DNA from: Ampullaceana balthica
Lineage: Eukaryota; Mollusca; Gastropoda; Lymnaeidae
Direction of reading: 5' to 3'
Length of the DNA stretch: 64,000 nucleotides
Assembly: GCA_944989445.1 (NCBI GenBank)
Contig: CALYLW010000052.1
Coordinates: 1,696,142 to 1,760,141, forward strand
Shown here in pieces: positions 1-64,000 of the stretch. A program made the translations under genes and the position numbers. Under the pieces are notes generated by a model that did not search any database, was not told where the DNA came from, and saw only the letters and a list, made by a program, of their open reading frames with translations. Numbering within the stretch: position 1 is the first letter of the stretch; the number at the start of each line of letters is the position of its first letter.

Positions 1-2
1 TA

Positions 3-80
3 GATGAATTGATAAAAGGGAAAACTGACTGGAGTATGAGTTTCCACCCCGAAAAGTGTCAACTGTTAAGAGTACCATAG
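3..80 (+). mobile_element. LINE reverse-transcriptase fragment, 5' piece
   Basis: Frame 3 reads DWSMSFHPEKCQLLRV and then hits a stop at 78-80. The FHPEKC...LR stretch is characteristic of non-LTR (LINE) reverse transcriptases, just downstream of the catalytic YADD region. The matching continuation of the same domain resumes near 1108, so the element appears split by the two MITE copies in between. It is a decayed fragment with no complete ORF. Clade (Jockey/CR1-like) is inference only. Confidence 0.65.
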
Positions 81-118
81 AATTTTTTTTTAAAAACGTA
101 AAAAAACAAGTTTTTTTA

Positions 119-582
119 CTATAAATCCTTTATGTACGAGACGTAACTAAAGAGAATGTTCATTATAATACGCAGCGCCAGACCATCCAAAAATACAAAA
201 TTGCAGTTGTGTCGTAAAACATGTTTAATATAATGCGCACCGATCAGGAATATGTTTATAAAAAGAGTTGTCAATAAAATACGCACCTTATTGCGCGACA
301 GAAAGGTTGTTCAATATAATACGAACCGCGACACTCTATCTCAAAAAATAACATGATTCATAGGAATAAATAAAATAATCTTAAAAAGTCAATAATTTAA
401 ATACGGTACAAGCGATCGATCTGAAATTTTAATACATTGTTTTTATCATTGGTACAAAACTGCCTGCTAAATTTCAGCTCGCTAGCTTACGAGGAAGTGG
501 GTTAAAAATTGAATCAAAATTTTGGCGACAAGCAAGGGTGCAAGGGTGCAACCAGACATCACGAGTTAATATAAAGGATTTA
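119..582 (+). mobile_element. MITE-like dispersed repeat, copy 1 of a tandem dimer
   Basis: It starts with TATAAATCCTTTATGTA and ends with TAATATAAAGGATTTA, which are inverted relative to each other (13-14 bp terminal inverted repeats). Inside are four spaced subrepeats around the motif ATAATRCGCACCG, then an inverted pair TGAAATTTT / AAAATTTCA that could form a hairpin. It has no coding capacity. Near-identical copies occur at 617, 18365 and 18861, a more diverged one at 59547, and reverse-strand copies at 30271, 47463 and 51075. Confidence 0.75.
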
Positions 583-616
583 ATTTAAAAAAAACACGTA
601 AAAACCAAGTTTTTCA

Positions 617-1075
617 CTATAAATCCTTTATGTACGAGACGTAACTAAAAGAATGTTCTTTATAATACGCAGCGCCAGACCATCCAGAAATACAAAATTG
701 CAGTTGTGTCGTAAAACATGTTTAATATAATGCGCACCGATCAGGAATATGTTTATAAAAAGAGTTGTCAATAAAATACGCACCTTATTGCGGCGACAGA
801 AAGGTTGTTCAATATAATACGCACCGCGACGCTCTATCTCAAAAAATAGCATGATACAAAGGAATAAATAGAATAATCTAAAAAATCAATAATTTAATTA
901 AGGTACATGCGATCGATCTGAAATTTTGATACATTGTTTTTATTATCGGTACAAAACTGCCTGCAAAATTTCAGCTCGCTAGCTTACCAGCAAGTGGGTT
1001 AAAAATCGATCAAAAGTTTTGGCGACAAGCAAGGGCGGGCGGCCGCAGACACCACGAGTTAATATAGAGGATTTA
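617..1075 (+). mobile_element. MITE-like dispersed repeat, copy 2 of a tandem dimer
   Basis: This is a second head-to-tail copy of the family, separated from copy 1 by about 35 bp of A-rich sequence. It differs from copy 1 by scattered substitutions and small indels. Together with copy 1 it interrupts the LINE fragment. Confidence 0.75.
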
Positions 1076-1107
1076 AAAAGAAACAAATAAATTAAAAATA
1101 TTTCATT

Positions 1108-1545
1108 CATGGAAAGGAACTAACCCAAACAAAATATGCAAAATACTTAGGAGTCATAATAAATGAGAAATTATCAATGAAGTTATTAAAAAATCAAACA
1201 AAACCTTAGGCTTTATACAAAGAAACCTTTACAAATGTAATTAAGATATAAAACTAAAATGCTATCTCACTTTGGTGAGACCTGTACTAGAATATGCATC
1301 TTCTGTATGGGACCCATCCACCAAAGAAAACATTGATAAACTAGAACAAATTCAAAAAAGAGCTGCCAGATTCATTACTGGAGAATATTCAAAACTGACT
1401 AGAATAGATAACACCATTAGTTAAATCATTTAACCTTGAAACGCTAGAGGATAGAAGAACCAAGAGTAAAGTAGTAATCATACATAAAGCAATTAACTAT
1501 AATTTAGAAATACAACACAAAGATAACTTAAACACAACCCATAGA
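1108..1545 (+). mobile_element. LINE reverse-transcriptase fragment, 3' piece
   Basis: Translation gives LTQTKYAKYLGVIINEKLS, then after a frame change KTLGFIQRNLYKCN, YLTLVRPVLEYASSVWDP and KLEQIQKRAARFITGEYS. These are the post-catalytic segments of non-LTR retrotransposon reverse transcriptases (the 'RPVLEYASxVWDP...IQ+RAARF' region). Frame changes and in-frame stops show it is a dead copy. The order and spacing are what would be expected directly after the 3-80 fragment. Confidence 0.8.
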
Positions 1546-1612
1546 TAAGCGTAGGACGCAATAATCTTCTGTATAGAAGGAACGTCTGAAACAGATAAGA
1601 TAAGACTTAACA
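1546..1612 (+). mobile_element. LINE 3' tail shared with a SINE
   Basis: Contains GGACGCAATAATCTTCTG, a small palindrome CTTCTGTATAGAAG, then CGTCTG and GATAAGATAAG. Almost the same tail closes the tRNA-derived SINE at 28040-28335, and an inverted piece occurs near 18208-18250. This is the layout expected when a SINE uses the 3' end of its partner LINE. Confidence 0.65.
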
Positions 1613-1631
1613 GGCTGGGAGAGTGTGGATG

Positions 1632-2095
1632 GTGTTATAAACGGTTCACCGACAAAACGGCACCGACAATCGGGTTCCGACATAACGGCCCCGACAAAAC
1701 GGCCCTGGACTAATGGACTAATAGTAAAATGTACAATCAAAAATTATATTCGTATTTTTACTCACCTAAGCAGTGACATGTTTAGGTCAACAATAAACAA
1801 TAATAATGACATCACAAGAGTGAATTTAATGGCCTTTACGCGAAATGGTACCAATCACGGCTGTTTGTGGACAAGAAACACTATATTAACATCACAAGAA
1901 ATAATTTTACAATTTTACCACCTTTTTTAAGGGTGGAAAAGTTGACAAAAGCTTAAAATGAAAAAATAAAATTATTAACAAAAAAAAATTAAAGTTTTGT
2001 TAAAAAATGTTAACAATTTGTCTGGGGCCGTTTCGACTGGGGCCGTTATGTCGGAGCCATTATGTCGGGGCCGTTTTGACGGGTCACCGTTATAT
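1632..2095. mobile_element. Foldback/MITE element with ~75-bp imperfect inverted repeats
   Basis: The left arm (about 1632-1710) carries repeated CGACAAAACGGC and CCGACATAACGGCCCC. The right arm (about 2021-2095) carries the reverse complement, GGGGCCGTTATGTCGG and GGGGCCGTTTTGAC. The middle is AT-rich and non-coding. The element ends about 40 bp before the exon 1 acceptor at 2134. Confidence 0.7.
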
Positions 2096-2134
2096 ACTCA
2101 TGTTAAACGGTATATTACATTCCACCATCATTAG

Positions 2135-2251
2135 AATGGCATCGCCGGAAGTTTCTGGTACACCAGCTGTGCTGTGGTCAACATGATTCTCTTCCCAGTG
2201 TTGTCCGTCCAGTTCAAGACCAGGGCGCCAGGGGCTAAAACCTTCCTACAG
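2135..2251 (+). CDS. DUR3-like: DUR3-like exon 1 of window (phase 0 to 0)
   Basis: Acceptor CATTAG ends at 2134; donor CAG|GTAGGT follows 2251. The exon encodes 39 residues beginning [15 protein letters not shown] and ending APGAKTFLQ. It matches the membrane helix and short loop that in plant DUR3 reads GVSGPFWYASG...KRKAPNAHT. The preceding exons must lie left of the window. Confidence 0.85.
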
Positions 2252-5200
2252 GTAGGTCAGCTTGCCCGGATGTTAGACACTAGAAATAGTTTATTTCTAT
2301 CTTAACGTTAAAAAAATCAAACCTACATAAATCATCTCTTAAAGTGTGTCATCTATCCATCCATCATTCCATCCATCATTCCATCCATCAATCCACCCAT
2401 CCATCAATCCATCCACCCATCCACCCATCCATCCATCCACCCATCAATCCATCCACTCATCCATCAATCCATCCACCCATCAATCAATCCACCCATCCAT
2501 CAATCCATCCATTCATCCATCAATCCACCTATCCATCCACCAATCCACCTATCCATCTATTTATCTACCTATCTTTTTAAAAATATAACGAATGGAAAAC
2601 AAGACAAACCAACACATTTGTATAACACATGAACACACTTAGTCCCGATGACTAAACAAACTCAGCACTATATTTGAAATCAATATTCTAAAATAATGTT
2701 TTGTTATCAGTGAGTGATCTCTGTTTCACAGGTCATCCACGCCAGATTCGGGCAACCTCGCCCACATCGTGTTTTGTTTCTTCGCCCTCCTCATGAACCT
2801 CATGGTGACCATCTGTCTGCTGACCGCATCTACGGCCCTTCTGCAAGCTCTGGTCAAGGACGCCAGTGGGGAATATTGTGTCCTCATCATGGCTACCTTG
2901 TTTGGTCAGTTAAACTTCTGGGAATATAGCTATATTTTTTTAGTCAGCTAAACTTCTAGGAATATAGCTACGTTGTTTGGTCAGTTAAACTTCTTGGAAT
3001 ATAGCTACCTTGTTTGGTCAGTTAAACTACTGGGAATATAGCTACCTTGTTTGGTCAGTTAAACTTCTAGAAATATGCATTCTTATAGCTACCTTGTATG
3101 ATGAGAGGAGACCAAAGGCGTCAATATGATTTAACGATTCGTTGTTTTGACTTTTGATGTGTTCTTTTATTTTAATTTTTTAAATCTTTCCTTCATTTCC
3201 AGTTTTTATTTCATTTTAATCTTAGAGATGGACAGATGAATGCTAGAGAATGGAAGATTGGGAACAATTGGGTTAAAAGCAGTCGGGAACCCACGGGTTA
3301 AAATCAAACTATCAGCGCGTGTATTAATCTACCTGGTACCTGGCCAAGTTTTTATATAACTGGCGAAGGTCCCACCACATCTAAAGTCTGGAATATTGTT
3401 TCTTGCACGGTGCTTTTGGCCGTGGTAGTAAATCAATGACAGCCAAATGTGAATGTAATCCTTTCATGTTCACTTCATGACTGTCTTGATCTATAAGTGA
3501 ATTATTTTACTGTTTGATATTTTCAGTCAAGTTTTAAACAGAAATCTGATATCTGTTTACTTATGAATATTTCACGTTGAACTTCCTAAGAAAAACGCCC
3601 GACAAAATTATCCAAAACCAGCTTCCCCATCGGTTCGAAAACATATTTTATGTGCTTCCATTTTATTGACACTTTCAAATTCTGAACGAATCGTGCTCTC
3701 TCAAATGTTTTACTCTTACAGCTAATTATTTTGTCCCATCAGCAGTACTAATTCTGACACCAATACTATTTATTCTGTCCCACCAATACTAGTTATTCTG
3801 CCCCACAAATACTAATGATTCTGTCTCACCTCATGAAATGCAAACCGCCCCACTAAAATGAAATGCAAACCGCCCCACTAAAATGAAATGCAAACCGCCC
3901 CACTAAAATGATCCTCTACTTCCCATTTCATGTAACTACAGCATCTCTCCCATTAGGCCAGTAAATTTATTGCAAGTCCTGTATCACTTTGTGCATCAGC
4001 CGCGAGACTTTCCTCGAGGGTGTCTTTTGCCAGGTTTTGCCGAGTGTCGTGTCCACCGAAATTATGCTGCTCTGTTTGAAATCCAATGTTCTTTCGGACA
4101 TCGATTGCCTGGCAATGTTCGTGTTTTGTGGGCATCTGGGGTGCCGTTGTTGTGGTCTCAAAGTGTCTCTTTATTCCGGGGGCGGGGGGCGTGGGGAGAG
4201 CGGGTTCTCTTTCAAAACAAGACCAGCCGTAACCGAATTGATCTGTTTAATGGACCATGTATGTCTGGAACCAACTATAAATGTTTAGGATCAGCCACAC
4301 TTTTTTGGGGAACAGCTTCAATAATTGGGGGCCAGCTATCTGAGGCAAGCTACAATTGTTTGGGACCAAGCAATAAACTTTTTTTGAGCGTAAAATTAAT
4401 AAAATTAAAAAGAAATCTGACCTTCACCTTAAATTGTATTACTCTTAAAACCAAACAGTTGGCAACCATAATTGTTTTGTTCTAAACGTTAAACACAACA
4501 ATTGGAACATTTCTATCTTTTTAAAATGAGATTTAAGTGTATGAACTTTAAGTGTTACACCCAGGAAGAAATGTTGGATCACGGTTTGTGAACGAGCTAC
4601 TGGATAACTGTAGAAGATGTCAGTCTGATAGCTTCAATGAACATATGTATGATAATGAACAAAATAACACGTTGCTGGTGTAGAAGATGTCTGTCTGATA
4701 GCTTCAATGAACATATGCATAATAATGAACAAAATAACACGTTGCTGGTGTAGAAGATGTCAGTCTTATAGCTTCAGTGAACATATGCATAATAATGAAC
4801 AAAATAACACGTTGCTGGTGTAGAAGATGTCTGTCGGATAGCTTCAATGAACATATGCATAATAATGAACAAAATAACACGTTGCTGGTGTAGAAGATGT
4901 CTGTCTGATAGCTTCAATGAACATATGCATGATAATGAACAAAATAACACGTTGCTGGTGTTAAAGATGTCTGTCTGATAGCTTCAATGAACATATGCAT
5001 GATAATGAACAAAATATTGCTGGTCTACTCCCATTTCTGTGGAGGTCATCGCAAAGTCACAACAGATGTGACAACACGGACGCTATGTTTCTCATAAATA
5101 AACTCAACAGCATACCCAGTGTTTTGGTTTCTATAGTCTCTGTCACATACCTCAATTTGGCTATCATATACACTCAATCACACACTTTAATTTGGCTATC

Positions 5201-8200
5201 ATATACACTCAATCACACACTTTAATTTGGCTATCATATGCAGAGGCGTAACTAGATTTTTGACGCCCTTCGCTAATTTATTTTTGGCGCCCTTTATTTA
5301 GATAAAAAAATAATAAAATTAGAGATTTAGCGGCGCCCTTTTGAACTGGCGCAGGCCGGCGCTCTTGGCAACTGCCCCAATGCCAAGCCGTTGTTACGCC
5401 ACTCATCATGTGCTCTCAATCATACACATCAATTGGGCTATCATATCAACTCAATCATACACATCAATTGGGCTATCATATGAACTCAATCATACACATC
5501 AATTGGGCTATCATATCAACTCAATCGTACACATCAATTGGGCTATCATATCAACTCAATCTTACACATCAATTGGGCTATCATATGAACTCGATCATAC
5601 ACATCAATTGGGCTATCATATCAACTCAATCATACACATCAATTGGGCTATCATATCAACTCAATCATACACATCAATTGGGCTATCATATGAACTCAAT
5701 CATACACATCAATTGGGCTATCATATCAACTCAATCATACACATCAATTGGGCTATCATATGAACTCAATCATACACATCAATTGGGCTATCATATGAAC
5801 TCAATCATACACATCAATTGGGCTATCATATGAACTCAATCATACACATCAATTGGGCTATCATATGAACTCAATCATACACATCAATTGGGCTATCATA
5901 TCAACTCAATCATACACATCAATTGGGCTATCATATCAACTCAATCATACACATCAATTGGGCTATCATATCAACTCAATCATACACATCAATTGGGCTA
6001 TCATATGAACTCAATCATACACATCAACTGGGCTATCATATGAGCTCAGTCTCCTTCTGTTATTAAGCTACTTTGTTTGGACTCAATCGCATGCTATAAT
6101 TTATTTAAAATTTAAACTTGTCATGGAAAAATAATTCTTTCATTGAAAAAGTAGACTCAGTTTATTCCCCCGCATGTTTGGTAAAAAACAAAAAAACTTA
6201 CCCTTCAAACAAGACTTTGCTGTTTATAAAATAATGCGTCTTCATGAGCTACAATTGATGAGATTAAACAAAATTAACTTTTAGGCTAATTTTTGTTCTT
6301 GCTTTTATTCTATTTTAGCTCTGCTACTGTGTTTTAAACATTATTTTCATTTGTTTGCCTCGTCCATAAAAGAGGATGTTCAGTAAAAATGTCTCTTGTA
6401 ATCGACCGGGTAAAACACTTGAACACGTTATTTATTTAAAAGACCACTTATTTAGTGCTCTCGTAAACCAGTGCTCCAAATACCCAATTTAGTTATGTCC
6501 CCTTCCATACCCTCCCCCTTTCCACCTCCCTTTATTATTTTAATTTTCTTCTCTTTCTAACAACAAGCTGTGAGAGGAGAAATACGTTTAGTCACTTCGA
6601 TCTCTGAGAGCGGTAATTGATTTTTCCGATCACGCCAATAATCCCTGTTGACGGCAGCCCAAACGCTCACCGCTGGCCACCAAAAGATGTTTTGGTTTTC
6701 TCCCCATTTGTTCCTTGCAGCACCCGCCCCTAAAGAGGATCGACCACACACTCGACATAAACATCTCGTAAACAGGCCATCGTCTGCATTCAGCTGTTTC
6801 AAAATCTTGTTTCTCTTTACTATCCCCCCAAAATGGTTCTTTTTGAAGTCGATGTAGTACTATGTTCAATGATCGACTCTCTACTTCAACCGCCATCCCA
6901 TTGTGTGTTAGCCATAATTCTCGGATCACTTTCGTTGATTAATTTGTCCCTGATTACCTCAGACTCGCCCCCCCCCCACTTCAGATTGACTCTCCACTAG
7001 GGTTGTCAATATTGTTGAAAAAGCTGCCCGGGTACCGTCCTAATTTCGAACAGGTACCCGGGTTACCCGTTCGAATCGTCGCATAATTTTCCCGTCATGA
7101 CCGCTATACAATGATGTGCTGCCTAGCCACCATCCATGCACCTCATTTCACACAGTAGCCAGACGGCCGGCGTCTTGACCATCACACACTGTTAGTAACT
7201 ATTTAATTTATCATTGACTATTAAAACTGACAACTTTTGGTGTATTATTAAAATCAGTTTTTGGGCTAGGCATACGTCTCAATGTTTATACGAGTGGAGG
7301 GAGGAGAGGCGGTAGATAAACAACTTTGGCTAGTCTCAATCGGAAACTTTTCTGCCGAAGGTCTGGATTAACTGTCAAACAGCAGTTTGGGGGCCGACTA
7401 CAAACAGATTTTTGGTAAACTACAGGTAAAAAAAGTATCTTTTTTTGGATATTAAAAGGTCTCCAGGGGCCGGAAAAGAGCATCCAGCGGGCCGCATCTG
7501 GCCTGCGGGCCGTAGTTTGGAGACCCTTGATATAGACGACAATGGCCAAACCGCATGCGGCTCTTCTGTGCTCATATTGTGGCTCGCTTACAATTTATGA
7601 AAGATATGTTACAATGATTAGTGGAAGATTTCCATGCCAGGTTTAATGACCCAAACTGCTGCAATGTGGCTCTCAACAATTTTGTTTATGTTTTAAAATG
7701 GCTCTCAGTAACTACAGGTATGGCCACCCCGGATATAGACATTGAAGCCACATTTTCACGGGTACCCGGGCGGAATTTTACTACCCGGGTAATCACCTAC
7801 ACCACCACCTCAGACTGACACATTACCACCTCAGACTGACACACCACCACCTCAGACTGACACATCACCACCTCAGACTGACACATTACCACCTCAGACT
7901 GACACATCACCACCTCAGACTTACACATTACCACTTCAGACTGAAACACCCACACCTTAGACTGACACACCCAAACCTTAGACTGACACACCCCCACCTC
8001 AGACTAACATACCCAAACCTTAGACTGGCACACTCATAGCTTAGACTGACACACCCAAACCTTAGACTGACACACCCCCACCTCAGACTAACACACCCAA
8101 ACCGTAGACTGACACATTCCCACCTCAGACTGACACACCCCCAATTCAGATTGCCACCCCCACCTCAGACTGACACACCCCCCAATTCAGATTGACACCC

Positions 8201-11200
8201 CCAACCTCAGACTGACACACCCCACCTCAGAATGACACACCCCCACCTCAGACTGACACACCCCACCTCAGACTGACACTTCACCACCTCAGACTGACAC
8301 ATCACCATCTCAGACTGACACATCACCACCTCAGACTGACACATCACCACCTCAGACTGACACATCACACCCTCAGACTGACACATTACCACCTCAGACT
8401 GACACATTACCATCTCAGACTGACACATCACCACCTCAGACTGACACATCACCACCTCAGACTGACACATCACCACCTCAGACTGACACATCACCACCTC
8501 AGACTGACACATCACCACCTCGGACTGACACATCACCACCTCAGACTGACACACCCCCACCTCAGACTGACACATCACCAACTCAGACTGACACACCCAC
8601 ACCTTAGACTGACATACCCAAACCTTAGACTGACACACCCCCACCTCAGACTAACACACCTAAACCTTAGACTGACACACCCCCACCTCAGACTAACACA
8701 CCCAAACCTTAGACTGACACAGCCACACCTTAGACTGACACACCCAAACCTTAGACTGACACACCCCCACCTCAGACTAACACACCTAAACCTTAGACTA
8801 ACACACCCCCACCTCAGACTAACACACCCAAACCTTAGACTGACACACCCCCACCTCAGACTGACAGACCCCCCTATTCAGATTGACACCCCCACCTTAG
8901 ACTGACACACCCCCACCTCAGTCTGACACACCCACAATTCTGATTGAAACCCCTCACCTCAGACTGACACACCCCCACCTCAGACTGACACATCCGCACC
9001 TCAGACTGACACACCCCCACCTCAGACTGACACACACCCAATTCAGATTGACACCCCCCACCCTCTGTCTTGTGCTATATTGTAGCTCAGAGTGCTACAT
9101 CCAACCAATGACCACTACACCCTGTCTCAGAGTGCTACATCCAACCAATGACCACTAAACCCTGTCTCAGAGTACTACATCCAACCAATGACCACACCAC
9201 CCTGTCTCAGAGTGCTACATCCAACCAATGACCACTACACCCTGTCTCAGAGTGCTACATCCAACCAATGACCACTACACCCTGTCTCAGAGTGCTACAT
9301 CCAACCAATGACCACACCACCCTGTCTCAGAGTGCTACATCCAACCAATGACCACATCACCCTGTCTCAGAGTGCTACATCCAACCAATGACCACACCAC
9401 CCTGTCTCAGAGTGCTACATCCAACCAATGACCACACCACCCTGTCTCAGAGTGCTACATCCAACCAATGACCACACCACCTGTCTCAGAGTGCTACCTC
9501 CAACCAATGACCACTACACCCTGTCTCAGAGTCCTACATCCAACCAATGACCACTAAACCCTGTCTCAGAGTACTACATCCAACCAATGACCACACCACC
9601 CTGTCTCAGAGTGCTACATCCAACCAATGACCACTACACCCTGTCTCAGAGTGCTACATCCAACCAATGACCACACCACCCTGTCTCAGAGTGCTACATC
9701 CAACCAATGACCACACCACCCTGTCTCAGAGTGCTACATCCAACCAATGACCACACCACCCTGTCTCAGAGTGCTACATCCAACCAATGACCACTACACC
9801 CTGTCTCAGAGTGCTACCTCCAACCAATGACCACTACACCCTGTCTCAGAGTGCTACATCGAACCAATGACCACACCACCCTGTCTCAGTTGCGCTACAT
9901 CCCACCCCTATCAGATTTCACTAATGGTCCGAGTACCAAAGCTTTCATGACTGGTGCTAACGTTGGCTCGTTGCATTGATCGGGCCAGCGCACTCTATGA
10001 TTTGGGCAATTTTCTCACGACATTTTGTCGCTGCTCCGTCTGACCTTTTAAGGTGTGGGTGATGTCGCTTGCTTTCTGCTTTGTTTGACTGGTATATTTA
10101 TGTCAACGATCGCTGCTGTTTCTGTTTTTCTTTCTTCTACCCAACATCAGCGGCATTCTATCGACCCTACTCGGTTACACTGATTTGGAAATCGAAACAA
10201 TTTGGATACTCGGCCACTCAAGCTACGTGTTGTTCATCGATTCACTGAACATATTTCCTGTTTAGCTCTTATCGGAAACCTTTCTACCTACCAATATCTA
10301 CTCTTAGATTAATTAAACAACATGGTTATGGTAATGTATACGGTTTTTATTTCAAACCTGTTCCCTGGTGAAGTTGAAGAGATTGATCCGAAGGTCTCAC
10401 GAGAAATGAGAGGACAGAACTGACCATGCAGCTAATAGAAACAAAGATCTGAACTGTCCAGGGAAATAGGATCATCAGATGGGCATCACTTGACCTGGTC
10501 AGTTATCATGTAGTCAGGGACGTCGACCTGTGGGGACTGCTGGGATGTTGTTAAAATGATTGTTTGGACTGGGAACGTTGGGTAGAGGGTGTTTTCAACT
10601 TATAATTATAACTGCAATACACAACAAACACTAAATAATTTAAAGAGCCGCCGGTAATTTTTTTTTATTGCTGGGAAGTTTATTTAAGTTTATTTAGGTT
10701 TATTTAAGTTTATTTAAGTTTATTTATATATAAGTTTACCTAAGTTTATTTAAGTTTATTTAAGTTTATTTAAGTTTATTTAAGTAGCATTTTGAAAATA
10801 GTTTTCAAGGTAAAGTCAAAGATTGCAATAAAATAACAGTTTCGACTGCTTATTGATTGTTTTATTTAATCTTAAAAACTACGTTAACTGAGCACACGTG
10901 ATCTAAATATCGGACTATTTCATATATATTTAATATATATTTTTAATATCTTTAAACAAATCTTCATGAACTTAAATCAATTTTCAATTAGCAAAATGTC
11001 TTTGACATTTCGAGAAGTCAAACCTGGACACGTTACTCAAAGATGTCTTTGACAGCTTGTACATTTTTATCTTCCACTTGTATATTTTTAAGTTTTGTTT
11101 TCTAAATTATTTTTTGCGCGCAATTCTTCTCTAGAGTTTAATAAAAATAAATGTTTCATGAACACATTAGACAAAATAATTTAAAAGTGAATTCATAGCA

Positions 11201-14200
11201 GCTTATTTAATTGATGGAAAGATATTCACCAGCATTAAGGTAAACTAATTTTACAGGTTTATCTGAAGAATATTTTCTTTCAATACCACATCCAACTGGT
11301 GACATAAAGAAAGCTACACATGAACTTTGTGACACACAACACATTGACACACCAACCCACTGACACACCAACCCACTGACACACCAACCAACTAACACAC
11401 CAACCAACTGACACACCAACCCATTGACACACAAACCCACTGACACACCAACCCACTGACACACCAACCCATTGACACACCAACCAACTGACACACCAAC
11501 CCATTGACACACAAACCCATTGACACACCAACCAACTGACACACCAAGCCACTGACACACCAACCCACTGACACACCAACCCATTGACACACCAACCAAC
11601 TGAGACACCAACCCATTGACACACAAACCCATTGACACACCAACCAACTGACACACCAAGCCACTGACACAGCAACCTACTGACACACAAACCCATTGAC
11701 ACACCAACCCATTGACACACCAACCCATTGACACACCAACCCATTGACACACAAACCCACTGACACACAAACCCACTGACACACCAACCCACTGACACAC
11801 CAACCCATTGACACACCAACCCACTGACATCCCAACCCATTGACACACCAACCCACTGACACACCAACCCATTGACACACCAACCCATTGACACACAAAC
11901 CCACTCACACCAACCCATTGACACACCAACCCACTGACACACCAATCAACTGACACACCAACCCATTGACACACCAACCCACTGACACACCAACCCATTG
12001 ACACACCAACCCACTGACACACCAACCCATTGACACACCAACCAACTGAGACACCAACCCATTGACACACAAACCCATTGACACACCAACCAACTGACAC
12101 ACCAAGCCACTGACACAGCAACCTACTGACACACAAACCCATTGACACACCAACCCATTGACACACCAACCCATTGACACACCAACCCATTGACACACCA
12201 ACCCACTGACACACAAACCCACTGACACACCAACCCACTGACACACCAACCCATTGACACACCAACCCATTGACACACCAACCCACTGACATCCCAACCC
12301 ATTGACACACCAACCCACTGACACACCAACCCATTGACACACCAACCCATTGACACACAAACCCACTCACACCAACCCATTGACACACCAACCCACTGAC
12401 ACACCAATCAACTGACACACCAACCCATTGACACACCAACCCACTGACACACCAACCCATTGACACACCAACCCACTGACACACCAACCCATTGACACAC
12501 CAACCACTGTTACACACCGACCCAGTGACGTCATACATTTCAGGACTGTCCTCAAACTGTAACTATTGCCAGAGCCAATGCTGTTACTTCCACCCCACCC
12601 CCTCCACCGCTACGTTATTAGACCTCACTTCTATCGCCACTTCGAACTTTGCGCCACGGAACATTTGAAAAGAGCGCAATTAGCGCACTGGTCCGTACTT
12701 CCTGCACGGCGGACGCGCTGGCCTCGTTTTGAATCTGTCACCGTGTCGTGACAGAAACGCCAAATCAGTATGTTTTTTTCCCCCAAAGTTATTGATACAA
12801 TACTGTACAATGTAAGAACCCTTGATGGTGTTATCTCATTCAATGTTGCGATGGAGTTACGATTGCGAGGGTAAAATATTTCCCGTTGTAATGTTTTATA
12901 CGGAAGTCTTATGTTAGGAAACAGTTTCTATTATTCTTAACATTGACGTAAACTAGAGGCTTTCTAGCAAAAGAGCCAATGATTCAAAAGGCTATTTAAA
13001 AAGAACGGATACATTTGCCTCATTTTTCCACGCCTAACGTTGCAGAAACACTCAAGTTAAGTGTGATAATTTCATGAGTATTGAGATGATAATTACATGA
13101 GTATTGATAGCATAACACGTCTAATACCAAAAAACGCTGCTAATACCTGTACATGCATTTATGAAAAATTCATAAAGAGAAGTTTAAAATAGATTCATTT
13201 TTCTTTATCATATCGTTCAATTTAATCATCTAAATTGCCCCTAAAGGTCAACCTTTAAACTTGACTTTCCCAGCAGGTACTAATATTAAACTCATAAATA
13301 TGGTCATCCGAAGAGACCCCAATGTCAAAACAGTAACCCTTGAAAATTAGATCCCAGTATTAAACCAGTATGAACATCCCATCAAATATCATTGTTAAAG
13401 TAGTTAGACCATCCCCTCAGATCCCAGTGTTAAACCAGTAAGAACATCCCCTCAGATCCCAGTGTTAAACCAGTAAGAACATCCCCTCAGATCCCAGTGT
13501 TAAACCAGCAAGAACATCCCCTCAGATCCCAGTGTTAAACCAGTAAGAACATCCCCTCAGATCCCAGTGTTAAACCAGTAAGAACATCCCCTCAGATCCC
13601 AGTGTTAAACCAGTAAGAACATCCCCTCAGATCCCAGTGTTAAACCAGTAAGAACATCCCCTCAGATCCCAGTGTTAAACCAGTAAGAGCATCCCATCAG
13701 ATCCCAGTGTTAAACCAGTAAGAACATCCCCTCAGATATCAATGTTAAACCACTAAACCTTGATCATTAAATCCCAAAGATAAACTCGCCCTCCTGTCTT
13801 CCTACCAGGCAGCTACTCATTCGTCGGCGGCCTGGGCTCGACCTTCTACGTGTCTTACTTCAACACCGTCATCATCTTCATCTGCCTGCTCTGCTTCACC
13901 GTCAGCATCTTCTACGATGGCGAGGACGCCGGCACGTTCAACGCCATTGACTACGTCTATGACAAGGTGCACTGCATGACTGGACCAGAGAACAACGAGG
14001 AGAGGTTAGACAAGTGGACACAAATAGTGGTGTATAATTGGTTTTTAGAGTCATTTTTAGCCTTCGTCTGTCAAATGTTTCAATGTCCCGTTGGGGTGAG
14101 AATTTTAATTATTATTATTTTAAGATGAAGACAGGTACACGAGCTGGACGTTAATTTAACAAGAGAATTCATGTTCGAAGACAATTCTGGTTTCATGATC

Positions 14201-17200
14201 AGTTAGACACAGTGGCCAATTCTACATCCCCATTTTGACATAAGATTAAATTGAGTATGTTTGTTCTGACATGAGTTATGTAATCTATGTTTGATCTGTC
14301 ATGAGTTATGTCGTAAGAGTTTATCCTGTTATGAGTTATGTATTTGTATTCTGACATAAGTTGTGTTGTATATGTTTGTACTGTCATGCGTTAAGTTATG
14401 TATGTTTGGTCTGAAAAGATATATTATGTGTATGTTTTCTTTCATGAGTTATGTCATATATGTTTGTTCTGACGTGAGTTTTTGTTCTGTATGTTTCTCC
14501 TGATATGAATTATGTTGTGTATGTTGTTCTGTCATGAGTTATGTAATCTATGTTTGTTCTGACATGAGTTATCTAATCTATGTTTGTTCTGACATGAGTT
14601 ATGTAATCTATGTTTGTTCTGTCATGAGTTATGTAATCTTTGTTTGTTCTGTAATGAGTTATGTAATCTATGTTTGTTCTGTCATGAGTTATGTAATCTA
14701 TGTTTGTTCTGTCATGAGTTATGTAATCTATGTTTGTTCTGTCATGAGTTATGTAATCTATGTTTGTTCTGTCATGAGTTATGTAATCTGTTTGTTCTGT
14801 CATGAGTTATGTAATCTATGTTTGTTCTGTAATGAGTTATATAATCTATGTTTGTCCTGACAGGAGTTATGTAATCTATGTTTGTTCTGACATGAGTTAT
14901 GTAATCTATGTTTGTTCTGTCATGAGTTATGTAATCTATGTTTGTTCTGTCATCAGTAATGTAATCTATGTTTGTTCTGTTATAAGTTATGTAATCTATG
15001 TTTGTTCTGTCATGAGTTATGTAATCTATGTTTGTTCTGTAATGAGTTATGTAATCTATGTTTGTTCTGTCATGAGTTATGTAATCTATGTTTGTTCTGT
15101 CATGAGTTATGTAATCTATGTTTGTTCTGTCATGAGTTATGTAATCTATGTTTGTTCTGTCATGAGTTATGTAATCTATGTTTGTTCTGTACTGAGTTAT
15201 GTAATCTATGTTTGTTCTGTACTGAGTTATGTAATCTATGTTTGTTCTGTCATGAGTTATGTAATCTATGTTTGTTCTGTAATGAGTTATGTAATCTATG
15301 TTTGTTCTGTCATGAGTTATGTAATCTATGTTTGTTCTGTCATGAGTTATGTAATCTATGTTTGTTCTGTCATGAGTTATGTAATCTATGTTTGTTCTGT
15401 CATGAGTTATGTAATCTATGTTTGTTCTGTACTGAGTTATGTAATCTATGTTTGTTCTGTACTGAGTTATGTAATCTATGTTTGTTCTGTCATGAGTTAT
15501 GTAATCTATGTTTGTTCTGTCATGAGTTATGTAATCTATGTTTGTTCTGTCATGAGTTATGTAATCTGTTTGTTCTGTCATGAGTTATGTAATCTATGTT
15601 TGTTCTGTAATGAGTTATATAATCTATGTTTGTCCTGACAGGAGTTATGTAATCTATGTTTGTTCTGACATGAGTTATGTAATCTATGTTTGTTCTGTCA
15701 TGAGTTATGTAATCTATGTTTGTTCTGTCATCAGTAATGTAATCTATGTTTGTTCTGTTATAAGTTATGTAATCTATGTTTGTTCTGTCATGAGTTATGT
15801 AATCTATGTTTGTTCTGTAATGAGTTATGTAATCTATGTTTGTTCTGTCATGAGTTATGTAATCTATGTTTGTTCTGTCATGAGTTATGTAATCTATGTT
15901 TGTTCTGTCATGAGTTATGTAATCTATGTTTGTTCTGTCATGAGTTATGTAATCTATGTTTGTTCTGTCATGAGTTATGTAATCTATGTTTGTTCTGTAC
16001 TGAGTTATGTAATCTATGTTTGTTCTGTACTGAGTTATGTAATCTATGTTTGTTCTGTCATGAGTTATGTAATCTATGTTTGTTCTGTAATGAGATATGT
16101 AATCTATGTTTGTTCTGTCATGAGTTATGTAATCTATGTTTGTTCTGTCATGAGTTATGTAATCTATGTTTGTTCTGTCATGAGTTATGTAATCTATGTT
16201 TGTTCTGTCATGAGTTATGTAATCTATGTTTGTTCTGTACTGAGTTATGTAATCTATGTTTGTTCTGTACTGAGTTATGTAATCTATGTTTGTTCTGTCA
16301 TGAGTTATGTAATCTATGTTTGTTCTGTCATGAGTTATGTAATCTATGTTTGTTCTGTCATGAGTTATGTAATCTATGTTTGTTCTGTACTGAGTTATGT
16401 AATCTATGTTTGTTCTGTCATTAGTTATGTAATCTATGTTTGTTCTGTCATGAGTTATGTAATCTATGTTTGTTCTGTACTGAGTTATGTAATCTATGTT
16501 TGTTCTGTACTGAGTTATGTAATCTATGTTTGTTCTGTCATGAGTTATGTAATCTATGTTTGTTCTGTCATGAGTTATGTAATCTATGTTTGTCCTGACA
16601 GGAGTTACATCACCTTCTGGTCTGAGGGCGCCATCATCTGGGCCGTCCAGGGTTTCTTCGCCACGGCGTCCATCACATTCTGCGACCAGGCGTCCTGGCA
16701 GAGTCGAATTGCGGCCAAACCGGTCCAGGGCGTCCTTGGCTTCTTCGCTGCCACTTACATCTGGTTTGCTATCCCGTCCACCATTGGGACAACCCTCGGG
16801 TTGGCGTACCTGGCCAAGACGGCCGACAACAACAGCACCATGGTCCTGGAGCCAGGGGACGTCGACCAAGGTGAAGTAACTCGCCCTTCTAGCATCTCAT
16901 AAAAATCATTCTTACTATTTCATCTTTCTTTCTGTCGCTTAAATGACCATAACATCCCGGATTGAATGCGCCGTGTAGTAAGTATTTTAGTAAGTAATGT
17001 TAGTAAACGTTTCTATTTGTTTGTTTATTTTGTTCATTTTAGCAGTGCACCTTTTGAATTCGTGCCCCTAGGGGAAACTGGGTTGCGGGGTGGGTGAGTC
17101 AAGGTCACGAGGCCCTACTCTCAGAAAATGTTTTATGCCGAGAAGATGGCGCAGTTTGGCCGTGTTTTTGCCACAGCCTCTAATAGAGCCATATAAAGAA

Positions 17201-20200
17201 ATTCAGAATAGGTATGTTCGTTAGTAATTTCTAATACTGAACATGGTATATAATGACGTAGCCATCGTATTCGGTTTTTTTTTGGGTGTTTTTCCCCCAC
17301 TACGAACAGGTTCCAGAATAAGAGCGTCGTCAGATTTTATTATATTAATGGGACTTAACCAATAGAGATTGAAAGAGTACGATCTTTGGCACTGATGTGA
17401 GCGTGTAGGTGATCTCATGAGACCAAACCCTTAACCAATAGAGATTGAAAGAGTACGATCTTTGGCACTGATGTGAGCGTGTAAGTGATCTCATGAGACC
17501 AAAGGTTTATTTATTCACTTTAAGAACTCTTGCTGGTGAAGGTTTGGTCTTTGCCAGCCCGGCTGACACGAAAGTGTAACTGATAGCAACATGATACCCA
17601 CAAGTGTTGCCGTGGCAACATTGCTTGTCTTCTCGCGGAACAGAACAAATACTCCAGAGTTATGGAACCTCGCCACTTGGAGCCGCCCTGTTGATTTATG
17701 ATCGCATTCCAAAGCAAGTTGGGTTCGAGGGTGCCGCGAGGCATGGGTGCCAGTTGTCAGGAGTTTGGTGTCAGATGAAGTTCAGAAATATATTTGAGTT
17801 GAACTCTTGTCGGGTGAACATTGAAGCTATCACAAGAGAAAGACACGATTTAAATTTAGTTATTGAGGCTAATGCAGATGCAAAACCTAGCATGACTGTT
17901 AAACATCTAGAATGAATGTTAAACATCTAACATGATTGTTAAACATCTAACATGACTGTTATCTAATTGAGATTTAAACGTATCATTTATATTTTAAAAA
18001 ATGAAGACTAAAAAAAAATTAGGAAAAAAAGCACAAACACATAATATCTGTCTGGAAAATTTAAACAAGTTTTTATATCTTTACAATTAAAATTTATAAA
18101 TTGTACTGACGTTTAAAACTATAAATTGTTAAATTTTTTACAAAATGTAATTTTGTATTTCAGCAGACACACGTTAAGACACATCTGCATCTTATCTTTC
18201 TTTGTCTCATCTTATTTGTTACAGACGATACTTCTATACAGAAGATCCATGGTTAAAGTCTAGTCTTGAATAAATTATAAATCTTAGGTGGGTCTGAAAC
18301 TTTGCCTTAGACATAACAATACACGTTTAATTTTTTTTAAAAACGTAAAGAAACAAGTTTTTGACTATAAATCCTTTATGTATGAGACGTAACTAAAAGA
18401 ATGTTCATTATAATACGCAGCGCAAGACCATCCAAAAATACAAATTTGTAGTTGTGTCGTAAAACATGTTTAATATAATGCGCACCGATTAGGAATATGT
18501 TTATAAAAAGTGTTGTCAATAAAATACGCACCTAATTGCGCGACAGAAAAGGTTGTTCAATATAATGCGCACCCTTACACTCTTTCTAAAAAAATAACAT
18601 GATACATAGGAATAAATAAAATAATCTAAAAAATCAATAATTCAATTACGGTAAATGCGATCGATCTGAAATTTTGATACATTGTTTTTATTATCGGTAC
18701 AAAACTGCCTGCAAAATTTCAACTCGCTAGCTTACGAGCAAGTGGGTTAGAAATCGATCCAAAGTTTTGGCGACAAGCAATCAAGCAATCAAGGGTGCAG
18801 ACACCACGAGTTAATATAAAGGATTTAATAAGAAAAACCCGTAAAAAACCAAGTTTTTGACTATAAATCCTTTATGTACGAGAAGTAATTAAAAGAATGT
18901 TCATTATAATACGCAGCGCCAGACCATCCAGAAATACAAAATTGCAGTTGTGTCGTAAAACATGTTTAATATAATGCGCACCGATCAGGAATATGTTTAT
19001 AAAAAGAGCTGTCAATAAAATACGCACCTTATTGCGCGACAGAAAGGTTGTTCAATATAATACGCACCGCGACGCTCTATCTCAAAAAATAGCATGATAC
19101 ATAGGAATAAATAAAATAATCTAAAAAATCAATAATTTAATTACGGTACATGCGATCGATCTGAAATTTTGATACATTGTTTTTATCATCGGTACGAAAC
19201 TGCCTGCAAAATTTCAGCTCGCTATCTTGCGAGCAAGTGGGTTAAAGATCGATCAAAAGTTTTGGCGACAAGCAAGCAAGCAAGCAAGGTCGGTCGGTCG
19301 GTCGGCCGCAGACACCACGAGTTAATATAAAGGATTTAAAAAGAGTTTAGCTTACAAAAAAAAAGATATGGGTTTAATGAACGATCGCGTTTAGCATACT
19401 TCATCACACAAGGTAGCACTGTTGTAAAGGTTAACAAAATAACCAAGAGAGCAGCAGTTAGCATTCGGCAATACATTTGATGATACAAAGACGACTGCGT
19501 GAGGTCGAGTATGTTTCATAAACTTGTAACAAACTATTTCTGAGGTGATTCCGATTACTGACGCCACAGTAAGCCTCCAAGTTGACCTTGTGTCGGTGAA
19601 GGCCATCTTTAAACCTTGACCTTGTGTCTGTGAAGGCCTTCTTGAAACATTGACATTGTGTCTGTGAAGCCCTTCTTGAAACCTTGACCTTGTGTCTGTG
19701 AAGGCCTTCTTGAAACCTTGACCTTGTGTCTGTGAAGGCCTTCTTGAAACTTTGACCTTGTGTCTTGTTAAGGCCTTCTTGAAACCTTTACCTTGTGTCT
19801 GTGAAGCCCTTCTTGAAACCTTTACCTTGTGTCTGTGAAGGCCTTCTTGAAACCTTGACCTTGTGTCTGTGAAGGCCTTCTTGAAACCTTGACCTTGTGT
19901 CTGTGAAGGCCTTCTTGAAACCTTGACCATGTGTCTGTGAAGGCCTTCTTGAAACATTGACATTGTGTCTGTGAAGCCCTTCTTGAAACCTTGACCTTGT
20001 GTCTGTGAAGGCTTTCTTGAAACCTTGACCTTGTGTCTGTGAAGGCCTTCTTGAAACCTTGACCTTGTGTCTGTGAAGGCCTTCTTGAAACCTTGACCTT
20101 GTGTCTGTGAAGGCCTCCTTGAAACCTTGACCTTTTGTCTTGTTAAGGCCTTCTTGAAACCTTGATCTTGTGTCTGTGAAGGCCTTCTTGAAACCTTGAC

Positions 20201-23200
20201 CTTGTGTCTGTGAAGGCCTTCTTGAAACCTTGACCTTGTGTCTGTGAAGGCCTTCTTGATACCTGGAGGAAATAACTAGTTTCGTAGTAATGGTCCCAGA
20301 AATGTAAAAGATCATTCCGACCTTAAGACAATAAACACAAAAACTTGTTCCGCAGAATTTCAAAGGAACTGCCTCCAAGTGTGTTATACTGAGTGATCAG
20401 TGTCGAGTTGTGCCATATATAGGCACCCAAGTGTCGAGTTGTGCCATAGATAGGCACCCAAGTGTCGAGTTGTGCCATATATAGGCACCCAAGTGTTGAG
20501 TTGCGCCTTAGATAGGCACCCAAGTGTCGAGTTGTGCCATAGATAGGCACCCAAGTGTTGAGTTGCGCCTTAGATAGGCACCCAAGTGTTGAGTTGTGCC
20601 ATAGATAGGCACCCAAGTGTTGAGTTGCGCCTTAGATAGGCACCCAAGTGTTGAGTTGTGCCATAGATAGGCACCCAAGTGTTGAGTTGCGCCTTAGATA
20701 GGCACCCAAGTGTTGAGTTGCGCCTTAGATAGGCACCCAAGTGTTGACTTGCGCCATAGATGAGGCACGCAAGTGTTGAGTTACGCCATGGATAGGCACC
20801 CAAGTGTTGAGTTACGCCATAGACAGGCACCCAAGTGTTGAGTTGTGCCATAGATAGGCACGCAAGTGTTGAGTTGTGCCATAGATAGGCACGCCCCTGT
20901 ACCGGCACCCTATCGCGGGGGTATCTCTCTCCTCAGATTACCACTTTCAGCCGCCTCCATTCTCTCACGCTGGGACACCGATATTTACCCGAACTTATTA
21001 TCTAGAAACACATGTGAGTGAAGAATTTTCTGTTCCCCGGTGCATGTTGATAAGAACCCGCCAAGGCCTCTGTTTTATGTACGAGTGTTCCTGAGTCTAA
21101 CTGTGAAGAGGTATTCGCATTATCATTCAAGTTCTCTCGCGAAAAATGCCTGGTTTGGCCTTGAACTCCGGAAGTAACAATTTAATTATTTATGGTATCC
21201 TCCTTCATAAGTCTTTGTATTTTTCTTGGCCACCTCACTGTAGCTAAAGCTTGTTATATGTTACCGAGATCTAATCAAGCTACCTTTAACTTCGTCAGTT
21301 CTTGCATTGTACTCATTATGATAATAGCTCAGGGGCTTACTTTACATTTTGTATGTTGACAGCTCATATTTTCATTTTAGACTCCGTATTTTGACAGCTC
21401 ATATTTTTTACTTTAGACTCCATATGTTGAGCACTCAGACCTGTGAATCAAAAATTTTCATCCAAATTTGAAATAATTAAACACAACGTTGTCTATGATT
21501 AGCTTTGTCATTACACAATGAAGCTATGTTGAAAGTGTCAAGTTTAGCGGTGTTGAAAGTGTCAAGTTTAGCGGTGTTGAAAGTATCAAGTTTAGCGGTG
21601 TTGAAAGTATCAAGTTTAGCGGTGTGTTGAAAGTGTCAAGTTTAGCGGTGTTGAAAGTGTCAAGTTTAGCGGTGTTGAAAGTGTCAAGTTTAGCGGTGTT
21701 GAAAGTATCAAGTTTAGCGGTGTGTTGAAAGTTGCAAGTTTAGCGGTGTTGAAAGTGTCAAGTTTAGCGGTGTTGAAAGTGTCAAGTTTAGCGGTGTTGA
21801 AAGTGTCAAGTTTAGCGGTGTGTTGAAAGTGTCAAGTTTAGCAATGTTGAAAGTGTCAAGTTTAGCGGTGTTGAAAGTGTCAAGTTTAGCGATGTTGAAA
21901 GTATCAAGTTTAGCAATGTTGAAAGTGTGAAGTTTAGCGGTGTTGAAAGTATCAAGTTTAGCAATGTTAAAAGTGTGAAGTTTAGCGGTGTTGAAAGTAT
22001 CAAGTTTAGCGGTGTTGAAAGTGTCAAGTTTAGCGTTGTGTTGAAAGTGTCAAGTTTAGCAATGTTGAAAGTGTCAAGTTTAGCGGTGTTGAAAGTGTCA
22101 AGTTTAGCGATGTTGAAAGTATCAAGTTTAGCAATGTTGAAAGTGTGAAGTTTAGCGGTGTTGAAAGTATCAGTTTAGCGGTGTTTATATCACAGGTTAG
22201 TAGACTGTAGATATTTTTATTTGGATTTAAAACTCTGACCTGACGACTCAAACAAATCTCTTGATGTGATGCAGTAATATTGATGTAAACGTGTGCATAC
22301 AATTGCATATTTTATGACTTCATGAGATAGGTATGTTTCACACGCATTCCTATCTTAAATATCATCTAAAGTCATATATAAAGCACATGGTAAAGTAACA
22401 TCTAAAGTCATATCTTAAGCACATGGTAAAGTAACATCTAAAGTCATATATAAAGCACATGGTAAATTAACATCTAAAGTCATATTTAAAGCACATGGTA
22501 AAGTAACATCTAAAGTCGTATATAAAGCACATGGTAAAGTAACATCTAAAGTCATATATAAAGCACATGGTAAAGTAACATACTAAAGTCATATATAAAG
22601 CACATGGTAAAGTAACAACTAAAGTCCCATACAAAGTGACACTGATAAGTCACCCATTACGTCACGTTTTAAGTCACATCTTCAGTAACATCTAAAGTAA
22701 CATCAAAAATATCATCCACTGGTGAAATTTAAACTGACATCCAAACTCACATCTTATGTCATATCAAAAGTCACTTTTAAAGTCACCTCTAAAGTCATAT
22801 CTTAAGTCACATCTTCTTGCAGGTCTGGTGACCGTGTTTATGGCCCAGTCAGAGATGGGCTTGGCCGGAAGTTACATGGTCCTGACCATGCTCATCATGG
22901 CCGTCATGTCCTCGGGGTCAGGAGAGGTCATGGCCATATCTTCTATCATCGTTTACGACATCTACCAAACACACTTTCGGCCTTTCAAGTAAGTGATTGC
23001 AATGTGCATTGTAGTTTTGACCAATAAATATTCACATTCATTTGAATGTTTCATTTTGTTTTTGACAAATACACATTTACATTCATGTCAATTTTTTTTT
23101 AAAAATGAGAATTTAAAACACGTCAGTTTTCAGAATTGATATATTAGTATTGAATTTTATTCTTCACCTTTTCGTTATCGGATATTTTGAATTTAATTAT

Positions 23201-26200
23201 AACTAGGTCTACGGATAGCACCCTAATGGAATCGAACAATGTGGATATATCAAACAATGTGGATATATCAAACAATGTGGATATATCAAACAATGTGGAT
23301 ATATCAAAGAATGTGGATATATCAAACAATGTGGGTATATCAAACAATGTGGATATATAAAACAATGTGGATATTTCAAACAATGTGGATATATCAAACA
23401 ATGTGGATATGTCAAACTTGATACTACGCAACGAGAAGATGACGTATTTTTTTAAAAACAAACATTGATGTACAGGAAAATAGACATGAAAAGTGAATGG
23501 GAAGATTTATTGACACGTAATCAGTGTGTCAGACTGGTGTCTTCATAGAGAGGAAACGGTGGTTACACCAATGCATTAGTGAAAGTGATGGAGAAACTAA
23601 GTAACTTTAGATCATCCTTACCAGTCCACTGAGCAATATTTGGGGTTGTATTTCTTTCATTTATTCAACAACTGTGCCCCTCCCTTCCCCCCCACCCCCC
23701 GCCCTTTTTGTTTTTCTTCAAAACCATTCGGCAGCCATTTTATCCGCAAATGGAGAAAATGTTTTGAGTAATGCTATCGGTAGAATTGATCCATGACCTT
23801 TAGCCCATATCCCATAAACCCACTCACAACGAGCCACCAGATATCGATAGCTATCACCGAAGATTTATTTACCACGCCGAAAATACCCAACAAATTAGAG
23901 GACCTCATCCAGCGTTGGCCTATTTAAAGAAAAACAGCAACCCACAATAGATAATTATTTATGTGTGGGCGAGTTTGGCCCAGAGATTATGTTTTAGTGC
24001 TGGTCACGTGGGTGCTGGCTGATGACGTCGATAAGAAGAGAATAAAATATCGCGTGAATTACGGTGAACAAATTTAGGACAGCCCTTTAAGGTTCGTTCT
24101 CAAAGTGAGGAAGACTGGTGTCTTAAGTCTTTTTTTTTAAATGTATTTTTGAAATTTTTTATTTCAAAGTTTTAATTTCCTCTTGGTTTTTTGGGGGGTT
24201 TCTGTTATTAGGGTGTGATCCCGAGCAGTACTTATCTAAATGTAAGGAAAGACAATAATTTAGTTTGAAGTTTTATCGTCTACTAGCTGATATACCCGGC
24301 TTATCCCGGGCCAGTATTAGGGATCCCATTGTGTACCCCATCCATTATGACCCCGATCAAAAATGGGATCCCGTTCTTGGTCAAATCCCTTTCCCCCCAT
24401 ATGATTCCACATTTCTTTGAGATTACATACCCCATTATAATCCCGTTGTGTAATGGGATCCCTTTCGTAAAGTAAATCCCTTTCCCCTATAAAATACACA
24501 CACTTTAATGGGATCACATAGCTCAGTATTATCCCATTGCATAAAGTGATCCCGTTTTTTATAGAATCCCTTCCCCTCATATGATTCCACACTTCATTTG
24601 AGATTTCATGCCCAATTATGATCCTGTAGTAATAACAGAAAAGCCTAGAAGTCATTGATGCCACATTATCCGTGCGAAGATAATGTAACTCAGCCAAACT
24701 ATGCAGCCATCTGAGAGCTACTTGTGCATAAGGCAAAACTTGTATTTATATTTATCAACAGATGATATAGTAATATTGTATCGCCAATAAAAAAACAATA
24801 CTATTTTCTAAATAATCATACTTCATACTTTCCCGAGTTTTCCAATGTTCCCCAATGTTTGTCATTCTTTACTTTTTCTTTGAAGTCTACTCACAATCAT
24901 TATGGAGAAGAAGAAAAAAAAAGCACCCACATTAAAATTCCACTCGCTTCTAGGAATTTGCCCTGGATTTCAATGTCGACGATATTTTTGATATCTAATC
25001 TTACCTTCCAGCAGCTAGAGAGTTCATTTTGTAACCATTTGTTTCATTGGTCACACACACTTTCGGTGGGATTATTGTATTAAGTAGTTACGATAATCCA
25101 AACGTACCTCCCCCCCCTGTCCACAGGCGCACCAGAAGCACTGGTCACTGTGTCCTGTGTGGTGAGGTCAAGCCGAGGGAGGCCGCCTCTGAAAGCTCAG
25201 ATCGCTACAACGCTGATGACGCGTCTACGTCCAAGAACTGCCAGTGCCCACTGGTCTCCGACTGCACGAGTTGTTACGACGATTTGAAACGGATGACTAT
25301 CAACGAGGCGAGAATGAAACAACGAATTTACATGTAGGTTTGGAGGTATAGGTTTGGAGGTGAAGTGATAGGTTATGGAGAATAAAGATAAGTTTGGAGG
25401 TGTAGATGTAGTTTAGAGGTGTAGATGTAGGTTGGAGTGTAGAAGTAGGTATTGGAAGTTGTAGATTTAGGTTTGAAGGATAGATTAGTTGGTATGTATA
25501 ATTCATAGGTTTGAAGGTGTCGATGTAGGAATTGGAGGAGTAGATTTAGGTTTGGAGGTGTAGATATAGGTTTGTAGGTGTATGATGTAGGTTTGGAGGT
25601 GTAGATGTAGGGTTTTGGAGTGTAGATGTAGGTTTATAGGAATAGATGTAGGTTTGTAATGTATACGTATAGGTTTGGAGGTGTCGTGTAGGTTGCGAGT
25701 GTAGGATGTAAAGGTTTGGAGAGTAGATAATAGGTTTGGAGGTGTAGATGTAGTTTGGGAGGTGTAGATGTAGTTGGAGGTTTAATGTAGGTTTGGAGAG
25801 TAGTATATGTAGTTTGGAGTTAGATGTAGGTTTGGAGGTGTAGATGTAGGTTTGGAGGTGTAAGATTAGGTTTGTGAGGTGTAATATGTAGGTTTGTAGG
25901 AATAGATTTAGGTTTGGAGGTGTAATGTAGGTTGGAGGTGTAGATGTAGGTTTGGGGGTGTAGATGTAGGTTTGTAGGAATAGATTGTAGGTTTTGGAGT
26001 GTAATGTAGGTTGGAGGTGTAGATGTAGGTTGTAGGAAAAGATGGTAGGTTTGGAGGTGTAGATGTATGGTTTGGGGGCTGTAGATTAGGTATGGAACAA
26101 AAGATCAATAGAGCAATAGAGGAATAGATCTAGTTTAATTTCTTGCCATTCATTTGCCGTATATACTCGCATATAAACCGAATTTAGAACTATAAAATAC

Positions 26201-29200
26201 AATACTGAAATAGGAGTCGGCTTATATGCGCATAAAACAAAATTTACACAAGGACAGACACAAGTGCCAATTTTCGAGCAACACATTTTCATCGCTATCT
26301 GACTCTTTATTTGGTCGTGTGTACAGAGTGCTAATATATAAATATATATATATATATACAGATGTGTCACTTCAAAGAATTTAATTTATGCTTACCTGAT
26401 AATTATAGTGAGTATGAATATTACCATGCAGAATTCATTTCCGAAGTCAAAAATAGCATAAAATTAAGAAAAATTCTTGAAATACAGAAAAATGTTAAAC
26501 TGTTTCCTTTATCTTATAGTTTCCAATTGTATTGTCGGCTTTTATGCGAGTATATACGGTAATGTCTAATGTCCATGAAACCCGTGACCAAATGTCGTCC
26601 TTCAGGTGCCCGTACCACGGAGATTACCGCGGTTATCTGGACTCTCTCGTGTCCTTCAAGTCCTGGTGTATCCTATGGGTGACCATCGGCCTCGTGCCCA
26701 TAGGTATGGTCATCCTCGTCTCAGGGGTTGACCTCAACTACGTCATGGTTTGCGGCTTTATACTGACCACTCCAAGTTTCCCACCTGCACTGATGGCCAT
26801 CTTGTGGTCAAAGACATCGGCCCTAGGTGTTATAGTTGGTGAGTGGACGACTGACGATCTTGACATCAGCCTTAGGTATTATAGTAGGTGAAGGACAACT
26901 GACGAACATGACGTCAGTCCTAGGTGTTATAGTAGGGAGTGGACAACTGACCATCTTGATGTCAGCCCTAGGTGTTATAGAAGGTGAGCGGACAACTGAC
27001 CATCATCTTTTACTGTTGTCTATAGGAAGCTTAATGGTTTTTTTTCCAAAGCGTTATAAGTAAATAAAGTTGATGGTAGAATCCATAATATGGTTATAAA
27101 GTTTAATAAAAAAAAACCTTTAAAAAATAGTTAAATAATAATCAAAATATCACCGTTATATTTAGTCAGCTGCTGAAAGCTCAAATGGCCTGAGGAAATC
27201 TATTTGAACTAGTCTCAAAGTAAATGTATCTGTGTATGTTGTACCATGCACATCTTTATTCCAAAAAGTTATTATCGAATTATCTCTCAAAGACAAACAT
27301 TCCTCTAGAATTTAATCCTCCATGAATACGAGGCTCGTGCATATTTGCCAGATCTTTTCTAGACTCCTTTTCAATACAGCTTGCTGCCCCATGATACGGA
27401 TAAACAAATCTGACCTTGTCAAAATACTTGTTGCCATGATATACATATATTGTTCGACAATCACTTCCCCCAATATTAACATGCACTTTTATTCCCTGCC
27501 TATCTCTGCCACAGGAAGTATATCTGGGCTCATGGTAACATGTACTTCTATCCCCTGCCTATCTCTGCCACAGGGGTATATCTGGGCTCATGGTAACATG
27601 TACTTCTATCCCCTGCCTATCTCTGCCACAGGGAGTATATCTGGGCTCATGGTAACATGTACTTCTATCCCCTGCCTATCTCTGCCACAGGAAGTATATC
27701 TGGGCTCGTGGGAGGTATCACTGCAAACTTCATCGCTGCCTCCACATTTGAAGGAGGTCTGGGAAACTTTCTGGTCAACACGTCCCATGATTACTCCGTG
27801 CTTGCCGGCTCGACCACAAGCTTTGGCCTGTCTTTACTGCTGACCATATTCGTTTCTCTGCTGACCAATAAGGTGAGTAGGTCACTTGGGAAATAAGATG
27901 AGCTAGTCCATATATTTCTTTAGCTTATAAGTAAGTAGGCCATTAATTTTCGTGATTATTCATGTTATAATCGTTGTGTGACATGACCGGGCGGTCTGTT
28001 GAAGAGAAGTTGGAGTAAACCAAATTATTTAAACTTGTATAAATGGGGACGAGGTGGTCGACTGGCAGCGCGCTCGACTGGCGTACCGCTGGTCACGGGT
28101 TCGAATCCATGTCAAGGCAAGGATTTGTTCCCAGGGCCTAGGGCGTCCCTGAGTCACCCAGCTCCGAATGGGTACCTAACACTAGTTAGGCGGCTTGGTA
28201 ATGCGTGGAACCCACAAAGCCGTGGCCGGTGAACGCCGCATCACTTGCCAACAGATTATCTGTCATGGTCTGTGGACGCAATTATCTTCTGCATAGAAGG
28301 AGCGTCTGTACTGATAAGATAAGGTAAGATTTAGTGTCAACAAGCAGTAAAGTTAATAACAACATAACACTTTATTTTCTTGTAACATCCACGTCTGTTC
28401 AAATAGTTTCATCAACGAATTGATTAATTTCACGCGTAATTTATTGACAGTCGTTATTCCCGCTTTTTTGTTTATTCTAATAAAATGTTTGCATTTAGAT
28501 GTGTAGAATATTAAATAGTTTAGAATTAACAAACGTAAGGCTCCCCCCACCCCCCACAACAAAAAAATAACATAAAATAAAATAATAATAATAACTTTAA
28601 TAAATTTACTATCATTTGTTTTTATCCCTTGTCTCGTGATCCCAAGTCTTTTAACCCCGAGTCTCGTATTCCTGTCTTAGATCAAGACCAACAAGGATGA
28701 AATGGTTGAGTGGCAGAAGGTCCGAGACATAGACAACCCCCTGAAACCGTGGAACGAGTTGTTCAAGGAGGAGTTCCCGGACATGAAGGATGGAGAGAAA
28801 CCGACCTATGATGAGCTGGACAAGGTCACGTGATATTTGTGTTGTTATTGTTGTTGTTGTTGTTGTTGTTAGTCCTAAAGATAGCGCTCAGGTCCTTGGT
28901 CGATTACAAAATGGCGGCTACACACAATTGACATGGAATTAATTAGAACTAAATGTAAATTTACATTGGCAAAAAAAAAGATAGATCTTTACAATATCAT
29001 TGGTTTCTAACTATCAAGGTGCCTCACATAAATTACTTCGGCTGCTAAATATATTTTAAAATAACAGGGGACAGCACCGCTGATATTATCATTGTTAAAT
29101 TATAGAAATGGGTTTGAAATACACAAAAACACTCTATTGGCCTTTTGTCATAATATGGCGGAAATATATAAATTCAACTATACGGGTCTTTTTTATCGAA

Positions 29201-31453
29201 GAATTTTATAAAAAGATTAATTAAGGATACGAGTCAAAATGTAAATTTAGGTATATTGAGAAGATAGTATCTTATCAGCTATTTGTTAATTCTTCGTTAA
29301 CTTAAGACAGATTATTGGACTTGAAAAGGGAAAAAAAAGTTTCGTAATTTTACTATGCTAACAATTTTGAGAACATAGTGATTCGCCTTTATTGATGCTG
29401 TAAAACATTGTTCCGCTAAAATGTAATCTAAAAATAGAACATTACTCATTGAGCTCTATAATGACGTTTTCCTGTTTTAGAAATGACAACCCTTATTAAA
29501 TTACATGAAACATGAAATATAGGAGAGATTTTAGTAGTCTCATATGATAACAACATATGCTTGTCTTACGTCTTACCAACAAATTACTGTCTCATGTGCT
29601 AACAAAATACTATTATCTCATGTGCTAACAACATATTCTTGTCTCATGTGCTAACAACATATCTTTGGCTTGCTGTCACAGGTGTTTCGCACGGCCAAAT
29701 TGACGGCTTACATAGGTGGCGCCATCAGCCTGGTCATTTTCATCATCGTCATCCCTGGCAGCATGGCCAGTCTGCACGTGCTGGAGAAGGAAGAGTTCAG
29801 AGCCTGGGTCATTATATTACAGGTCAGTTACTGCTCCACTCTGTCAGTCACTGCTCCACTCTGTCAGTCACTGCTCCACTCTGTCAGTCACTGCTCCACT
29901 CTGTCAGTTACTGCTCCCACTCTGTCAGTCACTGCTCCACTCTGTCAGTCACTGCTCCACTCTGTCAGTCACTGCTCCACTCTGTCAGTCACTGCTCCAC
30001 TCTTGTCAGTCACTGCTCCCCTCTGTCAGTCACTGCTCCACTCTGTCAGTCACTGCTCCACTCTGTCAGTCACTGCTCCCCTCTGTCAGTCACTGCTAAA
30101 CTCTGTTAGTCACTGCTCCGCACTTTCAGTCACTGCTCCACTCTGTCAGTAAAGTCGCCTCGTTCTGCTCCTAAAGAGCAGATTTACCAATGTCTTAATG
30201 CAGTATTAATCATTACATTTTGTTTTGTTATTCCTAAGTGTCACTAAACTCCATATAATTTTTCTGTTTTTAATCCTTTATATTTAACTCGTGGCGTCTG
30301 CTCGATGCCTTGCTTGCTTGATTGTTTGCCGAAAAAACGTTCGATCAATTTTTAACCCACTCACCCGTATGCTAGCGAGCTGAAATTTTGCAGGCAGACT
30401 CGTGCCGACGATAAAAATGACGTATCAAATTTCAGATCGATCATCTGTACTGTAATTAAATTAATGAATTTTTAGATTATCTCTATTTATCTCTGTGTAG
30501 CATGTTAATTTTTGTGCTAGAATGTCGCGGTGCGTATTATATTGAACAACCTTTTTTAATACTTTCCTGTCGAGCGGTGCGGTGCGTATTATATTGACCA
30601 TACTTTTTTAAAATATATATTCACGATCTGTAAATATAAATGCTAGTAATTTCTAGTCTGTCTCGCGGTGCGCATTTTATTAAAAATGTTTTTATAAACT
30701 TTTTCCCGTGATCAAATTTAGCAGGCAGAGTGTAGAAGTTTTTTTTATATTATAAATCCTTTATATATTTGACATAACTAAAATTTTGGATTTTTGGATT
30801 GTCGTGCGATGTGTATTATAATGAACATAAATTTAGTTATGTCTCGTAAATGAAGGATTTATAGTCAAAAAAACTTGGTTTTTTAATGGGTTTTTTTAAA
30901 AAAATTAAAATTTGACTTATTTTAACCCTAATTTTCCATTAATATATTGTTTTTCTATCGTTTATATCAAACTTGTTCTTCTAAACCCCTTGCCCAACAT
31001 CAAGTTTTTCTATAGTTGATATCAAGTTTCCTTTTCTACCCCCCCTCCCCAACACCAAGTCTTTCTAGTTTGTTCTTCAAACCACCCCCCCCCCACCCAC
31101 ACACACACACACATTAAGTTTTTCTATCGTTGATTTCAAATTTGCTCTCCTCCCCCCCTCCCCCCCCCAACATGACGTTTTTCTATCATTGATATCAAGT
31201 TTGTTCTTCTCCCCCCCCCCACCCCCCGGCCCGCCCACAGGCCTGGGCCTTCATAATGGCCGGTGTCGTCATCATCGTTGCCCCGGTGGAGGAAATAATC
31301 GTCATCTTCCGGCAGATTCGCATCAACATGAAAACCGGCATCCGGTCCGCGCAGTTCACATGCGACGGCAAGGGAAATAACAGCATCCAAGACGATGGAG
31401 CAGGAGTTAATTTAGTTCCCTTCAATTCAGATACCAACAACGTTAATGCATAA
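2135..31453 (+). CDS. DUR3-like: DUR3-type urea/solute symporter (SSS family), 11 exons, 5' partial
   Basis: Gene-level entry. Exons are 2135-2251, 2732-2904, 13809-14004, 16602-16870, 22823-22988, 25127-25333, 26606-26838, 27691-27872, 28681-28824, 29682-29822 and 31241-31453. All introns are GT-AG and phases agree throughout, giving about 679 residues plus stop. Seen directly: the spliced protein follows plant DUR3 segment by segment (GxxGxFWY near the start, [33 protein letters not shown], then a C-terminal pair of membrane helices). Known for the family: DUR3 proteins are multi-pass plasma-membrane symporters that take up urea, and in yeast also polyamines, with a coupling ion. Substrate here is inference. 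About 110-120 N-terminal residues are upstream of the window. Exon 2 has a one-base frame disruption, so the gene may be non-functional unless this is a sequencing error. Confidence 0.88.
2347..2578. repeat. (CATC)n / CAATCCATC microsatellite in intron 1
   Basis: CATCCATC tetranucleotide tract with interspersed CAATC and CACC variants, about 230 bp. Overlapping frames coding for 'HPSIHPS' are artefacts of the repeat. Nothing else is visible in intron 1 (2252-2731). Confidence 0.95.
2732..2904 (+). CDS. DUR3-like: DUR3-like exon 2, with one-base frameshift
   Basis: Acceptor TTTCACAG ends at 2731; donor TTTG|GTCAGT follows 2904. The start reads VIHARFG in phase with exon 1. The rest ([20 protein letters not shown] onward) reads in the next frame. 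The exon is 173 bp where 172 would keep both phases. The extra base falls in or beside the GGG at about 2750-2752. It encodes a helix-loop-helix of the transporter core. The last bases of this exon seed a ~37-bp tandem repeat in the intron. Confidence 0.82.
2892..3110 (+). repeat. ~37-bp tandem repeat seeded by the exon 2 donor
   Basis: Units begin GCTACCTTGTTTGGTCAGTT at 2892, about 2967, 3004 and 3041, with degenerate units at 2929 and 3087. The first 13 bases of unit 1 are exon 2 coding sequence and the GT is its donor. Three later units keep an intact TTTG|GTCAGTT junction. Confidence 0.88.
3111..4599. other. Intron 2, left part: no gene seen
   Basis: A degenerate ~29-bp motif (TTCTGTCCCACCAATACTA type) lies at 3721-3830. 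Three copies of AAATGAAATGCAAACCGCCC lie at 3833-3915. A GC-richer stretch at 3960-4300 has short open frames on both strands, but none resembles a known protein and no splice-consistent exon for gene 1 is needed there. Confidence 0.6.
4600..5020. repeat. 70-bp tandem repeat
   Basis: Six copies of a unit containing TAGAAGATGTCTGTCTGATA and AACATATGCATAATAATG, at a 70-bp spacing (for example 4681, 4751, 4821). Copies differ by a few substitutions; the last is shortened. Confidence 0.92.
5130..5240. repeat. 37-bp tandem repeat
   Basis: Three copies of TTTGGCTATCATATACACTC plus a variable tail. The motif is related to the 35-bp array that resumes at 5405 on the other side of the MITE insertion. 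Confidence 0.85.
5241..5404. mobile_element. hAT-like MITE, 164 bp, with 8-bp target-site duplication
   Basis: Left end CAGAGGCGTAAC, right end GTTACGCCACTC (imperfect inverted repeat). Flanks are ATCATATG (5233-5240) and ATCATGTG (5405-5412), an 8-bp duplication with one mismatch. The right flank is simply the continuing tandem-repeat unit, so the element inserted into an existing array. An 8-bp duplication is typical of hAT transposons. Confidence 0.7.
5405..6045. repeat. 35-bp minisatellite, about 18 copies
   Basis: The unit reads CATCAATTGGGCTATCATAT then SAACTCAATCATACA. The main variable site is TCAAC versus TGAAC. The three-frame open reading ([12 protein letters not shown]) is a repeat artefact. 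Confidence 0.95.
6046..6997. other. Intron 2: unique sequence, no feature recognised
   Basis: Non-repetitive. The GC content is higher at 6550-6930 and short open frames exist on both strands, but without homology or splice signals that fit a gene. It could contain regulatory sequence; no evidence either way. Confidence 0.5.
6998..7800. mobile_element. Nest of hAT-derived transposon fragments
   Basis: Outer ends carry TAGGGTTGTCAATATT (about 6998) and matching GGTACCCGGG blocks near 7030-7065 and 7760-7795. At 7465-7529 the reverse strand reads CAAGGGTCTCCAAACTACGG followed by GCCCGCAGGCC, a classic terminus of hAT elements. An inner 195-bp segment (7538-7732) is flanked by identical ATATAGAC octamers and has weak inverted ends (ATGGCCAAAC / gtatggccac). 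Confidence 0.6.
7797..9060. repeat. 21-bp minisatellite, about 60 copies
   Basis: The unit is CCTCAGACTGACACATCACC with variants ACACCC, AAACCTTAGACTG and AATTCAGATTG. The core (8207-8600) is homogeneous; flanks are diverged. Open frames on the minus strand (CQSEVVM repeats) reflect the 21-bp period. Confidence 0.95.
9085..9895. repeat. 40-bp minisatellite, about 20 copies
   Basis: The unit is CTGTCTCAGAGTGCTACATC plus CAACCAATGACCACACCACC. The main variant is ACACCAC versus ACTACAC. It adjoins the 21-bp array without unique sequence between. Confidence 0.95.
9896..11338. other. Intron 2: mostly unique; short (TTTAAGTTTA)n at 10680-10785
   Basis: Only a 10-11-bp AT-rich tandem repeat (TTTATTTAAG) at 10680-10785 stands out. 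No ORF, RNA or transposon end recognised in the rest. Confidence 0.6.
11339..12512. repeat. 16-bp minisatellite, ~73 copies, with ~462-bp higher-order duplication
   Basis: The unit is GACACACCAACCCATT with variants CCCACT, CCAACT and ACAAACC. The block ending at 11904 is repeated ending at 12366, giving a ~462-bp higher-order period. Because 3x16=48, frames stay open and give long spurious minus-strand ORFs (up to 443 codons). Confidence 0.95.
12513..13379. other. Intron 2, right part: no feature recognised
   Basis: Unique sequence. A GC-richer patch at 12560-12770 has short ORFs on both strands without recognisable homology. Confidence 0.5.
13380..13745. repeat. 35-bp tandem repeat upstream of exon 3
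   Basis: About ten copies of CCCCTCAGATCCCAGTGTTA plus AACCAGTAAGAACAT. The array ends about 60 bp before the exon 3 acceptor. Each unit contains a pyrimidine-CAG and a GTAAGA, so it carries acceptor- and donor-like strings. Confidence 0.92.
13809..14004 (+). CDS. DUR3-like: DUR3-like exon 3
   Basis: Acceptor CTACCAG ends at 13808; donor AGAG|GTTAGA follows 14004; phase 1 to 2. It encodes [20 protein letters not shown], one hydrophobic helix ([19 protein letters not shown]) and an acidic extramembrane loop through [14 protein letters not shown]. In plant DUR3 the equivalent reads GGLKATFLASYVHSVIVHV followed by a variable loop. The preceding intron is about 10.9 kb, the longest in the gene. 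Confidence 0.87.
14250..16601 (+). repeat. 30-bp minisatellite running into the exon 4 acceptor (~78 copies)
   Basis: The unit is ATGAGTTATGTAATCTATGT then TTGTTCTGTC. Copies at 14250-14530 are degenerate, and the array is most uniform nearer the exon. A 778-bp block is duplicated (14802 and 15580 are equivalent). Two units (acceptor AG at 14863 and 15641) keep TGTCCTGACAG|GAGTTA, matching the real exon 4 junction at 16601 (TGTCCTGACAG|GAGTTA). The plus frame encodes a repeating decapeptide [10 protein letters not shown] that is in frame with exon 4. Confidence 0.93.
16602..16870 (+). CDS. DUR3-like: DUR3-like exon 4, transporter core
   Basis: Acceptor CCTGACAG ends at 16601; donor CCAAG|GTGAAG follows 16870; phase 2 to 1. 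It encodes [17 protein letters not shown], the DUR3 hallmark [18 protein letters not shown], and a helix with [20 protein letters not shown]. The acceptor lies inside the last unit of a 30-bp minisatellite. The array upstream is open in the same frame, so the reading frame extends leftward to 15580 without a stop. The true exon start is set by homology and by phase with exon 3. Confidence 0.9.
16871..18200. other. Intron 4, left part: one 75-bp direct duplication
   Basis: AACCAATAGAGATTGAAAGA and the following ~55 bp occur twice, at about 17357 and 17432. Short TGTTAAACATCTA repeats lie at 17895-17960. No gene recognised. Confidence 0.6.
18208..18250 (-). mobile_element. Reverse-strand fragment of the LINE/SINE 3' tail
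   Basis: CTTCTATACAGAAGAT preceded by CAGACG is the reverse complement of the tail found at 1552 and 28270. Only the tail is recognisable here. Confidence 0.5.
18365..18828 (+). mobile_element. MITE-like dispersed repeat, dimer unit 1
   Basis: Same family and orientation as the copies at 119 and 617: begins TATAAATCCTTTATGTA and ends TTAATATAAAGGATTTA. Confidence 0.75.
18861..19337 (+). mobile_element. MITE-like dispersed repeat, dimer unit 2
   Basis: Second head-to-tail copy, about 30 bp after the first. It contains short expansions (CAAG)n and (GGTC)n near the right end. Confidence 0.75.
19575..20265. repeat. 34-bp minisatellite, about 20 copies
   Basis: The unit is TGAAGGCCTTCTTGAAACCT plus TGACCTTGTGTCTG. 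Each contains the palindrome GAAGGCCTTC. The block from 19640 partly repeats from 19945. Minus-strand ORFs ([13 protein letters not shown]) are artefacts. Confidence 0.95.
20399..20897. repeat. 31-bp minisatellite, about 16 copies
   Basis: The unit is GTGTTGAGTTGTGCCATAGA plus TAGGCACCCAA. Two alternating variants, TGTGCCATA and TGCGCCTTA, are intermixed. Confidence 0.95.
20898..21517. other. Intron 4: no feature recognised
   Basis: Unique AT-rich sequence; a short direct repeat TTTTGACAGCTCATATTTT near 21355-21410. Confidence 0.5.
21518..22195. repeat. 24-bp minisatellite, about 28 copies
   Basis: The unit is GTGTTGAAAGTGTCAAGTTT plus AGCG. Variants are TATCAAG, GTGAAG, GCAAT and an inserted TG; variant blocks recur at 21840 and 22050. 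Confidence 0.95.
22365..22822 (+). repeat. 36-bp tandem repeat grading into the exon 5 acceptor
   Basis: Seven good copies of ACATCTAAAGTCATATATAA plus AGCACATGGTAAAGTA at 22365-22620. More degenerate AAGTCACATCT-type copies continue up to the acceptor TTCTTGCAG at 22822. Confidence 0.85.
22823..22988 (+). CDS. DUR3-like: DUR3-like exon 5, sodium-site helix
   Basis: Acceptor TTCTTGCAG ends at 22822; donor TCAA|GTAAGT follows 22988; phase 1 to 2. It encodes [20 protein letters not shown] and then [18 protein letters not shown] followed by [14 protein letters not shown]. The SSGSGE...SS...YDIY block aligns with [20 protein letters not shown] of plant DUR3. In SSS transporters this helix contributes serine/threonine ligands of the sodium site. 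Confidence 0.9.
23230..23420. repeat. 18-bp minisatellite, about 10 copies
   Basis: The unit is CAATGTGGATATATCAAA with few variants. Open frames on both strands are due to the 18-bp period. Confidence 0.95.
23421..24280. other. Intron 5: unique sequence, no feature recognised
   Basis: Non-repetitive; 23730-24070 is relatively complex and GC-balanced, which could reflect regulatory or conserved sequence, but nothing specific can be named. Confidence 0.45.
24281..24730. mobile_element. Possible mobile-element remnant with internal ~120-bp repeats
   Basis: Begins TACTAGCTGATATACCCGGC, an opening similar to the elements at 43449 (ACTAGCAAAAGACCCGCG) and 59661 (TACTAGTGTATCACCCGT). It is followed by three related blocks containing AATGGGATCCC, AAATCCCTTTCCCC and CATATGATTCCACA. 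No coding region seen. Confidence 0.45.
25127..25333 (+). CDS. DUR3-like: DUR3-like exon 6, cysteine-rich cytosolic loop
   Basis: Acceptor GTCCACAG ends at 25126; donor ACAT|GTAGGT follows 25333; phase 2 to 2. It encodes a soluble insertion with GHCVLCGE, then [13 protein letters not shown] and a basic tail [16 protein letters not shown]. With CPYHGDY at the start of exon 7 there are seven cysteines and a histidine, arranged as CxxC pairs. This suggests metal binding, which is inference. Plant DUR3 has no such insertion at this place. Confidence 0.83.
25334..26095 (+). repeat. ~20-bp tandem repeat starting at the exon 6 donor
   Basis: Begins exactly at the exon 6 donor with GTAGGTTTGGAGGT. 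The unit is GTAGGTTTGGAGGTGTAGAT, about 38 copies. Unlike the other arrays it is full of single-base gains and losses, such as GGGTTTTGG and TAGTTTGG, which looks like uncorrected long-read consensus. Confidence 0.9.
26157..26559. mobile_element. MITE with ~25-bp terminal inverted repeats
   Basis: Left end CCGTATATACTCGCATATAA, right end (reverse complement) CCGTATATACTCGCATAAAA; 23 of the first 25 bases match. The interior is AT-rich and non-coding, with a TATATA tract at 26333. The right end is about 46 bp before the exon 7 acceptor, so it overlaps the likely branch-point zone. Confidence 0.8.
26606..26838 (+). CDS. DUR3-like: DUR3-like exon 7, two membrane helices
   Basis: Acceptor TCCTTCAG ends at 26605; donor AGTTG|GTGAGT follows 26838; phase 2 to 1. 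It encodes [14 protein letters not shown], a helix in [39 protein letters not shown] and [17 protein letters not shown]. The '[13 protein letters not shown]' end matches LWSKANAFGAILG of plant DUR3. The last 19 bases of the exon, with the donor, are repeated four times in the intron. Confidence 0.9.
26820..27012 (+). repeat. 48-49-bp tandem repeat made from the exon 7 end and donor
   Basis: Copies start at 26820 (the real exon end), 26869, 26917 and 26965 with GCCCTAGGTGTTATAG. The donor is GGTGAGT in copy 1, GGTGAAG in copy 2, destroyed (GGGAGT) in copy 3 and GGTGAGC in copy 4. Confidence 0.9.
27483..27715 (+). repeat. 58-59-bp tandem repeat made from the exon 8 acceptor
   Basis: Four copies of CCTATCTCTGCCACAG followed by GAAGTATATCTGGGCTC. 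The AG positions are 27514, 27573, 27631 and the real one at 27690. The three upstream copies read CTCATG|GTAACA where the exon reads CTCGTGGGAGG, so each decoy is a 20-bp acceptor-to-donor mini-exon. Confidence 0.92.
27691..27872 (+). CDS. DUR3-like: DUR3-like exon 8
   Basis: Acceptor TCTGCCACAG ends at 27690; donor ATAAG|GTGAGT follows 27872; phase 1 to 0. It encodes [20 protein letters not shown], a loop ending [12 protein letters not shown], and a helix [17 protein letters not shown]. Three upstream copies of the acceptor plus the first ~20 exon bases lie at 27501-27650. Confidence 0.87.
28040..28335 (+). mobile_element. tRNA-derived SINE in intron 8
   Basis: The head has an A box (GTGGTCGACTGG at about 28054) and a B box (GGTTCGAATCC at 28098-28108) with tRNA-like spacing, the internal pol III promoter. 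A body follows, then the tail GGACGCAATTATCTTCTG...GATAAGATAAGG near 28273-28323. That tail is almost the same as the LINE tail at 1552-1605. Confidence 0.85.
28681..28824 (+). CDS. DUR3-like: DUR3-like exon 9, cytosolic loop
   Basis: Acceptor CTGTCTTAG ends at 28680; donor ACAAG|GTCACG follows 28824; phase 0 to 0. It encodes 48 charged residues: [20 protein letters not shown], then [20 protein letters not shown] and PTYDELDK. This corresponds to the hydrophilic linker before the last membrane helices of DUR3 proteins. A short (GTT)n tract starts about 15 bp after the donor. Confidence 0.85.
28870..29540. other. Intron 9: AT-rich, no feature recognised
   Basis: No repeats or transposon ends seen here. 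Confidence 0.5.
29541..29665. repeat. ~30-bp tandem repeat just upstream of the exon 10 acceptor
   Basis: Four copies of TCTCATGTGCTAACAACATA or close variants, ending about 20 bp before the acceptor at 29681. Confidence 0.8.
29682..29822 (+). CDS. DUR3-like: DUR3-like exon 10, penultimate helix
   Basis: Acceptor GCTGTCACAG ends at 29681; donor TACAG|GTCAGT follows 29822; phase 0 to 0. It encodes VFRTAKLTA, the helix [20 protein letters not shown], and [18 protein letters not shown] 20-bp tandem repeat begins exactly at the donor and keeps the frame open for about 110 further codons, so naive ORF calling would over-extend this exon. Confidence 0.88.
29823..30155 (+). repeat. 20-bp tandem repeat starting at the exon 10 donor
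   Basis: About 16 copies of GTCAGTCACTGCTCCACTCT. The first unit is the donor itself (CAG|GTCAGT), so every unit carries a possible GTCAGT donor. Confidence 0.93.
30271..30865 (-). mobile_element. MITE-like dispersed repeat, reverse orientation, diverged
   Basis: Starts TAATCCTTTATATTTAACTC and ends GAAGGATTTATAG. It contains CGGTGCGTATTATATTGA motifs, the reverse complement of the ATAATACGCACCG subrepeats, and CTGAAATTTTGCAGGC. Confidence 0.7.
30945..31240 (+). repeat. ~55-65-bp degenerate repeat forming the exon 11 pyrimidine tract
   Basis: Four to five copies of AAGTTTTTCTATCGTTGATA followed by TCAAGTTTGTTCTTC and a C-rich run. The last copy's C-run is the polypyrimidine tract of the exon 11 acceptor. 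Confidence 0.82.
31241..31453 (+). CDS. DUR3-like: DUR3-like last exon and stop codon
   Basis: Acceptor CCGCCCACAG ends at 31240. The exon encodes the final helix [20 protein letters not shown], a basic segment [11 protein letters not shown] and a hydrophilic tail ending in SDTNNVNA, with TAA at 31451-31453. The pattern (helix, then VESWDTI-like polar segment) matches the DUR3 C-terminus. The polypyrimidine tract before the acceptor is part of a degenerate ~55-65-bp tandem repeat. Confidence 0.88.
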   Translation, partial: AWAFIMAGVVIIVAPVEEIIVIFRQIRINMKTGIRSAQFTCDGKGNNSIQDDGAGVNLVPFNSDTNNVNA

Positions 31454-33020
31454 CACAATTTGTTTCTTTCGTTATTTCTATTCACACAAAGTCCAACTTT
31501 TAAAATCATATTATCAAAACATTGTTGCTGGTTGTTTGAAAGTCTTGAGTCTGTTTGTTTTTGTTTGATAATTTGAAAGATTAATTGAGGGTGTATCCAT
31601 CCAACGCTAGGATCCATTATTTGGGGTTGTATCCACTCAACTCTAGGATCCATTATTTGGGTGTGAATATATCCATTGAGAACATACGACGAGCTTGGTT
31701 TATATTTCCCGCAATAATTATGTGGCAGTTTTCGAAACATTGTCGATTCAAGAGGAAATTATTGATAGGAAAGAAAAAAATCCTTTGAACAAAAAGGTGG
31801 AGGAATCAAGAGCGGTGTTGTTATCTTAGAGAATTAGACTTTATGGCAGTGAAAATAAAAGAAGTTTGATGACTACAACGTAAAAAGACAGAGGTAGAGT
31901 TATATCAGTCTTTTTACATTCCCATCAAAGTCAGTTTTACACTGCTATCAAAGTCAGGTTTACACTGCTATCAAAGTCAGTTTTACACTGCTATCAAAGT
32001 CAGTTTTACACTGCTATCAAGCTTGGAAGAATGAACATGTCAATGTTAGCTAGATCAAGCTGACAGTTTCCATCTGTACCTCCTTCCTTTTTTTATAATG
32101 ACTCTTTGATATTGGAGTCTTGTATTTTGTAAACGCTTTAGAAGAGTACTAATATCTGGACCACTTACAAACCAATAACATGTACCTTAGTTAAATATTT
32201 TACATACGTCATACCCAGGCATTTAAACCTTTACTTGCATCACAGCCAGACATTTGACGTTAACCATAGTTAAATACTTTGCAAACATGCATAAACATTT
32301 ACTAAATATCTTAGTTAAAATTGTGAGATACATCATTACCAGACATTTAACGCATACAACAGTTTAATATTTTACTTACATCGTATGCAGACATTTGCCA
32401 CATACCTTAGTTAACATATTTACATACACAAAAACCAGACGTTTTACAAATCCCATTGTAGAATTACTGTCATACTGAAAGAGATCATTTTGTTTACTGT
32501 ATTTGTACAAAGTGATAACAAGGGTTCTCAATATATGTGCCGTTATAGAGCACGTTGTTTTAGTCAAGATGACATCCAATTACATCCAGAATTACTCCTA
32601 TTAGTAACGCTTGAATTTTTATTTGTACAAAATGGATGCACCTTTGTTTGCGTGACAAGTAAATAAAAATCTGAGAAGCACTGATTATTCAAATTTCAAA
32701 ATAAACATAAAAGTATATTTTCCGTCCATCAGTGATGTGTTTACATGTTTGATGCGTTTACATGTTTGATGTGTTTACATGTTTGTCAGTTGTTTCAAGA
32801 TTTCTTTCGTTGTTGCTACATACTACGTCATCTGTGATTTTTTTATAAAATTACCCGTGTATCATTTAAAAAAACAATAGAAATGTTAATGAGACATTTA
32901 GTTAATTTCATATATATGTGCTGATGAAGGCATTGGCCGAGATGTTTACTCTTGTTTAAGTGGAAGAATAAAGCTCAAATTTATTGTTTTCATACAAAAT
33001 GTGTGTGTGTATTTTGTATT
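31454..33020 (+). other. Probable 3' UTR / downstream region of the transporter
   Basis: After the stop, candidate polyadenylation signals AATAAA occur at 31854 and 32967, with another in AAGTAAATAAAAATC near 32660. Short tandem repeats lie at 31585-31680 (two copies of a ~38-bp unit), 31914-32025 (22-bp TTTACACTGCTATCAAAGTC) and 32725-32785. Which signal is used cannot be told. Confidence 0.5.
32921..32944 (+). ncRNA. Possible hammerhead-like core (Penelope-type remnant)
   Basis: CTGATGAAGGCATTGGCCGAGA has the hammerhead order CUGAUGA, a short GGC/GCC stem, then GAGA where GAAA is required for activity. Penelope-like retroelements are known to carry hammerhead motifs. The one-base departure and unverified outer stems make this tentative. 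Confidence 0.3.
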
Positions 33021-33021
33021 T

Positions 33022-36000
33022 TAGAGTCAATGCTGATAGAAACATAACTGAGAGACATAGAGTCAATGTTGATAGAAACATAACTGAGAGACATAGAGTC
33101 AATGTTGATAGAAACATAACTGAGAGACATAGAGTCAATGTTGATAGAAACATAACTGAGAGACATAGAGTCAATGCTGATAGAAACATAACTGAGAGAC
33201 ATAGAGTCAATGTTGATAGAAACATAACTGAGAGACATAGAGTCAATGTTGATAGAAACATAACTGAGAGACATAGAGTCAATGTTGATAGAAACATAAC
33301 TGAGAGACATAGAGTCAATGTTGATAGAAACATAACTGAGAGACATAGAGTCAATGCTGATAGAAACATAACTGAGAGACATAGAGTCAATGTTGATAGA
33401 AACATAACTGAGAGACATAGAGTCAATGTTGATAGAAACATAACTGAGAGACATAGAGTCAATGTTGATAGAAACATAACTGAGAGACATAGAGTCAATG
33501 CTGATAGAAACATAACTGAGAGACATAGAGTCAATGTTGATAGAAACATAACTGAGAGACATAGAGTCAATGTTGATAGAAACATAACTGAGAGACATAG
33601 AGTCAATGTTGATAGAAACATAACTGAGAGACATAGAGTCAATGCTGATAGAAACATAACTGAGAGACATAGAGTCAATGTTGATAGAAACATAACTGAG
33701 AGACATAGAGTCAATGTTGATAGAAACATAACTGAGAGACATAGAGTCAATGTTGATAGAAACATAACTGAGAGACATAGAGTCAATGTTGATAGAAACA
33801 TAACTGAGAGACATAGAGTCAATGCTGATAGAAACATAACTGAGAGACATAGAGTCAATGTTGATAGAAACATAACTGAGAGACATAGAGTCAATGCTGA
33901 TAGAAACATAACTGAGAGACATAGAGTCAATGTTGATAGAAACATAACTGAGAGACATAGAGTCAATGTTGATAGAAACATAACTGAGAGACATAGAGTC
34001 AATGTTGATAGAAACATAACTGAGAGACATAGAGTCAATGCTGATAGAAACATAACTGAGAGACATAGAGTCAATGTTGATAGAAACATAACTGAGAGAC
34101 ATAGAGTCAATGTTGATAGAAACATAACTGAGAGACATAGAGTCAATGCTGATAGAAACATAACTGAGAGACATAGAGTCAATGTTGATAGAAACATAAC
34201 TGAGAGACATAGAGTCAATGTTGATAGAAACATAACTGAGAGACATAGAGTCAATGTTGATAGAATCCTAATTGAGAGACATAGAGTCAATGTTGATAGA
34301 AACATAACAGAGACATAGAGTCAATGCTGATAGAAACATAACTGAGAGACATAGAGTCAATGTTGATAGAAACATAACTGAGAGACATAGAGTCAATGTT
34401 GATAGAAACATAACAGAGACATAGAGTCAATGTTGATAGAAACATAACTGAGAGACATAGAGTCAATGTTGATAGAATCATAACAGAGACATAGAGTCAA
34501 TGTTGATAGAAACATAACTGAGAGACATAGAGTCAATGTTGATAGAAACATAACAGAGACATAGAGTCAATGTTGATAGAAACATAACTGAGAGACATAG
34601 AGTCAATGTTGATAGAAACATAACTGAGAGACATAGAGTCAATGCTGATAGAAACATAACTGAGAGACATAGAGTCAATGTTGATAGAAACATAATTGAG
34701 AGACATAGAGTCAATGTTGATAGAAACATAACTGAGAGACATAGAGTCAATGTTGATAGAAACATAACTGAGAGACATAGAGTCAATGTTGATAGAAACA
34801 TAACAGAGACATAGAGTCAATGCTGATAGAAACATAACTGAGAGACATAGAGTCAATGTTGATAGAAACATAACAGAGACATAGAGTCAATGTTGATAGA
34901 AACATAACTGAGAGACATAGAGTCAATGTTGATAGAAACATAACTGAGAGACATAGAGTCAATGTTGATAGAAACATAACTGAGAGACATAGAGTCAATG
35001 TTGATAGAAACATAACTGAGAGACATAGAGTCAATGTTGATAGAAACATAACTGAGAGACATAGAGTCAATGTTGATAGAAACATAACTGAGAGACATAG
35101 AGTCAATGCTGATAGAAACATAACTGAGAGACATAGAGTCAATGTTGATAGAAACATAACTGAGAGACATAGAGTCAATGTTGATAGAAACATAACTGAG
35201 AGACATAGAGTCAATGTTGATAGAAACATAACTGAGAGACATAGAGTCAATGTTGATAGAAACATAACTGAGAGACATAGAGTCAATGCTGATAGAAACA
35301 TAACTGAGAGACATAGAGTCAATGTTGATAGAAACATAACTGAGAGACATAGAGTCAATGTTGATAGAAACATAACTGAGAGACATAGAGTCAATGTTGA
35401 TAGAAACATAACTGAGAGACATAGAGTCAATGTTGATAGAAACATAACTGAGAGACATAGAGTCAATGTTGATAGAAACATAACTGAGAGACATAGAGTC
35501 AATGTTGATAGAAACATAACTGAGAGACATAGAGTCAATGCTGATAGAAACATAACTGAGAGACATAGAGTCAATGTTGATAGAAACATAACTGAGAGAC
35601 ATAGAGTCAATGCTGATAGAAACATAACTGAGAGACATAGAGTCAATGTTGATAGAAACTAACTGAGAGACATAGAGTCAATGCTGATAGAAACATAACT
35701 GAGAGACATAGAGTCAATGTTGATAGAAACATAACTGAGAGACATAGAGTCAATGCTGATAGAAACATAACTGAGAGACATAGAGTCAATGTTGATAGAA
35801 TCCTAATTGAGAGACATAGAGTCAATGCTGATAGAAACATAACTGAGAGACATAGAGTCAATGCTGATAGAAACATAACTGAGAGACATAGAGTCAATGT
35901 TGATAGAAACATAACTGAGAGACATAGAGTCAATGCTGATAGAAACATAACTGAGAGACATAGAGTCAATGCTGATAGAAACATAACTGAGAGACATAGA

Positions 36001-38140
36001 GTCAATGTTGATAGAAACATAACTGAGAGACATAGAGTCAATGTTGATAGAAACATAACTGAGAGACATAGAGTCAATGTTGATAGAAACATAACAGAGA
36101 CATAGAGTCAATGTTGATAGAAACATAACTGAGAGACATAGAGTCAATGCTGATAGAAACATAACTGAGAGACATAGAGTCAATGTTGATAGAAACATAA
36201 CTGAGAGACATAGAGTCAATGTTGATAGAAACATAACTGAGAGACATAGAGTCAATGTTGATAGAAACATAACAGAGACATAGAGTCAATGTTGATAGAA
36301 ACATAACGAGAGACATAGAGTCAATGTTGATAGAAACATAACAGAGACATAGAGTCAATGTTGATAGAAACATAACTGAGAGACATAGAGTCAATGTTGA
36401 TAGAAACATAACAGAGACATAGAGTCAATGTTGATAGAAACATAACTGAGAGACATAGAGTCAATGTTGATAGAAACATAACAGAGACATAGAGTCAATG
36501 CTGATAGAAACATAACTGAGAGACATAGAGTCAATGTTGATAGAAACATAACTGAGAGACATAGAGTCAATGTTGATAGAAACATAACAGAGACATAGAG
36601 TCAATGTTGATAGAAACATAACTGAGAGACATAGAGTCAATGTTGATAGAAACATAACAGAGACATAGAGTCAATGTTGATAGAAACATAACTGAGAGAC
36701 ATAGAGTCAATGTTGATAGAAACATAACTGAGAGACATAGAGTCAATGTTGATAGAAACATAACTGAGAGACATAGAGTCAATGTTGATAGAAACATAAC
36801 TGAGAGACATAGAGTCAATGTTGATAGAAACATAACTGAGAGACATAGAGTCAATGTTGATAGAAACATAACTGAGAGACATAGAGTCAATGTTGATAGA
36901 AACATAACTGAGAGACATAGAGTCAATGTTGATAGAAACATAACTGAGAGACATAGAGTCAATGCTGATAGAAACATAACTGAGAGACATAGAGTCAATG
37001 TTGATAGAAACATAACTGAGAGACATAGAGTCAATGTTGATAGAAACATAACTGAGAGACATAGAGTCAATGTTGATAGAAACATAACTGAGAGACATAG
37101 AGTCAATGTTGATAGAAACATAACTGAGAGACATAGAGTCAATGTTGATAGAAACATAACTGAGAGACATAGAGTCAATGTTGATAGAAACATAACTGAG
37201 AGACATAGAGTCAATGCTGATAGAAACATAACTGAGAGACATAGAGTCAATGTTGATAGAAACATAACTGAGAGACATAGAGTCAATGTTGATAGAAACA
37301 TAACTGAGAGACATAGAGTCAATGTTGATAGAAACATAACTGAGAGACATAGAGTCAATGCTGATAGAAACATAACTGAGAGACATAGAGTCAATGTTGA
37401 TAGAAACATAACTGAGAGACATAGAGTCAATGTTGATAGAAACATAACTGAGAGACATAGAGTCAATGTTGATAGAAACATAACTGAGAGACATAGAGTC
37501 AATGTTGATAGAAACATAACTGAGAGACATAGAGTCAATGCTGATAGAAACATAACTGAGAGACATAGAGTCAATGTTGATAGAAACATAACTGAGAGAC
37601 ATAGAGTCAATGTTGATAGAAACATAACTGAGAGACATAGAGTCAATGCTGATAGAAACATAACTGAGAGACATAGAGTCAATGTTGATAGAAACATAAC
37701 TGAGAGACATAGAGTCAATGTTGATAGAAACATAACTGAGAGACATAGAGTCAATGTTGATAGAAACATAACTGAGAGACATAGAGTCAATGTTGATAGA
37801 AACATAACTGAGAGACATAGAGTCAATGTTGATAGAAACATAACTGAGAGACATAGAGTCAATGTTGATAGAAACATAACTGAGAGACATAGAGTCAATG
37901 TTGATAGAAACATAACTGAGAGACATAGAGTCAATGTTGATAGAAACATAACTGAGAGACATAGAGTCAATGTTGATAGAAACATAACTGAGAGACATAG
38001 AGTCAATGTTGATAGAAACATAACTGAGAGACATAGAGTCAATGTTGATAGAAACATAACTGAGAGACATAGAGTCAATGTTGATAGAAACATAACTGAG
38101 AGACATAGAGTCAACGTTGATAGAAACATAACTGAGAGCG
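33022..38140 (+). repeat. Giant 36-bp minisatellite, ~5.1 kb, about 142 copies
   Basis: The unit is AGAGTCAATGTTGATAGAAA plus CATAACTGAGAGACAT. Two unit types differ at one base (AATGTTG / AATGCTG); the C type recurs every 2-5 units. A 34-bp variant (AACAGAGAC) is confined to two clusters, about 34300-34880 and 36090-36670. A rarer GAATCCTAATTGAG variant occurs at about 34261 and 35796. Because 36 is a multiple of 3, long frames stay open on both strands; no start context, homology or splice signal supports a protein. Confidence 0.97.
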
Positions 38141-38950
38141 AGTTAATGTTGCTATAAATGGAAATGAGGGAGTAACTTTTTAAAACATTTCCTTTATCTC
38201 TCTGTAAGTCGGATATTTTGAAAGTTATTCCTACTTGTTACTAATAGTGGGCGAGTGTTTAAATACAGTTGTTTATTAGATTATGCTAACTGTGTTAAGT
38301 AGTATGTGATATTTTCTACGTTTTTTTAAATTTGTATGTGATTCTTTGCGCTCTATTCTTTTGATCAACATACAATCTTTTGTTCTTGGTAAAGCGTTCA
38401 TAGACCATCTAAAATATAAACAGTCCAATATCAAAAATGTGTATATTTTTGTATATGAAATAATGATTTCGTGCATATAGTTATATGATATTGTAAAGAG
38501 AATTTTGTACACAAGTGAATACACATTTATATCATCTTGATATCAAACTGATGATTGTTAACAATTCTAAAAATAATATTGATACATGTGTTTACATACG
38601 TACATCATGTGACATCTAGAAATATAACTTTGTTTACTTAAAGTACACCATATCACAGCCTAGAAATAGAACCATCATCGTTTTTTAATCATTGGAAAAT
38701 ATCAACAGATTGAAATATGTGTCTAATATATCAATATGTGTGCACATTATGTGTGTGACAAGACACAAGAAAAAATACTTAAGCCAAATGGACACAAGAA
38801 ACGGACACAAGAAACGGACACAAGAAACGGACAAAGCCAAACTGCAACTAAAGAAAGTGCTCCTTGCATATCTGCTGTCATCCGAGTCACGGACGTATGC
38901 ACACCTCCGATTATTAAATACATTTCTTATAAGAGTCATTGAGTCATCCT
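38141..38950. other. Intergenic, no feature recognised
   Basis: AT-rich; three copies of ACACAAGAAACGG at 38780-38830. Confidence 0.5.
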
Positions 38951-38964
38951 TGTTATTTATTTTT

Positions 38965-39155
38965 TAACTAGTGAACATTAATGTCAATATTCATTTGTTA
39001 ATTAGTGAACATTAATGTCAATATTCATTTGTTAATTAGTGAACATTAATGTCAATATTCATTTGTTAATTAGTGAACATTAATGTCAATATTCATTTGT
39101 TAATTAGTGAACATTAATGTCAATATTCATTTGTTAATTAGTGAACATTAATGTA
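38965..39155. repeat. 34-bp tandem repeat, about 6 copies
   Basis: The unit is TTAATTAGTGAACATTAATG plus TCAATATTCATTTG; nearly identical copies. Confidence 0.95.
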
Positions 39156-41160
39156 ACAATTTTTTTTTCATTTTCACAGAGTAAGAGAAATGTTCACATG
39201 ACACAATTAAATGTTACATGTAGGACGTGAATAAAATAATCTAACTTGACTGATGTGATTTTACTTGAGTCATAGTGTTAGTTCGAGGCGATCTAAAAAA
39301 ATCATACATTTTGTCATTTCATGTACTTTTTTAAAATTGATTTTTGTTTTATCAATATTGTTAGAATTTTAATGTCTAAAACTGAGGTTATTTTGTTCCT
39401 GGTGTTGTTGACAATGTGTATGACTCCAGCATTTTATTCCTTCATTCAAACGAGTTCTCCATGTCAGTTTACTGTCCACATTAGCAATTGACTTAGTCAG
39501 ATCAACATCTCTTTGATTGTTAGAAATCGTACACAAAACTTTTTATGTTTGTTGTTTAAAATTTGATTCATTTGCTAGAGATATTAAATCAATTATAACA
39601 ACACTTTCGTGAAGTTTATATTTTCTGTTAAAATGTTCAAATGATCAAAATTCTGAGAACGACATTTGGTGTACACACAAGGACCAAATGTCAATACCAC
39701 GTACAAATACACATTTTATTGCATGAAATGCAGAGTTTTATGGCTATGAATATGCGTATGTCGTGCTCATTACAGGATGAAATAGACTCGGCTTAAATAG
39801 GAAGATATGTTAACGTAGGTCAAACCTATTTGGTGCTAGCCTATGGTTTAGTCACAATAAACTAGGACTTAGACATGGTTGATGGCTGGCACTTAGTACT
39901 TACAGCTCGTCCAGTTACTACATACAAGAACTAGGTTGGCATTTAAAGGCTAGTGTTGTTACCTCTCTGTGGTCCACAGCAATCACACGTTGTTGGCATA
40001 ACTTTCCTTGATTTATCTCCCTTTCCATTTAAAATAATTTTAAAAAAAAATATTTTTAAAAATTAATTTCAAACGATGATACATATGTTCCCCAATGAAG
40101 CCCCATAGATCGTGTGTGACAACATTGGAAGGACAAGGACACATTCTCGCCATCAGGTTTGACTAAACAGTTTGAAATTCCCGGTTGACAGCAACCGAAT
40201 TTTGTGCTGTAAAAATGGAATCTGAAGAAAAAAATGTAAGGAATAATTTAGTATCAAGTAAATTCATATCTTTCTTTTATGATTTCATTTAAGTTATTTT
40301 GAGCTTAAAGTTTGGTAAAAAATGATTGGTATTCTTGTTCCTATAATTTTAAATATTTTTAATGAATAGTTTCGCCTTATTCGGTAGTTCATGTAGGAAA
40401 ATATTTTAAGAGAAAATTACTCACAAAATCCTAGCAAAGTACAAGAAGGATTTCAGAAGAAAAATAATGTAATATATTGCATCTGGATATAGATTTCAGA
40501 ATAATCCTATATAATAAAAAAAACAAGTTTCTGTCCTTTCTGTCCCGTTATCTATAGCGATTGGTCCCTCAAACACATGTGACTCCTACAGCCAATCATA
40601 TTGAGCAGGTTTACGCCATTTACGCGGACGTTCAAAACGAGTTATTTTTGGTGCAGTATTTCTTCCAAGACTTAGGATTTATAGTAAAAAGCTCTGTTTT
40701 TACGAGTTATTTATTTTAACTATAATGAATAGTATTTTTGACGTGATGCACATGTAATGCCGGTCGAGACGGCTGTTGGAGGGGAGTTACAACATGCCAC
40801 CGAACGGTGGCGGAACGTCCTTGGACGGGCTTTTTTGCTCGTTATACAATAATGAGACACGATTTTCTTTGCGTATGGAAAATAAAATAAAAAGTAATTT
40901 TTTAAAAATGACGTCGAAGTGTAAAGCTGATTAAGGAGACCAAATAAGATGTGTTGCCAGAGATCAGGAAAGATAAAAACAGATCTACTGCAATTGTTAA
41001 AAATTAAATGGCTTATCTCCCTTAACTGCCCTATTTCTAGCGCCAAGACTAGATGAGGTCATTAAAATATGTTTTTCAACAAAGTTCCGTCATCTCTCCA
41101 TGCTGGACGGTTCAGTGAAAATTGTCATTGGAGTTGACAACTTATCTGCACACTCTTAAA
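39156..41160. other. Intergenic; possible transposon pieces near 40500-40700
   Basis: Around 40510-40560 TATATAATAAAAAAAACAAG and TCTGTCCTTTCTGTCCC, and at 40640 TTATTTTTGGTGCAGTA, resemble parts of the elements near 44055 and 59825. A 108-codon minus-strand frame at 40720-41046 has no recognised homology. Confidence 0.4.
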
Positions 41161-41164
41161 GATA

Positions 41165-41465
41165 TTTTCTGTGTTGGTGAGTTGATATTCACTTTATTTG
41201 AGTTGATATTTTCTTTGTTGGTGAGTTGATATTTTCTGTGTTTGTGAGTTGATATTTTCTTTGTTTAAGTTCATATTTTCTTTATTGGTAAGTTGATATT
41301 TTCTGTGTTGGTGTGTTGATATTTTCTTTATTGGTAAGTTGATATTTTCTGTGTTGGTGTGTTGATATTTTCTTTGTTGATGAGTTGATATTTTCTGTGT
41401 TGGTGAGTTGATATTTTCTCTGTTTGAGTTGATATTTTCTGTGTTGGTGAGTTGATTTCTTGTTT
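41165..41465. repeat. ~23-bp tandem repeat, about 12 copies
   Basis: The unit is GAGTTGATATTTTCTGTGTT plus GGT, with variants TTTGTTG and TTTATTGGTAA. Confidence 0.93.
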
Positions 41466-41917
41466 GTTGGTTTCCAAAGTACTGGTACTTCTCTATTCTG
41501 GAGTCTAGCATTCATTTTAGTAAGACAGGTCATTAAAGAAACAAACAAAGATAGAAAAATTTCTTCGTGCATGTACAGACAAAAGTAAAAAAGAAAAAAA
41601 GAAAAAGAAATAGAAACTTAATAATACAATAACAAAATAACCAAGGGAAAGAACTATTTAATGTCTCGTTTTACTTGAGAGCAGGAGTAACTCATCCCAT
41701 CCGCCTTCCCACAATGCGCTGGTGCTGAAAGGAAATTTCCCGGTCAGAGAGATACAATCCGCTTCTCATTTATTCATGGGACAAACAAAACGGAGAAGAA
41801 ATATGACGTCACAGTGAACAAAAAAGGAAAGTAATAATAATAAACTAGTGAGAGAAACAGCGGGTCTCATGTCTACATTGTTTCACGGCCCAGATCAGAA
41901 CACGACAATTCTATAAA

Positions 41918-42333
41918 GGGGCCGTCCATAAATGACGTCACGTGATATTGGCCTATTTTTCGCTCCCCCTCCCCACTCGTCACGCGTCGTCACAACAACG
42001 TAGATCTCCCTTCCTCAAATATGACGTCACAAAGCTTTCTCTCTCTCTCTCCCCCCCCCCATTTTTCTATTTGAAAAAGAGCATGTGTCAAAGCACTTTT
42101 TGTCATTTAATTATGTATTTAGTTTAAGGCTGCACTCAAATATCGTAACACAAGTGAAGCCATGTAAAACGTCATTAAATAAATTGTAAGAAATCAAATA
42201 TTTAAGAGGAAAGTTTCATTTAAAGTTGTCAGTTTTCTCAAACACCCTTTCCCCCTCGTCACAAATCGTCACAAATGTGTGGATCCCCCCCCCCTTTTTT
42301 TTTAGGTGCGTGACGTCATTTATGGACGGCCCC
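41918..42333. mobile_element. MITE with CRE-containing inverted repeats, copy 1
   Basis: Both ends are GGGGCCGTCCATAAATGACG followed by TCACG (25-bp perfect inverted repeat). The ends include TGACGTCA, the CREB/ATF consensus. The interior holds C-runs and further ATGACGTCAC strings. A second copy is at 57442-57827. Confidence 0.9.
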
Positions 42334-42589
42334 AAAGTCATAATAGAAATATTTACAAATGTGACCCCCCCCCCTTTTTCATCTAAATTAATAACATGGA
42401 AACCGTTTATCGATTTTTATATATTTACGAAAATTAAAGAAAAAAAGTAAGGGTTTGTAATACCCGCATTAGGGTGGCCAGGTACAGTAGCATTCTCCAA
42501 ACACAAAAGTCAACCCTAAAATTACCCAATAGAAAACTTTTAAATGGGCCGTCGTGTTTTCACTGGAGGTTTATTACCGAATACTTCTT

Positions 42590-42597
42590 CTTCTTCT

Positions 42598-42632
<35 letters not shown>
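42590..42632. repeat. (CT)n microsatellite
   Basis: CTTCTTCTTCTT then CTCTCTCT, about 40 bp. Confidence 0.95.
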
Positions 42633-42884
42633 AAGGCTCGATACTCAATCTACACCAGTGGGACCTAGAAACCATTATACACAAACAAACAAACAAACGA
42701 CCAGGCAGTCAGACACAGTTTTGTCCAGCTCAATAAACTCGCGTTGTTTACGAGACGGAGATCAAAGGAGAAGAAATTCGCCACGTCTACGAGTAGCTGA
42801 GATAGCCGGCTAACGTAGCCAGTTTTACGGCAGTGTTTCGTTGTCTGTTGGGTTGGTGGAATAACTCTTTAGTGTTGGATGACA

Positions 42885-43130
42885 TGACCAGAGGCGGAGA
42901 GCTAGGGTATTGAGTTGGTACAGAGGCGAAGTTCTAGGGTATTGAGTTGGTAAAGAGGCGAAGTTCTAGGGTATTGAGTTGGTACATAGGCGAAGTTCTA
43001 AGGTATTGAGTTGTAAAGAGGCGAAGTTCTAGGGTATTGAGTTGGTACAGAGGCGAAGTTCTAGGGTATTGAGTTGGTACAGAGGCGAAGTTCTAGGGTA
43101 TTGAGTTGGTACAGAGGCGAAGTGGAAGGG
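42885..43130. repeat. 32-33-bp tandem repeat, about 8 copies
   Basis: The unit is AGAGGCGAAGTTCTAGGGTA plus TTGAGTTGGTAC. Confidence 0.93.
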
Positions 43131-43149
43131 TAGTAAGGCCATAGGTTGG

Positions 43150-43355
43150 TACAATATACATCCTCTCTTATACAATATTCATCCTCTCTTATACAACATA
43201 CATCCTCTCTTATACAACACACATCCTCTCTTATACAATATTCATCCTCTCTTATACAATATACATCCTCTCTTATACAACATCCATCCTCTCTTATACA
43301 ATATACATCCTCTCTTATACAACACATATCCTCTCTTATACAACATATATCATCT
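43150..43355. repeat. 21-bp tandem repeat, about 10 copies
   Basis: The unit is CATCCTCTCTTATACAATAT plus one base, with ACAAC/ACAATA variants. Confidence 0.95.
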
Positions 43356-43446
43356 ATTCTAAATCTATTGTAATAATAATTAACTTATTTTCCATTGCGT
43401 CTCTAACAATGGTAGAGATATTAAATAAAGTTTTTAAAATTATAAA

Positions 43447-44660
43447 ATACTAGCAAAAGACCCGCGTGCGCAGCGGAAAATTATGAATTAAGTTAAAGAA
43501 CCCGCGTAACACCCATTCAAAACACCAATTGATTTCAATCTGGATCGTGACCGATATACTTGTTTGTCAATATTTTTAAAGGTCGTGTAAAATCAAATGA
43601 GGTTGGAGATTTAATGATGAGTAAGTTTTATATAGCTCATATAAAGAAAAATATACATTTTGGCCCATGTCCCCCTGAGAGAGATAATTTTATATTTGTT
43701 TAACCTGTTTCATGCTTCTACCTACACGGGAAATAGGATAATTAGTGATGAGTCAGTTTTATATAGCTCATATTAGGACAAAAACTACTTTGGGCCCCCA
43801 GCCTCCCATGAGGGGGACTTCTAAAATTCTTTTTCACCAATTGTCGTCGTAACAGTGTACTCAGCAAGTTCCCAAAGTTTTATGCTTCTACCTACACGGG
43901 TAATCGGAGAATTAGTGATGAGTCAGTCAGTGAGGGCCTCGGGCTTTTATATATTATATATTTACGCTCAATTATCACTGCCGCCTAACGTTGAGGGAAA
44001 TCACTCTGCTTTTTTAAAATTTTGCGTTGTAAGCAGTGCTGATTGACTCAAATAGTTATTTTTTGGTGCAGTAATTTGGTGCGCTGCTTTCTAAAATTAG
44101 TTTTAAAATCGTGTGGTGATTAGCACTGTAAAAATTATTATATAAATGCTTTGTTTAATTTTCAGGAATATTTCGTGCTTATCATACAAGGATAAGTTAC
44201 TTGGGCTTTTGACCCCCCAAAAAGTGGGCGCCATAGGCACCCTACAACCTCAATTTAAATTACTTTGTGTACATTTAAGGTAGTTTAATATTACGTAGCT
44301 ATCATACAAGGACAAGTTTGTTGGGCTTTTGAAAAAAGTGGGCGCCGTAGGCGCCCTAAATAAAAAGGGCGCCACAGTAAAACCTATATTATATAATACT
44401 TTGTTAACATTTTAGGAATATTTCGTATTTATCATACAAGGATAAGTTACTTGGGCTTTTAACATAAAAAATAAAATTTTAAAAAAACAAACTATTATAA
44501 AATACTTTGTGTACATTTAAGAAATTTTAATATTACGTATTTATCATACAAGGACAAGTTAGTTGGGCTTTTGAAAAAGGTGGGCGCCGTAGGCGCCCAT
44601 AAAAAAGGGGGCGCCGCAGACGCCACGGCGCCGCAGCACAAACTAGTTAGTATGGATTAT
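43447..44660. mobile_element. Probable non-autonomous mobile element with internal ~110-bp repeats
   Basis: Opens with ATACTAGCAAAAGACCCGCG; the last recognisable part is CACAAACTAGTTAGTATGG. Inside are GGTGCAGTAATTTGGTGCGC at about 44067 (also at about 59835) and four related blocks of ATCATACAAGGACAAGTT followed by GGGCTTTTGA and GTGGGCGCCGTAGGCGCCC. No coding region. Class not assigned. Confidence 0.55.
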
Positions 44661-44809
44661 ATAACTTGGAAATTAAATATTTCTTTAAATCTATCACTAA
44701 AATATTGGATTTTGGATGATTTCATACTGTTTTTTTCGTAACACTCAACAACATTTAAAATATTATTGTTAATTTTCTCTCAGAAATGACTTTTTCTTCA
44801 GTCAGGGTA

Positions 44810-45215
44810 CATGTAATAACATTACATAGTTGTTCACAAGTCAGTAATAACATTACATAGTTGTTCACAAGTCAGTAATAACATTACATAGTTGTTCACA
44901 AGTCAGTAATAACATTACATAGTTGTTCTCAAGTCAGTAATAACATTACATAGTTGTTCACAAGTCAGTAATAACATTAGATAGTTGTTCACAAGTCAGT
45001 AATAACATTAGATAGTTGTTCACAAGTCAGTAATAACATTAGATAGTTGTTCACAAGTCAGTAATAACATTAGATAGTTGTTCACAGGTCAGTAATAGCA
45101 TTAGATAGTTGTTCACAAGTCAGTAATAACATTACATAGTTGTTCACAAGTCAGTAATAACATTAGATAGTTGTTTACAACTCAGTAATAACATTACATA
45201 GTTGTTCATAAGTAT
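44810..45215. repeat. 31-bp minisatellite, about 13 copies
   Basis: The unit is AGTAATAACATTACATAGTT plus GTTCACAAGTC; a block of ATTAGATAG variants occupies the centre. Confidence 0.95.
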
Positions 45216-45489
45216 TGAATCTCATCATATTTTGTCTGTCAGGAATGTTGTAACAAGGGATGTATTTACTCAACAAACTAAGGGCTGGTTGATATTCTTA
45301 TTCCGTGTCATTATTTTGTTAGTTTTTGTACATGTCGGGGACTTATTATGATTTTTTTAGTTTATTTGAATGCTAGGAACTAGAAATCATTAATTTTTTA
45401 TTTTGACCATGTAGATGCCTTTCTATTGTTAATTTGACTCTGCGTTTTTTGGACGTCAAAATAAAAGTCTAGATCCCGGGTTCTGAATC

Positions 45490-45605
45490 TGTGGGGCGCG
45501 AAGGGTTATCTCGGTATGCGAAGGGTTTTCTGGGGATCGCGAAGGGTTTTCTTGGGGTCGCAAAGGGTTTTCTGGGGGTCGCGAAGGGTTTTCTGGGGGG
45601 TCGCC
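45490..45605. repeat. ~27-bp tandem repeat
   Basis: About five copies of GGGTCGCGAAGGGTTTTCTG with CpG-rich variants. Confidence 0.88.
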
Positions 45606-45827
45606 AACTTATTTATTTGATTTTTAAAATTTCACTATAATGCAGTCTTGCACTGCTAAATTCGTACTCGTTCATATAAATGCATTTGACACTTTTGCTG
45701 AATAGAGAAGTTACATGATGATTAGTAAACTAAGCTACAAGTACAGTCTATTATTTTCAACGCTCCAAAACAATATTCGACAAGTGACTGTCACATGTTC
45801 TTCAATTAAATATCAACATTTTTCGCG

Positions 45828-46075
45828 TGACCACCACGTGACGGGTAGCCTTGCGTGACCACCACGTGACGGGTAGCCTCGCGTGACCACCACGTGATGG
45901 GTAGCCTCGCGTGACCACCACGTGACGGGTAGCCTCGCGTGACCAACACGTGACGGGTAACCTCGCGTGACCACCACGTGACGGGTAGCCTCGCGTGACC
46001 ACCACGTGACGGGTAGCCTCGCGTGACCACCACGTGACGGGTAGCCTCGCGTGGCCACCACGTGACGGGTAGCCA
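45828..46075. repeat. 28-bp minisatellite with CACGTG, about 9 copies
   Basis: The unit is GCGTGACCACCACGTGACGG plus GTAGCCTC. Each copy has the palindrome CACGTG (E-box) and several CpGs. Confidence 0.95.
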
Positions 46076-46254
46076 ATCTTACCACATGTTTAGTCTTTTT
46101 GAACACTTTATTCAGAGTTTGAAAAAGAAAACTATTGAAAATATCTTTTTCAATGGCATGGGGGTCGCGGGTCACATCGATTTTTATAAAAGGGGTCGCC
46201 GCCCGAAAAAATTTGGGAAACCTAAAGTTTAGGTATTGTTTAAACATAAAACGC

Positions 46255-46380
46255 ACGAGACATTTGAACATTTGGTTCGAGAGTATTCTTGGTCCATCGA
46301 TATAATGGATAGATCCAGAATTTGAACACTTGGTTCGAGAGTATTCTTGGTCCATCGATATAATGGAGAGATCCACAATG
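46255..46380. repeat. ~58-bp direct duplication
   Basis: GGTTCGAGAGTATTCTTGGT and the following TCCATCGATATAATGG occur twice, at about 46273 and 46331. Confidence 0.85.
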
Positions 46381-46534
46381 GGGAATACCAGACGATATCT
46401 TCAGACACTCATTCTAAAAGAGGTCGAGATTACACTGATCAGCTTTGGTGCTGTCAGTAAACCTAGGGGGTTAAGTCAACATGGCCGGCAAAATTAACAG
46501 GACCAGTGTTCAATTATCAATTAACGGCCGGAAA

Positions 46535-46640
46535 AAAAAAGATCTCCCAGGAGTAGGAGTCGAACTCATTTCAATCAAGTCTGCAGCTTTACATCGCACA
46601 AACCGACCACTCTCATCCACAATTAAATATTGTTTTATAA
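46535..46640 (-). mobile_element. Possible tRNA-like / SINE head, reverse strand
   Basis: The reverse strand reads GAGAGTGGTCGGTTTGTGCG and then GAGTTCGACTCCTACTCC at A-box to B-box spacing. The stems of a functional tRNA could not be confirmed, so a decayed tRNA or SINE head is more likely than a working gene. Confidence 0.35.
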
Positions 46641-47462
46641 ATACATGTGTATTAATGATCATTTATGGGCAAGCAATCGCGTTGAACCAATCTAGCAGTT
46701 CAGGCGTAAATCCTTACCAAGAGTGTTGAGGTCGTAGTAAAGTATTAATAAATAAGGTATGAATGTAGTCAATTACTTTGATCTGGGAGAGTCGGGCGTA
46801 AACTATTTAGGCGAAATCCAAAATGAGCAATAGATCTTTTTTTAAAAAATGATGTTGAATTTGCCAGCATGAACTTGAAATGAATTAGTTCCATAAATTT
46901 TGTATACAAAAAGAAGACTAGCTCTTGTGTTCATGAACTCATATGTCAACACTTACTCTCTGTCAACAGTTTAAAGTAGAAAAGTTACAAACAAAATGTA
47001 TTAAATGTAAAATAAGAACTCCTAAAATAATATAGCCATTTAATTGAATGAGAACCACTGGAAGCCAAAGATAAAATCACCACACCCCCCCCTTCCAGAC
47101 AGCACACCCACACCACCCCCCAGGTGTACAAATCTTTGCTCACTTTAAACATTTCCCGCCAATGTGCTAACCACAAGAACAACAACTCCGTATTGAACCA
47201 GCAAGTGATCGCTAACCGATCTGACATTTCACTAATGAGAAAATCTCTTGGTGAGACTACTTTGTTATACCCGCGATCCAAATTGTTTGCGGTGAGATAA
47301 TGCGTGTGTTACCTCATCAATGAAATAATGAGATTGTTAGGTTGGCTACGCTCATTATAGCTTGTTAATTACATATTTTGTGTGATGTTCAGCATGTAAA
47401 CAGAGAGATTTTCCTAAAATGATGGCCTACTATTTAATATTGTTTCATTTAATGGTGGCTTA

Positions 47463-47872
47463 TTAAATCCTTTATATTAACTTCACCGTCTTGTCTGTGT
47501 AGACTCGCAGTCGGGCGAAAAAAAAGAAGTAAAAAATGACCCACTTCCCGATAAGCTATCGAGCTGAAATTTTGCACATAGACTTATCTCACCTAGCAAT
47601 GCATTGTATCAAAATGTCAGATCTATTGAATATACCGTAATTAAATTAATGCATTTTTAGTTTATCTCTATGTAACTCTATGTAGCAATCTGCTGTTGTT
47701 CACATCCACGTCTCACTGGAGGTCACGCCAGCCATCGATGACCACATCCCCGTGTTTTACAGCAAGGAGAGTTTAGTCACGTTCAGTCTTCAAATGTTTG
47801 TCGCGCTGCGTATTATATTTAACATAATCAATACTTTTAGTTATGTCTCATATATCTATAAGGGATTTATAG
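47463..47872 (-). mobile_element. MITE-like dispersed repeat, reverse, internally deleted
   Basis: Begins AAATCCTTTATATTAACTTC and ends AAGGGATTTATAG, with GAGCTGAAATTTTGCA and GCGCTGCGTATTATATTTAA inside. Only one of the four subrepeats is left. Confidence 0.65.
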
Positions 47873-48109
47873 TCAAAAACTTTATTTACGGGTTGTTTAA
47901 TTTATTGATTATGATCGTATATTGGTGCATAACAATTTGACAAATCTAAGTCGAGGGAGGGTTTGCTATAAGGAGGGAAGGCGTTGCTATTTGTGATAAG
48001 GGTTGCCATACGAGAGAGGGGGTCGCCATACGAGGGAGTTTATTGCTCTGTAGGATCTTCCCCTCTGCATAAGTTACTTAACATAAAGCGCTTTGTAAGC
48101 TTGAATATA

Positions 48110-48300
48110 GTCTTTGCAAGGCACAGTCCAGGGAGGAAGGAAAAGAAGCAGACAAAAGAAGAGATGGGAGGACGATATCAAAGAGTGGACCGGCCTGTCA
48201 TTCAGTGAATCTCAAAAGGCAGCACAGGACCGGGACAAATGGCGTGAGATAGTGAGCAGTTCACGATGGTGCCCCAACGAGCCAACGACGGGTTAGGGGA
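48110..48300 (+). mobile_element. LINE C-terminal tail remnant
   Basis: The frame starting at 48114 gives RKRSRQKKRWEDDIKEWTGL, then SFSESQKAAQDRDKWREIV and a stop at 48294-48296. The KKRW.DDIKEWTG...A.DR..WR pattern is the conserved C-terminal end of many non-LTR retrotransposon ORF2 proteins. The rest of the element is missing, as expected for a 5'-truncated insertion. Confidence 0.8.
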
Positions 48301-49110
48301 TAGTTCAAGTTTAAGTTCAAGCTTGAATGTTCGTGTTGTCTCTCCCATTCTCATGTGTGCCATGGCACTTTTTTTCACGGCTCTAAACTATATGGTTTTA
48401 ATAGTTATGTGGATCTCCTAAAATCTTTTATACCTAATAATATTTACATCAATATTTATATTTTAGTTCAAGTATCGGGAATTCTCTCCGAGTTATTTAT
48501 AAAGCGATGTTATTTTGTCACACAGCTACCAAGAGGTTTATGTATTTTGATCTTAGGGATTATTCCCCTTCATTTCTGATTACTTAGCAATGTGACAAGT
48601 TAACGTTTATCTTTCTACTTAACAGATCGATCCTCCGCTGTGGACATGGATAAACAAAGTTTGCTGGATAGATCCAAACATGTAAGGTAAAGTTTGCGAT
48701 GGAGGGAAAACTCTGCAAGTTTATCAAGCGTAACATCCCTTTTGTTGACGCTATGAAAAGACCCCTCAATTGAGCATGTTCAAAGATTGCACTCACTGGT
48801 CCTCACACTTTTTATTCTTATTATCTTAGCGTCACTTGGGCGTGTTAAAAGATTGGACTCACTGGTCCTCACACTGTTGACACCTATTACCCGAGCGTCA
48901 CGTTTACGAGGGTATCATTTCCTGCCTTTATGGAAGTGAAAATTATCATATCGAACAAAAATATATGTTATTGAATTACACAGATTTCGGACTGCGATAA
49001 AGCTTTCAAATAGATTATGAAAAAAAAACACAACGGATTTATTTGAATCAAGCAAATAGTGTAACGCTCCATTAAATTTTATTAAGTTGGCGTCACTTAT
49101 ACAAGTGCAA
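48301..49110. other. Intergenic, no gene recognised
   Basis: A ~30-bp motif ACTCACTGGTCCTCACACT occurs twice (48788 and 48857). Otherwise unique. Confidence 0.45.
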
Positions 49111-49116
49111 AAGGGA

Positions 49117-49350
49117 ATGATTCGTGCAATACTTTGCAATAAATGTAATACAATTTACATAGGCGTGTCAGGTCATCGCCTGGGGGATCGGTTTAGAGAA
49201 CAGCTTAAGATATATACGTAAAGAGGCCATATGCGCTATTTCTAAAAGCTTAACACTTTAATAGTGGATTTTGAATCTTGCAGTTACTATATAGAAAATA
49301 GATTGATATAAAGAATTGATTCGTTTGTTTGAGCCAAGTTCACAATTTTA
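49117..49350 (+). mobile_element. Penelope-like element remnant (GIY-YIG domain)
   Basis: The frame at 49123 gives CNKCNTIYIGVSGHRLGDRF followed by REQLKIYT and a stop. C..C..xYIGxTGxxLxxRFxEH is the start of the GIY-YIG endonuclease domain found in Penelope-like retroelements. Downstream (to 49350) similarity fades, with several stops. It is a decayed fragment. Confidence 0.65.
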
Positions 49351-49399
49351 CGGAACTGTAAAATATTTTTTTCAAGTTTTGTTTTTTTAACTGCAATTT

Positions 49400-50110
49400 C
49401 GGACACCGCCTCCTTATTCTCCTATGTTCTGTTTATGTTAGGGAATTACGTTTATTCAAACACATCGGTCTGTCTCTTGTATTCCGTATATTGTGTATGT
49501 GACAGTCGTATGTTCAACTTCCATACAAGCAGCTGTTTATCAAAGCTCGAAGTTGTCAGCGGTAGTTTTCAAACACAATTGTATTTATTAGGTACCAATA
49601 AAGATATTTAATTCTATAACAGAAGCTCAGGCTGGTGAAATGGGGGTTATTTCGTTTGAAAAGTCGCTTGCCAGAGAACCCTTGGCCTAAAATAAATCAA
49701 TGTATGAATGGAGGTAACTTTTGTGTCAACACGCCACTCAATTATCCACTCTTACTTGGAGTTGTTTCTTGATTCGGCCAGGGAATCGTTCGCTCGCGGT
49801 TGTGACGTGTCAAAGGTCAAACCCATTCCGTTGTTACAGGTCTATCCAACGGCCTTGGCCTTGCTGTGTTTGAACTGTCGTTAAATGACAACAAGCAAAT
49901 CGCGTACACCCGTGAAATAATCACTAACGATCCGCCTCCCCTACCGCCCCCCCCCCGCCTCCTTGCATGACTTTGTTGATTACCAACCCCCCCCCCACCC
50001 CACCCCCGATCCACACGAACCACGTTACATCAGAAGTAGACATTAAAAACTGCTACGCTATTTATAGAAACGAATAAAATAGCAAAGATATAGGTTTCAG
50101 CAGAAACTTT
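49400..50110. other. Intergenic; C-runs at 49940-50010
   Basis: Unique sequence apart from CCCCCCC tracts. Confidence 0.45.
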
Positions 50111-50120
50111 GGTAAATATG

Positions 50121-50396
50121 TAAGGGGTGTACCGAATTAAATTTTTGAAACGGATTCGGCCATCTGTATGAATTGAAATCCGGCTGGAGCCGAAGCCGGA
50201 GCCAGATTTGTAAAAATGGCCGGATTCTGTAATTGCCGGAACAAGAGCTGTTATATCTATTTATTTTATCGCAAAACCGGCTAGCCGGAAAGGTCCGGAT
50301 TTATGAAGTAAAATTCTGCCGGAACCGGAGCCGGCTATGTAAAAATGGCCGGATTCAGGATTTACCGAGCAGCAACCGAAATCCGGTACACCCCTA
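50121..50396. mobile_element. hAT MITE with 8-bp target-site duplication
   Basis: Left end TAAGGGGTGTACCG, right end CGGTACACCCCTA (12-bp perfect inverted core). Flanks are TAAATATG at 50113-50120 and TAAATATG at 50397-50404. The interior is built of GCCGGA / CCGGAGCCGG blocks. Terminal TAGGGGTG and an 8-bp duplication are typical of hAT. Confidence 0.85.
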
Positions 50397-50494
50397 TAAA
50401 TATGTAGCACATTTTTGCAAAAGCGAAAGTATAAATAAGATGACGTGTTAGACTTTTTATGTTTCTTTGGTCATTTTAATAAGAAAAACTCTCT

Positions 50495-51020
50495 CACACA
50501 AGACTGCCGTGGAACAAGTCTGCCGTGGCCCTAGACACAAGTCTGCTGTGACACAAGTCTGCCATGTCCCGTGACACAAGTCTGCCATGTCCCGTGACAC
50601 AAGTCTGCCATGTCCCGTGACACAAGTCTGACATGTCCCGTGACACAAGTCTGCCATGTCCCGTGACACAAGTCTGCCATGTCCCGTGGAACAAGTCTGC
50701 CGTGGCCCGTGAAACAAGTCTGCCGTGGCCCGTGACACAAGTCTGCAGCGACACAATTCTCCCGTGACACAATTCCGCCTTGACACAAGTCTGCCGTGAC
50801 ACAATTCCGCCTTGACACTAGTCTGCCGTCACACAATTCCGCCTTGACACTAGTCTGCCGTCACACAAGTCTTCCGAGACACACGTGTGCTGTGATACAA
50901 GTCAAGTCTGCCGTGACACAAGTCTGCCGTGACACAAGTCTGCCGTGATACAAGTCAAGTCTGCCGTAACACAAGTCTGCCATGACACAAATCTGCCGTG
51001 ACACAAGTCTGACGTGACTT
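50495..51020. repeat. ~21-23-bp tandem repeat, about 24 copies
   Basis: The unit is ACACAAGTCTGCCATGTCCC plus GTG in the left half, shortening to ACACAAGTCTGCCGTG in the right half. Confidence 0.93.
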
Positions 51021-51074
51021 AATAAATTTCTCAGCTACCGTGAAATAGTTTTTCTTGACATTTTCTTTCTTTTA

Positions 51075-51511
51075 ATTAAATCCATTATATTAGCTTGCTT
51101 TGTAACTTTAGTCGGATGGACTATTTTTAATATCCCAATTTTGAACCCATTTCCCGTTATCCAATCATTTAAATAATTTGCAAACGTGTTCAATTTCGGT
51201 GATAGTATTTTTGTGAATTTTTGCAGATCGATCGATCAAATGTACCGTAATTAATTAATAAAATTTTAGTTTATCTCTATATAACATATGTAATTCAATT
51301 TCACAGTTTGTTATTGTTTATTCTTCCACGTGCCAGTTCAGTTCACGCGTTTTACGTGTCACGCTGAGCTCGGTCCAGCGATCGGTGACCAGACCTTTCC
51401 CCTCTCCCCCACGCCTCCTCCCCGGTTTATACAGCAAAGGGGAGTTAAGGCAGATTCAGTCTGTAAATGTTTGTCGCGTTGAGGTCTGTATCATATATAA
51501 CGGATTTATAG
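51075..51511 (-). mobile_element. MITE-like dispersed repeat, reverse, diverged
   Basis: Starts AAATCCATTATATTAGCTTG and ends AACGGATTTATAGTC; internal ATCGATCAAATGTACCGTAA matches the family. More diverged than the copies at 119-1075 and 18365-19337. Confidence 0.6.
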
Positions 51512-51565
51512 TCAAAAACTTTGTTTTTCTCTATTTTATTGTCTTTAATGTAGCATGGGCTGGGA

Positions 51566-51810
51566 TGAATGTTTAAGAGCCCCAAGTGGCCAGCCCTAAG
51601 TTGCGCCACTAAACACGGCCTTTACTCATCGACACATTGAGCCATGAATGTTTAAGGGCCCCAAGTGGCTAGCCCTAAGTTGTGCCACTAAACATGTCCT
51701 TTACTCATCGACACATTGAGCCATGAATGTTTAAGGGCCCCAAGTGGGCTAGCCCTAAGTTGTGCCACTAAACATGTCCTTTACTCATCGACACATTGAG
51801 CCATGAATGT
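51566..51810. repeat. ~79-bp tandem repeat, 3 copies
   Basis: GAATGTTTAAGGGCCCCAAG and about 60 further bases repeated three times. Confidence 0.92.
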
Positions 51811-51889
51811 TCGGGTACAGGGCCGAGTGAATTGATTATTTTCTCCTAGTCATTAAAGTCAAACCTCTATTGTATGTGGAGGGAAAGTT

Positions 51890-52125
51890 GGAATAACTGG
51901 CAGGTCATGCCAAGGTCAAGGTGTCCAATATTGACTGGATAGGGTGTCAAATCTTAGTTCAGGGTGTAAAGTGTCAAATAATACTATAGTAGATTTTTAA
52001 TCAATGCTAGGCTAGGGTGTCAAATAATGCTAGGCTGGGGGGGGGGCAAATAATGTTAGGCTAGGGTGTCAATTGGTGTAAGATTTTGGGTCATGTAATG
52101 ATAGGGTATGTGTAAAGTGATTGAT
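51890..52125. repeat. Degenerate repeat of GGCTAGGGTGTCAAATAATG
   Basis: About five poor copies with a G-run; it grades into the 26-bp array. Confidence 0.65.
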
Positions 52126-52129
52126 TAAA

Positions 52130-53045
52130 ATGTATTATGTCGGGTCATTAGAGTGTTGTATTATGTCGGGTCATTAGAGTGTTGTATAATGTCGGGCCAT
52201 TAGAGTGTTGTATTATGTCGGGTCATTCGAGTGTTGTATTATGTCGGGCCATTAGAGTGTTGTATTATGTCGGGCCATTAGAGTGTTGTATTATGTCGGG
52301 TCATTAGAGTGTTGTATTATGTCCGGTCATTAGAGTGTTGTATTATGTCGGGCCATTAGAGTGTTGTATTATGTCGGGTCATTAGAGTGTTGTATTCTGT
52401 CGGGTCATTAGAGTGTTTGTATTATGTCGGGCCATTAGAGTGTTGTATCATGTCGGGTCATTAGAGTGTTGTTTCATGTCGGGTCATTAGAGTGTTGTAT
52501 TATGTCGGGCCATTAGAGTGTTGTATTATGTCGGGTCATTAGAGTGTTGTATTATGTCGGGTCATTAGAGTGTTGTATTATGTCGGGCCATTAGAGTGTT
52601 GTATCATGTCGGGCCATTAGAGTGTTGTATCATGTCGAGCCATTAGAGTGTTGTATCATGTCGGGCCATTAGAGTGTTGTATTATGTCGAGCCATTAGAG
52701 TGTTGTATTATGTCGGGTCATTAGAGTGTTGTATTATGTCGGGTCATTAGAGTGTTGTATTATGTCGGGTCATTAGAGTGTTGTATTATGTCGGGTCATT
52801 AGAGTGTTGTATTATGTCGGGTCATTAGAGTGTTGTATTATGTCGGTTCATTAGAGTGTTGTATCATGTCGAGCCATTTGAGTGTTGTTTTATGTCGGGT
52901 CATTAGATTGTTGTATTATGTCGGTTCATTAGAGTGTTGTATTATGTCGGGTCATTAGAGTGTTGGATTATGTCGGATTGTGAGAATGTTGTGAGAATGT
53001 CGTGAGAATGTCGTGAGAATGTCGTGAGAATGTCGTGAGAATTTT
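52130..53045. repeat. 26-bp minisatellite (~32 copies) ending in an 11-bp array
   Basis: The unit is TCGGGTCATTAGAGTGTTGT plus ATTATG; the main variable site is GGTCATT/GGCCATT. From 52978 it becomes GTGAGAATGTC repeated about five times. Confidence 0.95.
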
Positions 53046-53754
53046 GTACTGTAGTATGTATGAGATATCAGTCAGGATCCACGATTCGAGCTGACATTTT
53101 TTCTCTAAATCTAAACAATGCGGCCAGTAACACGATGATATATTACAAACCAGAGCCCGTTCCACTTCATTGAGTACCACCTGACAGTTAATAGCGTCGT
53201 TAAAACACTAGTCTTCCAACCCTCAAGTACGCTCGAGTGAATCTGGCCTGAAGACAACAACAAAAGTCTATACATGCAGAGCCCAGGTCTCGTCTTCAGA
53301 TAGAATCGGCTTGGGGAAAAGTTTATTTCCCTTGCAATCATTTAAATTGTGTGTAGCATAACCCCCAGCCCCCCCCTCCCCTCACGTCACCACAAACCAA
53401 GTCACAGAAATTGACGGCTCTCGGTTTTCATGACCTTATGGTGATAAATAACCCGTGATATATTGAAAACGCCTCAGGATTGTCAAGTAGTGTTACCACT
53501 TGGGGGCCTTCAAGTCGTGTCACCTGTAACCCGTGTGAGATACATTTCCAATAATGGTATTCCGTGCTAATCCCGGATAGCGGCAGATGATAAATACAAT
53601 TTCTCTCGAGTGCAACAAAGTTGTGTTTCTACTCAAGTCTGGATCCAGGAGACGCAAGGTTGATGCTACGTCTCTAGTGTTCTGATCATTCAAATGACAG
53701 GTTTGTTTTGTTATGATTATCTTGTCTAAACTTAACAGCCGCTTACCGTGCGCT
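53046..53754. other. Intergenic, unique sequence
   Basis: Relatively GC-balanced, non-repetitive. Minus-strand frames at 53111-53341 and 53520-53768 show no recognised homology. Confidence 0.45.
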
Positions 53755-54960
53755 GACATACAAGACACGAAGCTCTAATTCAGCTATTCCAATACAAAAC
53801 ATGAAGCTCTAATTCAGCTATTCCAATACAAAACATGAAGCTCTAATTCAGCTATTCCAATACAAGACACGAAGCTCTAATTCAGCTATTCCAATACAAG
53901 ACATGAAGCTCTAATTCAGCTATTCCAATACAAGACACGAAGCTCTAATTCAGCTATTCCAATACAAGACACGAAGCTCTAATTCAGCTATTCCAATACA
54001 AGACACGAAGCTCTAATTCAGCTATTCCAATACAAGACACGAAGCTCTAATTCAGCTATTCCAATACAAGACACGAAGCTCTAATTCAGCTATTCCAATA
54101 CAAGACACGAAGCTCTAATTCAGCTATTCCAATACAAGACACCAAGCTCTAATTCAGCTATTCCAATACAAGACACGAAGCTCTAATTCAGCTATTCCAA
54201 TACAAGACATGAAGCTCTAATTCAGCTATTCCAATACAAGACATGAAGCTCTAATTCAGCTATTCCAATACAAGACACGAAGCTCTAATTCAGCTATTCC
54301 AATACAAGACACGTAGCACTAATTCAGCTATTCCAATACAAGACATGAAGCACTATTTCAGCTATTCCAATACAAGACATGAAGCACTAATTCAGCTATT
54401 CCAATACAAGACACGAAGCACTAATTCAGCTATTCCAATACAAGACATGAAGCACTAATTCAGCTATTCCAATACAAGACACGAAGCACTAATTCAGCTA
54501 TTCCAATACAAGACACGTAGCACTAATTCAGCTATTCCAATACAAGACATGAAGCACTAATTCAGCTATTCCAATACAAGACACGAAGCACTAATTCAGC
54601 TATTCCAATACAAGACACGAAGCACTAATTCAGCTATTCCAATACAAGACATGAAGCACTAATTCAGCTATTCCAATACAAGACACGAAGCACTAATTCA
54701 GCTATTCCAATACAAGACATGAAGCACTAATTCAGCTATTCCAATACAAGACACGAAGCACTAATTCAGCTATTCCAATACAAGACACGAAGCACTAATT
54801 CAGCTATTCCAATACAAGACACGAAGCACTAATTCAGCTATTCCAATACAAGACATGAAGCACTAATTCAGCTATTCCAATACAAGACACGAAGCACTAA
54901 TTCAGCTATTCCAATACAAGACATGAAGCACTAATTCAGCTATTCCAATACAAACAGGAA
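53755..54960. repeat. 34-bp minisatellite, about 35 copies, two-block structure
   Basis: The unit is TACAAGACACGAAGCTCTAA plus TTCAGCTATTCCAA. Units left of about 54300 have GCTCTAA; units to the right have GCACTAA. The ACACGA/ACATGA site varies throughout. Confidence 0.96.
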
Positions 54961-56690
54961 GTACTTAAATTCAGCTATCCCAGCGTTTTTTACCCAAAAT
55001 AATTAAATGAACCACTGCCAGTAAATCATGGTTTCAATTTCCTACTGTTAAATTGCATTAACAAAATATGATGTAATGTAGATAAACTAATGGCTTAAAT
55101 TGCAAAGAATTACGGTATACGTTTTTGAATATTTAAAACTATATGGAAATATTTTATGCTTATTTTGTGTAGACGTTTCAGCTGAGATTTTAAGTATCTA
55201 GCCAATTGATTAGGAGAAGACTCGAAAAAAAGGGGGGGGGAGCGCTTGGATGTAGCTTTAGAAATAAATCAACTTTATTTACTGGTTGGACAGAATTTAA
55301 ATAAATGTGGATAGCTAATTGAATCTTTTGATACGATGAAAGTAAGACATACACGTATGACAATTAAAAGATTTCTACATAAATGTATATCATAAAATCC
55401 ATTATTTTATCCATGGATATGTTTTTAAGGGACAACTAGAGGTGGGTTGGGTTTATGTTGTAGCATGCTCCAATCCACAATGTCCCTCCACCAAAGATAT
55501 GACGCCTCCCTGTTTGCAATCTACAACCTCTTTTTTATCTACGGAGAATTATGTCCGCATATTTGCTTGTCTCTTACCAAGATAGTACAGAATTATGTCC
55601 GCATATTTGCTCGTCTCTTACCAGGATAGTACTGGATTATGTCCGAAAATGTGTTCCTTTCCAATGCCAAGGGTACTCCAGTATAGTCCAGTATAGTCCA
55701 GTATAGTCCAGTATTGTCCAGTATTTTTAGCCACTCTTTCCTTGAAACAGAAGATCTGTTGTTGCCTTCAGTTTTCTTTTTTTCTTTTTCACAAATTATT
55801 AAATTAGATTTGAGAAAATTGTTGAAACAAAAATAAAATCTCCTCATTAATTTGTTTAGGTAAGGTTTGGAGGTTAATATTGAGGCGACCCTTGTTGTGG
55901 GACCCACGTGACCAGAGCCGAGATAAAGTCAAGATTGTGTAACGTCTCGATATAACACCCCCCCCACACACACACACAAACACATATTTTATTTTTCTGA
56001 AGATATCCTGGGCCAACGCATTGCTCCTATCTATCTGACAGAATATCTTGTCAAGACCTTGTCTGATTCAAACATTCATTATAAGACAGTGAACAGACAG
56101 AAACCGAGGCCTATCAGATTGAACAATATTTTCCAAAAAAGACAGGTATACTGCCTTTTAGACAGAAAGGGAGAAAGTTAGATACGTCGGCAGTCGTTTA
56201 GATCGGTGGACAGACAGACAAAATGACAGCCAGACAGACAGGACACCATATTGGTGAAGGTGGAATGTTGGTAAGAGGAATAAAAACACATCTTTATTTA
56301 AATCTTGCTCTTCTTAATGTCTTTCAAAAATAAAACTCTTGACAATATATCACCTCCAAAAGCTATATGCATATATACGTCATCAGTAACACGTCATGCT
56401 CAAACAAGTGACGTCATATCTCAACCAAAGACCACGTCAGAAGTATCAGGTCAAGCTCGATCAAGTGACGTCATGTGTTTCATCACTGTTGTTGGATCTA
56501 ACTCAGCTATAGAGATAACGTTATGACTTGTATTACTACATCATTCGTTTCATTTAGTTCCAGGTATTGTGGTAATGCTGGCAATAAATCCCAGACTAAA
56601 TGCACCCCCCCCCCACGAATACAGAACGGTGCGTACACATGATATCCAAAGTTTCAAAACTTCCTTGTTCACATGAACACGGCGGTTCTA
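54961..56690. other. Intergenic; small repeats only
   Basis: GAATTATGTCCGCATATTTG occurs twice (55546, 55591). (CCAGTATAGT)n lies at 55677-55725. Short AC-rich and C-run tracts are at 55960. No gene recognised. Confidence 0.5.
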
Positions 56691-56694
56691 AACT

Positions 56695-57120
56695 TTTCTG
56701 TGTGTTTGTACGAGTGTGTTTGTACGTGTGTGGTTTGTATGTGTGTTTTTGTATGTGTGTGTTTGTGTGTGTGTGTTTGTATGTGTGTGTTTGTATATGT
56801 GTTTGTTTCTGTGTGTATAATGTGTTCGTTTTGTTTGTGTCTGCATGTGTGTTTGTGTTTGTGTATGTGTTTGTATCTGTGTGTATGTGTGCGTTTTTTG
56901 TGTGTGTCTGTGCGTATTTTTGTGTGTGATGTGTATTTCTTTGTGTCTGCATGTGTGTCTGTGTTCGTTCGTTTGTGTGTTTCTTTGTGTCTGTGGGTGT
57001 CGTTTGTCTTTGTTTTGTGTCTATGTGTGTATGCTTGTGTGGGATGTGTTTCTTTATGTCTGCCTATGTGTCTGTGTGTGTCGCGTGTTTGTTTGTGTCT
57101 GTATGTGCGTGTGTGCTGTT
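56695..57120. repeat. TG-rich low-complexity tract
   Basis: TGTGTGTTTGT-type imperfect repeats for over 400 bp. Open frames on both strands are low-complexity artefacts. Confidence 0.93.
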
Positions 57121-57441
57121 GCTACACTTGCTTCTGTTCTGTCTCTTTCGATCCATTGCATTGATTCTCACATGTTAATTCGTGTTCACATAATTCCACT
57201 GTTTGAGGACCCTTGAATTAGCATGACGTATTGATTGGATCATATCAACGACTTGTTAACATCACCCAACGGCTGATCGGATCTCGTCTGCCACATGGCC
57301 TGGTTTTGTTTGGAACCTTTGTTTTGGTTCTGGTCGATTGATCATTATGGATAGATGTTCTATTTTAGAGTCAATGTTCCAAGTTAGAATGCATATCTGT
57401 TGTAAAACACTGTACCTTAAAAATGTTGTGTTCTAAAATGA

Positions 57442-57827
57442 GGGGCCGTCCATAAATGACGTCACGCACCTAGGGGGTAAGGGGTCAGACATTTGTGGCT
57501 ATGTGTGACGAGGGAGGAGGGATGTTTAAGCACTGTGACGTCACGACATTTGATTGCTTACAATTTGCTTAATGACGTTTTACGTTGCTTCAATCGTGTT
57601 ACGATATTAAAGTGCAGCCTAACACTAAATTCATACCTAAATGGCAATAAAGTGATTTGAAACACACTCATTTTCAAATAGGTTATTCGGCTTTTATGGG
57701 GGAGAGGGGGGTTAGCTTTGTGACGTCATATTGGAAGGGGGTCTAACATTTTTGTGATGACGCGTGAAGAGGGGAGAGGGGTTGAAAAATCGGCCAAAAT
57801 CGAGTGACGTCATTTATGGACGGCCCC
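57442..57827. mobile_element. MITE with CRE-containing inverted repeats, copy 2
   Basis: Left end GGGGCCGTCCATAAATGACG, right end the reverse complement; same family as 41918-42333 but interior in the opposite orientation (TACGTTGCTTCA..CGTGTTACGA versus TCGTAACACAAGTGAAGC). It ends about 400 bp before the first visible exon of gene 2. Confidence 0.9.
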
Positions 57828-57829
57828 CT

Positions 57830-58335
57830 AAGAACATTGCTTTACGTCCTTTTTGTTATTTTACAGCTGTTGAAAATTTTACTTTTAATTGTTATTATTA
57901 TGAAGAAATAAACTTTTAAAAGTTACTTTCAATGTAAACAAAGTAATTAATCCAAGAGAGAAGCACGGAAGAATTAATACTTTTTTTCCGAATAATTTTT
58001 TTAAATAATATTTTTTTAAAAATTTATTATAATAGTGGTTATAGATGAAATAGAACGGCAAATAATAATTTTTTTTAATGGGCTTTTGAATTATTTTAAA
58101 AAAAACTTTCACCTATTTTGCTTCTGAATTTGTATGCTTCATTGTCATGGGACACTTGGTTATGACGTGACGTAAAAGATAAGGACAAAACAAAGTCCTT
58201 AACAATAAATTTTCTTTATTTACTCTCAGGGCCAAAATGTCAAACCTCTTTACTCCGCTCTTTATCCACCCTCAGTGTATGAGCCCGACCAGCTCTCAAT
58301 AAATTAATTGAACCTGACCCTCAAACGGCGTGAAC
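57830..58335 (+). promoter_or_regulatory. Upstream region / 5' UTR of the LRR gene
   Basis: AT-rich. A good acceptor-like string TTCTTTATTTACTCTCAG ends at 58229, so 58230-58335 may be 5' UTR spliced to an upstream exon. No clear TATA box can be assigned. Confidence 0.35.
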
Positions 58336-59209
58336 ATGGACGTTATCGATTCAAACACAAGTGAAAAGCCACAACCTGGAGGCCAGCCCTCGGCCTCGCC
58401 TCAGAAGTCCAACGCCGCCAAAGATGTAAGGTTCCGCGTGGAGAAAAAGAACACGTCAATCAAAATGCTGGACCGCAGAAATAAAAGCTCCTCGAACTTG
58501 AAAGCGGACGGGGGCACCAAGCCTGCCTTGCCGGAGATCGGGAAAGAGTTTCTGGTCACTCATTTATCGGACAACTGGAAGATACGACAGGCCGCCAAGA
58601 AGGCCGCTTTAGAAAAACTCAAACTTGAAGAGCAGAAAAAGAACGAGGCAGTCTCGGCAAGCGAGCCGGTAGTGACGACTAATCTCCGGGAGGAGGTGGC
58701 GAGGGAATTGCTCTCCCAAACACAGCAGGGGCGGGAATATCCTAACGCCGTCAGTCCTGGTCCGGAACTGACCTCGAGCAACTTGCAAGACTTGACGCGA
58801 AGGCGGCAGTCGGCGGATGACGCAATCCTCGGACGTCATCGGGGCTCCGTCACGGACATTTTGAAACGCATCAGCGAGAGAAAAAAGTCGCTTCTCGTCA
58901 ACATCGACGCGTCCGTCGCGAGGCGAAAATCTGGCGAGTTCGACCCGAAGTTATTGACCAGTGGTCAAGACGGTCCGTTGGCGAGGGACGCCCCCGGTGG
59001 CACCATCCTGGAAGAAACATCAGCGCCCCCCAATGACGAGCCCGTCGAGGACACGCAACTGGAAAATGTCGAAGAGTCCACTGATTACCCCTACAGCACG
59101 GAGTTCGACCTGGACGACGAGGCCTCCACTGATTATTCCGACAGTCCCCCGCCCCTGAATCTTGAACTGGATTCTGACCACTTCGAAACGGACCTGAGTG
59201 ATAATGAAG
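58336..59209 (+). CDS. LRR protein exon 1: disordered charged N-terminus
   Basis: The ATG at 58336 sits in a good eukaryotic context (AACATGG). It encodes 291 codons plus one base to the donor GAAG|GTCAGT after 59209. The N-terminus begins MDVIDSNTSEKPQPGG and has RRNKSS basic stretches. A helical KKAALEKLKLEEQKKNE segment follows, then an RRRQSADD / SERKKSLL region with serines next to arginines. The end is very acidic (STEFDLDDEASTDYSDS). No domain recognised; likely disordered and possibly phosphorylated (inference). The frame continues 14 bp past the donor to a stop at 59221, so a single-exon protein is the alternative, but phase-1 splicing to 60521 joins cleanly to LRRs. Confidence 0.8.
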
Positions 59210-59546
59210 GTCAGTCAAATTAATATATAGATCACATGTATTTAAGGTCGGTCAAGTTATTAGATGACAGATGTTGATAGACAAAATAATTTAAATAATT
59301 ATTAACTAGAAGGATAATGTAGATGTAGTCCAATTATTGGCTCAAATATACCTCAAATGACAAGATTATTAGAAACATTAGACGCGTTATCGAAACAGTT
59401 AAATATCTTAGCTCTATATCCCGTTACTACTAATGATATTGATTTTCTGAACATGATAGAAAATGGCTTGGTCAGAATTTGAGTAAAATTCAGGAGATAA
59501 AAAAAAGCCCGTAAATAAAAAAAAACGTAAAAAAACAAGTTTTTGA

Positions 59547-60276
59547 CTGTAAATCCTTTATATATGAGACATAACTAAAAGAATGTTCATTATAATACGC
59601 AGCGCAAGACAATATAGAAATACAAAATTTGTTTTGTTATGTGTCGTAAAATATGTTTAATACTAGTGTATCACCCGTCAAAAATGACGATAGTTTTCAA
59701 AATAAATACACGCCAGTCGTCAGATTAAAAAATAACTTAATACAGAACTTTCATTTATTTTATTTATTTTATTTGATTCATTTATTATCATATTGAACAA
59801 TTTTATGCGGAACGTTCGAAAAGTGTTATTTTCGGTGCAGTAATTTGGTGCGCTGCTTTCTAAAATTAGAAACAGCATTACAAATACATACAGACCACGG
59901 TATTTATGTATATTGATAATCCGCACCGATCGGGAATATATTTTTAAAAAAGTATCGACAATATAATATAATACGCACCTTACCGCGCGTCAGGAAAGGT
60001 TGTTCAATATAAGACGCACCGCGACACTCTAGCACAAAAATTAACATGCTACATAGGAATAGAGAAAATCTAAAATTCATTAATTTAAATACCGTACATT
60101 CAATCGATCTGAAATTTTGACAAATCATTTTTATCAACGGCACGAGTATGCCTGCAAAATTTCAGCTCGTTAGCTTACGAGAAAGTGTGTTAAAATCGAT
60201 CCAAATATTTTTCGGCATTCAAGCAAGCTATCAAGCAGGTCATCAAGCAGACGCCACGAATTAATATAAATGATTT
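59547..60276 (+). mobile_element. MITE-like dispersed repeat interrupted by another element
   Basis: Starts TGTAAATCCTTTATATATGA and ends GAATTAATATAAATGATTTA. The family sequence is broken after GTTTAATA at about 59661 and resumes at TAATCCGCACCGATC (about 59926). Confidence 0.7.
59661..59926 (+). mobile_element. Nested insertion inside the MITE-like repeat
   Basis: About 265 bp beginning TACTAGTGTATCACCCGTC and containing GGTGCAGTAATTTGGTGCGC then TGCTTTCTAAAATTAG, shared with the element at 43447-44660 (about 44067). It splits a copy of the MITE family, so it is the younger insertion. Confidence 0.6.
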
Positions 60277-60289
60277 AAAAACAAAGTTT

Positions 60290-60470
60290 TTGACTATATA
60301 CAGAATATATATTTATATATGAGATATAACTAAAAGTATGTTCAATATAATACGCACCGTGCAACAGAATAGCATTATCGTTTACATGCTACATAGAGAT
60401 ACATAGAGATAATAAAAAAAATAATTATTTTAATTAGAGTACCTTCAATCGATCTGAAATTTGCTAAGAG
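60290..60470 (+). mobile_element. Partial MITE-like repeat, truncated before LRR exon 2
   Basis: ATGTTCAATATAATACGCACC and ATCGATCTGAAATTTG belong to the family. The copy stops about 50 bp before the exon 2 acceptor. Confidence 0.6.
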
Positions 60471-60520
60471 GTCTGATCTGTAAACTGTTCAGTTGTAAAC
60501 AATGAGTTTTATTTGGCCAG

Positions 60521-60708
60521 AGCCAGGTAAAGACGCCAAGCCCAAACGACCGGTCAACAAAATGCTGTTGGATTACAAGCTGGCCTGTGCCCAGTCCCAA
60601 CTCAAGCCCAACACGACCTACATGAGACAGTGTGGCCGGACCTCCATAGACATCAGGAACAGGATGCTGACCTTCAAGGACGCCAAGCCCATAGCAGTGG
60701 CCCTGGTG
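60521..60708 (+). CDS. LRR protein exon 2
   Basis: Acceptor TTTGGCCAG ends at 60520; donor CTGGTG|GTAGGT follows 60708; phase 1 to 0. It encodes EPGKDAKPKRPVNKMLLDYK, then ACAQSQLKPNTTYMRQCG and the first LRR TSIDIRNRMLTFKDAKPIAV. The 'YKxAC...' lead-in before ribonuclease-inhibitor-type LRRs recalls LRRC74/LRRC34-like proteins, but the assignment is tentative. The end of this exon seeds a 35-bp tandem repeat. Confidence 0.83.
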
Positions 60709-61000
60709 GTAGGTCTGTTGGTCTTTTAGCAGTGGCCCTGGTGGTAGGTCTGTTGGTCTTTTAGCAGTGGCCCTGGTGGTAGGTCTGTTGGTCTTCTAGC
60801 AGTGGCCCTGGTGGTAGGTCTGTTGGTCTTTTAGCAGTGGCCCTGGTGGTAGGTCTGTTGGTCTTCTAGCAGTGGCCCTGGTGGTAGGTCTGTTGGTCTT
60901 TTAGCAGTGGCCCTGGTGGTAGGTCTGTTGGTCTTCTAGCAGTGGCCCTGGTGGTAGGTCTGTTGGTCTTCTAGCAGTGGCCTGGTGGTAGTTCTCTTGG
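60693..61000 (+). repeat. 35-bp tandem repeat made from the LRR exon 2 end and donor
   Basis: About nine copies of AGCAGTGGCCCTGGTGGTAG plus GTCTGTTGGTCTTTT. The first 16 bases of unit 1 are coding; the donor GTG|GTAGGT is repeated intact in nearly every unit. Confidence 0.95.
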
Positions 61001-61184
61001 TCTTCATACAAACTTTGATTGTAAGTAATGTAAGGGACGATATCGAAATGGCGGGCCAGGGTCATCATTAATTTTGCCTTTAAATTCCTCGTGTAACATA
61101 GGGCTTCAGTCAAAGCCTTCCATTTGGCTCGGTTTCTTGCCAGTATTCCCAGCTCTTCCTCTCTGTCTCATCCACCGCACTACG

Positions 61185-61618
61185 TCAGTCTACGTGTGTT
61201 CTTTGGTCTTCCTTGTCTGTCTACATGTGTTCTTGGGTCTTCCTTGTATGTCTACATGTGTTCTTTGGTTTTCCTTGTCTGTCTACATGTATTCTTTGGT
61301 TTTCCTTGTCTGTCTACATGTGTTCTTTGGTCTTCCTTATCTGTCTACATGTGTTCTTGGGTCTTCCTTGTCTGTCTACATGTGTTCTTGGGTCTTCATT
61401 GTCTGTCTACATGTGTTCTTGGGTCTTCCTTGTCTGTCTACATGTGTTCTTTGGTCTTCCTTGTCTGTCTACATGTGTTCTTGGGTCTTCATTGTCTGTC
61501 TACATGTGTTCTTGGGTCTTTCTTGTCTGTCTACATGTGTTCTTGGGTCTTCCTTGTCTGTCTACATGTGTTCTTGGGTCTTCCTTGTCTGTCTACATGT
61601 GTTCTTGGGTCTTCCTTG
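61185..61618. repeat. 31-bp minisatellite, about 14 copies
   Basis: The unit is TGTCTGTCTACATGTGTTCT plus TGGGTCTTCCT; T/G and CCT/CAT variants. The plus-strand ORFs (VYMCSWVFLVCLHV) are artefacts. Confidence 0.95.
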
Positions 61619-61639
61619 TCGCCGTTGGCCCTGTGGCTA

Positions 61640-61792
61640 TGGCGGATTAAGGGGGAGGGTGCTGGTTGGGCCAAAGACAGGGGCCCCCACTGATTTAAGG
61701 GCCCCAAACTTATTATATTGTATAATAAAGGTGGCTGGACAGGGTCCCAGATGGAATTGCAGCCAGGGGCCCCGTGCAATCTTGATCCGCCC
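61640..61792. mobile_element. Small MITE with ~11-bp inverted ends
   Basis: Left end GGCGGATTAAGG, right end CTTGATCCGCC (10 of 11 bases match). Interior has GGGGCCCCC blocks. About 150 bp. Confidence 0.55.
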
Positions 61793-61799
61793 TGCCCTG

Positions 61800-62526
61800 T
61801 GGGTTCCATAAAATGGAAGGTAGGCAAACAAAAAAGAAGATTTAAGTCACTCAATTTTTAATATAATCTTAAAGTATTAAAATTAAACCAATAAATATAA
61901 CATTTTCTATTTTTTAGTCTTTTTCATCGTATACACACAAAATATTATTTTCCAACAAAAAATATATTCCCTTGAGTATAACGTGAAAAAGGAGGGGGGG
62001 AGGGACATCAGTCAGGTTAAATGTCGCGTATCATTAACTAAAGATACGAGAGACCTTGAAAAACATGATGAAATATAATAAATAATTCTAAAAAAATATA
62101 TATTTTTTTAAAATGTGACTATTATTTATTAGCAAGATTTCCTCTACCAGCACACACAGACTAATATAAATGATTCAAAAATCTAAAATATCACTGATAA
62201 TAACAAAATACGTGTAAAAAAAGTAAGTTAAAATACTGAAATCAGATAATACAAGACATTATTAGAAGCATCAGCCATGCGATGTGTACAAACTAATTAT
62301 TCATTTGGTTTACATTTAATACTTCACAATTAGTTAGTCTTAATTATTTCTAAATATGTTTACTTCGTCAATGAACTAAATTTTAAAATTCAAAACCGTT
62401 TGTGAATATTTGTAAAGAATTCATAAGTTTACACAAAGAACATCAATAAATTGTTAGAGACCGTAAATACCTAGGCTAATAAGACATACTATACTTAAAA
62501 TGGTAATTTATTTGATTATCACTTAC
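61800..62526. other. LRR intron 2: AT-rich, nothing recognised
   Basis: No repeats or coding signals seen. Confidence 0.5.
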
Positions 62527-62660
62527 TTGTAACAATGTCTCTGACAACGTAGTGCAGTGTATACAATCAAAGCTCAGAGAATGACTTTGTTTATCTGTTG
62601 TAACAATGTTTTTGACAACATAGTGTATACGATCAAAGCTCAGAAAATGACTTTGTCCAC
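62527..62660 (+). repeat. Two ~65-bp direct repeats abutting the LRR exon 3 acceptor
   Basis: TTGTAACAATGT, GACAAC, GTATAC and ATCAAAGCTCAGARAATGAC occur twice. The second copy ends a few bases before TTGTCCACAG. Confidence 0.8.
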
Positions 62661-62662
62661 AG

Positions 62663-62770
62663 GAGGACAAAAAGACCAGTTTTCTGGACATCTCTGACAA
62701 CCCACTGGGTCCACTCGGCACGGCGTGTATAGCTGAGATGTTGACCTCAAACAAAACCATTGTGGAATTG
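62663..62770 (+). CDS. LRR protein exon 3
   Basis: Acceptor TTGTCCACAG ends at 62662; donor GAATTG|GTACGT follows 62770; phase 0 to 0. It encodes EDKKTSFLDISDNPLGPLGT and ACIAEMLTSNKTIVEL. Joined to exon 2 the repeats are 27 and 28 residues long, the spacing of ribonuclease-inhibitor LRRs (L.LS.N.lG..G...la..L..n). Confidence 0.85.
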
Positions 62771-63075
62771 GTACGTCTGGGTAGTTGGTACGTCTGGGTA
62801 GTTGGTACGTCTGGGTAGTTGGTACGTCTGGGTAGTTGGTACGTCTGGGTAGTTGGTACGCCTGGGTAGTTGGTACGTCTGGGTAGTTGCTACGTCTGGG
62901 TAGTTGGTACGTCTGGGTAGTTGCTACGTCTGGGTAGTTGGTACGTCTGGGTAGTTGGTAAGTCTGGGTAGTTGGTACGTCTGGGTAGTTAATACGTCTG
63001 GGTAGTTGGTACGTCTGGGTAGTTCGTACGTCTGGGTAGTTGGTACGTCTGGGTAGTTCGTACGTCTGGGTAGAC
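62768..63075 (+). repeat. 17-bp tandem repeat starting at the LRR exon 3 donor
   Basis: About 18 copies of GTACGTCTGGGTAGTTG. Unit 1 is the donor (TTG|GTACGT); every unit ends GTTG or similar, so the junction string TTGGTACGT recurs throughout. Confidence 0.95.
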
Positions 63076-63572
63076 AAGTCGAGTAAAATAAAGTTTTGCA
63101 TTTATTTTAAAGATCAGTTGTTGTTTATTCCATTGCATTCATTATATTATTATTTTTTATTTTTTTTTATTATTATTGTTTTGAGTATTATGATTTTTGG
63201 CCATGTAGGCTTTTGTATCTGTCCTTCTTGGTATATTTGTGTTAATTATAAATATTCTTTCATTTAAAAAATCCGTTTATTTCAATGCATTTAAATATAT
63301 CTTTTGAAACAAGTTTATTTGCAGATATTTTTTCTTTAATAATTCGAAAATTGTAAAATATAAGCTTCTTTCTTATTTTTTTTAATTTGAAATTTAAAAG
63401 CTATTTTACATGTTTTCATGTGCTAAGATTTTTTACGTTTATTTAAAAGCCATTTTTAGAAAAATGTAACTCATAGAAAAAAAGTAATTTCAAAGCAGTA
63501 TAAACAGTGATTTGTTTATTTATTGTCTTTTTTAAAAATTAAAATTTTATAAAATGATATTTTATGAACCAG
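63076..63572. other. LRR intron 3, right part: very AT-rich, nothing recognised
   Basis: Long A and T runs, no clear feature. Confidence 0.5.
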
Positions 63573-63716
63573 AATATTTCGAACACCCAGCCTGGCAGGG
63601 AGGGGCTAGTCGCCCTGGCACAGGGATTGAAAAGTAACCAATCTCTGAGACGCCTTTTCCTGGACAGCAACGGGATTGGCCAGTCTGATGGTGACGTCAT
63701 AGCCCAGCTCGTCACG
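63573..63716 (+). CDS. LRR protein exon 4 (gene continues right of window)
   Basis: Acceptor ATGAACCAG ends at 63572; donor GTCACG|GTAGGT follows 63716; phase 0 to 0. It encodes NISNTQPGREGLVALAQGLK, SNQSLRRLFLDSNGIGQSDG and DVIAQLVT, completing one 28-residue LRR and starting the next. The pyrimidine tract is poor, but phase and repeat spacing support the join. Later exons are outside the window. Confidence 0.82.
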
Positions 63717-64000
63717 GTAGGTGGTGATATCCACGTTATGCAGTGCAGGCGCCGAAAGTCGTTTATCCTGCAACATTACCAGGAACTTTAAGTGACTTTA
63801 TCTCTTTCCCTGCCAATCGCCCTTAAGGCACCACGTTCACGCACTTTTATGGAAGTCAATGTGTATTTTAAAGCCGAATGCTACCACAATTGATAGACTT
63901 TTTAAGGTGACTATTAACGCTCAATATTACCAAGATTTAAATAACTTAACATGAACGCCTAATGTTACTACAACTTTGAAGACGTGTCGTTGTGTGCCGA

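Follow-up and report, generated by a model that had tools for sequence, protein, structure and literature searches.

Minisatellites at exon edges in Ampullaceana balthica: probably born locally and tolerated by splicing

Tandem arrays line up clearly with the splice junctions of the two genes in a window of 64,000 nucleotides of Ampullaceana balthica (the whole stretch of DNA that was analysed). In other genes such alignment is only weakly above chance. We consider it probable that these arrays are minisatellites that were born locally and that splicing tolerates where they extend across exon edges. The units are specific to their locus in the DNA compared, and in many arrays exon bases plus the splice signal served as the template. 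Furthermore, one paired gene copy lacks the array, and copy numbers differ between related copies. No dedicated system seems to be at work; the pattern resembles local duplication of an ordinary kind.

Gene models and arrays of the window

Gene 1 was identified as a DUR3-type urea-proton symporter by tblastn of Lymnaea stagnalis P0001, and gene 2 as an LRRC74A-like leucine-rich-repeat gene via P0121-P0123. The names of both come from searching for homologues of the joined exons; in a Pfam scan, none of eight exon pieces matched above a curated cut-off. The hand model of gene 1 and a splice-aware script agreed at 9 of the 10 introns in the window. The sole mismatch was intron 1, whose junctions were placed by hand and which adjoins a one-base frameshift in exon 2.

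Tandem Repeats Finder (TRF) assigned 39% of the window to tandem arrays. The copies lie head-to-tail with units of about 10-100 bp, as in minisatellites. An array end was located within -40 to +20 bp of 12 of the 28 exon boundaries, spanning 9 of the 13 introns (Table 1). At the remaining 16 boundaries the nearest facing array end was at least 51 bp away, or there was none. Arrays with a period below 8 were excluded from this count. At the gene 1 exon 9 donor, a (TGT)n run (position 28840) starts 15 bp beyond the first base of the intron. Two TRF arrays share the exon 6 donor as their starting point, which is why the 12 junctions of the window count as 13 arrays in the wider tallies.

Table 1. 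Gene models and junction arrays of the window. The signed distance runs from the exon edge to the facing array end; negative values mean that the array enters the exon.
Feature	Position	Strand	Signed distance (bp)	Description
Gene 1	2135..31450	+		11 exons in window, stop codon right after; earlier exons upstream of window; P0001 tblastn and splice-aware script
Gene 1 exons 1-6	2135-2251, 2732-2904, 13809-14004, 16602-16870, 22823-22988, 25127-25333	+		
Gene 1 exons 7-11	26606-26838, 27691-27872, 28681-28824, 29682-29822, 31241-31450	+		
Gene 2	58336..63716	+		Exons 58336-59209, 60521-60708, 62663-62770, 63573-63716 (end of exon 4 placed by splice signal only); further exons past window; P0121-P0123
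37-bp array x5	2892..3076	+	-13	Over gene 1 exon 2 donor; 13 coding bases in unit
30-bp array x79	14256..16607	+	-6	Extends beyond gene 1 exon 4 acceptor
36/12-bp array	22356..22814	+	+8	Stops short of gene 1 exon 5 acceptor; without exon bases
14/20-bp arrays	25335..26096	+	+1	Two overlapping TRF arrays; begin at second intron base, gene 1 exon 6 donor
48-bp array x4	26813..27004	+	-26	Over gene 1 exon 7 donor; 26 coding bases in first unit
59-bp array x4	27477..27711	+	-21	Over gene 1 exon 8 acceptor; 21 coding bases in unit
26-bp array x4.8	29537..29662	+	+19	Stops short of gene 1 exon 10 acceptor
20-bp array x16	29823..30150	+	0	Begins exactly at gene 1 exon 10 donor
59-bp array x2	31111..31227	+	+13	Stops short of gene 1 exon 11 acceptor; pyrimidine tract in unit
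35-bp array x9	60692..61005	+	-17	Over gene 2 exon 2 donor; 17 coding bases
66-bp duplication, 1.9 copies	62527..62656	+	+6	Stops short of gene 2 exon 3 acceptor
17-bp array x18	62768..63073	+	-3	Over gene 2 exon 3 donor; 3 coding bases

Given the high array cover, some arrays must touch exon edges, and chance had to be tested by random re-placement. Each array was moved randomly within its own intron, with an exon overlap of up to 30 bp allowed. The mean was 2.8 junctions and the maximum 9, and none of 20,000 trials reached the 12 observed. Pure chance was thus rejected for the alignment in the window, in agreement with an earlier note on this DNA, which had argued that random intronic repeats would not line up in this way. 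The same note had placed arrays at named splice junctions of both genes, and the exon models based on relatives recovered the same junctions. Wrong exon models, the other way in which the alignment could be spurious, are contradicted by the agreement with relatives. The window was chosen for its striking look, and its very strong alignment is partly a selected extreme. Together with the small ratio outside the window this favours chance, which is still a possible source of the genome-wide excess. As an account of the arrays as a whole, chance or faulty models are extremely unlikely.

Exon edges as templates

Coding bases were present in 6 of the 12 junction arrays, where the unit contains exon bases and a splice signal. 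In the other 6 the unit could not be traced into the exon. Outside the window, 16 of 259 junctions were entered by 3-60 bp by an array of this kind.

Direct evidence came from two copies of a myosin VIIa gene, C208 and C719, which are related to each other. At a C208 donor (base 4369 of the merged C208 piece) a 32-bp unit, composed of 19 exon bases and the donor, is repeated 8 times. The counterpart in C719 is a single junction from which the array is absent. This junction aligns twice, once to the first C208 copy and once to the last copy together with the distal flank (78% over 157 bp). At the acceptor at 1501 the paired copies carry 78-bp x4 versus x2. Another donor has 42-bp x2 versus 48-bp x11, the latter array being cut by the locus end. 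Copy number thus differs between related copies, as is typical of minisatellites. This pair thus presents one junction in two states, arrayed and single, and shows that an array can take an exon edge as its template. The earlier proposal to this effect was borne out, both here and by the unit matches in several arrays.

Local origin of the units

For 61 of 63 unit consensus sequences of the window (at least 14 bp) no match was found in 279 kb of other DNA of the same genome. The two exceptions were a CATC-type and an A+T-rich low-complexity unit. Within the window, the listed pairs of arrays sharing a unit were neighbouring arrays only. A dispersed or mobile repeat was rejected because the units are specific to their locus in the DNA compared, which also argues for local birth.

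Selection for duplicated splice signals was one reading offered in the earlier note; the copies might be retained because repeat-filled introns would then be spliced more reliably, or for regulation. Consistent with this, the donor hexamer is identical in 7/7 matched copies spanning it at gene 2 exon 2, and the signal is kept in 10/10 such copies at the C330 (+) donor 22006. However, at the gene 1 exon 4 acceptor only 2 of 58 such copies keep the CAG signal unchanged. Over the 19 measurable of 21 arrays, mismatch to the working copy was 0.12 for the signal, 0.09 for exon bases and 0.165 for the rest of the unit, by an ungapped measure and with few copies in several arrays. The signals are therefore no better kept than the adjoining exon bases, and their rate of difference is similar to that of the remaining unit. 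Additionally, 7 of 22 exon-including units had a length divisible by 3, which is the chance level. Splice signals in the copies are neither protected nor purged, and the suggestion of selection found no support; we regard it as very improbable.

Junctions outside the window

The interval of -40 to +20 bp and the re-placement null were fixed before other genes (DUR3 paralogs and other families) were examined. Beforehand, a ratio of at least 2 with P < 0.01 was taken to mark a genome property and a ratio of about 1 a fluke. The result lies between: 25 of 259 junctions carried an array end at -40..+19, against 13.5 expected (ratio 1.85, CI 1.11-2.98, P 0.009). The DUR3 paralogs (one weakly supported C357 intron excluded) gave 13/86, where re-placement predicts 5.4 (P 0.0008). 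When only myosin and kinesin genes were counted, the result at -40..+19 was 11/165 versus 7.4 (P 0.18). The flanks of the latter are short, and their null was the array-end density 80-639 bp into the intron. The proposed genome-wide anchoring thus stands as a mild excess but not as a strong rule.

The myosin loci were the best 30 of 80 matches, some weak ones of which may not be exons; three C2239 loci were excluded, two of which had in-frame stops. The kinesin loci were 20 of the first 22 stop-free matches of 127, leaving out C1174 (a likely copy of C150) and, inadvertently, C23:2031043. Exon edges in both families came from a predictor that was exact at 35/38 acceptors and 31/38 donors of DUR3 paralog exons. 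Some predicted edges are off by tens of bases, so the peak is blurred. An earlier tally of 180 junctions had given 20 versus 9.3 (P 0.004), with locus L045 excluded as a near-copy and one L028 donor shifted by hand by 8 bp to fit its paralog.

A limit of -60 bp was added after arrays 49-56 bp inside exons had been seen, and it lowers the ratio to about 1.5-fold (P 0.06; 259 junctions). Without C719 the count at -60..19 was 25 versus 16.7 (P 0.063). Donors outside the window gave 14 versus 6.6 at -60..19 (P 0.02), and acceptors 13 versus 11.6 (P 0.42). Exon-including arrays alone numbered 14 versus 8.7 at -40..-3 (P 0.08). At -60..-3 the corresponding figures were 16 versus 13.4, close to the intron background. 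Arrays abutting the edge (-2..19) numbered 11 versus 4.8 (P 0.015). The idea that these are worn exon-including arrays was rejected: mean identity of the unit past the array end was 0.39 in 14 cases (from the window, the DUR3 paralogs and outside parts) and 0.41 at 406 control ends.

Tolerance, hot spots and intron growth

Tandem arrays would arise locally by duplication of whatever sequence is present and would then expand and contract in copy number. Exon edges would be unprotected against this. A duplication straddling a donor or acceptor would leave the exon-proximal copy functional as a splice site; the mRNA could stay normal and the array could persist in the intron. Judged from the DNA alone, the spliced copy is presumably the exon-proximal one, and purifying selection would tolerate the remaining copies. 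Tolerance is suggested by exon-including arrays at -60..-3 occurring near the intron-interior rate, and the small effect outside the window fits as well. Against it we count that the excess at -40..+19 is significant, clearly so in the DUR3 paralogs, and that tolerance alone does not explain the excess of edge-abutting arrays.

Exon edges could instead be hot spots at which tandem duplications are born, for example where transcription, R-loops or nucleosome and methylation borders favour slippage or repair errors. The counts in the window, in the DUR3 paralogs and at donors outside the window favour this, as do the arrays of different size at the same donor in the two myosin VIIa copies. Neither the myosin and kinesin genes nor the acceptors outside the window agree with it, and we hold such hot spots to be rather unlikely. 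Alternatively, introns may have grown passively, with short ancestral introns, old arrays near the edges and later insertions filling the middle. The slightly raised count at 20-79 bp in the DUR3 paralogs (7 versus 4.1) points this way, but across all 259 junctions it was 13 versus 12.3. Moreover, the excess peaks within 20 bp instead of tapering off over 100 bp or more, and passive growth appears improbable. Under local birth with tolerance, the leftover mild edge excess (about 1.5 to 2-fold) may reflect a mutational preference or a trace of intron growth.

A broader reading is doubtful. Exon edges, donors above all, might be preferred birth sites of tandem duplications in this genome. The splice site of about 1 in 16 junctions would then be present in 2 to about 80 tandem copies, and the spliceosome would have to pick the exon-proximal one among near-identical sites. 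If so, these introns would be a natural experiment on splice-site choice and intron growth. If about 6% of junctions (16/259 sampled) carry copies of their own splice site together with coding bases, the spliceosome mostly must choose consistently among near-identical sites. Pairs with and without the array, such as myosin VIIa, allow a direct test of the effect of the extra sites. If a mutational preference underlies the mild edge excess, minisatellites would seem to originate from a process linked to transcription or chromatin. Should the excess reflect tolerance only, it would still be a measure of how weak selection against duplicated splice sites is.

Comparison with known systems

The earlier note knew of no named system for such arrays. 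This holds for a dedicated system, but single junction-spanning minisatellites have already been described (cited in PMC2572611; PMC2812944). A limited literature search found no earlier survey of arrays at exon edges in snails.

In a human interferon-induced transcript, a minisatellite was reported to supply several splice donors (Nucleic Acids Res 1995; cited in PMC2572611). As here, its units carry donor sites. The claim concerned one gene with multiple donors, whereas here many junctions are involved and are known from DNA only. The gene is reportedly 6-16/IFI6.

According to a review, introns can be gained by tandem genomic duplication that copies splice-site sequence beside the original (PMC3443670). 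Our arrays share the tandem copying of splice-site sequence next to the original. In contrast, in the one pair compared (C208/C719) no duplication-created intron absent from relatives was found; the intron is present in C719 too, where the array is lacking.

In humans, segmentally duplicated genes have been described that carry internal tandem repeats at the borders between exons and introns (Genome Biol 2009, PMC2812944). These repeats resemble our arrays in units of about 30 bp, in minisatellite expansion and in boundary arrays that differ between paralogs. As described there, splicing was altered and novel introns were made, whereas in our one pair the intron is present with and without the array. 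Junction-spanning minisatellites are thus known as single cases in humans, and it is their frequency here that is notable.

Arrays at exon boundaries of the window

The window (C52:1696142-1760141) comes from an assembly of 1.1 Gb and is covered to 39% by tandem arrays. Exon models were built from the proteins of relatives with a splice-aware script. Gene 1, a DUR3-type urea-proton symporter, had its nearest protein among those listed in Lymnaea stagnalis (94% identity to the joined exon fragments), which points to a lymnaeid-like freshwater snail. Gene 2 was LRRC74A-like in homology search.

Further features of the window and of the bases directly 3' of it
Position	Feature	Observation or reading
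433-585, 930-1064, 18678-18857, 19173-19322	One short open frame, repeated, with an opposite-strand companion	Dispersed repeat
1245-1421	Open frame	Presumably similar to the terminal part of a LINE reverse transcriptase
2732-2904	Exon 2 of gene 1	One-base frameshift against the Lymnaea protein, other in-window exons aligning without frameshift; assembly error or damaged allele
33022-38138	Intergenic array, 36 bp x 143, 97% matches	Long open frames on both strands, not genes
64001-69000 (locus L023, 1-5000)	5,000 bases read as N	A gap or a withheld stretch, which would hide the middle exons of gene 2

Distances were taken from the exon edge to the facing array end, negative values denoting arrays that enter the exon. 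An array end lay at -40 to +20 bp at 12 of the 28 exon boundaries, with 9 of 13 introns involved. Six of these arrays reach 3-26 bp into the exon, two begin at 0 or +1 and four end 6-19 bp short of it. Random re-placement of the arrays inside their own introns gave a mean of 2.8 and never reached 12 in 20,000 trials, so the alignment within the window is real. With these exon models, the arrays named in the earlier note were found where it had placed them, and its statement that random repeats would not line up in this way is borne out for the window.

The exon edge as template

Coding bases together with the splice signal recur across the copies in six window arrays. Since the residues at the exon 2 donor of gene 1 are common to the proteins of the six molluscs compared, the exon predates the array at this site.

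Two copies of the myosin VIIa gene, on the contigs C208 and C719 of the same genome (loci L045/L028/L054/L037 and L030/L044), are either paralogs or divergent haplotypes. Their identity was 93-95% in the four longest aligned blocks and 75-96% in shorter blocks. At one donor, C208 carried a 32-bp unit eight times (19 exon and 13 intron bases) whereas C719 had a single junction, which aligned to the first C208 copy and then again to the last copy plus the distal flank. An acceptor carried a 78-bp array reaching 40 bases into the exon, with four units on C208 and two on C719. A third junction had arrays of 42 bp x 2 in one gene copy and 48 bp x 11 in the other, the latter truncated at the locus end. 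The pair thus differs in its arrays at matching junctions, which shows, for this gene, the birth of arrays from the exon edge and their subsequent length change. It is the clearest proof of the exon edge as template; the earlier claim to this effect also holds for the six window arrays.

Junctions outside the window

The test was fixed in writing ahead of examining other genes. The analysis covered 259 junctions outside the window from four small sets: four DUR3 paralog genes (86 junctions, re-placement as null), myosin (125) and kinesin (40) genes picked by Pfam search blind to repeats, and 8 junctions belonging to genes 1 and 2. For myosin and kinesin, where exon edges are predicted, the null was the array-end density at intron depths of 80-639 bp. 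Of the three hits to a further myosin copy, on contig C2239 (L035, L049, L052), two contain in-frame stops, and the copy is probably a pseudogene; its hits begin like those of the copy at C208:438k.

An array fell within the interval at 13 of the 86 DUR3 junctions against 5.4 by re-placement (P 0.0008), at 11 of the 165 myosin and kinesin junctions against 7.4 expected (P 0.18) and at 25 of all 259 against 13.5 (ratio 1.85, 95% CI 1.11-2.98, P 0.009). Widening the interval to -60 bp gave 27 against 18.3 (P 0.06). Outside donors had 14 against 6.6 (P 0.02), and no significant excess was found at outside acceptors (13 against 11.6, P 0.42). The window on the intron-density scale had 13 arrays against 2.4 expected. 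Based on these counts, a weak excess at exon edges exists with the DUR3 family as its main carrier, and the window is an extreme case, noticed for being extreme. Anchoring as a general rule is retained in part, as the weak excess over the 259 junctions, and is not significant for myosin and kinesin alone.

Origin and persistence of the arrays

No match was found for 61 of the 63 window units in 279 kb of other DNA from this genome. The units are locus-specific, which argues that the arrays were born in place. Arrays including exon bases occurred at 16 of 259 junctions, about the rate expected from arrays anywhere in introns (13.4), as if tolerated by splicing. Mismatch to the working copy was 0.12 for the signal, 0.09 for exon bases and 0.165 for the remaining unit bases; copied splice signals thus appear neither protected nor removed. 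Given these values, and with 7 of 22 unit lengths divisible by three, there was no sign of translation of, or selection on, the copies.

The simplest and most likely reading is random duplication of local sequence, in which splicing presumably uses the exon-proximal donor or acceptor. The excess of arrays just abutting the edge (11 against 4.8 expected, P 0.015; 8 of the 11 in the DUR3 set and the outside parts) is left unexplained by random local duplication. In these arrays a continuation of the unit into the exon was not detectable.

Comparison with known cases

A human minisatellite at a splice junction with multiple splice donors was reportedly described in 1995. By anatomy, the snail arrays belong to the same kind as human splice-junction minisatellites. 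A set of these in segmentally duplicated genes is described as able to make novel introns (PMC2812944), and tandem duplication as an intron source is treated in a review (PMC3443670). In the sole pair examined the snail arrays differ from such intron gain, since the intron is also there in the partner gene that lacks the array. The frequency of junction arrays within a single genome is notable, as sampled over 259 junctions in four small sets.
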